Assembly: GCA_027019605.1 (NCBI GenBank)
Contig: JALUWJ010000075.1
Coordinates: forward strand, 1 to 64,000
From: Henriciella sp.
Lineage (GTDB): Bacteria; Pseudomonadota; Alphaproteobacteria; Caulobacterales; Hyphomonadaceae
Direction: 5' to 3'
DNA: 64,000 bases
Of this stretch, positions 1 to 64,000 are shown piece by piece; the stretch's first letter is position 1, and each line of letters opens with the position of its first letter. The position numbers were made by a program, and so were the translations under genes. The notes below the pieces were generated by a model, which was given only the letters and a program-made list of their open reading frames with translations, did not search any database and was not told the origin of the DNA.

Positions 1-203
1 GAACTCGGCCGTTAAGTCCCCTAGCGCTGATGGTACTGCGTCTTAAGGCGCGGGAGAGTAAGTCGCTGCCGGGTCAGCTAAAGCTAGCGAAGCAAAACAG
101 ACATCTTCCCTTACTGATTGCATCTTTCCTTAAAACAAAGATTGCGCGCGCTCGTCCTTGTTATGACGGTTCGGGCGTTTTTGTCGTATGTGCGTTTATT
201 GGC

Positions 204-1109
204 TCAGACGGCGAATATCTTTTGCAAATCCGTGCCACAGCGCATGGAGACTGCCTGATTGAACGCATCGACTGAACCGAACCCGTATTGAGCAGCCACG
301 TCTTCAAGGCTGCGTTCGGTGCTGCGATGCTTGTAGAGGTCAAACAAAGCACAAAACGTCCGCCGACTGGCAAGATAGGCGTCAAAGCCGCCAAATAAGC
401 CCAAAATCTCAAAGATCTGGGCGCGAGACAGCTGGAAAGCGTCTTGAGCGTCTTCTATCGTAAGCATCTGATCCCCAAGTCTTTTTTCGACAAAGGCTTG
501 TACCTGCATCGCTATGGACGCGTCTTCATTCGGTCGCGGCAGAGCGGCGCGCACCAGGTCCATCAAATGCTCTAATCGGACTTTCTCAAGCTCATCGCGT
601 CCCGCCAAAAAGTCAGGCATCATCGCATCAAAAGCTGCATTGATCGCAGCGCCATGCGGAGACTGCACATCGAGTATGATGTGCGGCGGCATCGTCTTCG
701 AATCATAACCAACAAGATCATGTGGGATATGCACGGATTGTAGCGTGCTCGGCGGCTGAATGCCTTCATACGGCCGGCTATAATCGTGAAAGATAATCAT
801 TCCGGGGCGCAGCGTGAAAGGCACGTCACCGCTTCGGCCATCCGAACCGCCAGTTAAAAACCGGTGGACAAACAGTAAGTCGCCGCTCCGTTCTATGTGT
901 TTCTCGGTATGCTCGTGTGCGTTCCCGTCCATCGCGACTTGCGCAAAGACGCAGGTGCCCGCGATCCAGCTGAAACTCTCGATCTCCCCGACATTGTCCG
1001 CCATTCGCAAGGGCGTAAGAGCGAACAAAGACTCAAATTGCTTCCAGGCATCCGCTGTTGGGTGCACGGAGTGAAATTTGAACAATTGATACGCGTTCTC
1101 GGCCGACAT
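204..1109 (-). CDS. AraC-type transcriptional regulator (chromosomal left flank)
   Basis: This 301-residue protein resembles AraC-family activators. A long N-terminal sensing half (about residues 1-190) precedes a C-terminal two-helix-turn-helix region (about 205-300), seen in the stretch with LSRAQIFE and the later YGFGSVDAFNQA segment typical of the second HTH. The ligand is unknown. It lies outside the mobile element, upstream of the initiator tRNA, and reads away from it. The start was taken at the first methionine, which is preceded on the minus strand by a purine-rich GGTGAGATGGGG tract. The family call is reasonably firm; target genes cannot be inferred because no operon partner is in view. 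Confidence 0.8.
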   Translation of the reverse strand: MSAENAYQLFKFHSVHPTADAWKQFESLFALTPLRMADNVGEIESFSWIAGTCVFAQVAMDGNAHEHTEKHIERSGDLLFVHRFLTGGSDGRSGDVPFTLRPGMIIFHDYSRPYEGIQPPSTLQSVHIPHDLVGYDSKTMPPHIILDVQSPHGAAINAAFDAMMPDFLAGRDELEKVRLEHLMDLVRAALPRPNEDASIAMQVQAFVEKRLGDQMLTIEDAQDAFQLSRAQIFEILGLFGGFDAYLASRRTFCALFDLYKHRSTERSLEDVAAQYGFGSVDAFNQAVSMRCGTDLQKIFAV

Positions 1110-1302
1110 CTGGTCCCCATCTCACCTGCGAACTCTAGATAAAGATATGCCAGCTCCGAGCCTCGTCAAATAAGGGCCTGGAGCGCGCGGAAATATGCGC
1201 TCAAACGACCGTTAAAAACGTCAGCGGCGGCGCCTCTCTCCCGCGGGCCTAAATTGTACTGCAATATGGCCAAGAAAAGACAGTCTGCGGAGGATGCAAG
1301 GC

Positions 1303-1331
1303 TTGCGTTGATACCCCGGTCCAGCTATATC
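1303..1331 (+). promoter_or_regulatory. Candidate sigma-70 promoter of tRNA-fMet
   Basis: TTGCGT (1303-1308) and TATATC (1326-1331) are separated by exactly 17 bases. Transcription would start near 1338, about 30 bases before the tRNA. This is a sequence match only. Confidence 0.45.
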
Positions 1332-1367
1332 CGCCCCTCGGTCGAAACACATTGATCGAACCCGTGA

Positions 1368-1446
<79 letters not shown>

Positions 1447-1449
1447 TAG

Positions 1450-1487
1450 GCCCCTGAAAATCTTCGGATTTTCGGGGGCTTTTCTTT
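1450..1487 (+). terminator. Rho-independent terminator after the tRNA (element side)
   Basis: GCCCCTGAAAAT pairs with ATTTTCGGGGGC (one T-G wobble) around a CTTCGG loop, followed by a T-rich tract. A diverged version of the same hairpin follows the right repeat at 62184-62218. Confidence 0.85.
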
Positions 1488-1745
1488 TTAACTGAAATGG
1501 CGAAAATTTGCCGTGGTAGCATTATGGTAGCAGATTTCGGGATTGTGGTTCGAAAAGCTGTGGATTTTGCTGCCCTGGGAACTATCGGGGCCGTCTTAGG
1601 GCGCATGTTTTGCGTGAGCTATGAGAATGCAGGGGAATCTGCAGAATGAAAATCGCCTAATAGGAGAACCGTCACAGACTTGGATTGAGCGGCTTGAGGG
1701 ATGAATTCAGATCTTACGACTCGTCGCGAATATCGCGCCTAATTT
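1488..1745. other. Non-coding left end of the element
   Basis: No gene is supported here. The stretch carries two GGTAGCA units at 1515-1521 and 1526-1532. The second lies in ATGGTAGCAGAT, which recurs at 61984-61995 near the other end, so these may be integrase arm-type sites. Confidence 0.4.
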
Positions 1746-2819
1746 TTATTCGACAAGTTTAATCGGCACGCCGGTTTTATCCCCCGCCGGGGACGAGGAC
1801 CCCACTTCACCCATCAATCCGTAAATGAGAGAATTGACTTCCCGTTCAGGGAGATACAAATCGCTCGCAATGTCAGAAACCGTTCGTCTTTCCGACCACA
1901 AGGATTGGAGAATCTTCTTCCAAACAACGGAGGTTTCTCGTGCGATAGGATAGGGCTCATTTTTATTGAAGTTTCGCTTCGATATTTCGATACAGAAATC
2001 TCGGTATCGCCAATCGGTGATGACTTCCAATTTATGCAGCCTGTAAGCGAGAGCAGCCGCGGAGACTCTCCATCGCTTCTTCTGCTGCAGGACCTGGTTG
2101 AGATACCGAACGCGAGGAAGCACTGCGTGCACATCTGAGGACGGCATCAAAAAGGAGCCTGCAAATGCATTGGCTTCATTCTCTGCTTCCCGACCCACGC
2201 ACGCCCCATCCTGATGAAGAACGAGATGTCCTAATTCATGAGCAGCATCGAAACGGCTGCTTTCAGCGCTCTTGAATGTATTGAGATAGACGAAGGGGCG
2301 CTCATTTCGCCAAATCGCAAAGGCATTCATTTTCGCGGTGTCTTCAGAAAGAGAAAAAACGCGTACACCCTTCGACTCGAGAAGCTGCACCATATTAGAG
2401 ACCGGCTTCTCGCCGAGAGACCATTCTTCACGCAAAACCCGAGCGGCGACTGTTGGGCTATATAGGCTTAGATCTGGAACCTTCACGGCAGGCAGATTGA
2501 ATCGCTCTTCAATCCAGTCAGATACAATAAAGCCGATCGCACCTGCCGAGAGCGAAGCATCTCTTATGCCTGCAGTCATGCTTGTCAGGCTTCGAAAGCT
2601 TGCCCCTTCAGCCTCTTCGATATCTGAGAGATAAAAGAATTTCTCGGGAAAACCGGTCGCTTTTGCAAAAGACTGCACAGTCTCGTCTGAGGGCTCAGTC
2701 TCGCCATTCTCACATCGCGTGATCGTATGCGCCGCCAAATTCGTTGTCTCGGCTAACGCCTTCTTGGTTAGCATGGCACGTTTTCGTGCGATGCTAAGTC
2801 TGGTCGGACTGAAAGACAT
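1746..2819 (-). CDS. XRE-family HTH / ImmA-IrrE metallopeptidase protein
   Basis: An N-terminal Cro/C1-type helix-turn-helix (about residues 6-62) is joined to an ImmA/IrrE zinc peptidase domain with HELGH at 194-198 and a downstream glutamate helix around ENEANAFA (about 213-220). Family members cleave or sense repressors and often control mobile elements, as ImmA does for ICEBs1. The gene follows the 225-residue gene above it with essentially no gap (stop at 2821, start at 2819), so the two are co-transcribed and probably form one functional unit. It could be an element-excision control switch or the antitoxin half of a toxin-antitoxin pair. Confidence 0.85.
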   Translation of the reverse strand: MSFSPTRLSIARKRAMLTKKALAETTNLAAHTITRCENGETEPSDETVQSFAKATGFPEKFFYLSDIEEAEGASFRSLTSMTAGIRDASLSAGAIGFIVSDWIEERFNLPAVKVPDLSLYSPTVAARVLREEWSLGEKPVSNMVQLLESKGVRVFSLSEDTAKMNAFAIWRNERPFVYLNTFKSAESSRFDAAHELGHLVLHQDGACVGREAENEANAFAGSFLMPSSDVHAVLPRVRYLNQVLQQKKRWRVSAAALAYRLHKLEVITDWRYRDFCIEISKRNFNKNEPYPIARETSVVWKKILQSLWSERRTVSDIASDLYLPEREVNSLIYGLMGEVGSSSPAGDKTGVPIKLVE

Positions 2820-2820
2820 T

Positions 2821-3498
2821 TTACGACTTCTTGCTTACCGGAATGTCGAAGTCTTCTGCTCCTGGATCCCCATCGGTAAGTTTCGTGACGTCTGGCCCGT
2901 CTTCTCCGGGCGCAATTAGCACAATACGCTCGTGAAAACCGACAAAATAGCCGCCCTCAATAGCGACAGGGCATGACAGCTCTGCTGTCACAGAATCCCC
3001 ATCAGCATTCACACATAGATACCATGATTGAACCATTCCAGGATTTGGCCGGGCCACGTTTAAAGGCTTCACCATTTCTGGGAGCTCTGCCTCATTAAAG
3101 AGCATGGCTTCATTCTCAGCGACGACACGGTCCGTAGCCGCGCCTTTACGATTGCGGTTCTGGGGTAGGCGGTGCTCATGGCCAGTTGCATCATTTGTAT
3201 TAGCGACTGAGAACCGGCGTCCGCGAGATGTGTCACATAGCCAAGGGATTTGATCTTCGTCACTATTCTCGAACCCGTGCCGACGCCCAAGCTCTCTCAT
3301 CCGCCGTGTCCCTTCCTTCCATGCCATCCATCCGGGCGCTGAGGTCGGGTCATTCTCTGTGCATGAGTAACGCGCTGAAACCATGGCATCGATGATCTCG
3401 AGCATTTCTTTTCGTGTCCACCCAAGGTCGCTCAGTCGATGATCAATCTCGATCGGGTTAGATATGAATAAAGCTGGCATTCGAATCACCATGTCCAT
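2821..3498 (-). CDS. Unknown partner protein of the XRE/ImmA gene
   Basis: I do not recognise this 225-residue protein. The start at 3498 is chosen because GAGG lies about eight bases before that ATG; an upstream extension would be low-complexity and poorly coding. The protein has no membrane segment or signal peptide. The N-terminal part is helical and charged with a WTRKEMLEIIDAMV segment, and the C-terminal half looks like a small beta domain ending in an acidic tail. It is the promoter-proximal gene of the pair with the XRE/ImmA protein. Its role as substrate or toxin is conjecture. Confidence 0.6.
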   Translation of the reverse strand: MDMVIRMPALFISNPIEIDHRLSDLGWTRKEMLEIIDAMVSARYSCTENDPTSAPGWMAWKEGTRRMRELGRRHGFENSDEDQIPWLCDTSRGRRFSVANTNDATGHEHRLPQNRNRKGAATDRVVAENEAMLFNEAELPEMVKPLNVARPNPGMVQSWYLCVNADGDSVTAELSCPVAIEGGYFVGFHERIVLIAPGEDGPDVTKLTDGDPGAEDFDIPVSKKS

Positions 3499-3627
3499 TT
3501 TTTCTACCTCATTTGTGGCAGAAAAAATGAACACGCACAAGTCGTATTCATATTTTGCTAGACTTTTGAGGCAGATAGTGTTACGAAACCTCATACAAAA
3601 TTGATAATTGTAGGAGGTTTTATAACA

Positions 3628-4251
3628 GTGGCGAAGCGCCAGTCCAAAACAGAGCAAGAGCGCCTGCTGGCATATATACGCGAGCATAAACTCGTGCGGG
3701 CCCGTGAGCTAGAGGAGAGCGGCGTGACACGCACGGCCATTCAGCGCGCGCTTGCTGGTGGTCTCATCGAGCGGATTGGGCGCGGCCTGTACCAACTGCC
3801 TGACGCCGATATTGGTGCCGATGCCAGCCTTGCCGAAATTGCCAAACAAGCCCCGAACGCTGTCCTTTGCCTTGTTTCAGCCCTGGCGTTTCATGGTCTA
3901 ACCGATCAGCTACCGCGCAAAGTCTGGATCGCGGTCGGCAAAGACCAATGGGTCCCAAAAATAAACTATCCACCTGTTCGAATTGTACGCTTTCGTGAAC
4001 CCTATTTCTCAAATGGGATCGAAACACATTCTATTGGCGGGATTGACCTGAAAGTTTACTCCGTCGCAAAGACGATTGCCGACGCATTCCGCAATTCGTC
4101 TCTGATTGACCGATCCGTGGCGATCGAATCACTTAAATCAGCTCTTGAACTTCGAAAAGCGACACCGGCTGAAATCATGTCCGCCGCCGCCGCCAACCGA
4201 GCATCCCGCAAAGTGGCTCCCATCCTTGAGGCGCTGACAGCTAATGGCTAG
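3628..4251 (+). CDS. abiEi: AbiEi-type antitoxin (type IV toxin-antitoxin)
   Basis: The 207-residue protein has an N-terminal winged-helix region (about 1-65, with ELEESGVTRTAIQRAL and a GRGLYQLPD wing) and a C-terminal AbiEi domain. In this family the winged helix represses the operon and the C-terminal domain neutralises AbiEii. A GTG start at 3628 is preferred because AGGAGG lies about ten bases upstream; the TTG further up has no such site. The stop codon is downstream of the start of the toxin gene, an overlap typical of this pair. Confidence 0.87.
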   Translation: MAKRQSKTEQERLLAYIREHKLVRARELEESGVTRTAIQRALAGGLIERIGRGLYQLPDADIGADASLAEIAKQAPNAVLCLVSALAFHGLTDQLPRKVWIAVGKDQWVPKINYPPVRIVRFREPYFSNGIETHSIGGIDLKVYSVAKTIADAFRNSSLIDRSVAIESLKSALELRKATPAEIMSAAAANRASRKVAPILEALTANG

Positions 4252-5107
4252 AGCTCCGGTCAATATCGCTGCGTCTGTGCGCGCGCGCTTGCGAAATCTT
4301 GCGCGCGCAGAAAACAAAGTCTTCCAAACACTTCTTGTTGCATTCGGCCTGGAACGCTTGATCTACCGCTTGTCCATCTCTGACCACAGGGATCAGTTTG
4401 TTCTTAAGGGCGGGATGCTGGTAACGCTATGGACCGTCGATGAGGCGCGCTTTACTCGCGACGTCGATTTTTTGAAGTTTGGCGCCGCCGACGAAGACCG
4501 CCTCATCGACATCTTTCGCGAGACGCTCGCCATTGATGCCGATGACGGGCTCATCTACGACACAGACAATATAACTGCGACCAGCATTCGCGAAGATCAA
4601 ATCTATGGCGGGATCAGATTGAGGACGCAGGCCGCCCTCGACGGAGCAATCATTCCAATCACCATCGATATCGGTTTTGGCGATGCTCTCACGCGTCCAG
4701 ATTATTTGGTTGAGTATCCGTCCTTGCTTGATTTTCCGGACACGACGATCCGCGCCTATTCACCTGCCACGGTCATGGCTGAAAAGTTCCAAGCCATCGT
4801 GGCGCTTGGATTGGTGAATGGCCGCATGAAAGACTATTATGACCTCTGGGCGATCCCGAGAGCCGAGACCGTCAATGATGATGATATTATTGATGCCATC
4901 TCCGCAACGTTCGAGCGCCGGAGCACATCCATCCCCAGCATTTGTCCTGATGGATTGTCAGCCAGTTTTTCCGCTGATGCCGACAAACAACGTCAATGGG
5001 CGGCCTATGCGGCCAGCATAGAGTTCGAACAAGTCTCACTTAGTGACGTCACCGAAGACATTTGGAAAAGGCTCGAACCTATCTGCAAGCGAGCAGCGTC
5101 TAAATAA
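4244..5107 (+). CDS. abiEii: AbiEii nucleotidyltransferase toxin
   Basis: This 287-residue protein belongs to the AbiEii/DUF1814 nucleotidyltransferase family. The fold's signature is visible as VLKGGMLVTLW followed by FTRDVDF (about residues 54-78), the GG...DxD pattern that binds nucleotide and metal. YYDLWAI near residue 200 is a further conserved block. Known members add nucleotides to tRNAs or otherwise halt growth, giving phage abortive infection or element addiction. It overlaps the antitoxin gene by eight bases. On this element it would act as a stabilisation or defence module. Confidence 0.87.
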   Translation: MARAPVNIAASVRARLRNLARAENKVFQTLLVAFGLERLIYRLSISDHRDQFVLKGGMLVTLWTVDEARFTRDVDFLKFGAADEDRLIDIFRETLAIDADDGLIYDTDNITATSIREDQIYGGIRLRTQAALDGAIIPITIDIGFGDALTRPDYLVEYPSLLDFPDTTIRAYSPATVMAEKFQAIVALGLVNGRMKDYYDLWAIPRAETVNDDDIIDAISATFERRSTSIPSICPDGLSASFSADADKQRQWAAYAASIEFEQVSLSDVTEDIWKRLEPICKRAASK

Positions 5108-5480
5108 AACCTAGACTTAGCGTGGCGTGCTCGGGAAAACCCGATCTGGAAACTGTCGGTCAATGATAAGGCGAAGGGTGAGGCAGGAGCCTCACGTGCG
5201 TCGCATTATCGCTCTTCATGCGTCTTATGAGTGAAGCGGTCAGGGCCCGTACGCCCTGTCTTTTAGAGACCTTTCCCAGCAGTCGGCCTGGGGCTGGCGA
5301 CGTGCTTGCCAGCACGCGGTCCTCACGCAAGGCGGCGGTGTATTTATCGTCCATAAGAGTTTTTAGGTCTTCGACCTGGCCCCCTTGCGCTCGAACCTTG
5401 TGCGCCCTGGCGCCCACGTCTTTCGCCGCCCCATCCCGCCTGCCGGGAAAAGAATAACGGGGCGGGTAAGGAGATGAGAC
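5108..5480. other. Intergenic region with several inverted repeats
   Basis: No coding sequence is supported. A perfect 7-bp stem GTGAGGC/GCCTCAC lies at 5178-5195. A 6-bp stem CAGGGC/GCCCTG at 5241-5258 is followed by TCTTTT and could terminate the abiE operon. GCTGGC/GCCAGC follows at about 5292-5312. A good ribosome-binding site (AAGGAG) before 5481 serves the next gene. Confidence 0.4.
5241..5264 (+). terminator. Possible terminator of the abiE operon
   Basis: CAGGGC pairs with GCCCTG around a six-base loop, followed by TCTTTT. The stem is short and the T-tract weak, so this is tentative. Confidence 0.35.
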
Positions 5481-6485
5481 ATGCGCCAGCAAGCTGCACC
5501 TTTAACCCATAACGAAACACCAGCTGCCCTCCCGGCGGGTGGGACTGCGTCGAAATCTGTAGAGCAAAAACGCAAATCCCGAACAGGGGGGAAGACACGA
5601 AAGCGGGGTGACCTCTACCAAACCGTAACCAATAAAATCATTGCCCAGCTAGAGGCGGGCGCAGTGCCATGGGTACAGCCTTGGGGACGAGATGGCATTC
5701 AAACCCCTTTTGGGCTGCCCCAGAATGGCGCCACCGGGAACACCTATTCTGGCATAAATATTCTACTGCTTTGGGGCGCAGCTATAGAAACGCAGCGTTC
5801 GACACAAACATGGCTTACCTTTAAACAAGCTCTCGGCCTTGGTGGGTGTGTCCGTAAAGGTGAGCGGGGCACGACAGTTTGTTACGCTGATACGTTCATT
5901 CCGAAAGTAGAAGCCGAGCGCGCCCAAGCGACTGGCGACCACCCGCAACGCATTGGCTTCCTCAAACGCTACACGGTTTTCAACGTGGACCAATGCGAGG
6001 GTCTACCCAATCACCTTTATAAGAACGCGGCACCGCTCCCTCAATGTGAGGCGATCCCGCGGGCTGAGGCGCTGATTAAAGCAACCGGCGCGGACTTCCG
6101 AATCGGAGGCGATAACGCCTTTTTTGTGCCAAGCGAGGACTTTATCCAAGTTCCGCCACAACCTGCCTTTCGCGACCAAATCAACTATTACCGAACCTGC
6201 TTTCACGAGCTTGGACACTGGACTGGACACAAAACCCGCCTCGACCGCGCCCTAACCGGGAACTTCGGATCGAAAGACTATGCCCGCGAGGAATTGGTCG
6301 CCGAAATGGCAAGCGCGTTCATTTGCGCTGCGCAAGACATCATCCCGACTGTTCGACATGCCGACTACCTCGCGAACTGGTTGCAAGTTTTGAAAGAGGA
6401 CAAACGCGCCATTTTTCGCGCAGCCTCCCTTGCTAGCAAAGCCGCTGATTTTGTGCTCGCCTTCGACACCGAGGCTACAAATTGA
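5481..6485 (+). CDS. ardC: ArdC-like antirestriction protein
   Basis: This 334-residue protein combines an N-terminal single-strand-DNA-binding domain (about 42-170, opening with DLYQTVTNKIIAQLEAG) with a C-terminal zincin-like domain carrying HELGH at 242-246 within FHELGHWTGH. ArdC proteins protect incoming conjugative DNA from type I and II restriction. It is placed on the leading side of the transfer genes, as expected for a factor needed soon after entry. AAGGAG lies about seven bases before the ATG. Residues 1-40 are basic and probably disordered. Confidence 0.9.
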   Translation: MRQQAAPLTHNETPAALPAGGTASKSVEQKRKSRTGGKTRKRGDLYQTVTNKIIAQLEAGAVPWVQPWGRDGIQTPFGLPQNGATGNTYSGINILLLWGAAIETQRSTQTWLTFKQALGLGGCVRKGERGTTVCYADTFIPKVEAERAQATGDHPQRIGFLKRYTVFNVDQCEGLPNHLYKNAAPLPQCEAIPRAEALIKATGADFRIGGDNAFFVPSEDFIQVPPQPAFRDQINYYRTCFHELGHWTGHKTRLDRALTGNFGSKDYAREELVAEMASAFICAAQDIIPTVRHADYLANWLQVLKEDKRAIFRAASLASKAADFVLAFDTEATN

Positions 6486-6880
6486 GTAAGCCCATAATGT
6501 GCCCCGCATGGATTTTCGTTGGCGGCTTAAAAGCATCAGCATAGTTTAACGAGATCTAACGCCAATCCAGTGGGGTGAATTCCAGCTCCCATGCGTTGAC
6601 GACCCCATCCTTTGCGGCCCCACGCCTCAGATAGCCCCTTTGTGTTCGTCTCTGGCCGAGTGACCTGGACGACGGCTCTCATCATTAAAACCTTGCGGTT
6701 CGGAGAATTTTCCCCGCCGCTTCGCGGCTCCTCGCGGGGCAAAATTCTACGCCCCTCAAGGTGCTTCGCTTTGCTACGCCCGCGAGCGGTTTAAGGCTTC
6801 GCTTTGTCGTCCTCACGGTCCGGCGTCGACGGAAACAATGGGCTTTTCGTAAGACGCATGGAAACGAAAGGAATTATACC
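6486..6880. other. Intergenic region with a large imperfect palindrome
   Basis: Nothing coding is supported. At 6705-6747 a 13/14-base arm pair, GAATTTTCCCCGC and GCGGGGCAAAATTC (one bulged C), encloses a smaller hairpin GCCGC-TTC-GCGGC. The stretch is GC-rich after 6740. It could be an attenuator for the DUF736 gene or part of a transfer origin, but no nick site is recognised. Confidence 0.45.
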
Positions 6881-7201
6881 ATGGCAAACGCACTCGGATA
6901 TGTCAGTGAAACCAAAACTGGCTTTGTTGGAAGTCTAACAATGATCAACCTGACAGCGCCAATTCGGTTCGAAAAGAACGGGAGCAAAGAGCTAGATCTT
7001 CATCCCGATTATCGGATCTATGCAGGCGAGACATCTTCAGAAATCGGGGGTGGTTGGATCCGCAAAGCCAAGGCTTCCGGACGAGATTATGTCTCAATCA
7101 CACTCGCTGATCCTCAAATCGGACCGCGCCGGATTTATGCGAACCTAGCCCCTGTGAAGGGCAAAAAAGGCAAGCACGTAATCCTCTGGAACCCCAATTA
7201 A
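6881..7201 (+). CDS. DUF736 family protein
   Basis: This 106-residue protein starts MANALGYV and contains GGGWIRKAKASGRDYVSITLADP, the signature of DUF736. These small proteins are found almost only in conjugative elements of Alpha- and Gammaproteobacteria, usually near ardC, traF and relaxase genes. Their function is unknown; a single-strand-DNA or transfer-accessory role is assumed from position. The start at 6881 has AAAGGAA before it. A diverged second copy follows the trb operon at 24135. Confidence 0.85.
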   Translation: MANALGYVSETKTGFVGSLTMINLTAPIRFEKNGSKELDLHPDYRIYAGETSSEIGGGWIRKAKASGRDYVSITLADPQIGPRRIYANLAPVKGKKGKHVILWNPN

Positions 7202-7381
7202 TACGGGCAAATGCAATCCAGATTACTAAGCCATGCCGGAAGAGATGCCGGCATGGTTAATGTGTGTTTGAAACCGATCCCGACCAGATTTCGACTTCTA
7301 TTAACCATCCCGATTTGGCTCCATTCGTCTCAGGAATGCACCATAGAGCATTCCATAATCGCCAAATAAGGGAGATAGAAA

Positions 7382-7591
7382 ATGGCAACTGACGACGATA
7401 AAAAACCGAAAAACAAATATCTTCTGCCCGCAGAAGCGAGCCGCATTTTAAGGGTCAGCCCCAAAACAATGGCCAATTGGCGATGGCGAGGCACGGGACC
7501 AAAATACCGCAAACATGGCGGCGTTGTGGTCTATTCTGCCGAAGAAATTGAACGCTATTCCGGCGATGATGACAAATCCCATGTCGGATGA
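7382..7591 (+). CDS. Small helix-turn-helix protein (AlpA/excisionase type)
   Basis: This 69-residue protein has a single HTH (about residues 13-60; LLPAEASRILRVSPKTMANWRWRG, then PKYRKHGGVVVYSAEEIERY) of the HTH_17 / MerR-like excisionase class. AGGGAGA precedes the ATG. It overlaps the DUF2840 gene downstream and probably regulates the transfer genes or directs excision with the distant integrase; the sequence does not discriminate between the two. Confidence 0.8.
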   Translation: MATDDDKKPKNKYLLPAEASRILRVSPKTMANWRWRGTGPKYRKHGGVVVYSAEEIERYSGDDDKSHVG

Positions 7592-8021
7592 ATTGACCAT
7601 AGTCTTGATGGCTTGGCGAAAGCGGCGCACAAATCACCGCCTCCTTTTCGGCAAGCCGATCAAGCAAATCAGGCTGGATTGGCAGCGCTCACTCGCCGTC
7701 TTCAACCCTGGAGATATTTTCGCTTACGAACGCTGGGAAGCAAATAAGTTCGGCACGCAGTTTTGGTCGATCAGTATCGCTCAAGCCGGGGGTGTAGGCG
7801 ATGAACTAATTGCACTTGCGGGAGTGAAACCGGGAGCGAAACTGCTCGCGCAAAGGCGCGGATCCGATGCTTGTAAGTCCTTCTTCAGCGTCTTGGATAT
7901 GATGCGAGAGCATCAGCCCCTTTGCCGATATCAACCTGCCGAGTGGCGAGTAATTGGTCACCGAATGAATGCAGGCATCAATCCGAAATACGTGCTAAAC
8001 GACTTGAAGGTGACACACTGA
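7569..8021 (+). CDS. DUF2840 family protein
   Basis: This protein of about 150 residues matches the DUF2840 proteins that sit between a small HTH gene and traF in rhizobial-type ICEs. It is basic near the start (AWRKRRTNHRLLFG) and has a mixed alpha/beta body with FNPGDIFAYERWEANKFGTQ. Its function is unknown. The start is uncertain: 7569 and 7581 are both possible and neither has a clear ribosome-binding site, consistent with coupling to the overlapping HTH gene. Its stop overlaps the next start in TGATG. Confidence 0.75.
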   Translation: MTNPMSDELTIVLMAWRKRRTNHRLLFGKPIKQIRLDWQRSLAVFNPGDIFAYERWEANKFGTQFWSISIAQAGGVGDELIALAGVKPGAKLLAQRRGSDACKSFFSVLDMMREHQPLCRYQPAEWRVIGHRMNAGINPKYVLNDLKVTH

Positions 8022-8761
8022 TGCGTTGTGTTCTTGTGCTAACCCTAAGTGCAATTGGGATTGGTTTATTAGGCCTCAGCACTTTCAACTTCGACCCAAA
8101 ACTCCTCTACAATCCAACGCCAAGTGCGCCTATCGGATGGTATAAAATCGTGCCTTCTGACACTTATCTGCCGGGAGATTTGGTCGCGTCCTGGCTACCA
8201 GAAGACGCAGAAAAACTCGCCCAAAGTCGCGGATATTTGCCGCAAAGCACGCCGGTCATAAAGACAGTTTTGGCCATTCCCGGAGAGGAATATTGCGTCA
8301 AGGAAGGCCGTTTATGGGTCGCCGACACACCTGCCTTAATCATCCCCCCTACTGACAGCCAAAATCGGGTCATGCCGGTTTTGCCGGAGGGATGTCGAAG
8401 CTTAACAAAGTCGGAATACTTGATTGTGTCGGACCGGGTGAGCCGCTCATTCGATAGCCGATATTTCGGTCCCGTCGATGAGAAGCTCATAATTGGAATT
8501 GCTGAATATGTCGGGTCGGTCGAAGACGGAGCAGGTCGGTATGGTCGGCACGAGGGCGGGGCGCGGGGGTCGGGCGCGCAGGGCAAGATAAAAGGGCGCA
8601 GTACCATCCTGCCTCTAAGCCCCTGTCTGCACATCGATTTTTATAGTACTATTTTTAAGGCGACAGTACCACCGAAGCGCCAATCCTGCGGTGAATACTG
8701 GGAGTTTGGTCAGTACCAGTTCTCAATTTTTCCCGATCAATCTCGGATGCGACAGCCTTGA
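8021..8761 (+). CDS. traF: TraF-type conjugative transfer signal peptidase
   Basis: This is an S26-family peptidase with one N-terminal membrane segment (about 2-20). Conserved blocks are PSAPIGWY, containing the nucleophile serine, and VIKTVLAIPGE, containing the catalytic lysine. TraF of RP4 cyclises and matures the TrbC pilin, and trbC is present downstream. The catalytic part ends near residue 170. The remaining 70 or so residues are glycine/arginine-rich then irregular, longer than usual for the family; a frameshift or unusual tail is possible. Start overlaps the DUF2840 stop; the stop overlaps the relaxase TTG start. Confidence 0.83.
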   Translation: MRCVLVLTLSAIGIGLLGLSTFNFDPKLLYNPTPSAPIGWYKIVPSDTYLPGDLVASWLPEDAEKLAQSRGYLPQSTPVIKTVLAIPGEEYCVKEGRLWVADTPALIIPPTDSQNRVMPVLPEGCRSLTKSEYLIVSDRVSRSFDSRYFGPVDEKLIIGIAEYVGSVEDGAGRYGRHEGGARGSGAQGKIKGRSTILPLSPCLHIDFYSTIFKATVPPKRQSCGEYWEFGQYQFSIFPDQSRMRQP

Positions 8762-10659
8762 AAGAGCGGTCGGAAAACCCCTTTGAGCCGCGCCTAGGTC
8801 GCATTCGGTCTGGCGGTAAGATGGGGCGCGGTAAGACCTTCATGTCGCGGGTTGCCCGGTCGGTTAGCCGCGCAGGGCCAGGAGGTGGAACCTCGCGTCG
8901 TAATCACAAGACTAGAGTGAGCAGAACCCATGCCCGCCGCGTCGTGGTCAAAGCGCGCGTGGTTCGAACGATGGTATCTTCCCCAAAGGCGCTTGCAGAG
9001 CACTTGCGATACATCAGCCGAGAATCGGCTGTGAGGTTCGAAGACCAGGGCAAGGTTTTCGACGCGCATGCAGACGATGTAGATCGAGATACATTCGCCG
9101 AAGCAGCTAAAGATGATCGGCACCACTTTCGCCTTATTGTTTCGCCGGAAGACGGTGCCGAAATCGCCGACTTAAAACCTTTTGTGAGAGATCTTGTTTC
9201 GCAAATGGAGCAAGACTTAAACACACAGCTTGAATGGGTCGGTGCCGTCCATGACAATACAGACCACCCACACGCGCATATCGTCATCCGGGGGACCCGC
9301 GATGATGGTCGCGATCTGGTTATGCCGCGAAAATATATCGCCCATCAAATTCGCGAGCGGGCAGAAGAACTCGTGACCTTGGAACTCGGACCAGAATCTC
9401 AGCTCGAGAGGGATATGAAACATGCTAGGCAAACCGGCGTCGAGCGATTGACTTCAATCGACCGAAGTTTAGCGAGAATGAGCGATGGAGATGGCGTTTT
9501 AAATCTGAACGCTACGCCAGCGCGGTATCGATCAGTCAATATCGCCAGATTGCGCAAATTGAAATCGCTCGGGTTGGCTCAGCCGATAGATCGCCAAAAA
9601 TGGCAACTGTCAGATGGTTTTGAAACCACGCTAAGAGAATTGGGTCTTCGCCGCGACATCATCAAACAAATGCACCGCGCCCTTCACGGACGCAAAGGCC
9701 GCACCGTCGACGCGGCAAGGCCGTTTTCTGGTGGTGCCGGACAGGTTCCGATCACCGGTGCGGTCCTGCGTAAAGGGATGGGCGGGGAAGGCCACGATGT
9801 ACCCTATCTCATCGTCGATGGGATGGATGGCCGCGTCACAACTTCTTCAATCTCCAATGCCGATGATTTAGATGGCATTCAGCGCGGTATGATCGTGACG
9901 CTGTCGCCGCCTGATATGGCACCTAGAAAATCAGATAGAACAATCGCTTCAATTGCTTCGGCGAACGGAGGAATCTATTCAGCGGCCTTGCATCAACAAT
10001 CTGACCCTCGCGCCACATCAGAATTTGTCCGTGCGCATGTGCGGCGATTAGAAGCGATGCGGCGACGGGGGATCGCCCTGCGCAATAAGGATGGAACTTG
10101 GAATATTCCTGACAACTATTTGGCTGACGTGCGGCGTCATCAGGAGCTCCATGCGAACAAAACCGGCGTCCGTATTCATGTGGAGAGTTGGGGCGATGTT
10201 ACCGCTCAAGTAGAAGCAAACGGACTGACCTGGTTGGACAAGATGCCCAAAGCGGAGGGACCAGCCTATGGATTTGGACAAGAGGTTGAGACGGCGATTG
10301 AAAAACGACTTTCGGTGCTGCAAGAGCGCGGCATTATCGAAGGAGCCCAAAGCCATTTGAACCGCAAACACTACGAAGCTTTGAAACGACTGGGGCTAAG
10401 CCATCATGGTGAGGCACTCGCAAAAAAGTTGGGAAAAGACTTTCACTCATTGCCTAAATCAGGTGTGGTTGAGGGGGTCTACAGAGAATCCATATCAACA
10501 CCTGAAGGGAAATTTGCCGTTATTGATCGCGGCAAGACTTTCACACTGGCACCTTGGCGTAAGATCCTGGACCGAGCACGCGGGCAAGCCATCGCAGGGA
10601 CGGTAAGGGGGGATCATATTTCGTGGCAGATCGGAAAGAAACGTGGACTTGGGAAGTGA
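8758..10659 (+). CDS. Relaxase, VirD2-like with DUF3363
   Basis: This 633-residue mobilisation nuclease should nick and covalently bind the transfer strand at oriT. The metal-binding three-histidine motif is visible as HDNTDHPHAHIVIRG (165-179). Upstream VVRTMVSSPKALAEHLRYISRE resembles the N-terminal conserved block of the DUF3363 relaxases, and a likely catalytic tyrosine is in the LRYI segment. The C-terminal two thirds correspond to DUF3363. A TTG start at 8758 overlaps the traF stop (TTGA) and gives a family-like N-terminus, FEPRLGRIRSGG. It is the key gene showing that the element can be conjugated. Confidence 0.88.
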   Translation: MKERSENPFEPRLGRIRSGGKMGRGKTFMSRVARSVSRAGPGGGTSRRNHKTRVSRTHARRVVVKARVVRTMVSSPKALAEHLRYISRESAVRFEDQGKVFDAHADDVDRDTFAEAAKDDRHHFRLIVSPEDGAEIADLKPFVRDLVSQMEQDLNTQLEWVGAVHDNTDHPHAHIVIRGTRDDGRDLVMPRKYIAHQIRERAEELVTLELGPESQLERDMKHARQTGVERLTSIDRSLARMSDGDGVLNLNATPARYRSVNIARLRKLKSLGLAQPIDRQKWQLSDGFETTLRELGLRRDIIKQMHRALHGRKGRTVDAARPFSGGAGQVPITGAVLRKGMGGEGHDVPYLIVDGMDGRVTTSSISNADDLDGIQRGMIVTLSPPDMAPRKSDRTIASIASANGGIYSAALHQQSDPRATSEFVRAHVRRLEAMRRRGIALRNKDGTWNIPDNYLADVRRHQELHANKTGVRIHVESWGDVTAQVEANGLTWLDKMPKAEGPAYGFGQEVETAIEKRLSVLQERGIIEGAQSHLNRKHYEALKRLGLSHHGEALAKKLGKDFHSLPKSGVVEGVYRESISTPEGKFAVIDRGKTFTLAPWRKILDRARGQAIAGTVRGDHISWQIGKKRGLGK

Positions 10660-10801
10660 TACTCAGATGACTGATTCGCTCTAGGTCTGGAGAACTGGAG
10701 GGCCTACAGGGGCTTAAGGCGCCCTAAACTGGTCGCTCATTTTATCCGAGTTGGGACCATCGAACACCAAAGACACCAAGGACAGATTCTAGTTCTGAGC
10801 T

Positions 10802-11194
10802 CTAAATTGAGAGGGCATCAATTATTGGACAGTCTGGGGTGTCACCACGCGCGCACTCCTTGGTGATCTCGCTCAGCGTTCGTTCCAAACGTTTCAAATC
10901 AGCGATTTTCTGACGCACCTCCGCTAAGTGTTCGGTTGTAAGTGCGTGTACGTCGCCACATGAAGGCGTCTCGTCATTGAGGCCAAGCATTGAACGGACC
11001 GCGTCTAATCCGAAGCCTAAGTCCCGACTTCGCTTGATAAAATTCAATCGTGCTAGGTGTGTCGGACTGTAAATACGCTGCTTCCCCGACGAGCGCGGAG
11101 GATTGGGCATTATGCCGATTTTCTCGTAGTAACGTATGGTTTCTATCTTCACGCCAGTCGCTGAACTCAATCTCCCAATTGTGAAGTCAGTCAT
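10802..11194 (-). CDS. merR: MerR-family metal-responsive regulator
   Basis: This 130-residue protein has the MerR winged helix (1-70, TIGRLSSATGVKIETIRYYEKIG), a dimerisation helix and metal-ligand cysteines C79, C114 and C122. The C79 and C114-x7-C122 arrangement fits divalent-metal sensors (MerR/ZntR group) and also resembles the CueR loop, so the metal cannot be fixed by eye. The neighbours, a MerT-like protein and a GDCCVxC protein, favour mercury. The start at 11194 gives the standard length. It is divergent from merT over a 39-bp gap containing its operator. Confidence 0.85.
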   Translation of the reverse strand: MTDFTIGRLSSATGVKIETIRYYEKIGIMPNPPRSSGKQRIYSPTHLARLNFIKRSRDLGFGLDAVRSMLGLNDETPSCGDVHALTTEHLAEVRQKIADLKRLERTLSEITKECARGDTPDCPIIDALSI

Positions 11195-11196
11195 GC

Positions 11197-11227
11197 TTGC
11201 ACCTGTAGTAGCTACAGGTTTTATATT
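11197..11227 (+). promoter_or_regulatory. MerR-type promoter with 19-bp spacer and operator
   Basis: TTGCAC (11197-11202) and TATATT (11222-11227) are separated by 19 bases, the over-long spacer characteristic of MerR-activated promoters. The spacer holds a perfect 8-bp dyad, ACCTGTAG-TAG-CTACAGGT (11201-11219). Transcription would start about at the A of the merT ATG (11234), suggesting a leaderless message. Confidence 0.85.
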
Positions 11228-11233
11228 ACGCAC

Positions 11234-11599
11234 ATGTCTGATGATATTGAAACCAAGCGTGATAGTGGAAAGAGCGGTGGCTGGTTCGCAAGTGGCGGCG
11301 TGCTAGCAAGCGTCTTTGCATTTATTGGCGCGTCCTGCTGCGTTCTACCGATCATTCTGGTGAACCTCGGCGTCAGTACCGCACTGGTTGCAAAGCTTGG
11401 TTTTTTTGCTCGCAATCAAGCGCTGTTCCAGTGGGTCACATTAGCCTTACTGGGCGCGGCAGTCTTATTTGCATTTCGAAATGGCAGACCAAGCATGCGA
11501 GTAATCGTCTTGCTTGTGATCGGCTTCGCATTGGTGGGGGTAGCGCACGTGCTGCCATCTTATGAGAGGGAAATCTTGGAATGGCTGAACTTAATGTGA
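11234..11599 (+). CDS. merT: MerT-like mercuric ion transporter
   Basis: This 121-residue membrane protein has three hydrophobic segments (about 22-45, 55-77, 84-104). The first contains GASCCVLPIILVNLGVS, the paired-cysteine motif MerT uses to carry Hg(II) across the inner membrane. There is no downstream merA or merP, so ions brought in would not be reduced by an element-encoded enzyme. The likely transcription start coincides with this ATG. It overlaps the next gene by 19 bases. Confidence 0.82.
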   Translation: MSDDIETKRDSGKSGGWFASGGVLASVFAFIGASCCVLPIILVNLGVSTALVAKLGFFARNQALFQWVTLALLGAAVLFAFRNGRPSMRVIVLLVIGFALVGVAHVLPSYEREILEWLNLM

Positions 11600-11811
11600 G
11601 CGGCGACTTCATTGCAGAATCCACACTGACCTGCCCGCAATGCGGGCATCAATCAAAGGACGTCATGCCGACAAATGCATGTCAGTTCTTCTATGATTGC
11701 AAAGGGTGTGGCGCGGTCCTTAAGCCTAATCCGGGTGACTGTTGCGTGTATTGTTCATTTGGAGACGTTGCTTGTCCGCCGATCCAGGTCGGGGATTGTT
11801 GCGGTGGTTGA
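11581..11811 (+). CDS. GDCCVxC-domain small metal-binding protein
   Basis: This 76-residue protein contains CPQCG near residue 18, further cysteines around CQFFYDCKGCG, and the block GDCCVYCSFGDVACPPIQ that defines the GDCCVxC family, some of whose members are selenoproteins. Here all positions are cysteine codons. The family is commonly linked to mer operons. With 11 cysteines it probably binds soft metals in the cytoplasm and may receive the ion from the MerT-like transporter; that role is inferred from context. Confidence 0.8.
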   Translation: MAELNVSGDFIAESTLTCPQCGHQSKDVMPTNACQFFYDCKGCGAVLKPNPGDCCVYCSFGDVACPPIQVGDCCGG

Positions 11812-12178
11812 CCATCGAACCAATGACCATGCTTCTCGACCGCTGCCATTTCTCGCGTCTTGGGGACTCCCGGTATTGATCCTGATCGGATCGAACTTCT
11901 TGCAGGACATGGTTCCCCTAGTGGCGATCATAGCCATTCTCAGTGCGGCATTGTTTTGGATGGGTGCGGCGTGCGTTCTAAATGCCCGGCGATGTCGTAG
12001 ACGTCATTGTTTCTATTCTGGTCCGATCTTCCTGTTGGGCGCTTTGGCAGTGCTTTTGGTTGGTTTGGAGATCATTTCTTTGGGCGAAGACGGTTTGGTG
12101 ATCGTCATAGGTGTGACGCTCTCGCTCGCGCTCTCGACCTATCTAACGGAACCGGTGTTTGGGAAGTACATTGATTGA
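11804..12178 (+). CDS. Small membrane protein of the mer-like operon
   Basis: This roughly 124-residue protein has about four hydrophobic segments (around 18-38, 38-58, 70-88, 95-112) and a cysteine/arginine/histidine-rich cytoplasmic loop (NARRCRRRHCFYSG). I do not recognise the family with certainty; similar proteins occur in mer-type operons. A GTG start at 11804 overlapping the preceding stop is chosen since earlier in-frame starts would lie wholly within the previous gene. A role in metal export or sensing is possible but not shown. Confidence 0.6.
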   Translation: MVDHRTNDHASRPLPFLASWGLPVLILIGSNFLQDMVPLVAIIAILSAALFWMGAACVLNARRCRRRHCFYSGPIFLLGALAVLLVGLEIISLGEDGLVIVIGVTLSLALSTYLTEPVFGKYID

Positions 12179-12408
12179 ACACTTTAGCTCGACTCACGGT
12201 CAATGATGAGGCTGAAAGCGGACCTTAACTCAGCGGCTTAAACTCGCCCCATCTAAGACGTTTGCCTCATCCTTCCGGCATCGAAATTCTTCATCTATCA
12301 CGATGGTTCTTAGGAGTTCCCGCAGGGTCGATTTCGTGCCTTTTGTGTCTCGATAAGACTCGATTATCTGCCTAGTCAGCAAGGTGTCCTTTGTTTCAGC
12401 CTTAGGGC

Positions 12409-14394
12409 ATGAAACTGACCACGACCATCTTCTGGCAAGTTTTGCTCGTTCTCTGCATCGCTGTTTGTGGTGTGTGGTATGCGGCGCAGTGGACAGCTGA
12501 GCAGCTTGCCTATTCACCGCGCCTTGGTGAGCCTTGGTTTGTTTTCGGCGATACACCAATTTATCAGCCGTGGCGTTTCTTCGCCTGGTGGTACTCCTTT
12601 GAAGCTTACGCGCCGGAGACCTTTGACCGAGCTGGGCTGATTGCTGGCTCGGGCGGTGTGATCGGGCTCTTTGCTGCCGTGGTCGGGGCTGTGCTTCGAT
12701 CGCGAGAATCAAAAAACGTCACGACCTACGGGTCTTCGCGCTGGGCGAAGCGTAGCGAGATTCGCCGTGCAGGCCTGCTTACCAATGATGGTGTCTTCCT
12801 TGGACAATTGCCGGGAGCTTATCTGCGCCATGATGGGCCAGAACATATTATGGCTTTCGCTCCGACCCGCTCCGGTAAGGGTGTGGGTCTCGTAATCCCG
12901 ACATTGCTGTCTTGGCAGCAATCTGCAGTGATCCACGATATCAAAGGGGAAAACTGGCAGCTTACCTCGGCGTGGCGTTCTAAATTCTCTCGCGTCGTGC
13001 GCTTTGACCCGACCCACCCGGCGACGCTCCGATACAATCCGATTCTGGAAGTACGCAAGGGCCAAAACGAAGTTCGTGATGTTCAAAATATCGCTGACAT
13101 TCTGGTCGACCCAGAAGGCGGGCTAGACCGCCGCAACCATTGGGACAAGACAGCCCATGCGCTGCTCGTCGGGGCTATCCTTCACGTCCTTTATGCTGAG
13201 GAACAGAAGTCTCTTGCTGGCGTTGCGCATCTGCTTGCGCACCCAGAAAGAAGTTTCCGCGACACGTTGGAATTGATGCTGCACACCGACCACCTCGGTA
13301 CCGATGAAGCGCCGAGGGTTCATCCAACCGTCGCTCAATCAGCTCGTGAATTGCTCAACAAATCCGAGAATGAACGCTCTGGTGTTCTTTCTACCGCGCT
13401 CAGCTTTTTATCGCTTTATCGTGACCCAACCGTGGCGCGGGCAATATCGACATGTGACTTCCGCATCGACGATCTTGTGAAGGGCAAACAGCCACTGTCC
13501 CTTTATCTCGTCGTGCCGCCCTCTGATATTTCACGAACACGTCCATTGGTTCGCTTAATGCTGAACCAAATTGGGCGGCGACTCACAGAGGAACATGCCG
13601 CGCCTACGATTGAAAAGCGCCAAGTGTTGCTCATGCTGGACGAGTTCCCGGCTCTTGGACGGCTCGACTTCTTTGAAACGAGCCTTGGATATATGGCGGG
13701 TTATGGACTTCGCGCATTCCTGATCGCTCAGTCATTGAACCAAATCGCCAAAGCCTACGGGCCCGACAATGCCATTCTCGACAATTGTCATGTCCGGGTT
13801 GCGTTCGCCAGCAATGATGAACGCACGGCCAAACGTATTTCTGACGCGCTTGGGTCCACAACAGAACTGCGAGCGATGAAGAATTATGCCGGTCACAGGC
13901 TGGCACCGTGGCTCAGCCATGTGATGGTCTCGCGTCAGGAAACCGCGCGGCAATTGCTAACGCCAGGCGAAGTCATGCAGCTGCCGCCGGATGATGAGAT
14001 TATCATGGTCGCCGGTGCCCCGCCGGTACGCGCAAAGAAGCTACGCTACTATGAAGATCGCAACTTCACTGAGCGCATTCTGCCTGAAATTGATCCCGCG
14101 CAGTCTAATTCCAATCCAGAAGCGCAACTGCCCACTCGGTGGGATGGTGTGAGGGCTTACGTGCACGAAGATCTGATGCCCTCCGATGACGATACGGGCG
14201 GGCATGAACAGACACCACGTTTGGAGAAAGACCCAAACGTCGCTCCTGAAGCCGAACCGACAGATGAGACTGAGCAAGAGAGTGAGGAGCACGAGGTATC
14301 CAAGCAACGTACGCTCTTTGGGAAGGATTTGGCTGAAGCAGATGCCTTCGACGAACTCACCACTGCGAGGCTGTTGCAGGGGAGGGAGCGATGA
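12409..14394 (+). CDS. traG: TraG/VirD4-type coupling protein
   Basis: This 661-residue type IV coupling protein links the relaxase-DNA complex to the secretion channel. It has two N-terminal membrane segments (about 7-27 and 76-97), a Walker A motif APTRSGKGVG (151-160) and a Walker B region LLMLDEFPALG (about 403-413). The C-terminal tail is acidic (EPTDETEQESEEHE), as is common for substrate-docking tails. It is the first gene of the operon and overlaps the following CopG-like gene by four bases. Confidence 0.93.
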   Translation: MKLTTTIFWQVLLVLCIAVCGVWYAAQWTAEQLAYSPRLGEPWFVFGDTPIYQPWRFFAWWYSFEAYAPETFDRAGLIAGSGGVIGLFAAVVGAVLRSRESKNVTTYGSSRWAKRSEIRRAGLLTNDGVFLGQLPGAYLRHDGPEHIMAFAPTRSGKGVGLVIPTLLSWQQSAVIHDIKGENWQLTSAWRSKFSRVVRFDPTHPATLRYNPILEVRKGQNEVRDVQNIADILVDPEGGLDRRNHWDKTAHALLVGAILHVLYAEEQKSLAGVAHLLAHPERSFRDTLELMLHTDHLGTDEAPRVHPTVAQSARELLNKSENERSGVLSTALSFLSLYRDPTVARAISTCDFRIDDLVKGKQPLSLYLVVPPSDISRTRPLVRLMLNQIGRRLTEEHAAPTIEKRQVLLMLDEFPALGRLDFFETSLGYMAGYGLRAFLIAQSLNQIAKAYGPDNAILDNCHVRVAFASNDERTAKRISDALGSTTELRAMKNYAGHRLAPWLSHVMVSRQETARQLLTPGEVMQLPPDDEIIMVAGAPPVRAKKLRYYEDRNFTERILPEIDPAQSNSNPEAQLPTRWDGVRAYVHEDLMPSDDDTGGHEQTPRLEKDPNVAPEAEPTDETEQESEEHEVSKQRTLFGKDLAEADAFDELTTARLLQGRER

Positions 14395-14885
14395 AGCCCA
14401 GAATCCACACCTATGTTTCAGACCTCAATTTTGCGCGCTTGCATGAGCTTGCGAAACGTCCCGGATATAGTCTTTGCGGCATCGTTGATGACGCGCTCAC
14501 TGAATATCTGAGCGGGAATAAAGAGAATGAGCGCGAAGCCGTTTTTGCGCGAAGATTAGATCGCTTGTCACGGCAGTTAGATCGGCTCGAGCAGAAAGAT
14601 ACCGTCCACGGCGAAACGCTCGCGCTTTACATAAGATACTTCCTGATGGTGACGCCGCAACTGCCATCGAGCCAGTTGGATGTCGCCCGCGCCAAGGGTG
14701 AAGAGCAATTCGATCAGTTCCTCGAACAATTGGGACGCGATCTTCAATCTGGAAAACGCAGCCTTCAAACCGCAGTCGACGAAGTGGTTGCAGGCGCTAG
14801 CGATTTCTTCTCTGAGGCAGAGCTAGAGCGACTGCACGTACCTGCACCCGACCGAAGCACAAAAGAGGAGGCGGGTCATGCGTGA
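14391..14885 (+). CDS. Ribbon-helix-helix (CopG-like) accessory protein
   Basis: This 164-residue protein starts with a ribbon-helix-helix-like block (about 1-45, RIHTYVSDLNFARLHELAKRPGYSL) followed by a long, coiled helical region. Such proteins lie between traG and trbB in related elements and may autoregulate the operon or help load the coupling protein. Overlaps at both ends (ATGA with traG; eight bases with trbB) show translational coupling. Confidence 0.8.
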   Translation: MKPRIHTYVSDLNFARLHELAKRPGYSLCGIVDDALTEYLSGNKENEREAVFARRLDRLSRQLDRLEQKDTVHGETLALYIRYFLMVTPQLPSSQLDVARAKGEEQFDQFLEQLGRDLQSGKRSLQTAVDEVVAGASDFFSEAELERLHVPAPDRSTKEEAGHA

Positions 14886-15879
14886 TGCAAACGCCTTGGA
14901 GCGAACGGCCGATATGCTGACAACTGCGCTTGGTGAGCAAATTGCTGATGCGCTGAGCGATCCCACTGTCATTGAGATTATGACCAATCCAGATGGGCGG
15001 CTCTGGATTGAACGCCACGGGGAAGGGCGCAAAGACACAGGTTCTGAACTCTCGCCGCACGAAGTTGAGCGGGTCATCCGTCTGGTCGCGAGCCACACCG
15101 GACGCGATGTTACACGCGCGGCCCCCATCATATCTGCAGAACTCCCCTTAGGGGGCGAGCGGTTCGAAGGAGTCTTGCCACCGGTTTCGGAACAACCATG
15201 TTTCTCGATTCGAAAGCCCGCCGCTCGAATCTTTACCCTAGACGATTATGTCGATGAAGGCGTGATGAGCCCGCAAAATGCGATTGCTCTCAAGCTGGCT
15301 GTCTTGGAAAAAGAGAACATTCTCATCGTCGGCGGAACAGGGTCCGGCAAAACCACGCTCGCGAATGCTTTGCTCGCGGAGATTGCTCAGACAGGTGACC
15401 GGGTCATCCTGTTGGAAGACACAAGAGAGCTACAGTGCTCGGCACCTGATACGGTGGCGCTCCGCACTCAACCCGGCTCGGTCACCCTCTCAGATTTGGT
15501 GCGCTCGACGCTGCGACTGCGACCTGACCGGATCATTGTTGGGGAAGTGCGCGGCGGTGAAGCGTTAGACATGCTCAAAGCCTGGAATACAGGCCATCCT
15601 GGCGGGATCGCAACTGTTCATGCAAATTCTGCCGAAGCTGGTCTTTTCCGCCTTGAGCAATTGGTCGGTGAGGTGGCGCACACTGTCCCTTACGAACTCA
15701 TCGCCGAGACAATCGATTGCGTGGTGTTCATTCGGCGCAAGGACGGCGTTCGCCAAGTCGAGTCCATCCTCAAATTGGATCGCCAGTGTGGCGATGGATA
15801 CGTGCTGAAACCGGCTCAAGCCCCGCTGCGGGAAGTTCCTTCAACATCATCTTCAAAACCCGAAAGGACAAAACAATGA
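14878..15879 (+). CDS. trbB: TrbB, VirB11-type secretion ATPase
   Basis: This 333-residue hexameric ATPase powers pilus assembly and DNA transfer. An N-terminal domain (1-125) precedes the RecA-like domain with Walker [10 protein letters not shown] (152-160), the Asp box LEDTRELQC, Walker B-like [12 protein letters not shown] and a His box [11 protein letters not shown]. Length and order match TrbB of RP4-like systems. The stop overlaps the trbC start (ATGA). Confidence 0.94.
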
Positions 15880-16187
15880 AGACGACCATTTCGAAAGTGG
15901 TGGCGCTCAGCGTAATTACCATTGCTCTTACATTGCCAGCCCACGCGGCGGGTTCCGGTATGCCATGGGAAGGGCCGCTAGATTCTATCCTTCAATCAAT
16001 TGAAGGCCCGGTTGCCAAGATCCTCGCAACGATCGTGATTATCCTGACCGGCCTTGGCCTCGCTTTCGGGGAAAGCGGCGGCGGCATGCGTAAGCTATTG
16101 CAGATCGTCTTTGGTCTTTCCATCGCGTTCGCGGCCACCAGCTTCTTTCTTACCTTCTTCTCATTCGGTGGCGGAGCGACGTTCTAA
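15876..16187 (+). CDS. trbC: TrbC/VirB2 major pilin
   Basis: This 103-residue protein has a signal peptide ending near AHAAGS (about residue 25) and two hydrophobic segments (about 48-68 and 78-98), as in VirB2-type prepilins. TraF upstream would cyclise it in RP4-like systems. Start chosen at the ATG overlapping the trbB stop. Confidence 0.9.
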   Translation: MKTTISKVVALSVITIALTLPAHAAGSGMPWEGPLDSILQSIEGPVAKILATIVIILTGLGLAFGESGGGMRKLLQIVFGLSIAFAATSFFLTFFSFGGGATF

Positions 16188-16459
16188 TGCAAGACGGGCC
16201 TGCGCTTCCTGACGGCTATAATGTGCCACTTCACAGGTCGCTGACCGAGGTCATTCTGCTCGGCGGTGCACCGAGAATGGCCGCAATCCTCAATGGCACT
16301 CTCGCCGCCGCGCTCGGTCTTGGCATGCAAATGTGGGTGGTTGGAATTGTCTACTGGATGGTCTCCCACGGGATCTGTGTTTGGGCCGCCAAACGCGACC
16401 CGAAATTCATGGAAGTGCTCACCCGCCATGTTCGACACAAGGGGTATCTCTCATGCTAA
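16187..16459 (+). CDS. trbD: TrbD/VirB3 inner-membrane protein
   Basis: This 90-residue protein begins with a polar head (PDGYNVPLHRSLTEVILLGGAPR) and has two adjacent membrane segments (about 29-47 and 48-67), typical of VirB3. It partners the TrbE ATPase in the inner-membrane complex. It abuts trbC and overlaps trbE by seven bases. Confidence 0.9.
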   Translation: MQDGPALPDGYNVPLHRSLTEVILLGGAPRMAAILNGTLAAALGLGMQMWVVGIVYWMVSHGICVWAAKRDPKFMEVLTRHVRHKGYLSC

Positions 16460-18891
16460 ATCTGCTGGAGTATCGTGGCCGTCCTAAACGGCTTTCAGAT
16501 TATCTAAATTGGGCGGCTATGGTCGCGCCCGGCGTGGTCCTCAACAAGGATGGCTCGCTGCAGCGAACCTGTCGCTATCGCGGGCCTGATCTTGAAAGCG
16601 CGACCGCAGAGCAGCTTGTTGCCTATATCGCGCGGGTCAATAATGCGCTTCGCCGGTTTGGATCAGGTTGGGCGCTGTTCTTTGAAGCTGAGCGACGACC
16701 GTCGACAGAATATCCAGACAGTTCATTCCCAGATGCGGCGAGCTGGTTGCTCGATGAAGAGAGACGCAATGTGTTTCTTGAAGCAGGCAGCCACTTTGAG
16801 AGCGATTCCTATCTAACCTTCTGCTGGATGCCACCTGCTGATCGGGCTGCCCGGGTCGAAAACTTGATGATCGAAGATCCAGGGCAAGTGCCTGAAGCCT
16901 TCTGGAATGATACGCTGGCTTCCTTTTTAGCCAACACAGATCGAAGTTTTGACCTCATTCAAACGTTGATGCCTCAGGCGAGTTGGCTAAGCGATGACGA
17001 GACGCTGACATATCTTCATGGTTGTGTCTCGACCAAGCGCCATCTCGTCAGAATGCCAAAAACCCCAATGTATCTAGATGGCTTCTTGACCGATTGTGAT
17101 CTAACCGGCGGCCTAGCGCCATGCCTCGGCGATCATGCACTTCGTGTCATTTCACTCCAAGGGTTTCCAAATGCGACTGAGCCAGGGCTGCTAAGCGATC
17201 TCAATCATCTTGGATTTTCCTATCGATGGGTGACGCGCTTCCTGCCCATGGACAAGACCGAGGCCGAGAAAACCCTCAATCGCTATCGCCGACAATGGTT
17301 CGCCAAACGCAAATCAATCGTGACGGTTCTGAAAGAGACCCTGGAGAATGAACCAGCAGCGCTCGTAAATACCGACGCTGAAAATAAAGCTGCTGATGTC
17401 GATGAAGCGCTTCAGGCATTGGGCGCAGACCATGTTGGGTTTGGCTATCTTACCACCGCAATTGTCACCACGCATCGTGATCCAAAAATTGCAAGTGAGC
17501 AGGCCAAGGCCATCGAACGCGTGCTCAACGCACATGGATTCACCGCGATCAACGAAACACTCAATGCCGTCGATGCCTGGCTCGGCACACATCCCGGGAA
17601 CGCCTACGCCAATGTGCGCTTGCCGCTCATCCATACGCTGAACCTTGCCCATATGGCACCGCTCGCCGCCGTTTGGGCAGGCCCGGAACGCAACACACAT
17701 TTGGATGGACCACCGCTCTTAATGGCGCGCTCGTCTTCGAACACACCCTTTCGTTTAGTGACACATCAGGGCGATGTCGGTCATACAATGGTGGTTGGCC
17801 CGACGGGTGCGGGCAAGTCAGTACTCCTGTCACTGCTCGCGCTGCAATTTCGAAAGTATAACGCCGCCCGCGTCTTCGTCTTTGACAAAGGACGCTCGGC
17901 CCGCGCCGCCATGCTCGCAATGGGCGGGCGTGAATATGACCTTAGCCTAGATGGCGGTCTATCGTTTCAGCCCCTCGGGCTCATCGATGATGAAGCCGAA
18001 CGCGCTGCCGCTATGACATGGCTGTTGGGTCTTTTCAAACAAGAAGGCGTTGAGTTGACGCCGGCGGTCCGAGACGCAGTATGGGAAACCTTAGTTTCCC
18101 TCTCAAACGCGCCGAAGCGTCAGCGCACGCTTACGGGCTTTTGCGCCCTACTGCAATCGACCGAGCTGCGCCAAGCGCTGCAACCTTTCACCCTTGATGG
18201 TCCATACGGCGCACTGCTGGATGCCGAGCATGACAGTTTGAAACAGGGCGATCTAGCCGTCTTCGAAATGGAGCATTTGATGCACGATAAGCGCCTTGCT
18301 GCGCCCGTGCTCTCCTATCTGTTCCACCGCTTGGAAGCTCGCTTTGATGGCGCGCCGACCTTACTCGTCCTCGACGAGGCTTGGGTCTTCTTAGACCACC
18401 CGATGTTTTCTGGGCGCCTGCGTGAATGGTTGAAAACCCTGCGGAAGAAAAATGTCTCTGTCCTGTTCGCAACTCAGTCTCTGTCAGATATTTCAGGTAG
18501 CACCATTGCGCCAACGCTGATTGAAAGCTGCCCGACGCGGATTTTCCTTCCAAATGCGCGGGCGCAAGAACAAAGTCAGACAGCGACCTATGAGGCGTTT
18601 GGCTTAAACGCCCGTCAGATTGAGCTGATTGCTCGCTCGACGCCGAAACGCGACTATTATCTACAATGCCCGGCTGGAAATCGCTTGTTTGATTTAGAGC
18701 TAGGCCCAATTGGTCTGGCACTTTGTGGGGCGGGGTCCAAACAGGATCAAAAAGCCATTGATGAGCTTTTGGCCGATCAAGCTGCAGGCGAAGCATTCAC
18801 TGCCGCATGGCTCGAACACAAAGGCATCTCCTGGGCCGCAGATCTTATCCTTCAAACCAGCAATGGAGGCGTCCCATGCGCAGCCGAATAA
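16453..18891 (+). CDS. trbE: TrbE/VirB4 secretion ATPase
   Basis: This 812-residue ATPase starts MLNLLEYRGRPKRLSDYL, a characteristic TrbE N-terminus. The CagE/TrbE/VirB domain occupies the first half. Walker A (VVGPTGAGKS) is near 446-455 and Walker B (TLLVLDEAWVFLD) near residue 640. It energises pilus biogenesis. The start at 16453 overlaps trbD; an upstream in-frame extension would lie inside trbD. Confidence 0.95.
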   Translation: MLNLLEYRGRPKRLSDYLNWAAMVAPGVVLNKDGSLQRTCRYRGPDLESATAEQLVAYIARVNNALRRFGSGWALFFEAERRPSTEYPDSSFPDAASWLLDEERRNVFLEAGSHFESDSYLTFCWMPPADRAARVENLMIEDPGQVPEAFWNDTLASFLANTDRSFDLIQTLMPQASWLSDDETLTYLHGCVSTKRHLVRMPKTPMYLDGFLTDCDLTGGLAPCLGDHALRVISLQGFPNATEPGLLSDLNHLGFSYRWVTRFLPMDKTEAEKTLNRYRRQWFAKRKSIVTVLKETLENEPAALVNTDAENKAADVDEALQALGADHVGFGYLTTAIVTTHRDPKIASEQAKAIERVLNAHGFTAINETLNAVDAWLGTHPGNAYANVRLPLIHTLNLAHMAPLAAVWAGPERNTHLDGPPLLMARSSSNTPFRLVTHQGDVGHTMVVGPTGAGKSVLLSLLALQFRKYNAARVFVFDKGRSARAAMLAMGGREYDLSLDGGLSFQPLGLIDDEAERAAAMTWLLGLFKQEGVELTPAVRDAVWETLVSLSNAPKRQRTLTGFCALLQSTELRQALQPFTLDGPYGALLDAEHDSLKQGDLAVFEMEHLMHDKRLAAPVLSYLFHRLEARFDGAPTLLVLDEAWVFLDHPMFSGRLREWLKTLRKKNVSVLFATQSLSDISGSTIAPTLIESCPTRIFLPNARAQEQSQTATYEAFGLNARQIELIARSTPKRDYYLQCPAGNRLFDLELGPIGLALCGAGSKQDQKAIDELLADQAAGEAFTAAWLEHKGISWAADLILQTSNGGVPCAAE

Positions 18892-19601
18892 TCTCAATCG
18901 TCCTCGGCGCGGCTGCTCTTTCAGCGACCTTTGCACCTCCCGCTGATGCCTTGTTTGGCGTGGGAGATGTCGTCATCGATCCCACCAATCTCATTCAGAA
19001 TGTCAATACCGCCGTCAACACGCTGAACCAAATCAACAATCAAATACAACAATTGCAAAATGAAGCGCAGATGTTGATCAATTCTGCTGAAAATCTCGCG
19101 CGGCTTGACCAGTCGTCCATTCAGGAATTGCAACGTCTTTTGCAGCGTATTGATACTCTTATGCGCAAGGGTGATGAGATCACCTATGAGGTGGCAACCT
19201 CTGAACGCCGTTATGAAGAGAATTTCCCTGAGAGCTATGAACACCTCACAAATCAGGAAATTGTGGAGCGCGCGACCGATCAATGGAAACTCGCGCGTAA
19301 GACCTTTGGCAATGCGATCCAGGTTCAATCCGGCATTGTTACGTCGATCGCGGAATCCCGCGAGACGCTGACGACGCTCGTCAATCGAAGCCAGGAAGCG
19401 GTGGGCAACCTGCAAGTCAATCAAGCGGGCAATCAGCTGATTGCGCTGAGCGTCGAGCAACAAATGCAAATGCAGCACCTTATGGCCGCCCAGCACCGCA
19501 TGCTTGCAGTGGAGCATGCCCGGCGCATGGCTATCGAGGAACAGGCACGCATCCGCCACCAGCGCTTTCGCGGTGACGGTGCCGCCTACACGCGCAATTA
19601 A
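18876..19601 (+). CDS. trbJ: TrbJ/VirB5 minor pilus protein
   Basis: This 241-residue exported protein has a signal peptide (cleavage near PPADALF, about residue 24) followed by a long coiled-coil region rich in N and Q (about 45-90). It localises to the pilus tip in VirB5-type systems. The start lies within the trbE 3' end. Only 12 bases separate it from trbL; the small trbK entry-exclusion gene often found here is absent. Confidence 0.9.
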   Translation: MRSRIISIVLGAAALSATFAPPADALFGVGDVVIDPTNLIQNVNTAVNTLNQINNQIQQLQNEAQMLINSAENLARLDQSSIQELQRLLQRIDTLMRKGDEITYEVATSERRYEENFPESYEHLTNQEIVERATDQWKLARKTFGNAIQVQSGIVTSIAESRETLTTLVNRSQEAVGNLQVNQAGNQLIALSVEQQMQMQHLMAAQHRMLAVEHARRMAIEEQARIRHQRFRGDGAAYTRN

Positions 19602-19613
19602 GGGGCAAAGCGG

Positions 19614-20942
19614 ATGAACGACCTCAACGTCATCGATCAGTTTGTTGTCACCTTCTCGACCTATATCGATAGCGGGTTCGGGTTGTTGCAAGCGGATGTG
19701 GCATTCCTGACGACGGCCCTCATAACAATCGATATCACACTGGCAGGGCTGTTCTGGGCGATGGGGCCTGACACAGATGTCATCGGCAAGTTCCTGAAAA
19801 AGGTGCTCTATGTTGGCTTCTTCGCCCTGATCATTGGCAATTTCGCCTTCCTCGCCGACGTGATTTTTCAGAGTTTTGCGCAATTGGGGCTCAACGCAAC
19901 AGGCGGCACGATTACGGCCAATGATATTATGAAGCCGGGCTTTGTTGCCGCCACGGGTTACAATGCGGCTTACCCCTTGTTGGATGAAATCGCGAAGTTG
20001 ACCGGGCCAATCGCGTTCTTCAAAAACTTCGTAATCATCTTTGTTCTTGGCCTTGCCTGGCTTATTACGCTTCTAGCCTTCTTCTTTCTGGCCATTCAGC
20101 TCTTCATCACAATCATCGAATTCAAGCTGACCACTCTGGCTGGATTTGTTCTAATCCCCTTTGCCCTTTGGAACAAAACATCCTTCTTGGCCGAACGGGT
20201 TCTCGGCAATGTCATCTCATCCGGGATTAAGCTGATGGTGCTCGCCATCATTGTGGGCATTGGATCAACAATCTTTGGATCCATCACATCGACCTTTGCA
20301 CCCGATGCGGTCACCCTGGAGCAGGCCTCTTCGGTCATCCTTGGATCTCTGGCTATGCTGGCTCTCGGTATTTTCGGGCCTGGCATTGCAACCGGCATTG
20401 TTTCAGGCGCGCCGCAACTCGGAGCCGGGGCGGCCATCGGTACAGCCGCTGGGGTAGGCGCAGGGGCTGTTGCAGGCGGCTCCATGGCTCGCGGTATAGC
20501 TGGCGGTGCTGGCCGAGCGGCTTCTACTTCAATTGGAGCTGCCGCATCAGTCGCGGGTGGCACACGGGCCTCATACGCACTTTCATCAGCCACCTCAGGA
20601 AAAGCAGGCGTGGCTCGCGTTGCGTCTGGTGCCGGAGGTGTCGCTGCTGCGGGTTTCGCGACCGCGAGACAATCTGCGGCCCGAGTCTTCTCGCGCATGA
20701 CCGGTGATGCTGGGCGGCGCTATCGCACTGGCGGTCAAGCGGCATTTGCGGCGACGGGTGGCACAGGCGGTCCGACCCGTGTCGTAAGCCCCGCAAATGA
20801 TACGTCCGGCCCTGATTGGGCGAAGAGAATCCGCCGCAGCCAATCAACACGGGATGCGGGCATGACGGCAGCCGCCGCTGTTCGCGATGGTGACCGGCCC
20901 GGTGCAGGCGAAGCACCGCGACTAAGAGACGAAGAGGATTAA
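19614..20942 (+). CDS. trbL: TrbL/VirB6 polytopic membrane protein
   Basis: This 442-residue protein has about six membrane segments between residues 30 and 265, and a long C-terminal tail very rich in Ala and Gly (about 265-440), as is usual for TrbL. VirB6 proteins form part of the inner-membrane channel that contacts the transferred DNA. Confidence 0.92.
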   Translation: MNDLNVIDQFVVTFSTYIDSGFGLLQADVAFLTTALITIDITLAGLFWAMGPDTDVIGKFLKKVLYVGFFALIIGNFAFLADVIFQSFAQLGLNATGGTITANDIMKPGFVAATGYNAAYPLLDEIAKLTGPIAFFKNFVIIFVLGLAWLITLLAFFFLAIQLFITIIEFKLTTLAGFVLIPFALWNKTSFLAERVLGNVISSGIKLMVLAIIVGIGSTIFGSITSTFAPDAVTLEQASSVILGSLAMLALGIFGPGIATGIVSGAPQLGAGAAIGTAAGVGAGAVAGGSMARGIAGGAGRAASTSIGAAASVAGGTRASYALSSATSGKAGVARVASGAGGVAAAGFATARQSAARVFSRMTGDAGRRYRTGGQAAFAATGGTGGPTRVVSPANDTSGPDWAKRIRRSQSTRDAGMTAAAAVRDGDRPGAGEAPRLRDEED

Positions 20943-20946
20943 TCCG

Positions 20947-21630
20947 ATGATGTGGAAACGACAGACCAACACCTTTAGCGACACACCCGAACCGGTCACG
21001 CCCTACCAGCGCGCCGCCCAAGCCTGGGATGACAGAATCGGGTCGGCCAGAGTACAGGCCAAGAATTGGCGTTTGGCTGCCTTACTGGCCATCGCCATGT
21101 CGGCCATGCTTGCTGCTGGTCTCGTTTGGCGCTCCACGCAGTCTTATGTGACGCCCTACGTCATTGAGCTATCTAGCGAAGGTGCAGTGCGCGCCGTCGG
21201 CCCTGCCGACGCAACCTACGAGCCAACAGATGCGCAGATCGCCTACCATCTGGCGGCCTTCATCAAGAATACGCGCTCGGTCTCAATTGATCCCATCATC
21301 GTGCGCCAGAATTGGTTGCAGGCCTATGCCTATGCCACCGACCGAGCAGCCTCGACATTGAACACATATGCGCAAGAAAATGATCCTTTTGCTGAGATTG
21401 GCACACGGTCTGTCTCGGTCGATGTGTCGAGTGTTGTCCGAGCGAGCGATGATAGTTTTACGCTCCGCTGGCGCGAAACCACCTTCCGCAACGGCGCAGA
21501 GATGGGCCGTGAAAACTGGACCGCCACGCTTTCAATCATTTCTGACGCGCCGCGCGACGCGGAAACACTCCATCAAAATCCGCTCGGACTCTACGTCCAC
21601 GGCATCAACTGGTCGAAAGACTTAAACTAA
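20947..21630 (+). CDS. trbF: TrbF/VirB8 assembly factor
   Basis: This 227-residue protein has a cytoplasmic N-terminus with the family motif TPYQRAAQAWDDRIG (about 18-32), one membrane segment (about 42-60) and a periplasmic NTF2-like domain. It nucleates the inner-membrane complex. It begins four bases after trbL. Confidence 0.94.
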   Translation: MMWKRQTNTFSDTPEPVTPYQRAAQAWDDRIGSARVQAKNWRLAALLAIAMSAMLAAGLVWRSTQSYVTPYVIELSSEGAVRAVGPADATYEPTDAQIAYHLAAFIKNTRSVSIDPIIVRQNWLQAYAYATDRAASTLNTYAQENDPFAEIGTRSVSVDVSSVVRASDDSFTLRWRETTFRNGAEMGRENWTATLSIISDAPRDAETLHQNPLGLYVHGINWSKDLN

Positions 21631-21640
21631 GGGGGCTTCT

Positions 21641-22657
21641 ATGAAGAAGACACATTTTCTCACCATCCTTCTCGGAGCCACTGCTTTAGCGGGCTGTGAG
21701 ACATTCACTATGGACTCAAAGACTGCGGACATTGTCCTTGATGATGAACCCTTTATCGAGGCGGTCTATCTATCTGACGCTGATTTAGATGGACCGGAGG
21801 TCGTAGACACCCCGGTCGCGCAGGCGCCGCTTGTGGCCCGAACATTTGGGCCCGGCATCTCCCCGAAGGAACTCGCAGGAGCAGGTGAGACCGAAACGCT
21901 CAAGCCCTATCAGGCCATAGAGCGGGCCAACGCATCGGCCGCCATCGAGCCGTCACCGGCCAACTATATGAACGCAATCCAGATCTACCCTTATACGCGC
22001 GGCGCGCTCTATCAGGTCTATACCGCACCAGAGCAGGTCACCGACATCGCCCTACAACCGGGTGAAGAACTAATGTCTGTCTCAGCCGGTGACACGGTGC
22101 GTTGGGTGCTCGGCGATACGGTGTCCGGTGCAGGTGATCATGCTCAGGTCCATATTCTCGTCAAACCGATTCAAGCAGGGCTTAAAACCAATCTGATCAT
22201 CACGACTTCACGGCGTGCCTACCATCTTGAGCTTCACGCTTTTAGAGAAACCTATATGGCGGCGGTGTCATGGCGCTACTCTGATCAACCGCTTGTACGC
22301 CGCTCGCCGGTGGCCAAGACATCAGGAGAGAAATCAGCAGCGCCGCTTGGCTTGCAACTCGACCGATTGCGGTTTCGCTATGAGATCAGCGGAGACAAGC
22401 CACACTGGCGACCGTCGCGCGTGTTTGATGATGGGCGAAAAGTCTACATCCAGTTCCCCGCGCGCTTGGATCAAGGCGAAGCGCCGCCGCTCTTTGTTGT
22501 TGGCCGCGATGGAAAATCCCAGCTCGTGAACTATCGCATGCGGGACAATTATTATGTTGTTGACCGGTTGTTTGCGATGGCTGAGCTGCGCCTGGGAGAG
22601 AAAAACCAAGACGTCGTTCGTATTGAGCGTAATGATCTGCAGATGGCATCGCGATGA
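21641..22657 (+). CDS. trbG: TrbG/VirB9 outer-membrane complex protein
   Basis: This 338-residue protein has a lipoprotein-type signal with lipobox LAGC (cysteine near 19), a low-complexity spacer and a C-terminal VirB9 beta domain from about residue 115. VirB9, VirB7-like lipidation and VirB10 form the core complex; the lipobox may let TrbG anchor itself, as no separate VirB7 is visible. GGGGGC lies before the ATG. Its end overlaps trbI by four bases. Confidence 0.92.
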   Translation: MKKTHFLTILLGATALAGCETFTMDSKTADIVLDDEPFIEAVYLSDADLDGPEVVDTPVAQAPLVARTFGPGISPKELAGAGETETLKPYQAIERANASAAIEPSPANYMNAIQIYPYTRGALYQVYTAPEQVTDIALQPGEELMSVSAGDTVRWVLGDTVSGAGDHAQVHILVKPIQAGLKTNLIITTSRRAYHLELHAFRETYMAAVSWRYSDQPLVRRSPVAKTSGEKSAAPLGLQLDRLRFRYEISGDKPHWRPSRVFDDGRKVYIQFPARLDQGEAPPLFVVGRDGKSQLVNYRMRDNYYVVDRLFAMAELRLGEKNQDVVRIERNDLQMASR

Positions 22658-23889
22658 GCCCGAACGATCCATCTATCGGAGTGCAAGACCTGGCACTTAG
22701 GTCTTCGCCTGCGCCCATCCGCAGGTTCAGCAAAAAAGCGCTCGCGGTTGTCTTGGGCGGTGCTTCGGCCATTGTGCTCGGCTCATTTGCATTGGCGATG
22801 AGTGGGTCCCGAAATGATACAGTCGCTCCCGCGCGTGAGCTATATTCGACGGCAAACAAGCCGACGGCTGCGGGACTGGCGAACCTACCTGTTTCTTATG
22901 CAGAGGTCGATCAAAAGCCCGACATCTTGGGTCCGCCCTTACCGGGCGATCTTGGGGCACCGATTCTGAAAGCCCAGCGTGAGGGCCGCCTTGATCCGCA
23001 ACCATCCGTCGTTTTCGATCTACCGCGCGATGATGCTGCAGTCGAAGCAATTGAACGTGAGGCCGAGCGCACCGAAGCCGCGCGGCAGAGTGGCTTGTTC
23101 TTTACAAATGCAGCGGAGAACAGGTCATCGGTTGAACAGGCCGCGGCGCGATTATACGCACCCGCAGCGGCGCAAGACCCGTTCGCTGCATTGAAAGCCT
23201 TGCAAATCGGACCGCAGCAGCAGGGGTATGGAGGCGATCCAAATTATCAGGACCGTAAAGCTGACTTTGTGGCTGAGAAACTGGACCGCTCAATTTACAA
23301 TCCCTATCAAATCGAAACGCCCGCATCGCCTTGGCAAGTCATGGCAGGGACCGTCATTCCAGCAACGCTGCTCACGGCGATTAATTCAGACCTACCGGGT
23401 CAGGTTGTCGGTCAGGTCACTGAGCCGGTCTATGACACGGTCACCGGGCAGACCGTTCTTATTCCGCAAGGCAGCCGGATTATTGGCCGCTATGACAGCG
23501 TCGTCGCTTATGGCCAGTCGCGGGCATTGGTCGTCTGGAATAGGATCATCATGCCGGATGGAACCTCCATCCGTATTGAAAACCTACCTGGCGTTGATGG
23601 ACGTGGAAATGCTGGTCTCAAGGACCGGGTCAACAATCACAGCCTGCGTATCTTCTCAGCCGCTGCGCTTTCAAGCCTCATCAGCATTGGCGCAGAGCTT
23701 TCAGACGATGAGGATGACCGTATCGCAAGCGCGCTCCGAGACGCTGCGCAAGATGGCGCGTCACAAGTTGGCAATGAGGTTATACGCAGGCAGCTCGCCG
23801 TGCAGCCAACCATAACAATTCGGCCTGGTTGGCGCCTGCGCATCCTTGTCCATCAAGACATTATTCTTCAGCCCTATGGAGGTGGCTAA
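22654..23889 (+). CDS. trbI: TrbI/VirB10 core-complex protein
   Basis: This 411-residue protein has one membrane segment (about 29-49), a proline-rich periplasmic linker and a C-terminal VirB10 beta-barrel domain (about 225-405) with conserved GTVIPATLLTAINSDLPGQ and the PQGSRIIGRYDS block. It bridges inner and outer membranes. It ends directly against the DUF2274 start. Confidence 0.95.
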   Translation: MSPNDPSIGVQDLALRSSPAPIRRFSKKALAVVLGGASAIVLGSFALAMSGSRNDTVAPARELYSTANKPTAAGLANLPVSYAEVDQKPDILGPPLPGDLGAPILKAQREGRLDPQPSVVFDLPRDDAAVEAIEREAERTEAARQSGLFFTNAAENRSSVEQAAARLYAPAAAQDPFAALKALQIGPQQQGYGGDPNYQDRKADFVAEKLDRSIYNPYQIETPASPWQVMAGTVIPATLLTAINSDLPGQVVGQVTEPVYDTVTGQTVLIPQGSRIIGRYDSVVAYGQSRALVVWNRIIMPDGTSIRIENLPGVDGRGNAGLKDRVNNHSLRIFSAAALSSLISIGAELSDDEDDRIASALRDAAQDGASQVGNEVIRRQLAVQPTITIRPGWRLRILVHQDIILQPYGGG

Positions 23890-24117
23890 ATGACCGGAAC
23901 GAAACTCAAAATCGGCCCGCTTGCTGATCGTACACCCGTTAAACTGTCCGTCGCAGTAGAGCCCGAATTGCATGGCGATCTTAATGATTATGCTGAGGTT
24001 CACTCTCGCACCTACGGCAAACAGGTGAGCGTCGCTGATCTCATTCCATCCATGTTGCGCGCGCTTATCGAAAGCGATGCCGGGTTCAAACGGGCTCGGC
24101 GCGATATGAAGCCCTAA
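23890..24117 (+). CDS. DUF2274 family protein
   Basis: This 75-residue protein starts MTGTKLKIGPLADRTPVKLSV and matches the DUF2274 proteins that close trb operons. The pattern of a short strand followed by a helix suggests a ribbon-helix-helix DNA-binding fold. The function is unknown, probably regulatory. It is co-transcribed with trbI, with no gap. Confidence 0.85.
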   Translation: MTGTKLKIGPLADRTPVKLSVAVEPELHGDLNDYAEVHSRTYGKQVSVADLIPSMLRALIESDAGFKRARRDMKP

Positions 24118-24134
24118 AAACCAAGGAGAATGTA

Positions 24135-24446
24135 ATGGCAAATATCGGCATCTTCACACGCACCAGGACGGGGTATGAGGGCTCGATCTCAACGCTGTCT
24201 CTGTGCCTTTCGGTGCGGTTTGTCCCAAACCGAAAAAAACGCGGAGATCACTCGCCTGACTATTTTATCAAAGCTGGAGACAGTGATCTTGGCGTTGGCT
24301 GGAATGCACGATCGAAAGGTGATGGCGGGAAGGACTATATCAGATGTGTCCTCGATGATCCGACCTTTGCCGAACCGGTTCAAGCAGCGCTTTTTCCAAG
24401 ACCTGATGGCGCAGACCTCGTCTGGAAGCGTGCGCCGAAAGTTTAG
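24135..24446 (+). CDS. Second DUF736 family protein
   Basis: This 103-residue protein is a diverged paralogue of the one at 6881: MANIGIFTRTRTGYEGSISTLSL parallels the other N-terminus, and the D-x-G-x-GW-x-A-R-S-K-x-x-G-x-x-Y block is shared. AAGGAGAA precedes the ATG. Two DUF736 copies at opposite ends of the transfer region are common in such elements; their function remains unknown. Confidence 0.82.
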   Translation: MANIGIFTRTRTGYEGSISTLSLCLSVRFVPNRKKRGDHSPDYFIKAGDSDLGVGWNARSKGDGGKDYIRCVLDDPTFAEPVQAALFPRPDGADLVWKRAPKV

Positions 24447-24751
24447 CCGTCGTGCGAAGAGCGCTACAAAAAGTGGAGATACATCATGTTCAATCGGCTT
24501 AGCGATACGAGCCGATTGATTCTTCGGCAAGGCTCTATTCACTCACTCACGGATCGCTCCGCGGCTACTGATCAGTGACCTAAATCATAAAATCTAAGTC
24601 GGTGAGCCACTTTGAATTGATATGAAGCGCCTTCGCGCCTTCTAGCTAAAGTAGCAAATGTAAGAATACCCGACCAAAGTCCTATAAACAACTATTATTA
24701 TTGAGTTTTTGGCATGGGGCTTGCCTTTACTTGACTGTGGGGGATTTTGAT
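24447..24751. other. Intergenic stretch after the transfer region
   Basis: A 30-codon reading frame starting at 24486 is too short to support. From about 24580 the sequence becomes AT-rich, suggesting the promoter of the DUF2285 gene, with a purine-rich GGGGGA ahead of 24752. Nothing else was seen. Confidence 0.3.
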
Positions 24752-25591
24752 ATGGTCAATGTTAAATTAGATGAATTTGCAACTTACCGTAGCTCTTATG
24801 ACTACACAGCCTATCTTTCCAATAGGGACTGGGCGTTTGAATATTTAAGACGCAATTCCAAGTTTCAGGCAGTCGCTTGGGAAGCGTTCGGGCAAGCGCC
24901 TAAGAGCAAATTAGCGTGCCATGACATTAAACTCATTCGTCTAAAGACGGAGCAGCCGGCGGCAGAAGAATGGGGGCTTAAATTCTTTCCAAATCCAGAC
25001 ATTGCTGCGCCAAAAGCAACCGTATTTTGGACGCCAGAGGCTGATCCAGAAATTGTGCATGTTACTGTACTTCCGCGCGAGCCAGGTGAGCCACATGACC
25101 TTTTTGATGAGACGATAAAAAAGTGCAAAATGGTCCATTTGACCGATGATAAAGGCATCGAGCACCTCGTTCATGTCGGTCCTGGCAGGTCCGTTCAAGT
25201 CCGGTGTTCAGGCCATACTTTGGTCACGACCAAACCTGTTAAAACATCATTCAGCGTCGATGCAGTCAGAGGACTCGATTCGCATCTGGAAATTGTGAAG
25301 AGAGCAACTGAGGTCTATGGAGACCACGTTAAAACGCCGCCTGTATTCTCTCAAAAAGCACGATTGCTCAGAAATGGACTGATCGCTTTAGACGGCTCTC
25401 GGGCGGGTTTGACCGACCGCCAGATCGCTTCCATCATTGTCGGAGACAAATCGGTTGAAGAAGGGATGGCAAATGGCGACCGTTCATTGATCCAACGCGT
25501 TAGATATTACCGCGAACGAGCACATGAACTTTGTGAAGGGGCCAATGGTGCCCCACCAAGGCCAATCGACTTTATGTGCGATACGCGCTGA
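24752..25591 (+). CDS. DUF6499/DUF2285 transcriptional-regulator-like protein
   Basis: This 279-residue protein has an N-terminal block SYDYTAYLSNRDWAFEYLRRN (about 13-33) matching DUF6499 and a C-terminal DUF2285 segment (about 195-275, with ALDGSRAGLTDRQIASIIVG). Such proteins occur near replication or transfer genes of ICEs and are annotated as transcriptional regulators without experimental proof. The start at 24752 has GGGGGATTTTG before it; an alternative at 24701 adds 17 residues without a good ribosome-binding site. Confidence 0.78.
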   Translation: MVNVKLDEFATYRSSYDYTAYLSNRDWAFEYLRRNSKFQAVAWEAFGQAPKSKLACHDIKLIRLKTEQPAAEEWGLKFFPNPDIAAPKATVFWTPEADPEIVHVTVLPREPGEPHDLFDETIKKCKMVHLTDDKGIEHLVHVGPGRSVQVRCSGHTLVTTKPVKTSFSVDAVRGLDSHLEIVKRATEVYGDHVKTPPVFSQKARLLRNGLIALDGSRAGLTDRQIASIIVGDKSVEEGMANGDRSLIQRVRYYRERAHELCEGANGAPPRPIDFMCDTR

Positions 25592-25724
25592 AAGATGTGG
25601 TGAAACCAATCCAACCATATGGATATTGTGTGTATCGAACGATCCATCAATGGGCTGATAGAGACGCTTCCGAAAACGACATCACTAAAGTAGGAAAAAT
25701 TGAGCTTAGAAAACCATCGCCGAT

Positions 25725-27008
25725 TCAGCGGCGCGCGATACTATCGATCTTCTTTCTTGCGCGCCGTGTAAACCACGCGACACATACCGCGACCGGTATG
25801 ACAGAAAAGGCAATAAGAGTGCTATGATCGAGGATTAAGGGTGGCGCGCCTCTCAATAGGTATGAAATTAGCCCCACAGAATAGTATGTAATTGCCGCGA
25901 CCGAAAGGCCCTCCACGGCCTGCGCGAGGTGCACTTGTTGACGCGCACGCTGCTCCATTGAGGCGAGCAAGTTTTGGGATTGCTGCTGAGCAGTATGGTC
26001 CAATTGGGTGCGCACCAACGCGAGGGCCTCAGAAATGGAAGTTGAAATAGATTCAGCGCGTCGTTCAAATGCCCGTATAGTTTTCATACCCGGATCAAGG
26101 CGGTGTTTAATGAATCCCCGCAAAGTCTGGCGTTGCCCGATCTGGGTTTCATCCAAACTTGTCAATCGGTCCGACACCAAGTCGTAGTAAGCGTTGGAAG
26201 CGGCTATGCGATAATAAAGCTCTGACCTAATCGCTGATACAGATTTTAATATATTGGCCAACTCGCGAATGGACTCATCAAGGGAAGTCTGGGTTTGGTT
26301 CAAGATAGAGGTTGCCTTTTCGGCGCGAGATTCAAGCTCATGTAATTTGGGAGTTAGACGCCGAACGGCCGGGAGGCCAAGCAGGCATGCCATTCGATAA
26401 GTTTCAAGATCTAAGAGCCGCTTGATCAATCGGCCGCGGGCAAATCCATCTTCAAACTTTCCTGACACCGTGTACTTAACCAGGCCGTGATCAGAAACTC
26501 TGAAGTCTGTCGTCGCCGCGATACCCTCAAACATTACATTCCCGCCAAAGATGCGAGCGTCTCCGAACGCATTTTCTATTGATATCGTCTCTGACACGAG
26601 AATTCTCGCGCCCGAAAGCTGATTGCCCGGGCACCTCCGGACTAGGTCTAGCGTCTCCAAACTTGGACGGTGTTCGCCAAAGAACGTCAGAGATACAAAT
26701 TCAGTGTGCCTTTCGAAACGCAAGATTCCATCTGGGCGCTCGATCAACTGATGACGTAGCTCCAGATCAAATTCCGATGGCCAGGTATTGGCATCAAATT
26801 GCGGTGTATGAAGCACCCAGTGCCAAGCTTCACCTGCTTCCCATTCGACTGCGACGGGGGGGCGCGCGTGCGCCTCGTCCTGAATAAAGGCTCGGTCGAC
26901 GTGTTGGGTGTGAAGTTGTTCTGGAGAGGCCAAGACGAATTTGCTCCTTTGAGTATTGACCAATGTGCCGTTACTTTTGACGGCGCTTCGCTGTTCGCTG
27001 CTGTGCAT
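25725..27008 (-). CDS. DUF3422 family membrane-anchored protein
   Basis: This 427-residue protein belongs to the DUF3422 family. A soluble N-terminal domain contains DEAHARPP (about 44-51) and HTEFVSLTF; a helical, coiled-coil-rich middle runs from about 215 to 350; two C-terminal membrane segments lie at about 370-390 and 397-413 with a basic tail. The function is unknown; family members are widespread in Proteobacteria. It is convergent with the DUF2285 gene and divergent from the hydrogenase regulator over about 100 bp, so its link to H2 metabolism is uncertain. Confidence 0.8.
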   Translation of the reverse strand: MHSSEQRSAVKSNGTLVNTQRSKFVLASPEQLHTQHVDRAFIQDEAHARPPVAVEWEAGEAWHWVLHTPQFDANTWPSEFDLELRHQLIERPDGILRFERHTEFVSLTFFGEHRPSLETLDLVRRCPGNQLSGARILVSETISIENAFGDARIFGGNVMFEGIAATTDFRVSDHGLVKYTVSGKFEDGFARGRLIKRLLDLETYRMACLLGLPAVRRLTPKLHELESRAEKATSILNQTQTSLDESIRELANILKSVSAIRSELYYRIAASNAYYDLVSDRLTSLDETQIGQRQTLRGFIKHRLDPGMKTIRAFERRAESISTSISEALALVRTQLDHTAQQQSQNLLASMEQRARQQVHLAQAVEGLSVAAITYYSVGLISYLLRGAPPLILDHSTLIAFSVIPVAVCVAWFTRRARKKIDSIARR

Positions 27009-27112
27009 ATCGCGAGCTCGCGCAGTTTCAGAAACTCGTGATACGCAATTAGGACCACGTTATTGGCGGAATTCGTATTGTCTACTCTATTATCAGATTG
27101 TAAACTAAGTAT

Positions 27113-28576
27113 ATGAATTCGCTCGTCTGTACCGTGTTGTTCGTTTCTCAAGATCCGAAAGCCAACAAATCCGCCAAAGCTGTTTTTGCCGATGAGCGAC
27201 ACTATCGCCTCATCAATTGTGAGACTGAACAAGACGCAGCGGAAAAATTCAATAATGTCGATTGCCAGCTGATTATCTGCGATGAAGCGGTGCTAGCGAA
27301 TGTACGGAAAAATTTTCTTGTTACCGCTCGCGTGAAAGGCCCGCAAACGGCTCGTATCGTATTCGGAGATGACAGTAAGAGCGAGCGAATTGGCAAGATC
27401 GCCAGAAATAGCGCAGCGTTTTTGCGGATGCGTAAACCGCTCAAATCTGAGCATTTGGGCATGGTTGCAAAACGCGCTTTGGAGATGGCCGAACTCTCTA
27501 GACGACACAGAATTCTATCGCGCGAACTCAAACTATCGATTGATGACGATCTATTTGGCGGGCATAAAGAAGAGGCGATCAAGGCACCCTGGTCTCGGTT
27601 CGAAAAGTTAATCTATGTCAGCCCATCGATGGACGCATTATGCGCGGCGGCAAGACAGGCTGCGAGAACCGAGCTTCCAATCCTCATTCAGGGAGAGACG
27701 GGTACGGGCAAAGAATTGCTGGCGCGCGCGGTGCACTACAACTCCAGTAGGCGTGAATCCCCGATGCATGTGCAAAATTGCGGTGGCGTTACAGATGAAG
27801 CGCTTCATTCGGAGCTTTTTGGGCACGTTTCAGGCGGGTTTCCAGGCGCTATATCGGATCGACTGGGGCTCTTTCGCGCAGCGGACGGCGGAACAGTATT
27901 CTTAGACGAGATATCAGAGATTTCACCCGCATTTCAGGTAAGTTTATTGCGTTTCTTGCAAGAAGGCGAAGTCAAGCCGCTTGGTTCGGATTTTGTCCAA
28001 AACGCTGACGTGAGGATCATCGCCGCTAGCAATCGACCGTTGGATCGGCTCGTTTCAGAGGGTAAGTTTCGTAAAGATTTGTATTACCGCCTCAAAGGGT
28101 TCGAGCTGGATATTCCAGCGCTTCGAGATCGCGTTGACGATATTCCTGCATTGGCAGCATTTTTTTTGGAGCGAGCTGCGGAAATTAATAGCAAAAGAAT
28201 CGTCGGCATCTCACGTGAGGCTCTGGATAAATTGTCGATGTACGATTTTCCAGGAAATGTACGCGAATTGGAGATGGAGATTTCTAGAGCAGCTGCATTG
28301 GCCTACAACAACAGTTATATTCTTCCTAAGCACTTCTCTGAAGTGATCGCCTCTATCGAAGCGCGGAAAGACTCTCTTGCCAGTATCGAAGCTGACGGAA
28401 GAACACTTAAAGAAATCATCGAAGACTTAGAGAGCCAAATCGTTTTCCGCGTGCTGACAAGACTGAACTGGAATCAATCCAAGGCGGCGCAAAGCCTGGG
28501 TCTGTCGCGAGTTGGAATTGCAAATAAGATTAAACGATACGGTCTTGATCAGAAAGCTAGACAACTCAATGAGTAA
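27113..28576 (+). CDS. hupR: HupR/HoxA-like NtrC-family response regulator
   Basis: This 487-residue protein has a receiver domain (about 8-125, likely phosphoacceptor D57 in LIICD and conserved K108), an AAA+ domain (Walker A GETGTGKE 194-201, Walker B VFLDE 262-266) and a Fis-type HTH (about 450-480). The sigma-54 contact loop GAFTGA is degenerate, GGFPGA at 241-246. HupR of Rhodobacter capsulatus is a hydrogenase activator said to work with sigma-70 polymerase, which would fit. No cognate HupT-type histidine kinase is in the window. It probably controls the hup promoter 600 bp downstream. Confidence 0.85.
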   Translation: MNSLVCTVLFVSQDPKANKSAKAVFADERHYRLINCETEQDAAEKFNNVDCQLIICDEAVLANVRKNFLVTARVKGPQTARIVFGDDSKSERIGKIARNSAAFLRMRKPLKSEHLGMVAKRALEMAELSRRHRILSRELKLSIDDDLFGGHKEEAIKAPWSRFEKLIYVSPSMDALCAAARQAARTELPILIQGETGTGKELLARAVHYNSSRRESPMHVQNCGGVTDEALHSELFGHVSGGFPGAISDRLGLFRAADGGTVFLDEISEISPAFQVSLLRFLQEGEVKPLGSDFVQNADVRIIAASNRPLDRLVSEGKFRKDLYYRLKGFELDIPALRDRVDDIPALAAFFLERAAEINSKRIVGISREALDKLSMYDFPGNVRELEMEISRAAALAYNNSYILPKHFSEVIASIEARKDSLASIEADGRTLKEIIEDLESQIVFRVLTRLNWNQSKAAQSLGLSRVGIANKIKRYGLDQKARQLNE

Positions 28577-28787
28577 AGATGACAGGGTTATCCCGTTTCC
28601 GCACGCCGCAGTTTCAGGCCGAAATCGTCAAAAACCAGCAAAAATTATTGGGTATTCTAAACTCGCATTGACGTTGAATCCATCCGGTGATCGGTGCGTC
28701 GGACATTGGTGTAGCCAATGCAGTGGAGTTTGGATGGGCTATGGCCCTGAAGTGGAGTGCCCTGTTTGTGGCAATCGGCAGGGCTAA
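28569..28787 (+). CDS. Small zinc-ribbon protein, hydrogenase-locus associated
   Basis: This 72-residue protein overlaps the end of hupR (ATGAGTAA). The N-terminal 40 residues are basic and featureless. The C-terminal part carries CSQC-x12-CPVCG (about 49-68), a four-cysteine zinc ribbon. I do not recognise a named family. The ribbon resembles the separate zinc module that HypA normally contains, and the HypA of this locus lacks that module, so a split-HypA arrangement is conceivable. A hydrogenase-specific accessory such as a rubredoxin-like or redox protein is equally possible. Confidence 0.65.
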   Translation: MSKDDRVIPFPHAAVSGRNRQKPAKIIGYSKLALTLNPSGDRCVGHWCSQCSGVWMGYGPEVECPVCGNRQG

Positions 28788-29183
28788 ACACGATGTAACA
28801 TGTTCGCGTCTGCTGCGAATTAAGTTTGCATCAACAGCCGGGTGCAAACTATCTTTGCGCTGTGCCATACTGGTCTCGCAAAGGCATTTTGCGCTCTAAT
28901 CAATTGTTCGTGCGATTAGATAGAGCTGTGCCGATCAAATCCCGAGCTCTCCGCGCAAGAATGCAGCTATCCGCTTAAGCCGGGCCGACTTTCAATCGAT
29001 ACGGCGCTCCTAAGCAAACACGAACGTAGTGGCAATTCGTGCATGAAGCCATTCCTGCGACAGAGTCTCTGTAAACTTAGTTAGCGTTTTGTGCCGGTGG
29101 TGTTTGGCATGGATATCAACTGATAAGCTGACTCATAATTTACAAACGGCGAAAAGCGCCGAGAACAGCGGAGGAAACTAATC
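28788..29183. promoter_or_regulatory. Regulatory region upstream of the hydrogenase operon
   Basis: No coding sequence is supported. Features seen are a perfect 7-bp inverted repeat CTTTGCG (28853-28859) / CGCAAAG (28877-28883), and CTCTAATC (28894-28901) paired with GATTAGA...GAG (28914-28924). A strong ribosome-binding site GGAGG lies at 29170-29174. No convincing -24/-12 sigma-54 element was found. The repeats are candidate operators for HupR or another regulator. Confidence 0.4.
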
Positions 29184-30146
29184 ATGGCCAATCTTCTTTG
29201 GTTGCAAGGGGGGGCTTGTTCAGGGAACACGATGTCGTTTCTAAACGCTGAAGAGCCCAGCGCATGCGATCTCGTAACTGACTTTGGAATTAATGTTCTG
29301 TGGCAGCCATCTCTCGGCCTTGAGTTAGGCGACAACGTTAAAACTATTCTGGAGAAGTGTATTTCTGGCGAAATTCAGCTCGATATTTTTGTATTCGAAG
29401 GAACTGTGATCAATGCGCCAGATGGAACCGGTGAGTGGAACCGGTTCTGCGGCGAGCCCATGAAGAACTGGGTAAAAAAGCTATGCGATGCGGCCCAATA
29501 CGTGGTTGCAATCGGTGATTGCGCTACATGGGGCGGCATTCCAGCGACCGCTCCAAACCCTTCCGATAGTGAAGGTCTTCAATTCCTCAAACGCGCAAAA
29601 GGTGGTGCATTGGGGGAGAACTTTGTTTCCAAAGCTGGGCTTCCAGTCATTAACATCCCTGGATGTCCAGCTCACCCCGACTGGGTAACTCAAATTTTGG
29701 TTGCAGTAGCTTCGGGGCGAGGCGGAGATCTTACTTTGGACGAATTCCAGAGGCCAAAAACATTCTTTGCGAGCTTTACCCAAACAGGCTGTACGCGAAA
29801 TATGCATTTTGCGTACAAAGTGTCGACCACCGCGTTTGGGCAGCGTAAGGGCTGTCTATTCTACGATCTAGGATGCCGCGGTCCAATGACCCACAGTCCA
29901 TGCAATCGCATCTTGTGGAACCGGCAATCTTCAAAAACACGGGCGGGTATGCCTTGCCTGGGCTGTACTGAACCAGAATTCCCATTCTTTGATCTTGCGC
30001 CGGGCACAGTTTTCAAAACGCAAACAGTTATGGGGGTTCCAAAGGACTTGCCAACTGGGGTCGATAAAAAAGGATATATGAAACTGACCGCTGCCGCCAA
30101 AAACGCTTCTCCGGCTTGGGCCGAAGAAGATATTTTCGTGGTTTAG
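29184..30146 (+). CDS. hupS: Group 2a [NiFe] hydrogenase small subunit (HupS/HucS-like)
   Basis: This 320-residue subunit carries the Fe-S relay from the active site. It has no Tat signal and no C-terminal membrane helix, as in cyanobacterial HupS and mycobacterial HucS (group 2a), which it resembles strongly in length and wording (WLQGGACSGNTMSFLNAEEP). Cluster cysteines visible: C12, C113 and C161 (proximal), C203, C224, C231, C240, C258 and C261. The usual proximal CxxC is C12-S-G-N15, and the distal histidine position is Q200, so at least one ligand is replaced in each of two clusters. It is the first gene of a long operon; GGAGG precedes the ATG. Confidence 0.95.
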   Translation: MANLLWLQGGACSGNTMSFLNAEEPSACDLVTDFGINVLWQPSLGLELGDNVKTILEKCISGEIQLDIFVFEGTVINAPDGTGEWNRFCGEPMKNWVKKLCDAAQYVVAIGDCATWGGIPATAPNPSDSEGLQFLKRAKGGALGENFVSKAGLPVINIPGCPAHPDWVTQILVAVASGRGGDLTLDEFQRPKTFFASFTQTGCTRNMHFAYKVSTTAFGQRKGCLFYDLGCRGPMTHSPCNRILWNRQSSKTRAGMPCLGCTEPEFPFFDLAPGTVFKTQTVMGVPKDLPTGVDKKGYMKLTAAAKNASPAWAEEDIFVV

Positions 30147-30170
30147 GCGAGCGCAGAGGGAAATAAGACA

Positions 30171-31766
30171 ATGTCAGCTATTCAAACACTTGATATATCG
30201 CCAGTCGGGCGAGTCGAAGGCGATCTAGATGTTCGCGTGGATATCCAGGACGGTGTGGTCACAAACGCTTGGACAAATGCAGAGATGTTCAGGGGCTTTG
30301 AGGTTATCCTTAAAGACAAAGACCCGCAGGCCGGGTTGGTCGTGACGCCGCGGGCTTGCGGGATATGCGGCGCGTCTCACCTGACCTGTGCAGCGTGGGC
30401 GCTCGATACCGCTTGGGGTACAACGGTACCGCGCAATGCGATTTTGGCGCGCAATCTGGGGCAGATTGTTGAGTCGCTTCAGTCGCTACCTCGCCATCAC
30501 TATGGCCTGTTCATGATTGACTTTACGAACCAAAACTACGCCAAAAGTCAGTATTTCGAGGAAGCCGTTAAACGCTATTCACCGTTCACTGGAACTTCAT
30601 ATGAAGCCGGAGTGACAATATCTGGAAGGCCCGTAGAAATTTACGCTCTACTTGGCGGGCAATGGCCGCATTCCTCATACATGGTGCCAGGTGGTGTAAT
30701 GTGTTCACCAACACTTACAGACGTAACGCGCTCTGTCGCGATCCTTGAGCATTTCCGTAGAAATTGGATCGAGCCACTTTGGTTCGGCTGTTCAATGGAG
30801 CGTTACGAGGAAATCCAGTCATATGATGACTTCATGGCTTGGTTGAATGAGAAACCTGAGCACGCGAATTCAGATCTCGGCATGTATTGGCGCATGGCGA
30901 TGGATATAGGCCTTGATAAATACGGCCGAGGCCACGCAAAATTCATTACTTGGGGATACCTGCCGCATGAGGACAAGTATCAAAACCCGACAATCGAAGG
31001 GCGCAATTCTGCCGTTATCATGAAATCAGGTGTTTATGACGGTGCCACCGATACGCATAAGCTCATGGATCAGGCAATGACACGAGAAGACGTGACGCAC
31101 GCTTGGTATGATGAGGTTGGTGGAACTCACCCATTTGATCGCGTGACCAATCCAGTAGGTAAGAATCCCATCGATCATGAGGGTAAATATTCTTGGTCGA
31201 CTGCGGTGCGCCATTCCGAAAACGGACGACTTGAAGCTGGGCCACTGGCTCGTCAATTGGTTGCGGGCGGCAGCCATGGAGAGGCTTGGCAGCATTCAGA
31301 TCCACTGATCTTGGACATGTACCGAAAGATGGGGGGGCCTTCTATCGCACTTCGCCATTTCGCGCGTATGCATGAGCTTTGCAAACTCTATCGTGAGGCT
31401 GAGCGAATTCTACGTGAGTTCAAGCTGAACGACGATTGGTATATTAAGCCCACAGAAAAAGATGGCCAAGGCTGGGGTGCAACCGAAGCTATCCGCGGAG
31501 CGCTGTGTCACTGGATCGATGTAAAAGATGGTAAGATAAGCAATTACCAAATCATTGCTCCGACAACGTGGAATGTGGGGCCGCGAGCAACGGACGGCGA
31601 AAGAGGCCCAATCGAGGAAGCCTTAATTGGAACTCCAATTCAGAATCCATCAGATCCCGTCGAGGTTGGGCACGTTTGCCGTTCGTATGATAGCTGCCTT
31701 GTTTGCACAGTTCATGCGCACGATGCCAAAACAGGTGAAGAGCTGGCCAGGTTCCGCACAGCGTAA
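30171..31766 (+). CDS. hupL: Group 2a [NiFe] hydrogenase large subunit (HupL/HucL-like)
   Basis: This 531-residue catalytic subunit oxidises H2 at the Ni-Fe(CN)2CO centre. The four nickel-ligating cysteines are in RACGIC (C63, C66) and DSCLVC (C509, C512). H515 precedes a 16-residue C-terminal extension (AHDAKTGEELARFRTA) to be removed by the endopeptidase encoded downstream. The canonical DPC of the L2 motif is DSC here. The protein should be cytoplasmic or at the inner face of the membrane. Group 2a enzymes include high-affinity hydrogenases that scavenge trace H2; affinity here is inferred, not shown. Confidence 0.95.
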   Translation: MSAIQTLDISPVGRVEGDLDVRVDIQDGVVTNAWTNAEMFRGFEVILKDKDPQAGLVVTPRACGICGASHLTCAAWALDTAWGTTVPRNAILARNLGQIVESLQSLPRHHYGLFMIDFTNQNYAKSQYFEEAVKRYSPFTGTSYEAGVTISGRPVEIYALLGGQWPHSSYMVPGGVMCSPTLTDVTRSVAILEHFRRNWIEPLWFGCSMERYEEIQSYDDFMAWLNEKPEHANSDLGMYWRMAMDIGLDKYGRGHAKFITWGYLPHEDKYQNPTIEGRNSAVIMKSGVYDGATDTHKLMDQAMTREDVTHAWYDEVGGTHPFDRVTNPVGKNPIDHEGKYSWSTAVRHSENGRLEAGPLARQLVAGGSHGEAWQHSDPLILDMYRKMGGPSIALRHFARMHELCKLYREAERILREFKLNDDWYIKPTEKDGQGWGATEAIRGALCHWIDVKDGKISNYQIIAPTTWNVGPRATDGERGPIEEALIGTPIQNPSDPVEVGHVCRSYDSCLVCTVHAHDAKTGEELARFRTA

Positions 31767-31784
31767 AACTTGTTTTAAACGAGA

Positions 31785-31832
31785 GATGTGCGTCATGAAA
31801 GGGAACTCATCGTTCCTTCCATGACGCGCATC
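31785..31832 (+). repeat. Intercistronic stem-loop after hupL
   Basis: GATGTGCGTCATG (31785-31797) pairs with CATGACGCGCATC (31820-31832) with one wobble, and an inner GGAAC/GTTCC extends the stem. No T-tract follows, so it is more likely an mRNA processing or stabilising element separating structural-gene from accessory-gene expression. Confidence 0.65.
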
Positions 31833-31846
31833 CTGAAAGAGCAGTG

Positions 31847-32230
31847 ATGACAGAAAAACCGGGAATGTCCGAACAGGGAGACGTTGGCAAAACACTCGAA
31901 CGATATGGTGTGACACCAAAGGATGCCAACCATGCAACTTTGATCAAAATGATAGAGGATATGTTTGAAGAGGGACTTGCTACTCAACTCGAGCCGTTTC
32001 CAGAAAATGATAGAGAGTTCTCAAAGTTACTGGATCAATTGCGTGAACTGAGCCCTGATGACCTTCGGCGAAAACTGATCATCAGTGGTTGGAAGCTGTC
32101 GCCCCATGGTGAGGACGACATGCGGTGCCAAGAGTGCATGTACTATCTTGTTCACAAACGTTGGTGTGACTTGCCTGAACTTGATTTGCCCGCCGAACCA
32201 GAATGGTGGTGCCGTTTGTGGCGGATTTAG
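31847..32230 (+). CDS. Four-cysteine hydrogenase-associated protein, paralogue A
   Basis: This protein of about 127 residues has a helical N-terminal part and a C-terminal motif C-x2-C-M-Y-Y-L-V-H-x3-W-C-D-L-P-E-L, then PEW-x-C-RLWRI. It therefore holds four cysteines and a histidine in a fixed pattern shared with the next gene. I do not recognise a named family. The pattern suggests a bound Fe-S cluster or zinc. Its place between the large subunit and its protease suggests a hydrogenase subunit or maturation factor. Whether it is related to HucM of mycobacteria could not be judged by eye. Confidence 0.75.
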   Translation: MTEKPGMSEQGDVGKTLERYGVTPKDANHATLIKMIEDMFEEGLATQLEPFPENDREFSKLLDQLRELSPDDLRRKLIISGWKLSPHGEDDMRCQECMYYLVHKRWCDLPELDLPAEPEWWCRLWRI

Positions 32231-32239
32231 GAGGGGGAT

Positions 32240-32572
32240 ATGTCCGATATTGGGGCCACTCGCGACGAAGATAATCTACGTGAAGAGATCGCTCAAAAAT
32301 TAAAGGCGGGATTAAAGACTGAAGTATTCCCACGCGCTGAAACCTCTGCCGCTGTGAACGCGATCATTATGCGGTTGCGTGAAGAGGCTGGCGCGAATGT
32401 CGAAAAGAAGCTCGTTATCGGCGGCTTCACCGACCACACGATCGAAGTCGAAGACATCGAGCAGCCCTGCGAAACGTGCATGTATTATCTGGTACACAGG
32501 AAGTTTTGTGAATTGCCAGAATTGATGCTGCCTGTTGAGCCAGAATGGTCTTGTCGGCTGTGGCGGATATAA
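32240..32572 (+). CDS. Four-cysteine hydrogenase-associated protein, paralogue B
   Basis: This 110-residue protein is clearly related to its upstream neighbour: the C-terminal CETCMYYLVHRKFCELPEL ... PEWSCRLWRI repeats the same cysteine/histidine/tryptophan pattern, and the LVIGGF segment parallels LIISGW. AGGAGGG precedes the ATG. The N-terminal parts differ more. Two adjacent paralogues may form a heterodimer or bind the two ends of the Fe-S relay; this is inference. Its stop lies inside the start region of the protease gene. Confidence 0.75.
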   Translation: MSDIGATRDEDNLREEIAQKLKAGLKTEVFPRAETSAAVNAIIMRLREEAGANVEKKLVIGGFTDHTIEVEDIEQPCETCMYYLVHRKFCELPELMLPVEPEWSCRLWRI

Positions 32573-33045
32573 AGCTGGCAATCATCGGATGCGGAAACAC
32601 AAACCGCAGTGACGATGGCGTTGGCCCGCACGTCGTCGCTGAACTACGAACTCGTGATCTGCCAGGTTGCGCAAAATTGTTCGATGGTGGCACTGACGGA
32701 ATGGGGGTCATGTACCAAGCCAAGGGCGCAACTCACCTGATCATCATCGATGCCCGTGCACCAGAAGACCAGCCCGGCGCGATATATGAGGTGCCAGGAG
32801 AGATCCTTGCCGCTCCACCTCCGCAAAGTCTGAATTTGCATGATTTTCGGTGGGATCACGCATTGTATGCGGGAAAAAAAATTTACGGAGATTCCTTTCC
32901 CAAGTACGTGAAAGTATTTCTGATTGAGGCGGAAAATTTGGAACTGGGCCTGGAGCTTTCCAGCGCCGTACAAAGCTCGGTAGCGCGAATTGCGAGTCGA
33001 ATTGAAGCGTTAGCCGCGGCGGGAACAGCGGGTGCTTGGTCGTGA
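32545..33045 (+). CDS. hupW: Hydrogenase maturation endopeptidase (HupW/HucD type)
   Basis: This 166-residue protein belongs to the HycI/HupD family that cleaves the large-subunit C-terminal tail after nickel insertion. Nickel-sensing acidic residues are visible in GCGNTNRSDDGVGPHVV (about 15-31), and DARAPED and LHDF follow in order. A start at 32545 overlaps the previous gene by 28 bases; a GTG at 32560 is an alternative. The stop overlaps the next GTG start. The substrate is very likely HupL of this operon. Confidence 0.9.
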   Translation: MVLSAVADIKLAIIGCGNTNRSDDGVGPHVVAELRTRDLPGCAKLFDGGTDGMGVMYQAKGATHLIIIDARAPEDQPGAIYEVPGEILAAPPPQSLNLHDFRWDHALYAGKKIYGDSFPKYVKVFLIEAENLELGLELSSAVQSSVARIASRIEALAAAGTAGAWS

Positions 33046-33347
33046 GTGCATGTCTTTCTGTCCGCAAAGGGTCGATATATATTCCCTCGTCAGACTGCGA
33101 GACCTATTTTCGTGGTCTCGACGCCGTAATCGTAGTTGTGAGAGAAAACGAGCTCAATGTTATGCCAGTTCAGCAAATGAGTGCTGGCGGTTACATTCTC
33201 AAAATTCGGAACGCGAACGGCGATCGGGTTGTGACCGCGCCTGACGTGTTTGCCGAGCATCAACTCATGGATTGGAATGATGATGCTGTAGAGGCTGTTT
33301 GGTGCTCTGAGCGAGGCGCTCTGATATGCGCTTTGCCTAAGGTGTAA
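33042..33347 (+). CDS. Unknown small hydrogenase-operon protein
   Basis: This 101-residue protein starts at a GTG overlapping the protease stop (GTGA), so it is translationally coupled. It looks like a compact mixed alpha/beta domain (SSDCETYFRGLDAVIVVVRENELNVMPV, then GGYILKIRNANGDRVV) with no membrane segment. I do not recognise it. It could match one of the unnamed conserved genes of group 2a loci. It is the last gene before a strong terminator-like hairpin. Confidence 0.65.
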   Translation: MSACLSVRKGSIYIPSSDCETYFRGLDAVIVVVRENELNVMPVQQMSAGGYILKIRNANGDRVVTAPDVFAEHQLMDWNDDAVEAVWCSERGALICALPKV

Positions 33348-33398
33348 ACTAACTTTACGCTATGAAAATTTTGTAGACAGTTAATTTTTCCTCCGCTA

Positions 33399-33444
33399 CG
33401 GCTTGTCACCTAAATAATAATTGCGGTGGCAAGCCGCTTTTTTT
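33399..33444 (+). terminator. Rho-independent terminator or attenuator inside the hup locus
   Basis: GGCTTGTCACC (33400-33410) pairs with GGTGGCAAGCC (33425-33435, one wobble) and seven T residues follow at 33438-33444. The next gene begins only 17 bases later, so this may act as an attenuator dividing structural from electron-transfer genes. Confidence 0.8.
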
Positions 33445-33460
33445 GCGTGGAGGAGCCCGG

Positions 33461-34450
33461 ATGGCACGGGAGAGTAGAGCTGCGGTTGAGGCCGATGCAG
33501 CCCGACAAGCAGTAATCGATGCCGATGCCGGGGTTGCAGAGAAAGCTGAGATGCTCATGGAAATTGCTATGGGGATGCAGCAGAAGCCGAAATCTCGAGA
33601 AGATTTGATCGAAGCCGTTTCACTCTATCAAGAGGCCATAGAGATGTGTCCGCCTGAAGAGGCTCTATTGGAGGCTAGGATATTCTCCCGAATGGCGACC
33701 GCGCAAATGATGATCCCCGCTGACGATGTTACGTTTTTGGACGCGGCCCGCTCATCAATGGAATCCGCGCTCGCAACACTGAGTACGCAAGGTAAGCCAG
33801 CGGAAGTTGCGGAGGCGGAAATGAATTACGGCCTAATACTGCAAAATTTGGCGGGCGCGAACCGCGCTCGGATCCAGGATTGTATTGGTGCGTATCAAAG
33901 AGCGCTTCGCACATTCGAAGCGAAACAATACCCAGCGGAGTTCGCTATTCTGCAAAACAATCTAGCGACCGCGTTTCTTTCTATTCCGTTTACCGACGAA
34001 CGATCAAAAATGCGAGAGGCATTGGCTGTGCAGGCATTTGAGGAGGGCTTGAAAGTGGTCACTTTGGTGGATCACCCCAGCGAATACGCAATGCTGCAAA
34101 ACAATCTGGGTAATGCTCTTCAATATGCTTCCTCTAGTCATCGAGTAGAGAATGGTTTCCGCGCGTTGGAGGCTTATGATGAAGCGCTGCGTGTTCGAAA
34201 CATCTCAGATACCCCTTTAGAGTATGCAAACACGATATCGAACAAAGCAAATTGTCTCGCTAACCTGCCGGATGCGCTTGACGCTCCAGAAAAGGGAAAT
34301 CCCGAGAACTTGGCCGATGCCATAGCTTTGTACAAAGAAGCGCTCGGCCTTTTTCAGCAGTTTGGCGAACTGCAAAAGGCGGACGCAGTGTCAGCAGCAA
34401 TACTCGAGCTCGAAGTAGACATCGAGAAAGCACAAAACTTACTGAATTAA
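33461..34450 (+). CDS. Tetratricopeptide-like protein of the hydrogenase locus
   Basis: This 329-residue, wholly alpha-helical protein contains repeated helix pairs of about 40 residues, with echoes such as YPAEFAILQNNLATAF and PSEYAMLQNNLGNAL (about 150 and 200) and TPLEYANTISNKANCL. These are TPR-type repeats used for protein binding. No signal peptide. Start at 33461 is chosen for TGGAGGAG eight bases upstream. In group 2a loci a TPR protein commonly accompanies the hydrogenase, perhaps as an assembly scaffold. Confidence 0.78.
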   Translation: MARESRAAVEADAARQAVIDADAGVAEKAEMLMEIAMGMQQKPKSREDLIEAVSLYQEAIEMCPPEEALLEARIFSRMATAQMMIPADDVTFLDAARSSMESALATLSTQGKPAEVAEAEMNYGLILQNLAGANRARIQDCIGAYQRALRTFEAKQYPAEFAILQNNLATAFLSIPFTDERSKMREALAVQAFEEGLKVVTLVDHPSEYAMLQNNLGNALQYASSSHRVENGFRALEAYDEALRVRNISDTPLEYANTISNKANCLANLPDALDAPEKGNPENLADAIALYKEALGLFQQFGELQKADAVSAAILELEVDIEKAQNLLN

Positions 34451-34471
34451 ACGGACTGGGAAGGAAATTTT

Positions 34472-34672
34472 ATGATTGCGACGCTGATTGCTTTAGGGCT
34501 GGGAGCCTTGGCCGCTCTAGTGGGAGGCATTAGTTCAGGGATTGTTATTGGTGGCGAAGCCCTCGGCAAAGAAATGGCCGGCGCGATGGGGGGATTGTAC
34601 GGGCTGTTGTCAGGTGGAGCCGCCGTCATTCTCGGTTTGCTCATTCTAACTTTTATTGTTGGAGCTGCCTAA
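34472..34672 (+). CDS. Tiny glycine-rich membrane protein A
   Basis: This 66-residue protein is almost entirely two hydrophobic segments (about 3-25 and 42-64) joined by a short loop GGEALGKEMAGAMGG. The Gly/Ala-rich hairpin recalls a c-ring-like helical hairpin but no acidic proton-binding residue is placed clearly mid-membrane. Family not recognised. GGGAAGGAAA precedes the ATG. The stop overlaps the next start (TAATG). It may help attach the soluble hydrogenase to the membrane. Confidence 0.72.
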   Translation: MIATLIALGLGALAALVGGISSGIVIGGEALGKEMAGAMGGLYGLLSGGAAVILGLLILTFIVGAA

Positions 34673-34893
34673 TGTTTGAGATGATTTTTGACTCAGTGAA
34701 ACTGTTTTTTACGGGCCGTCTTTTCCAAAATTACTCGAAAGTCATTCAGCTGTTTTTGGTCGGAGTGCTTTGCGGGACTGCAATCCTCGTTGCGCTTGGA
34801 TACTTTGTGTCTCCGATCGTGGGAGCGATTGGCGGCGGCCTCGTGGCGGGTATCATGCAACCCGTTCTCTTCAAAAACTTGAAATATAAATAA
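34672..34893 (+). CDS. Tiny membrane protein B
   Basis: This 73-residue protein has an amphipathic N-terminus (FDSVKLFFTGRLFQNYSKVI) and two short hydrophobic segments (about 25-45 and 46-65) with GAIGGGLVAGIMQPV between or within them. It is translationally coupled to the preceding tiny membrane protein and lies directly before the HucE-like gene. Not recognised. The pair could form a membrane platform for quinone access. Confidence 0.72.
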   Translation: MFEMIFDSVKLFFTGRLFQNYSKVIQLFLVGVLCGTAILVALGYFVSPIVGAIGGGLVAGIMQPVLFKNLKYK

Positions 34894-34897
34894 AGTA

Positions 34898-35764
34898 ATG
34901 GGTGATCCGAACCTCTCACAAACCGCCGAAGAACGGGATCTTAGTAGCCTGCTTTCAGATCTGGCCGCGCTTGAAGCGCTGGCAGAGAATTGGCCGGAAC
35001 AGCAAAAAAATGCTGCTTCGGCTCGAGGGGAAGCCATTGACGCTCTAAATGCTGCAGCATTTCGGCGCCTAATACGGATATTACAGTCGGTGCCAGGAAT
35101 ATCGAGCGCTCTGCGCGAAGCGGCAGGTGACGAAGTCGTTTACACAGTTCTTCGCCGTCACGGTATCTTGAAACCAAGCCTGCATGAGCAGGTGGACGAG
35201 GCGCTGAATTCTATCCGTCCTGCGCTAGCTTCACACGGCGGAGACGTTGAACTTGTATCCGTCGAAGAAACGTCAGTTACGGTTAGGTTTTTGGGTGCTT
35301 GCGATGGTTGCCCAGCATCTGCTTTGACCTTTTATGGCGGCGTCAAAAAAGCCATACAAGACAAGTTTTCAAACATTGTAGAGGTCAAACAAGCAAAAGG
35401 GCTAGGCGGAGGCGAAGGTGTCGAATACGCCTCTCCGTTCGCAAACTTCCAGAGAGAAGGTTGGACCAAAGCCATCGCGCTAGATGAAGTTTTGGACGGT
35501 ACAACAAAGGTTCTAGAAGTAGATGGTGAATCCGTCATTCTCACTCGCTTAGGCGACAAGGTGACCTGTTTCAAAAACGCCTGCGCTCATATGGGCATGG
35601 CTATGGATGGCGGTGACATCGATGATGCGATCATCACCTGTCCTTATCACGGCTTTCAATACTCGTTGGAAAGCGGTGAGTGCTTGACCGCACCAGAGGT
35701 GCAGCTTCAGCCGCACGGGGTGCGGGTGAAAGATGGTCAGATAGAAGTTCGTTTAACAAGGTAG
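34898..35764 (+). CDS. hucE: HucE-like NifU-Rieske iron-sulfur protein
   Basis: This 288-residue fusion has a helical N-terminal region (1-90), a NifU C-terminal-type domain (about 95-165, CDGC at 135-138) and a Rieske domain (about 190-288; C229-x-H231 and C248-x2-H251). In mycobacteria a NifU/Rieske-type protein named HucE is encoded next to the group 2a hydrogenase and is proposed to relay electrons toward the respiratory chain. The same role is likely here, with the two tiny membrane proteins upstream as possible partners. No signal peptide, so it should act on the cytoplasmic side. Confidence 0.85.
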   Translation: MGDPNLSQTAEERDLSSLLSDLAALEALAENWPEQQKNAASARGEAIDALNAAAFRRLIRILQSVPGISSALREAAGDEVVYTVLRRHGILKPSLHEQVDEALNSIRPALASHGGDVELVSVEETSVTVRFLGACDGCPASALTFYGGVKKAIQDKFSNIVEVKQAKGLGGGEGVEYASPFANFQREGWTKAIALDEVLDGTTKVLEVDGESVILTRLGDKVTCFKNACAHMGMAMDGGDIDDAIITCPYHGFQYSLESGECLTAPEVQLQPHGVRVKDGQIEVRLTR

Positions 35765-35768
35765 TGAC

Positions 35769-36947
35769 ATGAAAGTCTCAATGGCGTCTTCATTTGGTCC
35801 AATCAAAGCAGAGGGAACTGCTTTAAAGGGCGCGCCGCTTTTGTCGGAAGACGGCCCCTATGTTGTGCTGGGCTGGCAAGAACAAGAACTCGTCATGCCG
35901 AACACACCATCAGCATCTGTGCTATTTGGGCCGCGCGGAGCGGCACGGGCAAAAGACGGATCACTGTGGGTCGCTGATACCGGCCACCATCGTTTATTGG
36001 GGTGGTTAACTGGGCCGACTGTGGACAACCAAGATGCGGATATACTGATAGGTCAACCTTCTTATTCGCGCGAAGGGCGGAACGCCAAAGGCGAACCCAG
36101 TAAGTCAACTTTAAATGTTCCGACGGGTGTTTCGCGATGGCGCGACGGGATTGCTGTAGCAGATGCATGGAACCATCGCGTTTTGCTTTGGCACGAAGTG
36201 CCAAAAATTCAGAATCAACCTGCAGATATTGTCCTTGGTCAAAAGGATGGGTGTTCCATCGAAGCGAACCATGGCCGAGACGCTCCGCGCGCGACGAGTC
36301 TGCATTGGCCATATGGAGTTGTCGAGGTTGATGGGAAGCTCGCCGTTTGCGATGCGGGCAATCGGCGAGTTTTGATATGGAATTCTCCTGAGGAAACAGG
36401 ACAACCCGCAGACCTTGTTCTTGGCCAAAACAACATGGAGACGAGAGATGAAAACTGTGGTCAAGAAATTGGCCGCATGGGGATGCGCTGGCCACACGCA
36501 GCAGTGAACTGGCAGGGCGGATTTGCAGTCGCTGACGCTGGGAATAACCGAGTCATGCTTTGGGATGAGTGGCCAACACAAAATGGCCAGCCTTGCAGCC
36601 ATGTTCTGGGGCAGAAGAATTTCACGGACTGCGATCACAATCTTGCATCTTACTATCCAACGTCCGCCGCCCTTAATATGCCTTACGCGGTAGCCGTTAG
36701 CGAAAACAAGTTGCTCGTTGCGGATACCGCAAACTCCAGACTCGTAGGCTGGCGGGAAACGACTACCGGCGCCGATGCGGATTGGCTAACAGGGCAACCG
36801 GATTTTGCTTCGAAAGGTGATAATCGATGGGGAATTATTGAGCGAGATTCCCTCTGTTGGCCGTATGGCATCACGAGTTCAGATGACGAGTTGATTATCG
36901 CGGATAGCGGAAACAACCGTGTCCTTCTGTGGAGGATGGCGAAATGA
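35769..36947 (+). CDS. NHL-repeat beta-propeller protein
   Basis: This 392-residue protein contains about six NHL-like repeats, each with a DxxxxRVLxW strand: VADTGHHRLLGW, VADAWNHRVLLW, VCDAGNRRVLIW, VADAGNNRVMLW, VADTANSRLVGW and IADSGNNRVLLW. It should fold as a six-bladed propeller. No signal peptide is obvious. Similar genes occur in group 2a hydrogenase loci, where a scaffold or assembly role is assumed. It overlaps hypF by four bases (ATGA). Confidence 0.85.
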   Translation: MKVSMASSFGPIKAEGTALKGAPLLSEDGPYVVLGWQEQELVMPNTPSASVLFGPRGAARAKDGSLWVADTGHHRLLGWLTGPTVDNQDADILIGQPSYSREGRNAKGEPSKSTLNVPTGVSRWRDGIAVADAWNHRVLLWHEVPKIQNQPADIVLGQKDGCSIEANHGRDAPRATSLHWPYGVVEVDGKLAVCDAGNRRVLIWNSPEETGQPADLVLGQNNMETRDENCGQEIGRMGMRWPHAAVNWQGGFAVADAGNNRVMLWDEWPTQNGQPCSHVLGQKNFTDCDHNLASYYPTSAALNMPYAVAVSENKLLVADTANSRLVGWRETTTGADADWLTGQPDFASKGDNRWGIIERDSLCWPYGITSSDDELIIADSGNNRVLLWRMAK

Positions 36948-39322
36948 GCTCCCGCCTCGCTGGCGAATTGATTGTGGTGCGCGGTCAAGTCCAAGGAGTT
37001 GGTTTTCGGCCAACCGTCTGGCGGCTTGCGCATGAATTAGAATTGGTTGGCGATGTTTGCAACACTCCTGAGGGCGTCAATATTCGACTATGGGGTGATC
37101 GGATCTCGGCTTTTGTTGAACGCTTGCAGAGTGAAGCGCCGCCGCTAGCGCGTATTCAAGAGATGGAACGTCGATCAGTGAGCGGTGAAATCCCCACTGC
37201 ATTTGAGATCGCCCAGACATCCGAAGGCGTGATGCGCGTTGCAATCACGCCGGACGCTGCCACTTGTCAGGATTGTCTAGACGAGATCAACGACCCTTTT
37301 GATCGGCGCTTTCGGTACCCATTTGCAAATTGCACAAATTGTGGCCCTCGCTTTTCAATCATTCACGGCGCACCTTATGATCGTGCAAAGACCAGTATGC
37401 GAGCCTTTGATCTTTGCGGTGATTGTCAAACGGAGTACGAGAACCCGTTAGACCGACGTTATCACGCTCAACCCGTTGCATGCCACATGTGCGGTCCAAA
37501 AGCTTGGATAGAAAAGCTCGGTCAGGGCATCGTTAACTGCGAAGCCTTCTCTATGTTAGATGATGTTGACGCAGTCGGCGGGATGCTGAAATCAGGTGAA
37601 ATAGTTGCCATTAAAGGACTTGGCGGATTTCATCTCGCTTGCGATGCGACTAATTCTGCTAGCGTTGAAAAACTACGAGAACGAAAGCAGCGCAAAGACA
37701 AGGCGTTCGCGCTCATGGCGCGCGATATCGAAGCGATCTCGGCCTTTGCACACATAACTGCGGAGGAGGAAGCGCTGTTACGCTCTAGCGCTGCTCCAAT
37801 TGTCCTACTTGAAGCGCGACGCGATGCTCACTTGCCGGACGCTGTCGCCCCCGGACTAAATCGTCTGGGCTTCATGCTGCCGTATACACCGCTTCATCAT
37901 ATCATGCTGAAGCGCATGACACGGCCAATCGTTATGACATCTGGTAACATCTCCGGCGAACCTCAATGTTACACGAACGAAGCTGCTCGAAACCGGTTGG
38001 CTGAAGTCGCCGACTTTGGCTGCATGACCGATCGAGATATCGTCAATCGCATTGACGATAGCGTGGTGCGTTGTGATCTTGGTGCTCCCAGAATACTAAG
38101 ACGAGCGCGCGGTTTTGCGCCATCTTCGCTATTGCTTCCTCCAGGGTTGGAGAATGCGCCTCCCATGATTGCGTACGGTGCGGATCTAAAAAACGCCTTC
38201 TGCTTAGTGAAAGATGGCGAAGCCATTTTGAGTCAACATATGGGGGACCTGGCGGACCCCACGACCGCGGACGAACTAACGCACAATCTTTCACTCTACC
38301 GTGATTTGTATGAACACGTTCCGGCAACAATCGTTGTGGATCAGCACCCAGAGTATTTTTCCTCCAAATTGGGTAAACACGACGCGGATCAGTTGGATCT
38401 TCCACTGATCGAGGTGCAACATCACCACGCGCATATTGCGTCGTGCATGGCGGAGAATGCGTGGCCAACGGATGGCGGCGATGTTCTCGGGATCGCGCTC
38501 GATGGAGCCGGGTGGGGCGGCGACGGGACAATATGGGGCGGAGAGTTTCTGGCTTGCAACTACACTTCGTTTAAACGACTGGCGATGCTAAAACCGGTGG
38601 CTCTACCTGGTGGTGATGCTGCAGCGCGTGAGCCTTGGAGGAATGCGTACGCGCATATTACTGCACAGATGGGGTGGGCTGAGTTCGCAATGAATTTCTC
38701 TGACTTGGATATATTCAAGTTCTTGAGTTTAAAGCCAAGAGACACCCTCGATAGCATGATCTCAGAGCAGGTGAATTCACCTAAATCAACATCCTGTGGC
38801 CGTTTGTTTGATGCAGCTGCCGCAATTGCTGGTCTGGCGCCGGAACGTCAAACCTATGAAGGTCAAGCTGCAATGCTATTTGAGGCCGCGATTGACCCAA
38901 GTGCGCTCGATGAGAGTTCAGATCTGGATTACCCATTTTCTATTCCCCTAATAGATGGACATGGCATGCCATACATCGAACCGTTAGCTGTATGGAGAGC
39001 GATGCTTGGCGATCTGGTATTGCAAACCCCTATAGGTGTGATTGCAGCTAGATTTCACCGCGGTTTAGCCCGGGCAATTGTGGCGATGGCCAAACGCCTC
39101 ATGGGGGACCAACCGACTTTCTCAGCGGTCGCTCTCTCGGGCGGCTGCTTCCAAAATCAAACTCTCTTCAAACTCGTGCATGGACATTTGAGAGACGCTG
39201 AAATCGACGTCCTGACACACAAACAAGTTCCAGCAAATGACGGTGGTATTGCGCTTGGACAAGCCACGATCGCCGCCGCAATTATTCTTAACCAAAACCA
39301 AGGGAGCAAACGATGTGTTTAG
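36944..39322 (+). CDS. hypF: HypF carbamoyltransferase
   Basis: This 792-residue enzyme makes the thiocarbamoyl group that becomes the active-site cyanide ligands. Order: acylphosphatase domain (about 5-95, VRGQVQGVGFRPTVWRLA), two zinc-finger-like blocks (CQDCLDEINDP ... NCTNCGPRFSI and CGDCQTEY ... CHMCGP), a YrdC-like domain (about 210-390), and a Kae1-like domain with HHHAHIASCMAE. Full length for the family. The ATG at 36944 overlaps the NHL gene stop. Confidence 0.95.
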   Translation: MSSRLAGELIVVRGQVQGVGFRPTVWRLAHELELVGDVCNTPEGVNIRLWGDRISAFVERLQSEAPPLARIQEMERRSVSGEIPTAFEIAQTSEGVMRVAITPDAATCQDCLDEINDPFDRRFRYPFANCTNCGPRFSIIHGAPYDRAKTSMRAFDLCGDCQTEYENPLDRRYHAQPVACHMCGPKAWIEKLGQGIVNCEAFSMLDDVDAVGGMLKSGEIVAIKGLGGFHLACDATNSASVEKLRERKQRKDKAFALMARDIEAISAFAHITAEEEALLRSSAAPIVLLEARRDAHLPDAVAPGLNRLGFMLPYTPLHHIMLKRMTRPIVMTSGNISGEPQCYTNEAARNRLAEVADFGCMTDRDIVNRIDDSVVRCDLGAPRILRRARGFAPSSLLLPPGLENAPPMIAYGADLKNAFCLVKDGEAILSQHMGDLADPTTADELTHNLSLYRDLYEHVPATIVVDQHPEYFSSKLGKHDADQLDLPLIEVQHHHAHIASCMAENAWPTDGGDVLGIALDGAGWGGDGTIWGGEFLACNYTSFKRLAMLKPVALPGGDAAAREPWRNAYAHITAQMGWAEFAMNFSDLDIFKFLSLKPRDTLDSMISEQVNSPKSTSCGRLFDAAAAIAGLAPERQTYEGQAAMLFEAAIDPSALDESSDLDYPFSIPLIDGHGMPYIEPLAVWRAMLGDLVLQTPIGVIAARFHRGLARAIVAMAKRLMGDQPTFSAVALSGGCFQNQTLFKLVHGHLRDAEIDVLTHKQVPANDGGIALGQATIAAAIILNQNQGSKRCV

Positions 39323-39609
39323 GAATTCCAGCGCAGATTGTGTCCATTTCTGATGCGACTAAAAAGCTTGCAATGGTCGAGGTCTCGGGAGTTCAACGCG
39401 AGGTCAATGTTGCCTGCATAATGCCAGAGAGCGGCGACGCGGATGAATTGCTCGGCGCTTGGGCATTGATCCACGTTGGGTTTGCGATGAGCCGGATAAA
39501 TGAAGAGGAGGCTAAGAAGACTTTAGAGATCCTCATCCAGCTCGGCGAAGCGCAAGCAGAAATAGAGGCAATGCGCCACGGACAAGCTGCATTGGAGGGG
39601 TCATCATGA
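39313..39609 (+). CDS. hypC: HypC chaperone
   Basis: This 98-residue chaperone starts MCLGIPAQIV; Cys2 is the residue that holds the Fe(CN)2CO unit with HypD and delivers it to the large subunit. The conserved GAWALIHVGFAMSRINEEEA block follows. It overlaps hypF at its start and hypD at its end. Confidence 0.95.
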   Translation: MCLGIPAQIVSISDATKKLAMVEVSGVQREVNVACIMPESGDADELLGAWALIHVGFAMSRINEEEAKKTLEILIQLGEAQAEIEAMRHGQAALEGSS

Positions 39610-40751
39610 AGTACGCTGACGAGTTTCGCGACCCTGAGGCGGTCAATACGGTTTTATCAGAGATCGAACGCATTATTGACGAAATTGGTGCCACCGCCGA
39701 CCAGCCTATCCACATTATGGAAATTTGCGGCGGGCACACTCACGCAATCTTTAGGTATGGGTTGGATAAGCTAACGCCGGAAGGGCTAGAGTTTATTCAT
39801 GGCCCTGGGTGTCCTGTCTGCGTGCTACCCATGGCCCGCGTAGACGAATGCGTAGAGCTAGCTGAGCGTCCAGAGGTTATATTTACGACCTTTGGCGATG
39901 CCGTCCGGGTGCCCGGGACCAAGAAATCGCTTCTCCAGGCCAAAGCAGATGGCGCGGATATTAGGATCGTTTACTCGCCTCTCGATGCCTTAGAACTGGC
40001 GCGCCAAAATCCTGATCGCGAGGTGGTTTTCTTTGCATTGGGCTTTGAGACAACAACGCCGTCAACCGCTCTTTGCGTGCAACAAGCAGCACAAGAAAAA
40101 ATCTCCAATTTTTCCCTCTTTTGCAATCATATCACAGTCCCGCCACCGATCAAAGTTCTCTTGGATGATCCATACATGAAGCTGGATGGGTTTGTTGGGC
40201 CAGGTCACGTTTCCATGGTGATAGGCTTGGAGCCTTATGAGTTCATTGCCCGCGACTATAATAAACCAATCATCGTCGCCGGATTCGAACCTGTAGATTT
40301 GCTGCAATCAGTGATGATGGTTTTGGAACAAATCAAATCAGGGCAAGCTAAGGTCGAAAACCAGTATGCCAGAATTGTTCCAGATCAAGGCAATCCCGTT
40401 TCCATCGCCGCCTGTGAAGATGTCTATGAACGGCGTGAATCTTTTGAATGGCGCGGCCTGGGTGAAATCGATGAATCTGGCCTCAAAATCCGAGAAAAGT
40501 ACGCGTCGTTCGATGCTGAGAGAAAATTTGGCATCGGCTATGGCCAAGCATCACGGGTCGTAGAAGAACCCGAAGGCTGTCGGTGCGGTGATGTAATGAC
40601 GGGCCGTATCAAGCCAATTCAATGCGAGCAATTCGGCAAAGGATGCACGCCGGAACGGCCATTGGGTGCGTTAATGGTTTCTTCCGAGGGAGCATGCGCG
40701 GCATACTATCAATACGGAGGGGTTCGTCCGGACCTGGAGCCGGCCGTATGA
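39606..40751 (+). CDS. hypD: HypD Fe-S assembly scaffold
   Basis: This 381-residue protein carries the Fe(CN)2CO precursor with HypC. Conserved blocks are CGGHTHAIFRYGLD, GPGCPVCVLP and the C-terminal cluster cysteines around EGCRCGDVMTGRIKP and GKGCTPERPLGALMVSSEGACAAYY. Length and motif order are standard. It overlaps hypC and hypE by four bases each. Confidence 0.95.
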   Translation: MKYADEFRDPEAVNTVLSEIERIIDEIGATADQPIHIMEICGGHTHAIFRYGLDKLTPEGLEFIHGPGCPVCVLPMARVDECVELAERPEVIFTTFGDAVRVPGTKKSLLQAKADGADIRIVYSPLDALELARQNPDREVVFFALGFETTTPSTALCVQQAAQEKISNFSLFCNHITVPPPIKVLLDDPYMKLDGFVGPGHVSMVIGLEPYEFIARDYNKPIIVAGFEPVDLLQSVMMVLEQIKSGQAKVENQYARIVPDQGNPVSIAACEDVYERRESFEWRGLGEIDESGLKIREKYASFDAERKFGIGYGQASRVVEEPEGCRCGDVMTGRIKPIQCEQFGKGCTPERPLGALMVSSEGACAAYYQYGGVRPDLEPAV

Positions 40752-41794
40752 AACAGGCCGCGCAAACCGCTAGAAAACTGCGCGGCACTCATGTGACGCT
40801 CGCACATGGCGGTGGCGGGAAAGCCATGCGTGATCTGATTGAAGATGTGTTCACAAGCCGCTTTAAACCAAACGGTGCTGAAGACCAGGCCCGATTGGAG
40901 CCGGGTGCCCTCGCTCAGGAAGGCGCGAAGCTTGCCTTCACTACAGATAGTTTTGTGGTCTATCCTCTGGAATTTCCGGGCGGTGATATTGGGCGCATCT
41001 CTGTATGTGGCACAGTCAATGATCTAGCGGTCGGAGGTGCTACTCCACTTTGGTTATCTGCCTCGTTCATTTTGGAGGAGGGCATCGATGTGGATCTATT
41101 GCGCCGCGTCGTTGATTCGATGTGCAAGGCTGCCGATGAGGCGGGCGTGAAAATTGTCACCGGAGACACTAAAGTCGTAGAACGGGGAAGCGCCGACAAA
41201 TTGTTCATTACGACGTCAGGCGTGGGTGTCATCCCGTCAGGTCGAAATCTCTCCGCCACCTCCGTCCGTGAGGGAGACGTTGCAATTGTCAGCGGGCTGC
41301 TAGGAGATCACGGCGCAACGATATTGGCTGCCAGAGGAGACTTGGCAATCAATGCGGATATTAGGTCAGACGGCCAACCTCTTGGTGAACTGATGGACGC
41401 AGTGATCAATGCTGCGCCAAATTTGCGTTGTTCGCGCGACGCGACCCGCGGTGGATTGGCTTCAGCCTTGAACGAAATTGCAGAAGCGTCCGCTGTCAGT
41501 ATTCTAATCGACGAAACGCTATTACCCCTTAGAAAAGAAGTTAGAGGTGTTTGCGAAATCCTCGGCCTTGACCCTCTTTACCTGGCAAACGAAGGGGCTT
41601 TGGTCGTTTTCGCTCCGGAAAGCGAAGCCAATGCAGCGCTTGAGGCCATGCGATCTGTCAAAGCGGGAAAGAATGCTGCGATCATTGGGCATGCAAAAAG
41701 CGGAATTGCCGGTCGTGTGGAAATGAAAACGATATTTGGAGGAGCAAGAATCGTCGAAATGCTGGTGGGTGAACAGTTGCCGAGGATTTGTTGA
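40748..41794 (+). CDS. hypE: HypE carbamoyl dehydratase
   Basis: This protein of about 348 residues belongs to the PurM-like AIR synthase fold. It contains HGGGGKAMRDLI near the N-terminus and ends with the diagnostic PRIC tail, whose terminal cysteine accepts the carbamoyl group from HypF and becomes a thiocyanate. The ATG at 40748 overlaps the hypD stop; upstream in-frame sequence belongs to hypD. Confidence 0.95.
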   Translation: MKQAAQTARKLRGTHVTLAHGGGGKAMRDLIEDVFTSRFKPNGAEDQARLEPGALAQEGAKLAFTTDSFVVYPLEFPGGDIGRISVCGTVNDLAVGGATPLWLSASFILEEGIDVDLLRRVVDSMCKAADEAGVKIVTGDTKVVERGSADKLFITTSGVGVIPSGRNLSATSVREGDVAIVSGLLGDHGATILAARGDLAINADIRSDGQPLGELMDAVINAAPNLRCSRDATRGGLASALNEIAEASAVSILIDETLLPLRKEVRGVCEILGLDPLYLANEGALVVFAPESEANAALEAMRSVKAGKNAAIIGHAKSGIAGRVEMKTIFGGARIVEMLVGEQLPRIC

Positions 41795-42514
41795 ATGTTT
41801 GGAATTCTCGCACTCGGATTTTTGATTGGCATGACCCACGCTCTAGAAGCAGACCATCTCGCAGCTATGGCGGCTATTTCAAGCGACCACACTGCACAAA
41901 AACGAAAGATGATGTTGCGTGGCGCATTTTGGGGGGCTGGACACAGCCTTACTTTATTTGCCTTAGGTGGCGTGGTGATTGTCTTCGGTTTTGTTTTAAC
42001 CGATGCCACGGCTGCACGACTGGAATTTTCTGTGGGCGCGATGCTGGTTTTGCTAGGACTACATCTCGTTGTCCGTATGTGGCGTCGCAAAATCCACTTT
42101 CATGCACATCGTCATGAAGACGGAAAAGCACACCTGCATGCTCACAGTCACCATGGTGAAAAAAGCGCACATTCTGATTCATCACATCAGCACTCTCATC
42201 CAGATGGCTTGCCCTGGCGCGCGCTTATCGTAGGGCTTGTCCATGGTGCCGCTGGATCGGCCGGATTATTGACGCTTGTCATTGCAACCACGCAGAGTGC
42301 ATTGGTTGCTTTGGCCTATATCCTCGTTTTCGGTGTCGGATCCATCGTCGGTATGGCGGTTCTCTCTTATGCAGTCGCATGGCCGCTTGGCGCAATCGAG
42401 CGTTCCGCACGTAAAATCCACGTGACCGTTACGGTTCTTGCTGCTTTGTTTGCGGTCGGCATCGGCGTGAATGTGATGCGCTCTACTGCGGCGCTGGCTT
42501 GGGTAGGAGCCTGA
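41795..42514 (+). CDS. NicO/UreH-family nickel permease (HupN-like)
   Basis: This 239-residue membrane protein of about six segments carries the nickel-transporter signature HALEADH (15-21; H-x4-DH) and a His-rich loop (about 105-135, with HFHAHRHEDGKAHLHAHSHH). It begins directly after hypE and precedes hypA and hypB, so it most likely supplies Ni2+ for the hydrogenase. The fold could also transport cobalt. Confidence 0.85.
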   Translation: MFGILALGFLIGMTHALEADHLAAMAAISSDHTAQKRKMMLRGAFWGAGHSLTLFALGGVVIVFGFVLTDATAARLEFSVGAMLVLLGLHLVVRMWRRKIHFHAHRHEDGKAHLHAHSHHGEKSAHSDSSHQHSHPDGLPWRALIVGLVHGAAGSAGLLTLVIATTQSALVALAYILVFGVGSIVGMAVLSYAVAWPLGAIERSARKIHVTVTVLAALFAVGIGVNVMRSTAALAWVGA

Positions 42515-42515
42515 G

Positions 42516-42758
42516 ATGCACGAGTTGGGATTAAGCCGTTCCATAGCTGCGATCGTGACAGAAAACTCTATGGGACGCCAAGTTCGAAGAGTCTCAGTCG
42601 CAGTAGGTCCACTCGCCTGCGTCGAGAAGCGTGCTCTGGCGTTTTGCTGGGATATTGTAACCGAAGGCGGGCCGCTGGCTGGATCACTACTGGAGTTTGT
42701 GGACGCCGAAGGCGACGTGTTTTTGGTTAAAGAGTTTGAATTTGAGGAGGCTGCGTAA
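42516..42758 (+). CDS. hypA: HypA-like nickel insertion protein lacking the zinc domain
   Basis: This 80-residue protein matches the nickel-binding half of HypA: MHELGLSRSIAAIV with the N-terminal MH nickel ligand, VRRVSVAVGPLACVEKRALAFCWD. HypA proteins are normally near 115 residues, with a four-cysteine zinc loop in the second half. Here the sequence ends after ...FEFEEAA with no CxxC pair. The stop overlaps the hypB ATG in frame with intact genes on both sides, so simple truncation by rearrangement is not evident. The zinc-ribbon protein at 28569 might supply the missing part. Confidence 0.85.
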   Translation: MHELGLSRSIAAIVTENSMGRQVRRVSVAVGPLACVEKRALAFCWDIVTEGGPLAGSLLEFVDAEGDVFLVKEFEFEEAA

Positions 42759-43597
42759 TGTGCGGAACTTGTGGATGTTCAGATCCTATGAATAGCGTGA
42801 CTATCGAAGATGCAAAAACTGGCGAACGCCGGGTGCTGCGAGAAGGTGGGATCTTAAAACACAATGAACATGAACCCCATCATCACCACTCTGATCACGA
42901 GCATTCCCATGAAGGAGATGATCGTCCGCATGTACATGGGCCTAATGGCGAGATTATCAGTCTTGAAGCTGCCGTCATGTCGAAAAATGATGCTATTGCA
43001 GCGCAAAACCGAGGTTGGTTTGAAGGACGGCGTGTGCTCGCGCTCAATTTAGTCAGTTCGCCTGGTGCGGGCAAAACTTCCTTGCTCGAATACACAATTC
43101 GAAATTTTTCAAAAGACCATCCGATTGCAGTGATTGAAGGGGATCAGATGACTGCAAACGACGCCGAACGCGTGCGTGACGCAGGTGCACAGGCAGTACA
43201 AATCAATACCGGCGCGGGTTGCCACCTTGAGGCAGATATGATCGCGGAAGCGGTTAAATCACTCGAATTGGAAGCGGGTGCCGTCTTGATGATCGAAAAT
43301 GTGGGGAATCTCGTTTGTCCTTCGATGTTTGATCTCGGCGAGCGCATGAAGATTGCCGTGATTTCGGTGACCGAAGGGGAAGACAAACCACTAAAATATC
43401 CGCACATGTTTCGGGCGTCGAAGTGTGTGCTGATCAATAAGGTCGATATCGCCGAGGCTGTCGAGTTCGACGAAACGCAATGTCGCGAAAACATTCTATC
43501 CGTTAATCCTGAGGCGAAAATTTTAGCCTTGTCCGCGAAGACCGGAGAGGGAACTGCAAAATGGTTCGAATTTTTAACGGAGCTATGTGAGAGCTGA
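42758..43597 (+). CDS. hypB: HypB nickel-delivery GTPase
   Basis: This 279-residue GTPase starts MCGTCGCSD, the high-affinity nickel motif, followed by a His-rich stretch (about 35-60, nickel storage) and a G domain with P-loop SSPGAGKTS (100-108), VIEGDQ, and NKVDIAE. It delivers nickel with HypA and closes the hyp operon. Confidence 0.95.
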   Translation: MCGTCGCSDPMNSVTIEDAKTGERRVLREGGILKHNEHEPHHHHSDHEHSHEGDDRPHVHGPNGEIISLEAAVMSKNDAIAAQNRGWFEGRRVLALNLVSSPGAGKTSLLEYTIRNFSKDHPIAVIEGDQMTANDAERVRDAGAQAVQINTGAGCHLEADMIAEAVKSLELEAGAVLMIENVGNLVCPSMFDLGERMKIAVISVTEGEDKPLKYPHMFRASKCVLINKVDIAEAVEFDETQCRENILSVNPEAKILALSAKTGEGTAKWFEFLTELCES

Positions 43598-43862
43598 GGG
43601 CTACAGTCCGGAAGAGAGTATTGCGGTGCGCTCTCAATTGCCGGTTTTGATACCTCATACGATTAGAATTACTCATTCTAGGGTCGGCCAATCTGTTATT
43701 TGGCGGCCCGTTTTCTATTCGCTATATATGAGAAAATTTCGCCAAAAATCCCAAACGGAACGTCGGCGCAACTTATCGGTTGAATTTAAATAGAAGTCAG
43801 TGATTTGGTCACTTTCGGTTTGAATGGTTTCTGTACTACGGACCATTGAAGAGGAGAATCAT
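43598..43862. other. Intergenic stretch between hydrogenase and sulfur modules
   Basis: No gene is supported. AGTGA-TTTGG-TCACT (43797-43811 region) is a short inverted repeat upstream of the DsrE-like gene. The AT-rich tract around 43715-43745 could hold its promoter. GAGGAG precedes the GTG start at 43863. Confidence 0.35.
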
Positions 43863-44387
43863 GTGAGACTTATCTTACTTTTGTCGCTGATCTGTGTCGG
43901 GGTACATGGGTACGCGATAGCCCAGCAATCCAACTTCAGTACGGGACCTGTCATCCAAGATTTCGGTCCTGTGGCTCCGGTGTCTGATGTTCGGCTTGAT
44001 GCTGAAACAGAGCTAAAAGTTGCATTCGATGTAGCCGAACCTGCAAAGGCGGGGCAGATCAATCGCCGCCTGGAAAGTGCAGCACGCTTTCTAAATATGC
44101 ACGCAAACTCTGGCGTGCCCGTTGAACAGATGAGCATCGCAATCGTTGTACATGGCCCTGCCGCTATGGATCTAGTCACATCTGAAAGATATGGCAGCGA
44201 CAACGCAAATTCTGAACTCATCGCGGCACTCGTCGAATCTGGTGTGTCGATTGAGCTGTGTGGGCAAACCGCTGCGTTCCGAGACATTTCTGAGGCCGAC
44301 CTTCTGCCAGGCGTGACAATGTCTCTGTCTGCTATGACGTCCCACGCGCTTTTGCAGCAATCCGGCTACACTTTAAACCCGTTCTAG
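43863..44387 (+). CDS. Exported DsrE-like sulfur-relay protein
   Basis: This 174-residue protein has a signal peptide (MRLILLLSLICVGVHGYAIAQ) and a DsrE/DsrF-type domain: INRRLESAARFLNMHANSGV, IAIVVHGPAAMDLV, and a cysteine in VSIELCGQTA. DsrE proteins bind or carry sulfane sulfur. A GTG start with GAGGAG about seven bases upstream is preferred over the ATG at 43824. It heads an operon with the rhodanese and ICMT-like genes and probably acts in the periplasm on sulfide-derived sulfur. Confidence 0.82.
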   Translation: MRLILLLSLICVGVHGYAIAQQSNFSTGPVIQDFGPVAPVSDVRLDAETELKVAFDVAEPAKAGQINRRLESAARFLNMHANSGVPVEQMSIAIVVHGPAAMDLVTSERYGSDNANSELIAALVESGVSIELCGQTAAFRDISEADLLPGVTMSLSAMTSHALLQQSGYTLNPF

Positions 44388-44397
44388 AGTTCAGTAG

Positions 44398-44820
44398 ATG
44401 CGATCGGTATTTGTCCTAATCGTCGCGATTCTTGCCTGGCAATTCGCGGCCGTCGCACAGATCGAGACAGTGACCGCGACCGAGGCGCATAACCTGCAAA
44501 GCCAGAACGGCGCGATCCTCATAGATGTGCGAACACCCGGCGAATGGAACAGAGGCGGAATGCCAGCCGGGTCAATCGGTATTTCGATTGCGGAGACTGA
44601 CTTTGTCTCACGCGTTCGCAACATTGTCGGCGGTGACTTGGACCGACAAGTGATCCTTATTTGCCAAACCGGAGTGCGATCTTCACACGCTGCCAGATTA
44701 TTGGAACAGAATGGGTTCCGTAACCTTAGTAACGTTCAAGAAGGTATACGAGGCAGCTGGCGAGCAGGTCCAGGTTGGATCAAGAAAGGCTTGCCAATGC
44801 GCCCGTTTTCATCCGAATGA
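44398..44820 (+). CDS. Exported rhodanese-domain protein
   Basis: This 140-residue protein has a signal peptide (cleaved near AVAQIE, residue 20) and one rhodanese domain with active-site cysteine C89 in CQTGVRS and the usual LIDVRTPGEW block. It probably transfers sulfane sulfur in the periplasm together with the DsrE-like protein. It starts ten bases after that gene; its stop overlaps the next ATG. Confidence 0.87.
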   Translation: MRSVFVLIVAILAWQFAAVAQIETVTATEAHNLQSQNGAILIDVRTPGEWNRGGMPAGSIGISIAETDFVSRVRNIVGGDLDRQVILICQTGVRSSHAARLLEQNGFRNLSNVQEGIRGSWRAGPGWIKKGLPMRPFSSE

Positions 44821-45269
44821 AGCTCCTGATACCTCCTCCCTTAATAGGGCTCCTGACAGCCGGAGCGATGTGGGGCGTCGCCAGAAATGCGTCCAGTTTT
44901 CAAGTTGAGCAACCGCTAATCCAGCTCCTCTCATTAGGGATTATTGCACTTGGAATAGGCATAGAACTTGTTTGCGTCTTCCAGTTTTTTCGGGCGAGAA
45001 CCACCGTCAATCCGCTGAGTCCGGATCAGGCGAGCAGTCTCGTTATAACAGGGTTTTATCGATATACTCGCAACCCAATGTACCTGGGATTGCTGATTTT
45101 GTTGCTCGGGTGGGGGCTAAGACTTTCGAACCCACTGGCGTTGCTACCAATTCTACTATTTGTTGCCTACATGACAGTGTTTCAGATTAAACCTGAGGAA
45201 GAAGCCTTAAAGCGCAAGTTTGGCGATCCGTACTTAGAGTATTGCGCACGAGTGCGCAGATGGCTGTAG
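44817..45269 (+). CDS. ICMT/PEMT-like integral membrane methyltransferase
   Basis: This 150-residue protein has four hydrophobic segments and the conserved C-terminal block GFYRYTRNPMYLGLL ... EEEALKRKFGDPYLEYCARVRRWL found in isoprenylcysteine carboxyl methyltransferase-like and phospholipid methyltransferase-like proteins. The acceptor is unknown. The ATG at 44817 overlaps the rhodanese stop (ATGA). Confidence 0.82.
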   Translation: MKLLIPPPLIGLLTAGAMWGVARNASSFQVEQPLIQLLSLGIIALGIGIELVCVFQFFRARTTVNPLSPDQASSLVITGFYRYTRNPMYLGLLILLLGWGLRLSNPLALLPILLFVAYMTVFQIKPEEEALKRKFGDPYLEYCARVRRWL

Positions 45270-45279
45270 AAATTTTTCG

Positions 45280-46101
45280 TCACTTAACCGGATACTTAAG
45301 CGACCAAGAAAGACTATCCGTGGTTGCGTCTTGCTGGTCGGATAGACCGATTTTCATATCGATATGGCCGTCCTGAGGCTCGCTTGTATAGGTGCCAAAA
45401 ATCCGATCCCACAGCGATAAACAAAACCCGAAATTGGTATCGTGTTCATGACTGTGAACCGAATGGTGAACCCGATGCATGTCTGGCGTGACGAGTATGG
45501 TCCTCAAGATACGGTCCAGCCATCGTGGAAGAGCGAGGTTTGCGTGATTGAACATCGCGCTGGCGTTTAAAACGACCTCAAACAAAATGACCGCTATCAC
45601 GCTTGGTCCCAGCAAGAATACCAATACCAGCTTGTAAAGCGAAGAGGCGGCAATCTCGATTGGATGAAACCGCAACGCGCTGGAGGCGTCTAAATCGCGA
45701 TCAGCATGATGAACGCGATGAAATCGCCAAAAAAGTGGAACCTTGTGACTAATTAGGTGTTGGAACCAAATCGCCAAATCGAGCGCGGCGATCGCGAGTA
45801 GAACTGACACGACGAGCGGAAGTTCAATGTAATGGAGCAAACCCCAGCCGAGCTCTAAACTCAAACTGGCTGCTGCCGTCATCGCAAGGAGCGGAGCTGC
45901 GAGTGCTAACACCCGAACCAGCATTGTAGCGATTACCAACAGCGACGCATTGGTTGTCCAACGCTTCAATCGTGATTGAATACGTCGTCTGCGAGGGATC
46001 GCCGCCTCAAGCGTGGAAAAAAATAGAAAAGCGGCGGCAAAAATGCTGAGCCGAAATGTGGATTCTGTCATCCCCAAAATTGTATTTACATCACTTGCCA
46101 T
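45280..46101 (-). CDS. Sterol desaturase / fatty acid hydroxylase family protein
   Basis: This 273-residue di-iron membrane hydroxylase has about four membrane segments and the three histidine clusters HLISH, HRVHHADRD and HRVHHS-x-HSHEHD. Family members hydroxylate or desaturate lipids at the membrane surface. The substrate is unknown; a change of membrane lipid or quinone is possible. It overlaps the start-distal end of the upstream rhodanese gene by 11 bases and is convergent with the ICMT-like gene. Confidence 0.87.
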   Translation of the reverse strand: MASDVNTILGMTESTFRLSIFAAAFLFFSTLEAAIPRRRRIQSRLKRWTTNASLLVIATMLVRVLALAAPLLAMTAAASLSLELGWGLLHYIELPLVVSVLLAIAALDLAIWFQHLISHKVPLFWRFHRVHHADRDLDASSALRFHPIEIAASSLYKLVLVFLLGPSVIAVILFEVVLNASAMFNHANLALPRWLDRILRTILVTPDMHRVHHSVHSHEHDTNFGFCLSLWDRIFGTYTSEPQDGHIDMKIGLSDQQDATTDSLSWSLKYPVK

Positions 46102-46654
46102 CAGGTCCTACCGGTAGCCTAGAAATGAACTCGGGGTGGCTAAGCAATTTGCCCCAAGATCGATCAAAAGGGTGCACAAATTGCGTTGGTCCGATCTCGT
46201 TGTTAAGCAGACGGCCTTCATTATGCCATCTGAATATTCCGCCGCTGAGATTATAGATCTCTTCAGCGCCTACGTCTTTCAGAGCAGTACGAGAGCGGTC
46301 GGCAAGTTTGGACGAGCGAACGCCCACCGAGCAATAAAAAACAATATGTTTCCCGCGAGCTAATGCTACCAATTGGTCGATAACCTCTTCTGATTTGGCT
46401 CTTGGAGAAATCCGAACTGCATTGGGTAGGCGCGAAACAGCAAACTCTTTTTCCGACCGGACGTCAACCAGGATAACGTTTTCACTGCCAGTGAGAATTG
46501 CCGCCAAATCAGAGCTGCTAATATGACCAATATTGGGAAACGCCTTTTGCAGTGACGCATCAATGGATGCGAGGCGGTTCGGGTCGGCGAAAGACAAGCC
46601 AGAAAAGCTTGTGAAGCTCAGCATAATATACAGGGCGAACAATCGTATTGACAT
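46091..46654 (-). CDS. Second exported rhodanese-domain protein
   Basis: This 187-residue protein has a signal peptide (MSIRLFALYIMLSFTSFSGLSFA) and a rhodanese domain with C108 in YCSVGVRSS, followed by a C-terminal extension of about 45 residues. The start at 46654 is chosen because it gives a clean signal peptide; an earlier methionine adds 17 residues that break it. A role in periplasmic sulfur transfer or detoxification is inferred. Confidence 0.82.
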   Translation of the reverse strand: MSIRLFALYIMLSFTSFSGLSFADPNRLASIDASLQKAFPNIGHISSSDLAAILTGSENVILVDVRSEKEFAVSRLPNAVRISPRAKSEEVIDQLVALARGKHIVFYCSVGVRSSKLADRSRTALKDVGAEEIYNLSGGIFRWHNEGRLLNNEIGPTQFVHPFDRSWGKLLSHPEFISRLPVGPDGK

Positions 46655-46711
46655 AGGACGTCCATTCTCACACCTCACGCCTTGTTCAAACAGTGATCGA
46701 GTCACACAACG

Positions 46712-47074
46712 CTACTTGAACTTTATCTGACCTGCACGATGAAAAATCTGAAGATTCAAGAATAACGCTTTCACGATTGGCAGCAAAACGAAAATCAACA
46801 ACCCTGTCAGCGCAACCAACAAAGCGTATCCAAACAGTTTGGCACCGAGAGAAAGCTCAGCAATCGATAGGACGACCGCAAAAGGCATTGTGAGGATCAG
46901 CAATGCAAAGCCAACAAAGTAGGCAGGTCCATCTGCCGTATCGGCGATGGAAAAGTCCTGCCCGCAGACTTCACACTGATCCCTAAATTGCATTCGGCGC
47001 TCGAAGACTTTGCCCTCATTGCAAACGCCGCACTTAAGGCGAAGCGCTGCTGTGACAGGTTTTGAATACGACAT
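46712..47074 (-). CDS. DUF983 family membrane protein
   Basis: This 120-residue protein starts with a CxxC...CxxC zinc-binding region (CGVCNEGKVF and CEVCGQDF, about 16-40) followed by two membrane segments (about 52-72 and 82-105), the DUF983 arrangement. Its function is unknown; DUF983 genes often lie near cytochrome oxidase genes. Confidence 0.85.
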   Translation of the reverse strand: MSYSKPVTAALRLKCGVCNEGKVFERRMQFRDQCEVCGQDFSIADTADGPAYFVGFALLILTMPFAVVLSIAELSLGAKLFGYALLVALTGLLIFVLLPIVKALFLNLQIFHRAGQIKFK

Positions 47075-47129
47075 GGCTCTGTCCTTTTGCCAAGCCAGCC
47101 GAATACGGACTGACTTGGCTCGGTTTGGG

Positions 47130-47759
47130 TTAGCTTATTTCTGTGAATCTCAAATACGAGCGTACCTCATCCCATCCTTGCGGGAATTTGGACCGTGCCT
47201 GCTCATTCGTGACTGAAGGTGGGATGATGACCTTGCCGCCTGGCATCCAATCCGCAGGGGTCGCAATGCCATGCTTGTCACCCGTTTGAAGCGCATCGAT
47301 TACACGAAGGATTTCATCAAAGTTTCGACCAACACTCATGGGATAAGTCATGGTGAGGCGGATTTTCTTATTCGGGTCGATGATGAAGACCGAACGAACC
47401 GCGGCTGTTTCGCTCTCGCCTGGATGGATCATGTCATAGAGTTCGGCCACTTTGTGATCAGTATCAGCGACGATCGGGAAAGCCAGATCGGTATTCTGCG
47501 TGTCATTCACATCATCAATCCACTTGATGTGCTCTTCAACGGTATCGGTGGAGAGACCGAGTGGCTTGGTGTTGCGGTTGACAAATTCCTGAGAAAGCTG
47601 CGCTGTGCGCCCCATTTCTGTGGTGCAGACCGGGGTGAAGTCAGCTGGATGGCTGAAGAAGAAGACCCAGCTGTCGCCGATCCAATCATGGAAGGAAATC
47701 TCGCCCTTAGTGGTCGGGATGGTGAAGTTTGGGGCGGTATCGCCGATTCTGAGAGACAT
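47130..47759 (-). CDS. 1-Cys (Prx6-type) peroxiredoxin
   Basis: This 209-residue cytoplasmic peroxidase has the peroxidatic cysteine C45 in HPADFTPVCTTE and lacks a clear C-terminal resolving cysteine. PMSVGRNFDEILRVIDALQ is the typical Prx6 interface block. It reduces H2O2 or organic peroxides and persulfides. A paralogue lies at 56176. Confidence 0.92.
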   Translation of the reverse strand: MSLRIGDTAPNFTIPTTKGEISFHDWIGDSWVFFFSHPADFTPVCTTEMGRTAQLSQEFVNRNTKPLGLSTDTVEEHIKWIDDVNDTQNTDLAFPIVADTDHKVAELYDMIHPGESETAAVRSVFIIDPNKKIRLTMTYPMSVGRNFDEILRVIDALQTGDKHGIATPADWMPGGKVIIPPSVTNEQARSKFPQGWDEVRSYLRFTEIS

Positions 47760-47804
47760 GGTTTGTCCTTTCTGGGAGGTATGAGAATGTTGATTGGAAA
47801 TGGG

Positions 47805-47965
47805 TTAGTGTCTGAGCCACAGCATGATCAGGGGAACCCAGATCAAGGAGGTGGTGATCAGGCCTTTGATGCTCTGATATGCGATCCAGACCCAGAAAAG
47901 CTCCTTTTACGAGCGCTCAGGGTTTTTAGGGCCAGGCGCGGGGACCAATTGGAAAGCGTTTGCAT
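47805..47965 (-). pseudogene. Small membrane protein gene with a frameshift
   Basis: A strong ribosome-binding site (AGGAGGAG) lies five bases before an ATG at 47965. The frame reads MQTLSNWSPRLALKTLSARK, but the obvious membrane-segment continuation, ELFWVWIAYQSIKGLITTS and WVPLIMLWLRH, is in another frame. Adding one A to the four-A run at 47905-47908 (minus strand) would join them into a 53-residue single-pass protein. It lies between the peroxiredoxin and the cytochrome bd genes. It is a recent pseudogene or a sequencing error. Confidence 0.5.
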
Positions 47966-47976
47966 ATGTCCTCCTC

Positions 47977-48105
47977 CTAAAGCACCAGCTTGATGAGACC
48001 GCCGACGATCAGGATGACGGCGACGCCGAGTGCCCAGAGACCAACGAACCAGGCGATCTCTTTCAGACCGGTCTTCTTGATGGGGGTACGGAGTTCTTCA
48101 CGCAT
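47977..48105 (-). CDS. DUF2474 small cytochrome bd-associated protein
   Basis: This 42-residue protein has a short basic head (REELRTPIKKTGLKE) and one membrane helix (about 17-40). It matches DUF2474, a small family encoded after cydB in cyanide-insensitive-type bd oxidases and probably an extra subunit comparable to CydX. Its ATG overlaps the cydB stop (TGATG). Confidence 0.82.
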   Translation of the reverse strand: MREELRTPIKKTGLKEIAWFVGLWALGVAVILIVGGLIKLVL

Positions 48106-49106
48106 CAGTGATACCCCGCATCCGGATCGACTTTCCCGCGAAACACCCAATAGGTGAAAACGGTATAGCCAATAATGATAGGAAGAAGGATCAGCGCACC
48201 GACGAGCATAAATAGTAGGCTCGAATCTGGTGCTGCCGCCTCCTGAATGGTGATCGCGCGCGGCACAATGTAAGGCGAAATGCCGATGCCGAGACCTGCA
48301 AAGCAGAGCGCGAATAGTCCGATCGAAGTCGGGAAAGCGACTTGATCCTTTTTCGTAATAAGTCCCCAACCGAGGATAGCAGCAAGGATTGCCGTCAAAG
48401 TTGGAACGGGCAGCACAAACATCAATTGCGGGAACGTAAACCATCGTTCCGCGATCTCGGGCGAAAGAAGCGGCGTCCAAAGACTGACAATTCCCACAAA
48501 ACCGAGCGTCGCAAGCGCAGAAAGTTTTGCGTAGCGATAGGCGGTATCGCGCAGTTCACCTTCGGTTTTCATAATGAGCCAAGTTGTCCCAAGCAGAGCA
48601 TAGCCTGCCACGAGCGCAACGCCGCAGGTCACGGTGAACGGGGTAAACCAATCCCACCAGCCGCCGCCATAAGCGCGGCCATCAACTTCAATGCCTTGGA
48701 CGAAGGCTCCAAGCACGATGCCTTGGCAGAACGTCGCGATCAGAGAGCCGTAAAAGAATGACTGGTCCCAGATCTTTTCATGAGCTTTGTCGCGCCAGCG
48801 ATATTCAAAAGCGACGCCGCGGAAGACCAGTGCCAGGATCATGATAATGAAAGGCGCGTAAAGCGCGGGCATCACCACTGCATAGGCGAGCGGGAAGGCC
48901 GCCATCAGGCCGCCGCCGCCAAGCACGAGCCAGGTTTCATTTCCATCCCAAACCGGGGCGACCGAGTTCATAGCGACATCACGGTCGCTGTCAGATTTCA
49001 AGAACGGAAAAACAATCCCGATCCCAAGGTCAAAACCATCGAGCACGACATAGATGAAGATGGAAAGGGCGAGTAGACCAGCCCAAACTGTAGGAAGATC
49101 AAACAT
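48105..49106 (-). CDS. cydB: Cytochrome bd-type quinol oxidase subunit II
   Basis: This 333-residue protein has about eight or nine membrane segments, begins LPTVWAGLLALSIFIYVVLDGFDLGIG (typical CydB/CioB) and contains WDGNETWLVLGGGGLMAAFP. It supports the heme-bearing subunit I. Length matches the CioB/AppB-type. It follows cydA with 12 bases between. Confidence 0.94.
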   Translation of the reverse strand: MFDLPTVWAGLLALSIFIYVVLDGFDLGIGIVFPFLKSDSDRDVAMNSVAPVWDGNETWLVLGGGGLMAAFPLAYAVVMPALYAPFIIMILALVFRGVAFEYRWRDKAHEKIWDQSFFYGSLIATFCQGIVLGAFVQGIEVDGRAYGGGWWDWFTPFTVTCGVALVAGYALLGTTWLIMKTEGELRDTAYRYAKLSALATLGFVGIVSLWTPLLSPEIAERWFTFPQLMFVLPVPTLTAILAAILGWGLITKKDQVAFPTSIGLFALCFAGLGIGISPYIVPRAITIQEAAAPDSSLLFMLVGALILLPIIIGYTVFTYWVFRGKVDPDAGYH

Positions 49107-49118
49107 TGAAACCGTCTC

Positions 49119-50525
49119 CTATTCAGCGGGCAGAACGTCAGGACGCTGGGCAGCAAGCTGCGTCGTCCCGGCTGTGCGCGTTGGTGTTTCTGGAAGTGGT
49201 CGAACCTCACCAGGTTCTTTGTTCATCATCTTCAGGATGTAGAGCGTGCCTGCGCCAAACAGGGCGAAATAGACTACGATGAAAGCGATTAGGGACGCTG
49301 CGACGGCAGGCGCTTCGACCGGCGCAATTGAGTCAGACGTCATCAAATGTCCGTATACCGTATAGGGCTGGCGTCCGACCTCTGTCGTGATCCAGCCCGC
49401 AAGCACGGCGACAAAGCCAGAGGGTCCCATCAGCATGGCGGCGCGATGGAAGAGTGGCGCATCATAAAGCTTGCGGCGCCAGCGCAAGAATAAGCTGACA
49501 AAGCCGACCAACACCATGAGCATCCCGATGCCGACCATGATCCGGAAGCTCCAGAAGACGATTGGGACAGGTGGCTGCAGCTCGTCGGGCACGGTGTCGA
49601 GCCCCTTCATCGGTGCATTGAGATCGTGCTTGATGATCAGCGATGAAAGCTTGGGGATACCCACAGCATAGTCGAGACGCTGTTCTTCTTCATTTGGAAT
49701 TCCAAACAGATAGAGCGGCGCGCCTTCCGGATAGCTCTCATAATGACCTTCCATGGCCATGACTTTGACCGGTTGGTGCTCATAGGTGTTGATACCGTGG
49801 AAGTCGCCAGCAACGACTTGCAACGGCGCGACGATTGCGGCCATCCACATTGCCATGGAGAACATCTTGCGCGCTTCAGGATTCTGACGGTTACGGAGCA
49901 GATGTAGCGCACCGACCGCACCGACCACGAAGGCGGTCGTGAGATAAGCGGCGAGAACCATGTGCACGAGGCGGTAGGGGAAGGACGGATTGAATATGAT
50001 CTCCATCCAATTTTCCGGCACAAACTGGCCCACCTCATTGATGCCAAAACCGGCCGGTGTCTGCATCCAGCTATTCACTGACAGAATCCAGGTCGCTGAC
50101 AAAAGCGTGCCGAACGCGACCATGATGGTGGAGACGAAGTGCAGCGTGTTGGAAACGCGCCCGAGGCCGAACAGCATGACGCCCAGGAATCCGGCTTCTA
50201 GGAAGAAAGCGGTTAGAACTTCATAGGCCATGAGCGGCCCGATCACAGGCCCCGCTTTGTCTGAGAACACGCTCCAATTGGTCCCGAACTGGTAGGACAT
50301 GACGATTCCTGACACCACGCCCATGCCGAAGGCGACCGCGAAGATTTTCCGCCAGTATTTGAACAGGCGCAGATAAACCGGATTTTCAGTTTTGAGCCAA
50401 AGACCCTCGAGCACCATGAGATAGGAGGCAAGGCCAATAGAAAAAGCCGGAAATATAATATGAAAGCTGACCGTGAACGCAAACTGGATGCGCGCCAGGA
50501 GGACAGCGTCGAGTGCTTCAAACAT
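49119..50525 (-). CDS. cydA: Cytochrome bd-type quinol oxidase subunit I (CioA-like)
   Basis: This 468-residue subunit holds the hemes and the quinol site. Visible blocks include RIQFAFTVSFHIIFPAFSIGLA, with the axial histidine, WSVFSDKAGPVIGPLMAYE and GRQPYTVYGHLMTSDSIAP. The periplasmic Q-loop is short, as in cyanide-insensitive (Cio) oxidases. bd oxidases tolerate sulfide, NO and cyanide, which fits the surrounding sulfide genes. It is divergent from an Rrf2 regulator. Confidence 0.94.
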   Translation of the reverse strand: MFEALDAVLLARIQFAFTVSFHIIFPAFSIGLASYLMVLEGLWLKTENPVYLRLFKYWRKIFAVAFGMGVVSGIVMSYQFGTNWSVFSDKAGPVIGPLMAYEVLTAFFLEAGFLGVMLFGLGRVSNTLHFVSTIMVAFGTLLSATWILSVNSWMQTPAGFGINEVGQFVPENWMEIIFNPSFPYRLVHMVLAAYLTTAFVVGAVGALHLLRNRQNPEARKMFSMAMWMAAIVAPLQVVAGDFHGINTYEHQPVKVMAMEGHYESYPEGAPLYLFGIPNEEEQRLDYAVGIPKLSSLIIKHDLNAPMKGLDTVPDELQPPVPIVFWSFRIMVGIGMLMVLVGFVSLFLRWRRKLYDAPLFHRAAMLMGPSGFVAVLAGWITTEVGRQPYTVYGHLMTSDSIAPVEAPAVAASLIAFIVVYFALFGAGTLYILKMMNKEPGEVRPLPETPTRTAGTTQLAAQRPDVLPAE

Positions 50526-50652
50526 GGGAATTTACCCTTTGAATTTGACCAGTGGGCCTAAAAGTGTCATTTGATTTACTACTTATAATTTTAAGAGTTA
50601 TCTTCGAGTACACTTTTTGTCGCATGCGACGCGCTGACTTGAGGAGATTGCA
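50526..50652. promoter_or_regulatory. Divergent cydA / rrf2 control region
   Basis: This contains a near-palindrome CTTATAATTTTAAG (about 50582-50595) and a perfect 12-bp palindrome GTCGCATGCGAC (50619-50630). Both are candidate operators for the adjacent Rrf2 protein. TTGAGGAG precedes its TTG start. Confidence 0.45.
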
Positions 50653-51129
50653 TTGAGACTGACCGCTTACACCAACTATGCGCTGCGCACGCTGATGTTC
50701 TGCGCGCTTCACCCAGACCAACTGGTCCGCATGGAAGATGTGTCGGATGCTTACGGCATCTCGCGCGCGCATCTCTTGAAAGCCGCGCGCCAACTTGGGC
50801 AGCTGGGCTATCTGGAAAATGTCCGCGGACGTAGTGGCGGTGTCCGGCTTGGGCGTGGGCCAGAAGATATTGTGATCGGCGAAGTCGTCCGACATACCGA
50901 AGGTGATCTCGAATTGGTCGAGTGTTTTAATCCCGACAGCAATACCTGTCCCCTTATCGGGGTTTGCAAGCTGAGCGTCCTGTTTCGCGCGGGCCTTAAG
51001 GCCTTCTTCGCCGAACTCGACAAAGTCACGCTTGCCGACATGATTGCTGACGGCCCTGTGCTGATTGAGCGCCTGATGGCCAATCAGGCAACTGCGCGTG
51101 CGATGAGCTCTGCGGCGGAAGGCGTATAG
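50653..51129 (+). CDS. Rrf2-family regulator, NsrR-like
   Basis: This 158-residue protein has the Rrf2 winged helix (MRLTAYTNYALRTLMF; SRAHLLKAARQLGQLGYLENVRGRSGGVRL) and three cysteines in ECFNPDSNTCPLIGVCKL (about 92-109), positioned as in NsrR where they bind a NO-sensing Fe-S cluster. The start codon is TTG with GAGGAG about seven bases before it. It is divergent from cydAB and probably represses it until NO or another stress damages the cluster. Confidence 0.85.
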   Translation: MRLTAYTNYALRTLMFCALHPDQLVRMEDVSDAYGISRAHLLKAARQLGQLGYLENVRGRSGGVRLGRGPEDIVIGEVVRHTEGDLELVECFNPDSNTCPLIGVCKLSVLFRAGLKAFFAELDKVTLADMIADGPVLIERLMANQATARAMSSAAEGV

Positions 51130-51234
51130 AGTTTTGATCGCTTGACGCAGCATTCTATACATCCGGTAAGCTGAACCTTCAGACCCTTTGCCGTTGATGC
51201 TCAAACGAAAGGCAGCGCATCTTGTCAGGGGCGG

Positions 51235-53058
51235 CTATCGGCTTCCTCCATTGGCGGGCTCTAATCCCGCATGCCGCAAAGACGGGCATGGATCGGTCCC
51301 AGGTTCGGTTGTTTTAGGCGTTCGGCTGAAGGCCATTTTTACGCATTCCTCATCGAGTTCGAGCATCGCCTCATACTGATTGAGGAACACTTCTCCGGTC
51401 AGTTCTTCTAGGAAATGGGCGCGTTCAAGGCGGTCCATAACTGGGCCCTTAACCTCTGAAAGATGCAGCAAAACCCCTGCATCGTCGAGGCGGTGATTTA
51501 TGGATTCAAGGCTCTCCAGCGCGCTCGCATCGATGTGGTTTACGGCTGGGCACATGAGAATGAGGTGCTTCATATCCGGGCGGTTCGACAGCATGCAATA
51601 GACGGTATCTTCAAGGAACCGCGCGTTGGCAAAATAGAGGCTCTCATCGATGCGGACGGTCAGCACTGAGTCAGAAATCACTACTGAGTGGCGGTTCACA
51701 TTGCGAAAATGGTGCGTGCCAGGTAACTGGCCGACGAGCGCGAAGTGGGGGCGGCTTGTATTGTAAAGATGCAATAAGAGCGACAGGACAACGCCGGTGG
51801 TAACGCCGAGTTCCACGCCGAAAAAGAGCGTCACGAAGATCGTGGCGGCCATAGCGGCAAAATCGGACTTAGAATACTTCCAGACTTTGATGACTTCTGG
51901 AATGTCGACCAGCGAGAGCACAGCGACAATGATCGTCGCAGCGAGCACTGCTTGCGGGAGAAAGAAAAGGAACGGCGTTAGAAATACTGTCGCAAGCGCG
52001 ATACCCACGGCTGTATATGCGCCAGCAGCAGGTGTTTCGGCGCCAGCGTCAAAATTCACGGCCGACCGAGCGAGACCGCCTGTTACTGGATAACCAGAGG
52101 AGACGCCCGCTGAAAAGCTTGCAGCCCCAAGGCCGATCAGTTCCTGGTTAGGATCGATACGGGCCCGGTTTTTCGCCGCCAACGTCTGACCTACAGAGAC
52201 GGATTCAACAAAGCCAATCAAGCTGATCAGGGCCGCCGAGCCGAGGAGTTGCATCCAGATGTCCGCGTTGAAGGTCGGAACGCCGATAGCGGGCAGGCTT
52301 TGCGGCACATCGCCGAGGATTTTGACGCCGCGCTCGTCGAGGCCCATGCCCGCAACCACGAGAATACCGGTGATCACGGCAAATACTGGGCCCGATCGCG
52401 CAATGATGGTGGCTGCTTTCTCGCCCAATCCGATCGCCTTGAGGAGCGGTTTGAATTGCTTGCGAACCCAAAATAGGAAGATCAGAGACGCCCCGCCGAT
52501 GTAAAGCGTCGGCAGATTGGTTTCTGGGAGTTTCTCGCCCAACGAAACAACGATTTCAAAGAGGTTATGTCCGCCCGCATCCACGCCAAGGATATGCTTC
52601 ATCTGAGATGCGGCGATAATGATGCCCGACGCTGTGATGAAGGCTGAGACAACCGGGTGGCTTAGGAAGTTTGCGAGAAAGCCCATACGAAATAGGCCCA
52701 TCACCAGCAGAATGAGCCCGGATAGTAGTGCCAATATCAGAGCGGCTTGAATGTATTCGGCGCTGCCTTGGGCAGCGATCTTACCCGCCGCCGCCGCTGT
52801 CATCAGAGACAAAATTGCGACCGGACCAACTGCAAGCTGACGGCTTGAGCCGAAGATTGCGTAAACCAGCAAGGGAAGGATCGAAGCATAAAGTCCAATC
52901 TCTGGCGGTAGACCTGCGAGCAACGCATAAGCAAGTGATTGCGGGATCAGCATGATCGTCACAATCACCGCTGCAACCATGTCGTTGACGAAGGTCTCGC
53001 CTCTATATCTTCGTCCCCAATCGAGGATCGGGAAGTATCTTTCAAAACGTCCGAGCAT
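51235..53058 (-). CDS. SulP-family anion permease with STAS domain
   Basis: This 607-residue transporter has about 11-12 membrane segments (10-430) and a C-terminal STAS domain (about 460-575). The SulP signature region AVGPVAILSLMTAAA and SGYPVTGGLARSAVNF are visible. SulP proteins move sulfate, bicarbonate or related anions. In this cluster sulfate export or import after sulfide oxidation is plausible. The start at 53058 is preferred because the upstream extension runs through the strong hairpin. Confidence 0.88.
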   Translation of the reverse strand: MLGRFERYFPILDWGRRYRGETFVNDMVAAVIVTIMLIPQSLAYALLAGLPPEIGLYASILPLLVYAIFGSSRQLAVGPVAILSLMTAAAAGKIAAQGSAEYIQAALILALLSGLILLVMGLFRMGFLANFLSHPVVSAFITASGIIIAASQMKHILGVDAGGHNLFEIVVSLGEKLPETNLPTLYIGGASLIFLFWVRKQFKPLLKAIGLGEKAATIIARSGPVFAVITGILVVAGMGLDERGVKILGDVPQSLPAIGVPTFNADIWMQLLGSAALISLIGFVESVSVGQTLAAKNRARIDPNQELIGLGAASFSAGVSSGYPVTGGLARSAVNFDAGAETPAAGAYTAVGIALATVFLTPFLFFLPQAVLAATIIVAVLSLVDIPEVIKVWKYSKSDFAAMAATIFVTLFFGVELGVTTGVVLSLLLHLYNTSRPHFALVGQLPGTHHFRNVNRHSVVISDSVLTVRIDESLYFANARFLEDTVYCMLSNRPDMKHLILMCPAVNHIDASALESLESINHRLDDAGVLLHLSEVKGPVMDRLERAHFLEELTGEVFLNQYEAMLELDEECVKMAFSRTPKTTEPGTDPCPSLRHAGLEPANGGSR

Positions 53059-53094
53059 GGGTTGCAACTTCCTGGGTTTGATCGTGTTATGAGT

Positions 53095-53151
53095 GACCAG
53101 CCCCGCGGATGCCGGCTTGGTGGGGGGACGCACGCGTCCGCGGGGCTGGTC
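53095..53151. repeat. Perfect 15-bp inverted repeat between operon genes
   Basis: GACCAGCCCCGCGGA (53095-53109) is the exact reverse complement of TCCGCGGGGCTGGTC (53137-53151), separated by 27 bases. It is a very stable stem-loop without a T-tract, lying between the FAD-oxidoreductase gene and the SulP gene. It could limit read-through to SulP or stabilise the upstream mRNA. Confidence 0.8.
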
Positions 53152-53196
53152 CATCGAGCGCTAAGCGCCCGACTGTTTACGCGTTACTTTTCATGT

Positions 53197-54891
53197 TTAA
53201 TTCAAAGTGATTTCAGGCTTGGCGAGAAACTCTTTACCTTTCAGCATCTGGTTCCAGTAAACGCCTGGCAGAAGACTGTCCTTCATAAACCAGGCTGCCC
53301 GTGTCGGTTTGGTGCCTTTGAGCATCCATGTCGGGAGAGACGGCAGAAGTTTTCCGCCATAACCGAACTCGGCCAGAACGACTTTTCCGCGTTCAACGGT
53401 TAGCGGACATGCACCATACCCGTCATAGTTTGCCTGCGCGTTCTCATTTTCCATTTGGAATATAGTGTTCGACGCCACGATCGGGGCCTGTTTGCGAGCC
53501 GCTGCCATGGTCTTAGCGTTTGGTGTCGAGCCCGCATCACCCAGACTGAAGACGTTAGAATATGTGTTGTGTTGCAGCGTATGCTGGTCGACGTCTACCC
53601 ACCCAGCCTCATTGGCAAGGGGGCTGCTCTTGATAAACTCTGGCGCTGATTGTGGCGGCGTGACATGCATCATGTCGAACTTGCGTTCAACAATGGTTTT
53701 ATTGCCGTCTTGATCTGCTTTCTCGAACCAGGCTGTTTTTGCCGGGCCATCAACTTTGACGAGGGTTTCACCAAAATTGAGTTCCACATTATAGCGCTCA
53801 ACGTATTTCATCAGCGCTGGAACAAAGGCCGCAACACCAAAGAGTGCGCCGCCCGAATTGCAAAATTTGATATCGACTTTGTCTAGAACACCAGAGCGTT
53901 CCCAGTGATTGGCAGATAGATACATCGCCTTCTGAGGCGCTCCTGCACACTTAATCGGCATGGGGGGCTGGGTGAAAATGGCCGTTCCTGATTTCAGGTT
54001 CGTCACCAGGTCCCATGTGTAAGGGGCGAGGTCGTAGCGGTAATTGGATGTAACGCCATTCTGACCGAGGGTTTGGGAAAGCCCTTCAATCTTGTCAAAA
54101 TCTAGCTGTAGGCCCGGAGCAACGACCAGCGTGTCATAACTGACAGTGCCCCCGTCGTCGAGGGTCACCGAATTGTTCTCGGGCTGGAAGGTGGCGACTG
54201 CGGCTTTGATCCATTTTACTTTCGAGGGCATGAGTTCTTTCATGCTGCGCCGGGTTGCTTCAGCTTGAAAGACGCCGCCGCCAACCATGGTCCAACCCGG
54301 CTGATAGAAATGCTCTTCGCGCGGTTCAATGATCGCAATGTCGAGATTGCTTTTGCGTTTTAGCAATGAGGCTGCGGTCGCGATTCCTGCTGAGCCGCCG
54401 CCCACGATAACGATTTGGTGCTTCATAGTATTGCCTCCTCCCGAGAGCGTTTTGGTATGGGTGATGCGTCTTTCTTCGAGGCGCGGTCTTAGTTTTGATA
54501 GGTCGTATCCGGCCTTCTTGGCGGCGTTTAGGATCGCAGCGGTTGAGCTTTTCCCGGCTTCTGAGAGCGCCCAAAGCGTTGTCGATCGAGTTCCGCTCCG
54601 GCAGTATGCGAGGACTGGCGGCGGCGCGGCGTTTAATACTTCGGAGAACTGGGCGATGTCACTCTCAGAGATGTTTCCGCCCACAATCGGAATATAATTG
54701 ACTTTCAGGCCCGCGGCTTTCGCCGCCGTCGCAATCTCGTCTTTGCTCGGTTGGTTTCCGGCTTCTCCGTCAGGGCGATTTATCACGATCGCGCCGAACC
54801 CTTGCGCTTTAGCGCGAGCCATGTCTTCGGGCTGCAATTGGCCTGCTACAGATAATAGCGGGGATATGTGCTTAAACGGCTCCACGACCAA
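53197..54891 (-). CDS. DUF442-type phosphatase / SQR-like FAD oxidoreductase fusion
   Basis: This 564-residue fusion has an N-terminal DUF442 (TIGR01244) domain with the tyrosine-phosphatase-like loop YCRSGTRS (C97) and a C-terminal FAD domain from about residue 160 (IVIVGGGSAGIATAAS) resembling sulfide:quinone oxidoreductase. Cysteines occur in PIKCAGAPQKA and IKFCNSGG. Such fusions sit next to BigR-controlled genes and should oxidise sulfide with quinone as acceptor. M156 (54426) has GGGAGGAGG just upstream and may be an internal start giving a separate 409-residue FAD protein. Confidence 0.88.
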   Translation of the reverse strand: MVVEPFKHISPLLSVAGQLQPEDMARAKAQGFGAIVINRPDGEAGNQPSKDEIATAAKAAGLKVNYIPIVGGNISESDIAQFSEVLNAAPPPVLAYCRSGTRSTTLWALSEAGKSSTAAILNAAKKAGYDLSKLRPRLEERRITHTKTLSGGGNTMKHQIVIVGGGSAGIATAASLLKRKSNLDIAIIEPREEHFYQPGWTMVGGGVFQAEATRRSMKELMPSKVKWIKAAVATFQPENNSVTLDDGGTVSYDTLVVAPGLQLDFDKIEGLSQTLGQNGVTSNYRYDLAPYTWDLVTNLKSGTAIFTQPPMPIKCAGAPQKAMYLSANHWERSGVLDKVDIKFCNSGGALFGVAAFVPALMKYVERYNVELNFGETLVKVDGPAKTAWFEKADQDGNKTIVERKFDMMHVTPPQSAPEFIKSSPLANEAGWVDVDQHTLQHNTYSNVFSLGDAGSTPNAKTMAAARKQAPIVASNTIFQMENENAQANYDGYGACPLTVERGKVVLAEFGYGGKLLPSLPTWMLKGTKPTRAAWFMKDSLLPGVYWNQMLKGKEFLAKPEITLN

Positions 54892-54896
54892 ACTCC

Positions 54897-55775
54897 CTAA
54901 AGCGCGTTGATCGGTACTTTCATGTACCGAACACCATTGTCTTCCGGGGGCGGCATGTCACCCGCGCGCATATTGACCTGAACAGACGGCAAGATCAGTT
55001 TCGGCATGGCGAGCGTCGCATCGCGCTCGGTGCGCATCTTGATGAAGTCTTCGCGCGACGTGCCATCTTTCACGTGAATATTGGAGCGTTTCTGTTCACC
55101 AATTGTCGTTTCCCAGACATACGCGTCTCGGCCTGGTGCCTTATAGTCATGGCAAAGGAACATGCGGGTATCGTCCGGGAAGTCGAACAGCATCTGAATC
55201 GAGTCGTAGAGCGTTCCGGCATCGCCGCCTGGAAAATCACACCGTGCAGAGCCGAAGTCAGGCATAAAAATCGTGTCGCCGACAAACATTGCATCACCGA
55301 TGAGATGGGTCATGCAAGCGGGTGTATGCCCTGGGGTCGCTAGAGCGCGAGCTTCGATGTTGCCGACGCGGTAAGACTCACCGGGTTTGAATAAGTGATC
55401 AAACTGGCTGCCATCGGTGTGGAAGCTCTGACCTTCATTGAAGATGTCACCGAAGACGCGCTGCACTACAGGGATCTGGTCACCGATTGCAGTCTTGCCG
55501 CCAAGCTGTTCACGAATGTACGGCGCTGCGGTCAGATGGTCAGCGTGGACGTGTGTGTCGATGATCCACTCGCACGTCAGCCCATTTTGGCGCACAAACT
55601 CAACCAGCTTATCGGCCGATACGGTTTTTGTCCTGCCCGAAGCCTGATCATAATCCAGGAGCGAATCCACGATCGCGCAGTGTTTCGTCTCCGGATCGGC
55701 GACCACGTAGCTAATTGTGTAAGTGGCTTCGTCGAAGAAGCCGGTGACCTCGGGTTTTTGCATCTTTGACTCCAT
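54897..55775 (-). CDS. MBL-fold persulfide dioxygenase-like hydrolase
   Basis: This 292-residue metallo-beta-lactamase-fold protein has THVHADH and GHTPACM-x-HLIGD in order, the single-iron arrangement of ETHE1-like and Blh proteins. Persulfide dioxygenases oxidise glutathione persulfide to sulfite. It lies between the ArsR/BigR-like repressor and the fusion oxidoreductase in one operon. The start was chosen after the ArsR stop; an alternative ATG is 12 bases on. Confidence 0.88.
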   Translation of the reverse strand: MESKMQKPEVTGFFDEATYTISYVVADPETKHCAIVDSLLDYDQASGRTKTVSADKLVEFVRQNGLTCEWIIDTHVHADHLTAAPYIREQLGGKTAIGDQIPVVQRVFGDIFNEGQSFHTDGSQFDHLFKPGESYRVGNIEARALATPGHTPACMTHLIGDAMFVGDTIFMPDFGSARCDFPGGDAGTLYDSIQMLFDFPDDTRMFLCHDYKAPGRDAYVWETTIGEQKRSNIHVKDGTSREDFIKMRTERDATLAMPKLILPSVQVNMRAGDMPPPEDNGVRYMKVPINAL

Positions 55776-55783
55776 AGCTTTGT

Positions 55784-56179
55784 CTAATTTCCCGTGCGGG
55801 CGAATACGCCGTAGCCGCCGGGACGATTGGGTTTGAGTTTGGGGGAAGTGTCTTTGCTGCCTGTTTTGGGCTCTGACTTTCCGAGCATGACTGCGCAAAT
55901 GGCATCAACCATGTCTCGAACGCGCGGCTTGTTGCTTAGCGTGTAGAAGACAAGCTTTGATTCCTTGCGGGTCTCGACGAGGCCTGTATCTCTTAGTTTC
56001 GACAGCTCTCGCGATAGGCGTGGTTGTTTAATGCCGAGCGTCGTTTCGATGTCGCCAACCGACATTTCTGTGTCGCGCAGCTGGCAACAAATGATTAGCC
56101 GCTCTGGATGAGCGAGCGCCTTCAAAAGCTCCGTCGCTTCATTCGCGAGCGGAGCAACATCCTTCGAAAGCGGCGTCAT
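55784..56179 (-). CDS. bigR: ArsR-family repressor, BigR/SqrR-like
   Basis: This 131-residue winged-helix repressor has cysteines in LIICCQLRD (C31 or C32) and DAICAVM (C95), matching the pair that forms a polysulfide bridge in BigR and SqrR upon sulfide exposure. It would release the sulfide operon on sulfur stress. The ATG at 56179 overlaps the peroxiredoxin stop (ATGA). A basic 25-residue tail follows the core. Confidence 0.87.
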   Translation of the reverse strand: MTPLSKDVAPLANEATELLKALAHPERLIICCQLRDTEMSVGDIETTLGIKQPRLSRELSKLRDTGLVETRKESKLVFYTLSNKPRVRDMVDAICAVMLGKSEPKTGSKDTSPKLKPNRPGGYGVFARTGN

Positions 56180-56832
56180 TGGCTTGCATCCGTATGGGTG
56201 AGGTACCAAGCGCCGCCATTCATCGCCGAGCGTTTGTCAGCTTCAGCTTGATCAAGCGGCGGCGGTAGAACCGCTTCATCGCCGGGTTTCCAGCCTTCGG
56301 GCGTGGCGAGCTCGCAAGAATCAGAGGTTTGCAAAGCATGCAAGACGCGCAGCAACTCATCGACTGAGCGCCCGACATTCATTGGGTAGTGGATGAGCGC
56401 TCTTACGTAGCCTTCAGGATCGATGAAGAAGACCGAGCGTACCGCTGCTGTTGTCGCGGACCCGTCATGGATCATGCCGTAAGCGCGGCTGACTGCCATC
56501 GAGATGTCTTCGATGATGGGAAATGTGATCTTTACATCGAAGCGCGCTTCGATGTCTTTTACCCAGGCAATGTGCGCGTAAAGGCTATCAATCGAGAGGC
56601 CGAGCAGATCGCAGTTTAGGTCGTCAAACTGCGGTTTCGCCTTCTGTAAGGCGACAAACTCTGACGTGCAAACCGGCGTGAAGTCCGCCGGATGTGAGAA
56701 GAAAAGTAGCCAGCGCCCGCGATAGTCAGAAAGATTGACCTCGCCCTGAGTGGTCCGCGCCGTGAAGTCTGGCGCGATGTCATCAATGCGAGCGGAGAGC
56801 GGCTGGGAAGGGGATGTATCGACTTCGTTCAT
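56176..56832 (-). CDS. Second 1-Cys peroxiredoxin (sulfide operon)
   Basis: This 218-residue Prx6-type protein has C55 in HPADFTPVCTSE and PMNVGRSVDELLRVLHALQ. It is a paralogue of the protein at 47130 and is the first gene of the operon with bigR, the MBL protein and the fusion oxidoreductase. The start at 56832 follows AAGAGA; a longer frame upstream would run across the promoter. It may remove peroxide made during sulfide oxidation. Confidence 0.88.
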   Translation of the reverse strand: MNEVDTSPSQPLSARIDDIAPDFTARTTQGEVNLSDYRGRWLLFFSHPADFTPVCTSEFVALQKAKPQFDDLNCDLLGLSIDSLYAHIAWVKDIEARFDVKITFPIIEDISMAVSRAYGMIHDGSATTAAVRSVFFIDPEGYVRALIHYPMNVGRSVDELLRVLHALQTSDSCELATPEGWKPGDEAVLPPPLDQAEADKRSAMNGGAWYLTHTDASQ

Positions 56833-56855
56833 AGTGAAAATCTCTTGCTTGCCTA

Positions 56856-56885
56856 TTAATAAAATACAGTTTACAGATATGTCAA
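56856..56885 (-). promoter_or_regulatory. Candidate promoter of the peroxiredoxin-bigR operon
   Basis: On the minus strand TTGACA (56885-56880) is followed after 17-18 bases by TTATTAA. Three CTGTA units lie in and beside the spacer and could be the repressor's operator. No exact known BigR box was recognised. Confidence 0.5.
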
Positions 56886-56920
56886 TACAGGAACGTAAAA
56901 TGAGATAGAGAGGTACGCCG

Positions 56921-57346
56921 ATGGAGAACTTCACCCCAGTAAGCGCAGCGATTGGTGGGGCCCTGATTGGGCTGTCTGCTGTCCTATTGATGGCGCTTAA
57001 TGGCCGAATCGCAGGGATTAGCGGTGTCTTTTCCGGATCCGTCTTCGCTGAGCGCGGGGACAAGCTATGGCGCGTTCTTTTTGTCGTCGGCCTAATCGCT
57101 GCGCCCGCTATGTGGACCCTTGCGCAGGGTGCTCAACCACCATTTGAAATCACGCAAAACTGGCCACTCATTATCGCTGGAGGCTTGCTTGTTGGGTTCG
57201 GAACGCGCCTAGGATCAGGCTGTACAAGCGGCCATGGTGTTTGCGGGCTGTCTCGTTTGTCGCCTCGTTCAATGGCGTCAGTCGCTCTGTTTATGGGCGC
57301 AGGTATGGCGACCGTCGCAATCGCAAAATCAATGTTGGGGGCTTAA
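56921..57346 (+). CDS. YeeE/YedE-family sulfur transporter, half 1 (PmpA-like)
   Basis: This 141-residue protein has four membrane segments and the family blocks GALIGLSAVLLMALNGRIAGISG and FGTRLGSGCTSGHGVCGLSRLS. YeeE-type proteins import thiosulfate or related sulfur compounds; short paired halves (PmpA/PmpB) are typical of bigR loci. It is divergent from the peroxiredoxin operon over 88 bp. Confidence 0.88.
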   Translation: MENFTPVSAAIGGALIGLSAVLLMALNGRIAGISGVFSGSVFAERGDKLWRVLFVVGLIAAPAMWTLAQGAQPPFEITQNWPLIIAGGLLVGFGTRLGSGCTSGHGVCGLSRLSPRSMASVALFMGAGMATVAIAKSMLGA

Positions 57347-57349
57347 GTC

Positions 57350-57784
57350 ATGGGACGGAATATTGCTGCTCTGCTCGCCGGTCTGATCTTTGGCCTTGGC
57401 TTAACCCTCAGCGAGATGGTGAACCCTGCGAAAGTTCTCGCTTTCCTCGACCTTTTCGGAAACTGGGACCCTTCGCTCGCCTTTGTCATGGGCGCAGCTC
57501 TTCTTGTGACGGCCATTGGATACCGGATCGCCTGGGCCCGCCCCAAGCCTGTCTTCGCCGACCAATTCCAAGTGCCTGGGAATCGCCGGATTGATCAGCG
57601 CCTTGCGATCGGGGCTGTATTGTTCGGAATCGGTTGGGGCCTTGTCGGCCTGTGCCCCGGCCCAGCAATATCAGCCCTGACCTTTGGAGGAACGCCAATC
57701 TTCGTGTTTCTCGCGTCCATGGGAGCGGGAATGGCTCTGTTTGAAGTATTTGATCGATCACCGCTGAAAAAGAGCGCTGCGTAG
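57350..57784 (+). CDS. YeeE/YedE-family sulfur transporter, half 2 (PmpB-like)
   Basis: This 144-residue protein has four membrane segments and the second-half signature GLIFGLGLTLSEMVNPAKVLAFLD, then GIGWGLVGLCPGPAI with the conserved cysteine. It starts three bases after its partner and should form the transporter with it. Confidence 0.88.
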   Translation: MGRNIAALLAGLIFGLGLTLSEMVNPAKVLAFLDLFGNWDPSLAFVMGAALLVTAIGYRIAWARPKPVFADQFQVPGNRRIDQRLAIGAVLFGIGWGLVGLCPGPAISALTFGGTPIFVFLASMGAGMALFEVFDRSPLKKSAA

Positions 57785-57806
57785 ATGGTCATTCGACACG
57801 GCTTAA

Positions 57807-58664
57807 ATGGATTATAAAATGAAGAACTCAGACCAAATCGAATACTGGAATGGTCAAGCAGGTAGCAAATGGGTTCAGCACGCCGAGCGATTGGACGAAT
57901 TGCTAGAACCCTTTGCCGACGATGTCTTAGGGCGCGCTGACCTCAAGCAAGGCGACAGCATCCTTGATGTGGGATGCGGTGCTGGCGCGTTGACATTGAA
58001 AGCCGGGTTCCAAGTGGGCGACGATACTCAATCGCTGGGCATTGATGTGTCAGCTCCATTGCTAGAGCTCGCTAAAAAACGCGCGCGAGAGCGAGGCGCT
58101 CCGGTCCGTTTTGAGCGAGGCGATGCCTCAATTTTTCAGAGCGGGCATAAATTTGATGCGCTCATATCTCGTTTTGGTGTCATGTTCTTCGATGAGCCAG
58201 TTTCAGCGTTTGCGAACTTAAATGGGCTTATGCAACAGAATGGCCGGCTCACTTTCGCGTGTTGGCAAGCCCTTTCACTAAATGACTGGGCGAGGGCACC
58301 GCTAGAAGCCGCTATGCCATTGCTGCCCAGTTCTCCCGCTTCGCCGCCTCCGGATGCGCCGGGGCCGTTTGCGTTCGCGGATAAAGATCGAGTATTCCGA
58401 ATCCTCGACGATGCCGGTTGGAATGATATCGAGATCAAATCTCAGCTTGGGCTTGTGCGCCTACCAGGTGAGACAGTGTCAGAGGCTGCGCGCTTCATGA
58501 TGGAGCTTGGTCCGGTCGGGCGATTGCTTTCAGCAGCGGGTATAGACCTCGCAAAAGTTGAAGCCCCGCTGACCGAAACTTTGTCAAACCACGTGCTTAC
58601 AGATGGACGAGTATATATGCCTGCTGCGACTTGGATCGTATCTGCTCGATCCGCTGGGGCGTAA
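57807..58664 (+). CDS. Class I SAM-dependent methyltransferase
   Basis: This 285-residue protein has the SAM-binding motif ILDVGCGAGALTLK (about 52-65), followed by GIDVSAPLLELAKKRA and a post-motif loop ERGDASIF. The substrate is unknown. It follows the sulfur transporter genes by 22 bases and may be co-transcribed; thiol or small-molecule methylation is possible but unsupported. A second ATG 12 bases on is an alternative start. Confidence 0.82.
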   Translation: MDYKMKNSDQIEYWNGQAGSKWVQHAERLDELLEPFADDVLGRADLKQGDSILDVGCGAGALTLKAGFQVGDDTQSLGIDVSAPLLELAKKRARERGAPVRFERGDASIFQSGHKFDALISRFGVMFFDEPVSAFANLNGLMQQNGRLTFACWQALSLNDWARAPLEAAMPLLPSSPASPPPDAPGPFAFADKDRVFRILDDAGWNDIEIKSQLGLVRLPGETVSEAARFMMELGPVGRLLSAAGIDLAKVEAPLTETLSNHVLTDGRVYMPAATWIVSARSAGA

Positions 58665-58763
58665 AGGGATATGAGTCCATGCCAAAGGCTTATGTGATCC
58701 AGTCACACGATTGTTGCGCCGGGTCCTGTTAGAAACACAACTCCACAGATAATGGAGACTGTC

Positions 58764-58982
58764 ATGTCAGCAAATGTTGGAACAATAGACCGAGTACTGC
58801 GTCTATTCATCGGTATTGCCGCACTCGCCCTGGTTTTTGTAGGCCCGGTCGCTGCCTCAGGTGGTTGGGGTTGGGAACGTATCGCATTGGTCGCGGTCGG
58901 CGCGATCATGATAGGAACGAGCATGATAAAGTTCTGCCCGCTTTATCGCGTGTTCGGTATGCGAACGTGCAGCATGGACTAA
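58764..58982 (+). CDS. DUF2892 (YgaP transmembrane-type) small membrane protein
   Basis: This 72-residue protein begins NVGTIDRVLRLFIGIAAL and has two membrane segments with FCPLYRVFGMRTC at the end, the DUF2892 pattern seen in the membrane part of rhodanese YgaP. Two cysteines could handle sulfur. GGAGA precedes the ATG at 58764. It is followed at once by the next gene. Confidence 0.83.
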   Translation: MSANVGTIDRVLRLFIGIAALALVFVGPVAASGGWGWERIALVAVGAIMIGTSMIKFCPLYRVFGMRTCSMD

Positions 58983-58986
58983 TGCG

Positions 58987-59409
58987 ATGCTGGAACTGAT
59001 TAGAGAAGCGATCGCAGCCAACCAGGCTGAGGCCAGCACCTACTCACAAGCGGTGCGTGTCTGGATGCGCGTAATGTCCGTCGCTTTTCTGGCGAGTGTT
59101 GTGTTCGCGCCTTGGAAAGCCGGAGCGCGATGGATCCTGATAGCGATGTTGATCAACATTGCTGGCCTTGTGTTTGTGAAGGTAGCAATGCCCGAGCTTA
59201 CTCGGACAACGATCGGAACAACGGTGCATTTATTGTTCTGGACGCTAGCACTCTTCATGATTTGGCGACCCGGCGCTCGAGAAACTCGAAGAGATGATTT
59301 CTCAGGTGCTACAGGACGGCTGTATCAAGTGTGGCTTGTGCTCGCCAGCTTGATTATGGCGACGTCATTGGTTCTGGATGCGCGCACGGCGATTGGGTGG
59401 CTTGTTTGA
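58987..59409 (+). CDS. Unknown four-helix membrane protein
   Basis: This 140-residue protein has a short soluble N-terminus and four hydrophobic segments (about 28-44, 50-68, 78-92, 110-128). I do not recognise a named family. It sits between the DUF2892 gene and the Crp/Fnr gene and is coupled to the latter by a TTGA overlap, so it probably belongs to the same regulon. Confidence 0.7.
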   Translation: MLELIREAIAANQAEASTYSQAVRVWMRVMSVAFLASVVFAPWKAGARWILIAMLINIAGLVFVKVAMPELTRTTIGTTVHLLFWTLALFMIWRPGARETRRDDFSGATGRLYQVWLVLASLIMATSLVLDARTAIGWLV

Positions 59410-60062
59410 GCAAAGTCATCGAGCACCTTTCGTCGCTCTTTGGTGTGAGCTCCGACCCGAGAGCTTTGGAGGCACTCGCCCGCGCAGCTTCTGTCATTCA
59501 AGCACCAGCTGGCGCTCAGCTGTTTGCGTCCGGAGATCAATGCGAAAGTTTTGTTGTCGTTGCAGACGGGCGAGCCCGAATTCAACTCTCAACGAAAACC
59601 GGACGAGACATCACACTTTTCCGGCTTGAACGGGGGCAATCTTGCGCGCTGACGACTTCCTGTCTTTTGTCTGAAATCCCTTATTATGCGGAAGGGGTAG
59701 CAGAAACCGATATCGAATTGATTTCGATTCCATCAGTTGCTTTTCGCGATGCATTAGATGCGTCGCCTGAGATGATGAAAGTATTGCTATCTGACTATGC
59801 AAGTCGCATCGGTCATCTCACAGGACTGGTTGATCGGCTGACGTCTCGAGACCTGAACAGTGAAATCGCGGCTTTCTTGAAAAGCAGAGTGGGCCCAGAT
59901 AAAATCGTGCCGTGTTCCCACAAAGAAATTGCTGACGAGCTTGGAACAGCTCGTGAAGTCGTGAGCCGAAGACTCAAGGAATGGGAAAAGCTCGGGTGGG
60001 TCAAGCTATTGCGAGGCCGCCTGCTCATACGTGATGAAGAGGCAATCGCCCGATTCATTTAG
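59406..60062 (+). CDS. Crp/Fnr-family regulator
   Basis: This 218-residue protein has a cyclic-nucleotide-type sensory domain (about 15-125) and a C-terminal winged helix (HKEIADELGTAREVVSRRLKEWEKLGWV, about 165-195). Cysteines in GQSCALTTSCLLS lie in the sensory domain and may respond to redox or reactive sulfur; there is no N-terminal Fnr-type cluster. The TTG start overlaps the preceding stop. Confidence 0.85.
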   Translation: MSKVIEHLSSLFGVSSDPRALEALARAASVIQAPAGAQLFASGDQCESFVVVADGRARIQLSTKTGRDITLFRLERGQSCALTTSCLLSEIPYYAEGVAETDIELISIPSVAFRDALDASPEMMKVLLSDYASRIGHLTGLVDRLTSRDLNSEIAAFLKSRVGPDKIVPCSHKEIADELGTAREVVSRRLKEWEKLGWVKLLRGRLLIRDEEAIARFI

Positions 60063-60081
60063 AAGATTGGTAGAGCAGAAT

Positions 60082-60561
60082 TTACTTCGAACCCGTGTCG
60101 TCTTCTTGTTCCAACGCGTCTTGTCGAAACGAGCCAAACTTGTTCTCGACGGGATGTCCGCCTTCTATCCAGGTTTCGAACCCACTGTGCGCAGATACAT
60201 TTGTATAACCTTGCGCAGATAAGGCTTTTTTGACGAGTGAGGCCCGGCTACCGGTCCGGCAATAGAGTATTATTTCGGCATTTGCGTCTCGAACATTTTT
60301 TGCGAACTCAAACTCTGCGGTGCCGCGCGGCATAGAGATGGCGCCAGGGATATGACCGACTTCGAAATCACCGTTAGACCGAACGTCCACGAGCATAAGG
60401 TCTGCGTTGCTGGATTGGCGCTCCAAAATGTAGGAATTATCTACGAATTCGATGCCGTCCTTAGCAGCAGCCGCGACCTCTTCGAGTGTCATCAATTCTT
60501 CTGCTGACGCGGTGAGCGCGATGAAACATCCTGATACAGCTATCACAAATGATCTGATCAT
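60082..60561 (-). CDS. Third exported rhodanese-domain protein
   Basis: This 159-residue protein has a signal peptide (cleavage near TASAEE, residue 20) and a rhodanese domain with C101 in YCRTGSRAS. The LVDVRSNGDFEVGHIPGAI block is canonical. It is convergent with the Crp/Fnr gene and is the last cargo gene before the integrase. Periplasmic sulfane-sulfur transfer is inferred. Confidence 0.86.
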   Translation of the reverse strand: MIRSFVIAVSGCFIALTASAEELMTLEEVAAAAKDGIEFVDNSYILERQSSNADLMLVDVRSNGDFEVGHIPGAISMPRGTAEFEFAKNVRDANAEIILYCRTGSRASLVKKALSAQGYTNVSAHSGFETWIEGGHPVENKFGSFRQDALEQEDDTGSK

Positions 60562-60672
60562 TTTCCAAACCTCTAAATGCTCTGCTCCAGATAAACTGGC
60601 TCGCAGCTTAACTCCATATCAGAGCTGTTCCCAAGTGAAACTAAGGGCCGGGTCTTCGGAAGCAAGCCAGCG

Positions 60673-61932
60673 TCATGAGCCATATTGAATAGAAACTTTA
60701 TACCCACTCATAGACATTGGCTTTATGGGGAGATGTTGCGGGCGCGCATCGGTTGCTGTTTTCTCCTGCCCGCTCACGACTTCCGGTGAATAGTTCATCA
60801 GTTTCCCCAATTCTCTGGTGATTCCGGCATTGGCATTTCTTACTGGCGCGGCTCCAAGGTGCGCATAGCGCGCGGTGGTTTGAGCTTGCGTATGGCCTAA
60901 TAGTTTTCCGATGATCGGTAGTCCCAGATTCTGGGAAGCGGCGATCGACGCAAACGTATGCCGCAAGTCATGGATTCTTACGTCTGGGATCTTGGCGGAT
61001 ATTCTGATCCGACGCCATGGTTTTTGAAAATCCGTGAGATGCTGACCAGGCACAATCCCCCGAATGACAAATGGATTGTCAGCTGCTTGCGGAATCGATT
61101 TTAGGATCGCTGTTGTTTCTGGGGTCAGATAGATTGTCTTTTTACCAGTTTTTGAATCTTCTAGACGTAATTCGCCACGCTCAAAGTCGACTTCTCTCCA
61201 TCGAAGATACTGGATCTCACCAAGACGGCATCCTGTAAATATGAGGAGTCTGAAAGCCGCCGCCGACATGGGCGAGAGTGTTTCTTCGAGATCCAATGCT
61301 CGAAACAAACGTACAAGTTCTTCTTTCGAGAGGAAGCGCTCTCTTTTCTCTTCTTTGAACCTTTTTACACGCATGCACGGGTTAGCTTTCTCGCCGCGTA
61401 AATCCCAAACTTCTGCTTGAGAAATCATCTTTGAGAATGTGCCTAACACGCGATTTGCTTGGTAAGGTCTATCGGAGAGGCTTTGATGGAGTTGTGCTGC
61501 ATCGCTGCGGCTTATCTCCAAAACCTTCTTCTCACCCAGCAATGGAACAATATAAAGCTCGATGTTGCGCGTGTACTCGCTTTGAGTCGAAGGCTTCAAA
61601 TGATACGGGATGTAGTTTGCTTTAAACCGTTCCGCGAGATCAGAAATCGTTGGAGCTTTCGCGTCCTCTGCTAAGTCGCCGATTATGTCTTCCCCGCCTG
61701 AAGCTGCTCCAATCAAAACTTGAGCCCGTCTTCTTGCTTCGTCGGCTTTTACAGAGCTCGTGCGTCCGAGCACCTTCTTTCTCTGCTTTCCTTCCACCCG
61801 GAAATGAACGATGTATGACATCGTGAGGTTGCGGTTCACCCGCAGGCCAAACCCTTTGAGGTCTGGATCCCAATAGGTCTCTCCAACGTCAGATGCGCTC
61901 AGAGAGTTTACAAATTTCTGCGTGATTTTCAT
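60673..61932 (-). CDS. int: Tyrosine site-specific integrase of the element
   Basis: This 419-residue recombinase starts MKITQKFVNSLSASDVGETYWDPDLKGFGLRV, an arm-DNA-binding (DUF4102-like) domain, then a core-binding SAM-like domain (about 95-190) and the catalytic domain. Catalytic residues are visible in TGCRLGEIQYLRW (R), HDLRHTFAS (H, R), LLGHTQ (H) and ARYAHLG (Y). It lies 200 bp from the right attachment repeat and should integrate the element at tRNA-fMet. Confidence 0.94.
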   Translation of the reverse strand: MKITQKFVNSLSASDVGETYWDPDLKGFGLRVNRNLTMSYIVHFRVEGKQRKKVLGRTSSVKADEARRRAQVLIGAASGGEDIIGDLAEDAKAPTISDLAERFKANYIPYHLKPSTQSEYTRNIELYIVPLLGEKKVLEISRSDAAQLHQSLSDRPYQANRVLGTFSKMISQAEVWDLRGEKANPCMRVKRFKEEKRERFLSKEELVRLFRALDLEETLSPMSAAAFRLLIFTGCRLGEIQYLRWREVDFERGELRLEDSKTGKKTIYLTPETTAILKSIPQAADNPFVIRGIVPGQHLTDFQKPWRRIRISAKIPDVRIHDLRHTFASIAASQNLGLPIIGKLLGHTQAQTTARYAHLGAAPVRNANAGITRELGKLMNYSPEVVSGQEKTATDARPQHLPIKPMSMSGYKVSIQYGS

Positions 61933-61983
61933 CTGCCACCTCACAATTCTCGTTGGCCAGATGATACAATTTAGGGTCGCTCC

Positions 61984-61995
61984 ATGGTAGCAGAT
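61984..61995. repeat. Short repeat shared with the left end
   Basis: ATGGTAGCAGAT matches 1524-1535 exactly. With the extra GGTAGCA at 1515-1521 these may be integrase arm-binding sites upstream of int. Confidence 0.4.
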
Positions 61996-62133
61996 AATCG
62001 AGAACGAGCGGGTTGAGCCGGGAAATTCCAAGAAATCGAATTTCCTTATTAATGCAATAATATCAATACGTTACGGACAAATCGAGATTTTCAATTATAT
62101 ATCGAGATGATATGGGAATTAGCCCGGGGGCGA

Positions 62134-62180
62134 CTCATAACCTGAAGGTCGTAGGTTCAAATCCTACTCCCGCACCCAAA
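62134..62180 (+). repeat. attR: 47-bp direct repeat (tRNA 3' fragment)
   Basis: This is an exact copy of 1400-1446, running from the anticodon loop to past the CCA. No D-arm or acceptor 5' strand precedes it, so it is a non-functional tRNA remnant marking the right end of the element. The original chromosomal terminator follows. Confidence 0.93.
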
Positions 62181-62183
62181 CAA

Positions 62184-62218
62184 GCCCCTGAGAAACTTCG
62201 GTTTTTCGGGGGCTTTTT
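62184..62218 (+). terminator. Original tRNA-fMet terminator (chromosomal side)
   Basis: GCCCCTGAGAAAC pairs with GTTTTTCGGGGGC (wobbles included) around TTCG, then five T residues. It is a diverged relative of the hairpin at 1450-1487. Confidence 0.85.
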
Positions 62219-62252
62219 AATTTCTGTATGTCGCGCGACGTGCTTGTCTCTA

Positions 62253-63155
62253 TCAGCGCGTCAACTCGCAAACCAGGAAGTCGACCGTCGTTTTGATCTT
62301 GTTGAGCCGGTACTTGGGTTGATTGTAGAGCAGATAGATCCCGGAATCCGGATTGCGCGTGATCGAGAGGTCTGCATCTGACAAAGTCAGCGGTACCAGA
62401 TCACCGCGCTTCAGCTCCTCCTGGATGCCCCAATCGAAAAACAGGCCCAGTCCTGTGCCAGCCAGCGCCTCGTCCACCAGAGCGCGGCCGATATTGCAGA
62501 TAAAGGCAGGGTGGGTTTGTAGTTCGAGCCAGCCGTCGGAGGTCTTGGCTTGCCACTGAATGATGCGCTGCGGCCCGCGATAGAGCAGGGTGCGATGTGC
62601 GTTCAGGTCCGCCAGTGTTTTCGGAACGCCATGGGTTTCGAGATAGGCGGGCGAGGCGACCAGCATCATATCGCTGCTGGCAAGTTTTCGGGCGATGGCG
62701 CGTTCGGGTAAGTCCGACGTGCCCCGCACCGCAATGTCCACTTCGTGATTGGCGAGATTGTAGACCTGATCGGTGAGTTCGACATCGATGATAAGATCCG
62801 GGTATTGGGCCCGCAATTTGTGGATGGCGGGCATCAAGTGCAGACCGCCATAGCCTGGCATCGCCGTAATGCGCAGGAAGCCGCTGGGCGCGCTCGGCCG
62901 GTCATTGATCAGCTCGCCTGCATAGTTCAGCGCCTTCAAGGCGGGTCTCGCTTGCTCAAGATAGACCGCGCCTAGCTCGGTCAGGCTAACGCTGCGTGTG
63001 GTCCGGTTGAGCAGAGTGGTGCCGAGCTCGGCTTCCAGGTCTTGAATACGCCTCGATATGGACGAGGCGGGAACACCGATCGACTTCGCGGCGGAGGTGA
63101 AGCTGCCTAATTCGGCGACTTTGATAAAGTATTCGATGGCGCGAAGGCGATCCAT
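62253..63155 (-). CDS. LysR-family transcriptional regulator (chromosomal)
   Basis: This 300-residue protein has the LysR winged helix (MDRLRAIEYFIKVAELGSFTSAAKSIGVPASSISRRIQDLE cut in short: residues 1-58) and an effector-binding domain (about 90-295). The start at 63155 gives the standard N-terminus; the longer frame adds 21 residues. It is divergent from the oxidoreductase gene on its right and probably regulates it. Confidence 0.88.
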   Translation of the reverse strand: MDRLRAIEYFIKVAELGSFTSAAKSIGVPASSISRRIQDLEAELGTTLLNRTTRSVSLTELGAVYLEQARPALKALNYAGELINDRPSAPSGFLRITAMPGYGGLHLMPAIHKLRAQYPDLIIDVELTDQVYNLANHEVDIAVRGTSDLPERAIARKLASSDMMLVASPAYLETHGVPKTLADLNAHRTLLYRGPQRIIQWQAKTSDGWLELQTHPAFICNIGRALVDEALAGTGLGLFFDWGIQEELKRGDLVPLTLSDADLSITRNPDSGIYLLYNQPKYRLNKIKTTVDFLVCELTR

Positions 63156-63305
63156 TCTCAGTGTCTCACTATTTCGTCCCGCTTTGCCCATTTTGGCTGA
63201 TTGTTGCCGAATCGACAATACAATTGCGCCGAATGCCGGATTTTTCTTGCGAATTGAGCCCTCTATTTTGCTGTTCAGACATCAAACGTCGAACGGAGAA
63301 AGACC

Positions 63306-64000
63306 ATGCAAGTCATCGAATTCAATCAATTGGGCAACCCAGCCGATGTGCTGACGCTGAAAAACGTACCCGATCAAACCCCTGGTGCGGGCGAGGTCAA
63401 AGTCCGTGTGCTCGCGACCCCAATCCATCCAGCCAACTTGCTCCAGATCGCAGGGCAGTATGCTGCGGCGCCAGCTTTGCCGTCTGTGCCTGGTGGTGAA
63501 GGTGTCGGCCAAGTGGTCGAGCTTGGCGACGGGGTTAGCCACTTACAGGTTGGGCAAACTGTCTTGCTGGCCGGCGTTGGGGGCACATGGCGCAGCGAAA
63601 TCATTGCGCCGGCATCTGGGTTTATTCCAGCGCCTCCCGGGGATGTTGAGCAGCTTTCAATGCTCGCCGTGAACCCGCTGACCGCGCATCTGATGCTGAG
63701 TGATTTCGCGGAACTGAAAGACGGCGATTGGATCATTCAAAACGCTGCAAACTCAGCCGTGGGTGAAATGGTGATTCAATTGGCGGCGCTGAAAGGCATC
63801 AAAACCGTAAACATCGTCCGCCGTGACGACCAGCTGCTGCGCCTGAAAGACCTTGGCGGGACCGTGGTGCTCCTGGACGGTCCTGACCTCGCAGAACGTG
63901 TGGCAGAGGCGACCGGCGGCGCGGATATCCGCCTGGCATTCGATTGTGTCGCCGGTGAGAGCCATGAGCGCATGGTTGAGACGCTCGGATATGGCGCAAG
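63306..64000 (+). CDS. Zinc-type/quinone oxidoreductase-like MDR protein (partial)
   Basis: The reading frame is open to the window end, giving 231 residues of a medium-chain dehydrogenase/reductase. Visible are the N-terminal GroES-like domain (VKVRVLATPIHPANLLQIAGQY, GGEGVGQVVELGDGV) and the start of the Rossmann domain (NAANSAVGEMVIQLAALKGIKTV). It resembles 2-enoyl thioester reductase (MECR/ETR) or quinone oxidoreductase proteins. It is divergent from the LysR gene. The 3' end lies outside the window. Confidence 0.85.
   Translation, partial: MQVIEFNQLGNPADVLTLKNVPDQTPGAGEVKVRVLATPIHPANLLQIAGQYAAAPALPSVPGGEGVGQVVELGDGVSHLQVGQTVLLAGVGGTWRSEIIAPASGFIPAPPGDVEQLSMLAVNPLTAHLMLSDFAELKDGDWIIQNAANSAVGEMVIQLAALKGIKTVNIVRRDDQLLRLKDLGGTVVLLDGPDLAERVAEATGGADIRLAFDCVAGESHERMVETLGYGA

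Follow-up and report, generated by a model that had tools for sequence, protein, structure and literature searches.

A putative integrative and conjugative element carries a complete group 2a [NiFe]-hydrogenase module in a Henriciella-group alphaproteobacterium

Background

Sphingopyxis alaskensis, which harbors a "plasmid-borne group 2a" enzyme, is reported to consume H2 to sub-atmospheric levels (Lappan 2023, PMC10305171), and given this plasmid-borne copy the idea of a mobile group 2a hydrogenase is not wholly new. In Mycobacterium smegmatis, HucM is described as both the scaffold and the quinone conduit of the Huc hydrogenase (PMC10017518), HucE is described as required for Huc activity (PMC6883350), and an association of hucE and NHL genes with group 2a hydrogenases has been reported (PMC7784904). 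The group 2a cluster of Acidithiobacillus ferrooxidans has a putative HiPIP gene (DN052_04130) near hupLS, whose product is proposed to carry electrons together with a Rieske protein; the part of that report available to us does not describe this Hup as mobile (PMC7735108). Hydrogenase and hyp genes are also reported alongside trb/tra genes on ICE-like islands of the Tn4371 family, i.e., CMGI-2 and CMGI-3 of Cupriavidus metallidurans (PMC2864759).

Here we analyzed a 64,000-nucleotide stretch of DNA (the window) from a marine-type bacterium of the Henriciella group, family Hyphomonadaceae. We consider it highly probable (roughly 85%) that a 60.7-kb integrative and conjugative element (ICE) residing in the tRNA-Met gene carries a complete group 2a [NiFe]-hydrogenase module, and a group 2a hydrogenase on an ICE is apparently new.

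Results and discussion

An element with ICE anatomy

The 60.7-kb element is bounded by att repeats at both ends and contains a site-specific integrase, a relaxase, a coupling protein and type IV secretion (Trb) genes:

1368-1444, + strand: tRNA-Met (CAT), the integration site (ARAGORN)
1400-1446, + strand: attL, 47-bp repeat within the 3' part of tRNA-Met, identical to 62134-62180
5481-6485, + strand: ArdC-type antirestriction protein (PF08401, PF18818)
7922-8761 (start provisional), + strand: TraF conjugative signal peptidase (PF10502 above cut-off, TIGR02771 below)
8758-10659, + strand: RlxS-like relaxase (PF11843, PF03432 above cut-off)
12409-14394, + strand: TraG/VirD4 coupling protein (NF010450 above cut-off)
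14878-23889, + strand: Trb-type conjugation system (TrbB, E, J, L, F, G and I by profile, TrbC by eye)
43824-60561: second cargo block, with DsrE, rhodaneses, peroxiredoxins, cytochrome bd (cydAB), SulP, and SQR-like, persulfide-dioxygenase-like, BigR-like and YeeE-like proteins
60673-62031 (start provisional), - strand: tyrosine integrase with arm-binding domain (PF00589 E 8.9e-22, PF13356)
62134-62180, + strand: attR, 47-bp repeat identical to attL

The att repeats lie within a longer match of 84 bp at 94%. The relaxase scored 578.9 bits against NF041267, under the curated cut-off of 850, and in the second cargo block the "-like" proteins score under curated NCBIfam cut-offs and several other labels were given by eye. 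ICEMlSym-type elements combine an RlxS relaxase with a Trb system; the element described here has both in common with them and differs in its tRNA-Met site and its H2-oxidation cargo. The C. metallidurans islands, in contrast, carry MBH and SH hydrogenases, which we take to lie outside group 2a, and have IS elements linked to their cassettes. By its gene content, the integrase would excise the element, the RlxS/TraG/Trb machinery would transfer it, and re-insertion would occur at tRNA-Met.

Near-identical element DNA in related genomes

Parts of the element were recovered at 99.4-100% identity from two relatives of the same genus, G025 and G020. In G025, segments of 13.9 kb and 18.1 kb match the element at 99.93% and 99.95%, respectively, and the assembly contains both element arms; no near-identical counterpart of 15280-29500 was found there, and the sole HupL of G025 is an 89% copy. 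G020 matches at 99.42% over 33.7 kb, with the stretch 2963-9532 and the right arm not found near-identical. Given that the rpoB loci of G025 and G020 are only 85.7% and 76.2% identical to that of the window genome (differences of 14% and 24%), this near-identical DNA in clearly different species suggests very recent movement. HupL itself was detected in 3 of the 29 genomes of the genus and in 3 of 61 relatives, and related hydrogenase modules were found on plasmids. This restricted occurrence within the genus, the exact att repeats and conjugation system, and the high identity despite rpoB divergence all speak against a vertical descent of the locus with its host lineage; the original prediction that the hydrogenase is mobile cargo is supported.

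The same observations bear on whether the locus might be a genomic island that has lost its mobility, i.e., DNA acquired long ago that is now passed on vertically and keeps its conjugation genes as mere relics. A HupL-tree clade of the window and the other Henriciella copy is compatible with the data (AU p 0.217), integrase DNA was not found beyond the genus (among 385 class genomes only the window's own has it; within the genus it was found in G025), and excision and transfer are predictions from sequence. Yet those conjugation and integrase genes that were checked read as open frames and match their profiles across most of their length, near-identical element DNA occurs despite the rpoB divergence, and HupL is missing from 26 of the 29 genus genomes, which makes an immobile island quite improbable. 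Beside the own module of G025 lies a tRNA-Asp, for which exact 15-mers did not reveal a second att copy within 120 kb, the only other 15-mer matches forming a single short run near 88.6 kb on that contig.

Matches between species could also arise from draft assemblies that are contaminated or chimeric: the window genome (G000) is a draft bin of 327 contigs (84.46% complete, 5.28% contamination), G025 is a low-coverage MAG, and the 35-kb hydrogenase contig of G020 (C11) is without host flank. However, the window contig runs from the element on both sides into sequence matching genus members, and on three contigs of the relatives (C27 and C1 of G025, C9 of G020) an element end continues into the relative's own flanking host sequence at this same tRNA. 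We regard contamination or chimerism as very improbable, and favor an element that has recently moved between species.

A group 2a enzyme closest to Huc

The hydrogenase subunits lie side by side:

29184-30146, + strand: HupS, group 2a small subunit, 320 aa (Huc small subunit, E 3e-156)
30171-31766, + strand: HupL, group 2a large subunit (Huc large subunit, E 7.7e-188)

The group call is based on the nearest solved hydrogenases in the PDB rather than on HydDB. Both subunits match M. smegmatis Huc best (HupL with 628.7 bits versus 208.2 for the next hydrogenase, HupS with 522.8 versus 124.5), each standing about 400 bits over the next solved enzyme, so that the nearest characterized enzyme belongs to group 2a, as had been predicted. 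HupS and HupL are homologous to Huc (PDB 7UTD/7UUS) end to end and have common Cys-rich motifs, with a 16-residue tail in HupL past the end of the Huc chain; the N-terminus of HupS, MANLLWLQGGACSG, has no Tat leader, and here too the prediction, which gave 320 residues without a Tat signal, proved right. In a HupL tree of 2a-type rows only (outgroup Thermus, Mycobacterium and Runella; near-copies L110, L111, L122, L127 and L129-L132 left out), the window falls inside the starred 21-row alphaproteobacterial set.

The closest studied locus is that of the S. alaskensis RB2256 F plasmid (hucL Sala_3198; L108 among the 89 related loci that we compared by tblastn), whose gene order, with two small hydrophobic genes among them, is nearly the same between the sigma-54 activator and hypB; its HupL and HupS are 86% and 90% identical to those of the window, respectively, and its HypA likewise has 80 aa. 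It differs in its carrier (a 28.5-kb MOBQ mobilizable plasmid versus an ICE here), in a SIS-domain gene between hypC and hypD, and in a DUF3422 protein that is only 29% identical and in opposite orientation.

An ordinary uptake hydrogenase for locally made H2, e.g., from nitrogenase, would be an alternative to an atmospheric scavenger, as cyanobacterial HupL is 73-77% identical among the loci listed and the reported role of cyanobacterial HupSL is the recycling of nitrogenase H2 (PMC7784904). Against this, the nearest studied relative, described above, takes H2 to sub-atmospheric levels in a heterotroph (PMC10305171), and no nitrogenase gene stood out among those labelled in the window; we consider an ordinary uptake role improbable. 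By homology, HupSL would be located in the cytosol and would oxidize H2 in air to sub-atmospheric levels during growth. We infer its high affinity for H2 from the S. alaskensis relative, and the enzyme probably lets its host live partly on trace hydrogen gas.

A candidate electron exit without a detectable HucM

Between hupL and the hyp genes lie the following:

31844-32230, + strand: small four-Cys protein 1, with a HiPIP-like C-terminal domain (alignment, structure model)
32240-32572, + strand: small four-Cys protein 2, paralogue of protein 1 (alignment)
32545-33045, + strand: hydrogenase maturation protease (TIGR00072 above cut-off)
33036-33347, + strand: small conserved protein with no assigned function (matches in 70 of 89 related loci)
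33443-34450, + strand: conserved 335-aa protein, TPR-like by homology only (35% identity to a Thermus protein annotated TPR)
34472-34672, + strand: small hydrophobic protein 1, 66 aa (56% over 41 aa to the same-place S. alaskensis plasmid gene)
34672-34893, + strand: small hydrophobic protein 2, 73 aa (48% over 73 aa to the S. alaskensis gene)
34898-35764, + strand: HucE-like NifU-Rieske protein (PF01106, PF00355)
35769-36947, + strand: NHL-repeat protein (PF01436 E 7.5e-26)

The locus had been likened to mycobacterial huc loci, a likeness that holds only in part: the HucE (NifU-Rieske) and NHL relatives, both companions of group 2a enzymes, are present with Pfam support, and no relative of HucM (DUF1641) was found. 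At E 0.01, tblastn gave no HucM match in window positions 25001-46000 or in 87 of the 89 other loci, a search that a diverged subunit could escape; the only matches were in L114 and L115, the two sources of the queries. The TPR gene likewise received qualified support, the Thermus similarity standing beside the lack of any Pfam match at E 0.001.

The window does have two HiPIP-like and two small hydrophobic proteins. The spacing of the four cysteines, C-x2-C-x9-C-x14-C, presumably corresponds to the cluster-binding motif of HiPIPs. Protein 1 keeps all four in 69 of 69 aligned rows and protein 2 in at least 68 of 69, loci with one small four-Cys gene standing in both sets; distinct four-Cys genes were counted by motif pattern, which missed L193. 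For the model of protein 1 (pLDDT 92.6), all nine structural matches listed by VIA-align are HiPIPs, at low Z (3.4-4.0) and rmsd 2.4-3.1. Foldseek against the PDB returned nothing under E 0.001 (best E 2.4, unrelated folds), a PDB sequence search with protein 1 gave an unrelated best match (E 0.076), and neither four-Cys protein matched a HiPIP family in Pfam (best E 0.023, DUF4037). The presence of HiPIP-like small proteins in a locus that yielded no HucM is apparently new. In A. ferrooxidans one HiPIP candidate is named near hupLS, versus a pair here. The two small hydrophobic proteins, judged hydrophobic by eye, are possible membrane anchors. By homology, the HiPIP-like proteins, the HucE-like Rieske protein or both may relay electrons from HupSL to quinone and on to terminal oxidases.

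Maturation and regulation

The remaining genes of the module are:

25725-27008, - strand: DUF3422 protein, companion gene in some hup loci (PF11902 E 2.9e-86)
27113-28576, + strand: sigma-54 dependent activator (PF00158 E 2.5e-58)
36929-39322, + strand: HypF (tblastn match coincides with annotated hypF of L108)
39313-39609, + strand: HypC (tblastn match coincides with annotated L108 gene)
39606-40751, + strand: HypD (likewise)
40748-41794, + strand: HypE (likewise; start picked from the overlap with hypD)
41795-42514, + strand: NicO-type nickel transporter (PF03824 E 4.6e-07)
42516-42758, + strand: HypA, 80 aa, without zinc domain (PF01155 positions 1-69 of 112 only; alignments)
42758-43597, + strand: HypB (PF02492)

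All six hyp functions stand in one run, as predicted (hypF, C, D, E, A and B at 36929-43597, with the NicO gene between hypE and hypA). The hydrogenase kit does occupy 29184-43597 as proposed, but the module starts earlier, with the activator at 27113 and the DUF3422 gene at 25725, and spans 25725-43597 in full. DUF3422 matches occur in 6 of 89 related loci (L117 57%, L120 52%, and L108, L111, L127 and L154 29%). HypC-F would assemble the active site, HypAB load nickel, and the protease trim HupL.

HypA retains the N-terminal nickel domain starting MHE; its C-terminal zinc-finger domain is absent, with no CxxC in the alignments, so it is better called a HypA-derived protein than a canonical HypA. 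L259 and L260, in contrast, have 125-aa HypA with the zinc-finger cysteines. In the HypA search 30 of 80 loci were used. Over 17 short and 13 full rows, the HupL tree needs two changes rather than a single loss of the zinc domain; this count excludes three rows with unchecked "full" labels, whose inclusion also gave two changes, and a topology uniting short HypA in one clade is not rejected (AU p 0.476). A HypA without zinc domain is apparently new.

The sigma-54 activator, with matches in 61 of 89 related loci, would govern expression, in what we take to be a HupR/HoxA-like role. The sigma-54 consensus matched the window 27 times versus 37.8 expected by shuffling, with none in the 400 bases before hupS. 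Of 12 relatives scanned for the GG/GC core, 8 have such a site, with 0-2 mismatches, 72-112 bases upstream of hupS, and no site there was found in the window, L109, L117, L120 or L124.

Conclusions

A broader picture, which we put forward tentatively and at somewhat less than even odds, is that alphaproteobacterial group 2a enzymes form a mobile sub-type with a non-Huc electron exit, in which a tandem cytosolic HiPIP-like pair, perhaps anchored by two small membrane proteins, would take the place of the HucM scaffold in leading electrons to the respiratory chain; one branch would use zinc-less HypA nickel delivery, and ICEs and conjugative plasmids may carry the kit from one order to another, as a portable means of living on atmospheric hydrogen. 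Two concrete biochemical questions follow, one on maturation from the zinc-less HypA and one on the wiring into respiration from the HiPIP-like pair. Atmospheric H2 oxidation is scattered across bacteria, and as the vehicle, its target site and apparently fresh transfers are legible in sequence here, the spread of this trait becomes testable.

Ends of the element and genes for transfer

The candidate ICE is bounded by two exact copies of a 47-base att repeat at a distance of 60,734 bases, the left one overlapping the 3' part of a tRNA-Met gene.

Features of the window
1368-1444: tRNA-Met gene
1400-1446: left att repeat
3601-5107: AbiEi/AbiEii pair (toxin-antitoxin), close to the element's left end
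25725-28576: DUF3422 gene and sigma-54 activator gene
28512-28787: gene for a small protein whose end resembles a zinc ribbon (judged by eye; Pfam E 1.5), overlapping the 3' end of the activator gene and matched in 57 of 89 related loci
29184-30146: hupS
30171-31766: hupL
31844-32230 and 32240-32572: two small paralogues with a four-Cys C-terminus, 3' of hupL
34472-34893: two small hydrophobic proteins, 5' of the NifU-Rieske gene
43824-60561: second cargo block
60673-62031: tyrosine integrase, just inside the right repeat
62134-62180: right att repeat

Between the repeats lie genes for an RlxS-like relaxase (RlxS model score below the curated cut-off), TraF, TraG, TrbB, TrbE, TrbJ, TrbL, TrbF, TrbG and TrbI. 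For TraG, TrbB, TrbE, TrbJ and TrbF, at least one NCBIfam model is matched above its cut-off. The flanks are host-like: compared with a same-genus relative (G001), bases 1-121 are 98% and bases 62257-63994 are 81% identical. A second att-like copy is present 3-9 kb from the first at the tRNA-Met sites of G001 and four other genomes of the genus (G004, G009, G018 and G024), and in G004 and G018 a short match to a related integrase (about 180 bases, 71%) lies close to it. This tRNA-Met site looks like an insertion hotspot in the genus.

The hydrogenase module

The open frames originally predicted for the hydrogenase region were borne out when the window was read again. M. smegmatis Huc is by a wide margin the closest solved relative of both subunits: HupL scores 628.7 bits with Huc and 208.2 bits with the next hydrogenase, and HupS 522.8 and 124.5 bits, respectively. 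The Cys-rich stretches of HupS (GGACSGNTMSFLNA, GCPAHPDW and GCRGPMTHSPCNRILWNRQSSKTRAGMPCLGCTEPEFP) are identical in Huc. HupL runs 16 residues past the terminus of the Huc chain, as expected of an uncleaved precursor. Among the cyanobacterial loci listed, identities reach 73-77% for HupL and 73-84% for HupS. The maturation protease, the NifU-Rieske protein (HucE type), the NHL protein, HypA, HypB and a NicO transporter have Pfam or NCBIfam support, and HypF, HypC, HypD and HypE were identified by tblastn matches at the positions of genes annotated on the S. alaskensis plasmid.

The module is larger than had been proposed and begins upstream of hupS, at 25725. The sigma-54 activator has tblastn matches in 61 of 89 related loci and is annotated directly 5' of hupS on plasmids of S. 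alaskensis, Octadecabacter, Roseovarius, Novosphingobium and Bradyrhizobium. The DUF3422 gene recurs in six of the 89 (identity 57% in L117, 52% in L120, the module of the same-genus genome G025, and only 29% in four others), and in L120 it lies within the module. Given that both genes recur in related loci and are present in the window, we place the module at 25725-43597, with the DUF3422 gene as its least certain member.

HypA is short in the window (80 aa), the nickel domain being retained and the zinc-finger domain missing. A 2025 review (PMC12134894) describes HypA as having both a nickel domain and a zinc domain, and among the papers listed in a literature search for HypA lacking zinc there was nothing beyond this review. 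When the genomes of 30 of 80 loci were searched, 29 had a HypA match, the best being the short form (80-81 aa, without CxxC) in 19 and a protein of 111-125 aa with CxxC in 10; two genomes also had a weaker match, in longer open frames, and one had a second short copy. The S. alaskensis plasmid also encodes the short form, which is therefore carried by a strain with working H2 uptake.

Distribution and recent transfer

Among 61 relatives searched, window-type HupL was found in three of the 29 genomes of the same genus, that of the window among them, and in none of 32 others, with only remote matches (26-34%) in three further genomes. Identities of at least 80% were seen in four of 385 class genomes (eight if every match at E 1e-60 is counted) and four of 398 phylum genomes (33 if every match is counted), the window's own included in each.

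Two same-genus genomes share long stretches of the element. G020 is 99.42% identical to window 12246-45914, with nine differences across 12246-36999; about 9533-12252 matches at 100% and the left end of the element at tRNA-Met at 99.9%, and no near-identical match was found in G020 for 2963-9532 or the right arm. The differences from this G020 contig (C11) are concentrated, 136 of 195 falling within 43000-44999, where the two copies may have recombined. In G025, window 1362-15280 has a 99.93% match and 44155-62216 a 99.95% match, both continuing into G025's own host flanks, and the assembly gave no near-identical match for 15280-29500. At the rpoB locus, identity to the window's host is only 76.2% for G020 and 85.7% for G025. 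As the element DNA is 14-23 points closer than rpoB across at least 32 kb, its near-identity across these hosts is, judged from sequence, best explained by recent transfer.

Besides both arms of the window's element, G025 has a second, diverged group 2a module (G025:C11:40357-61865; loci L018 and L019). This module (HupL 88-89%), whose 89% copy is the sole HupL found in the genome, sits elsewhere, next to tRNA-Asp and an integrase-family gene; an att repeat was looked for there and not found.

In a HupL tree of 84 rows made by a quick method, the window and an Erythrobacteraceae bin form a pair with SH-aLRT 98, although such bins may contain foreign contigs, and the pair falls in a starred set of 21 rows spanning six named orders. 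Against a cross-order reading, however, order labels are strongly clustered across the tree as a whole (20 changes; minimum 17, shuffled mean 38.7), and a clade of window and G025 HupL is not rejected (p 0.217).

Relatives on plasmids

HupL matches occur in 128 of 72,556 plasmid records, twelve of them at 80-86% identity. The six of these twelve whose regions were inspected are typed as mobilizable (S. alaskensis, Bradyrhizobium), conjugative (Octadecabacter, Roseovarius) or non-mobilizable (Novosphingobium, Mesorhizobium). Over at least 14.6 kb, the module on the Octadecabacter plasmid shares 99.98-99.99% identity with its counterparts on the Roseovarius plasmid and on draft contigs of Nioella, Aestuariivita and Brevirhabdus; its identity to a Thiosulfatihalobacter contig is 97.45%. 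Novosphingobium pLA5 matches Sphingopyxis sp. H115 without a difference across 21.6 kb, and both are 97.4-97.5% identical to S. alaskensis. On Mesorhizobium huakuii pMHb (L112:1-31590) the group 2a module adjoins a run of Calvin-cycle (cbb) genes, according to the deposited annotation.

Mobile hydrogenases are already known: the group 2a enzyme of S. alaskensis is plasmid-borne (PMC10305171), and CMGI-2 and CMGI-3 of C. metallidurans carry hox and hyp genes (PMC2864759). An ICE-borne group 2a enzyme appears to be new, as no earlier report was found among the matches listed in a literature search with subscription journals mostly outside its scope; within the same scope, no report was found of a hydrogenase in Henriciella.

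Proposed function and electron route

S. alaskensis, whose group 2a enzyme is plasmid-borne, is reported to draw H2 down to sub-atmospheric levels during exponential growth (Lappan et al. 2023, PMC10305171). Its module has nearly the same gene order as that of the window, with hupSL 86-90% identical, which argues for the same function; by this analogy, the window enzyme would consume H2 to sub-atmospheric levels.

In M. smegmatis, Huc activity is reported to require HucE (Islam et al. 2019, PMC6883350), and HucM is described as a scaffold and quinone tube (PMC10017518). The HucM family is DUF1641: the M. intracellulare plasmid protein 5' of hucS is DUF1641, and its match to HucM chain 7uus_Q has an E value of 2.9e-34. 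With this protein and one from Thermus as queries, DUF1641 was found only in the two query loci, and neither in the window nor in 87 other loci. Small four-Cys genes like the two 3' of hupL, recognized by motif pattern in 90 loci including the window, number at least two in 48, one in 21 and none in 21; the last include both DUF1641 loci, and in most cyanobacteria neither type was found. The predicted model of the first small four-Cys protein (pLDDT 92.6) gave no Foldseek match under E 0.001, and with a second structural aligner all nine entries listed were HiPIPs (Z 3.4-4.0). In A. ferrooxidans, a putative HiPIP and a Rieske protein near hupLS have already been proposed as electron carriers (PMC7735108), and we infer that the small four-Cys pair are HiPIP-like electron carriers. 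Both small hydrophobic proteins have homologues at the equivalent place on the S. alaskensis plasmid, and our guess is that they form a membrane anchor.

The second cargo block encodes DsrE, rhodaneses, SQR-like, persulfide-dioxygenase-like, BigR-like and YeeE-like proteins, SulP and cytochrome bd. It looks like a block for sulfide and persulfide handling, and its cydAB could provide an outlet for the electrons from H2.
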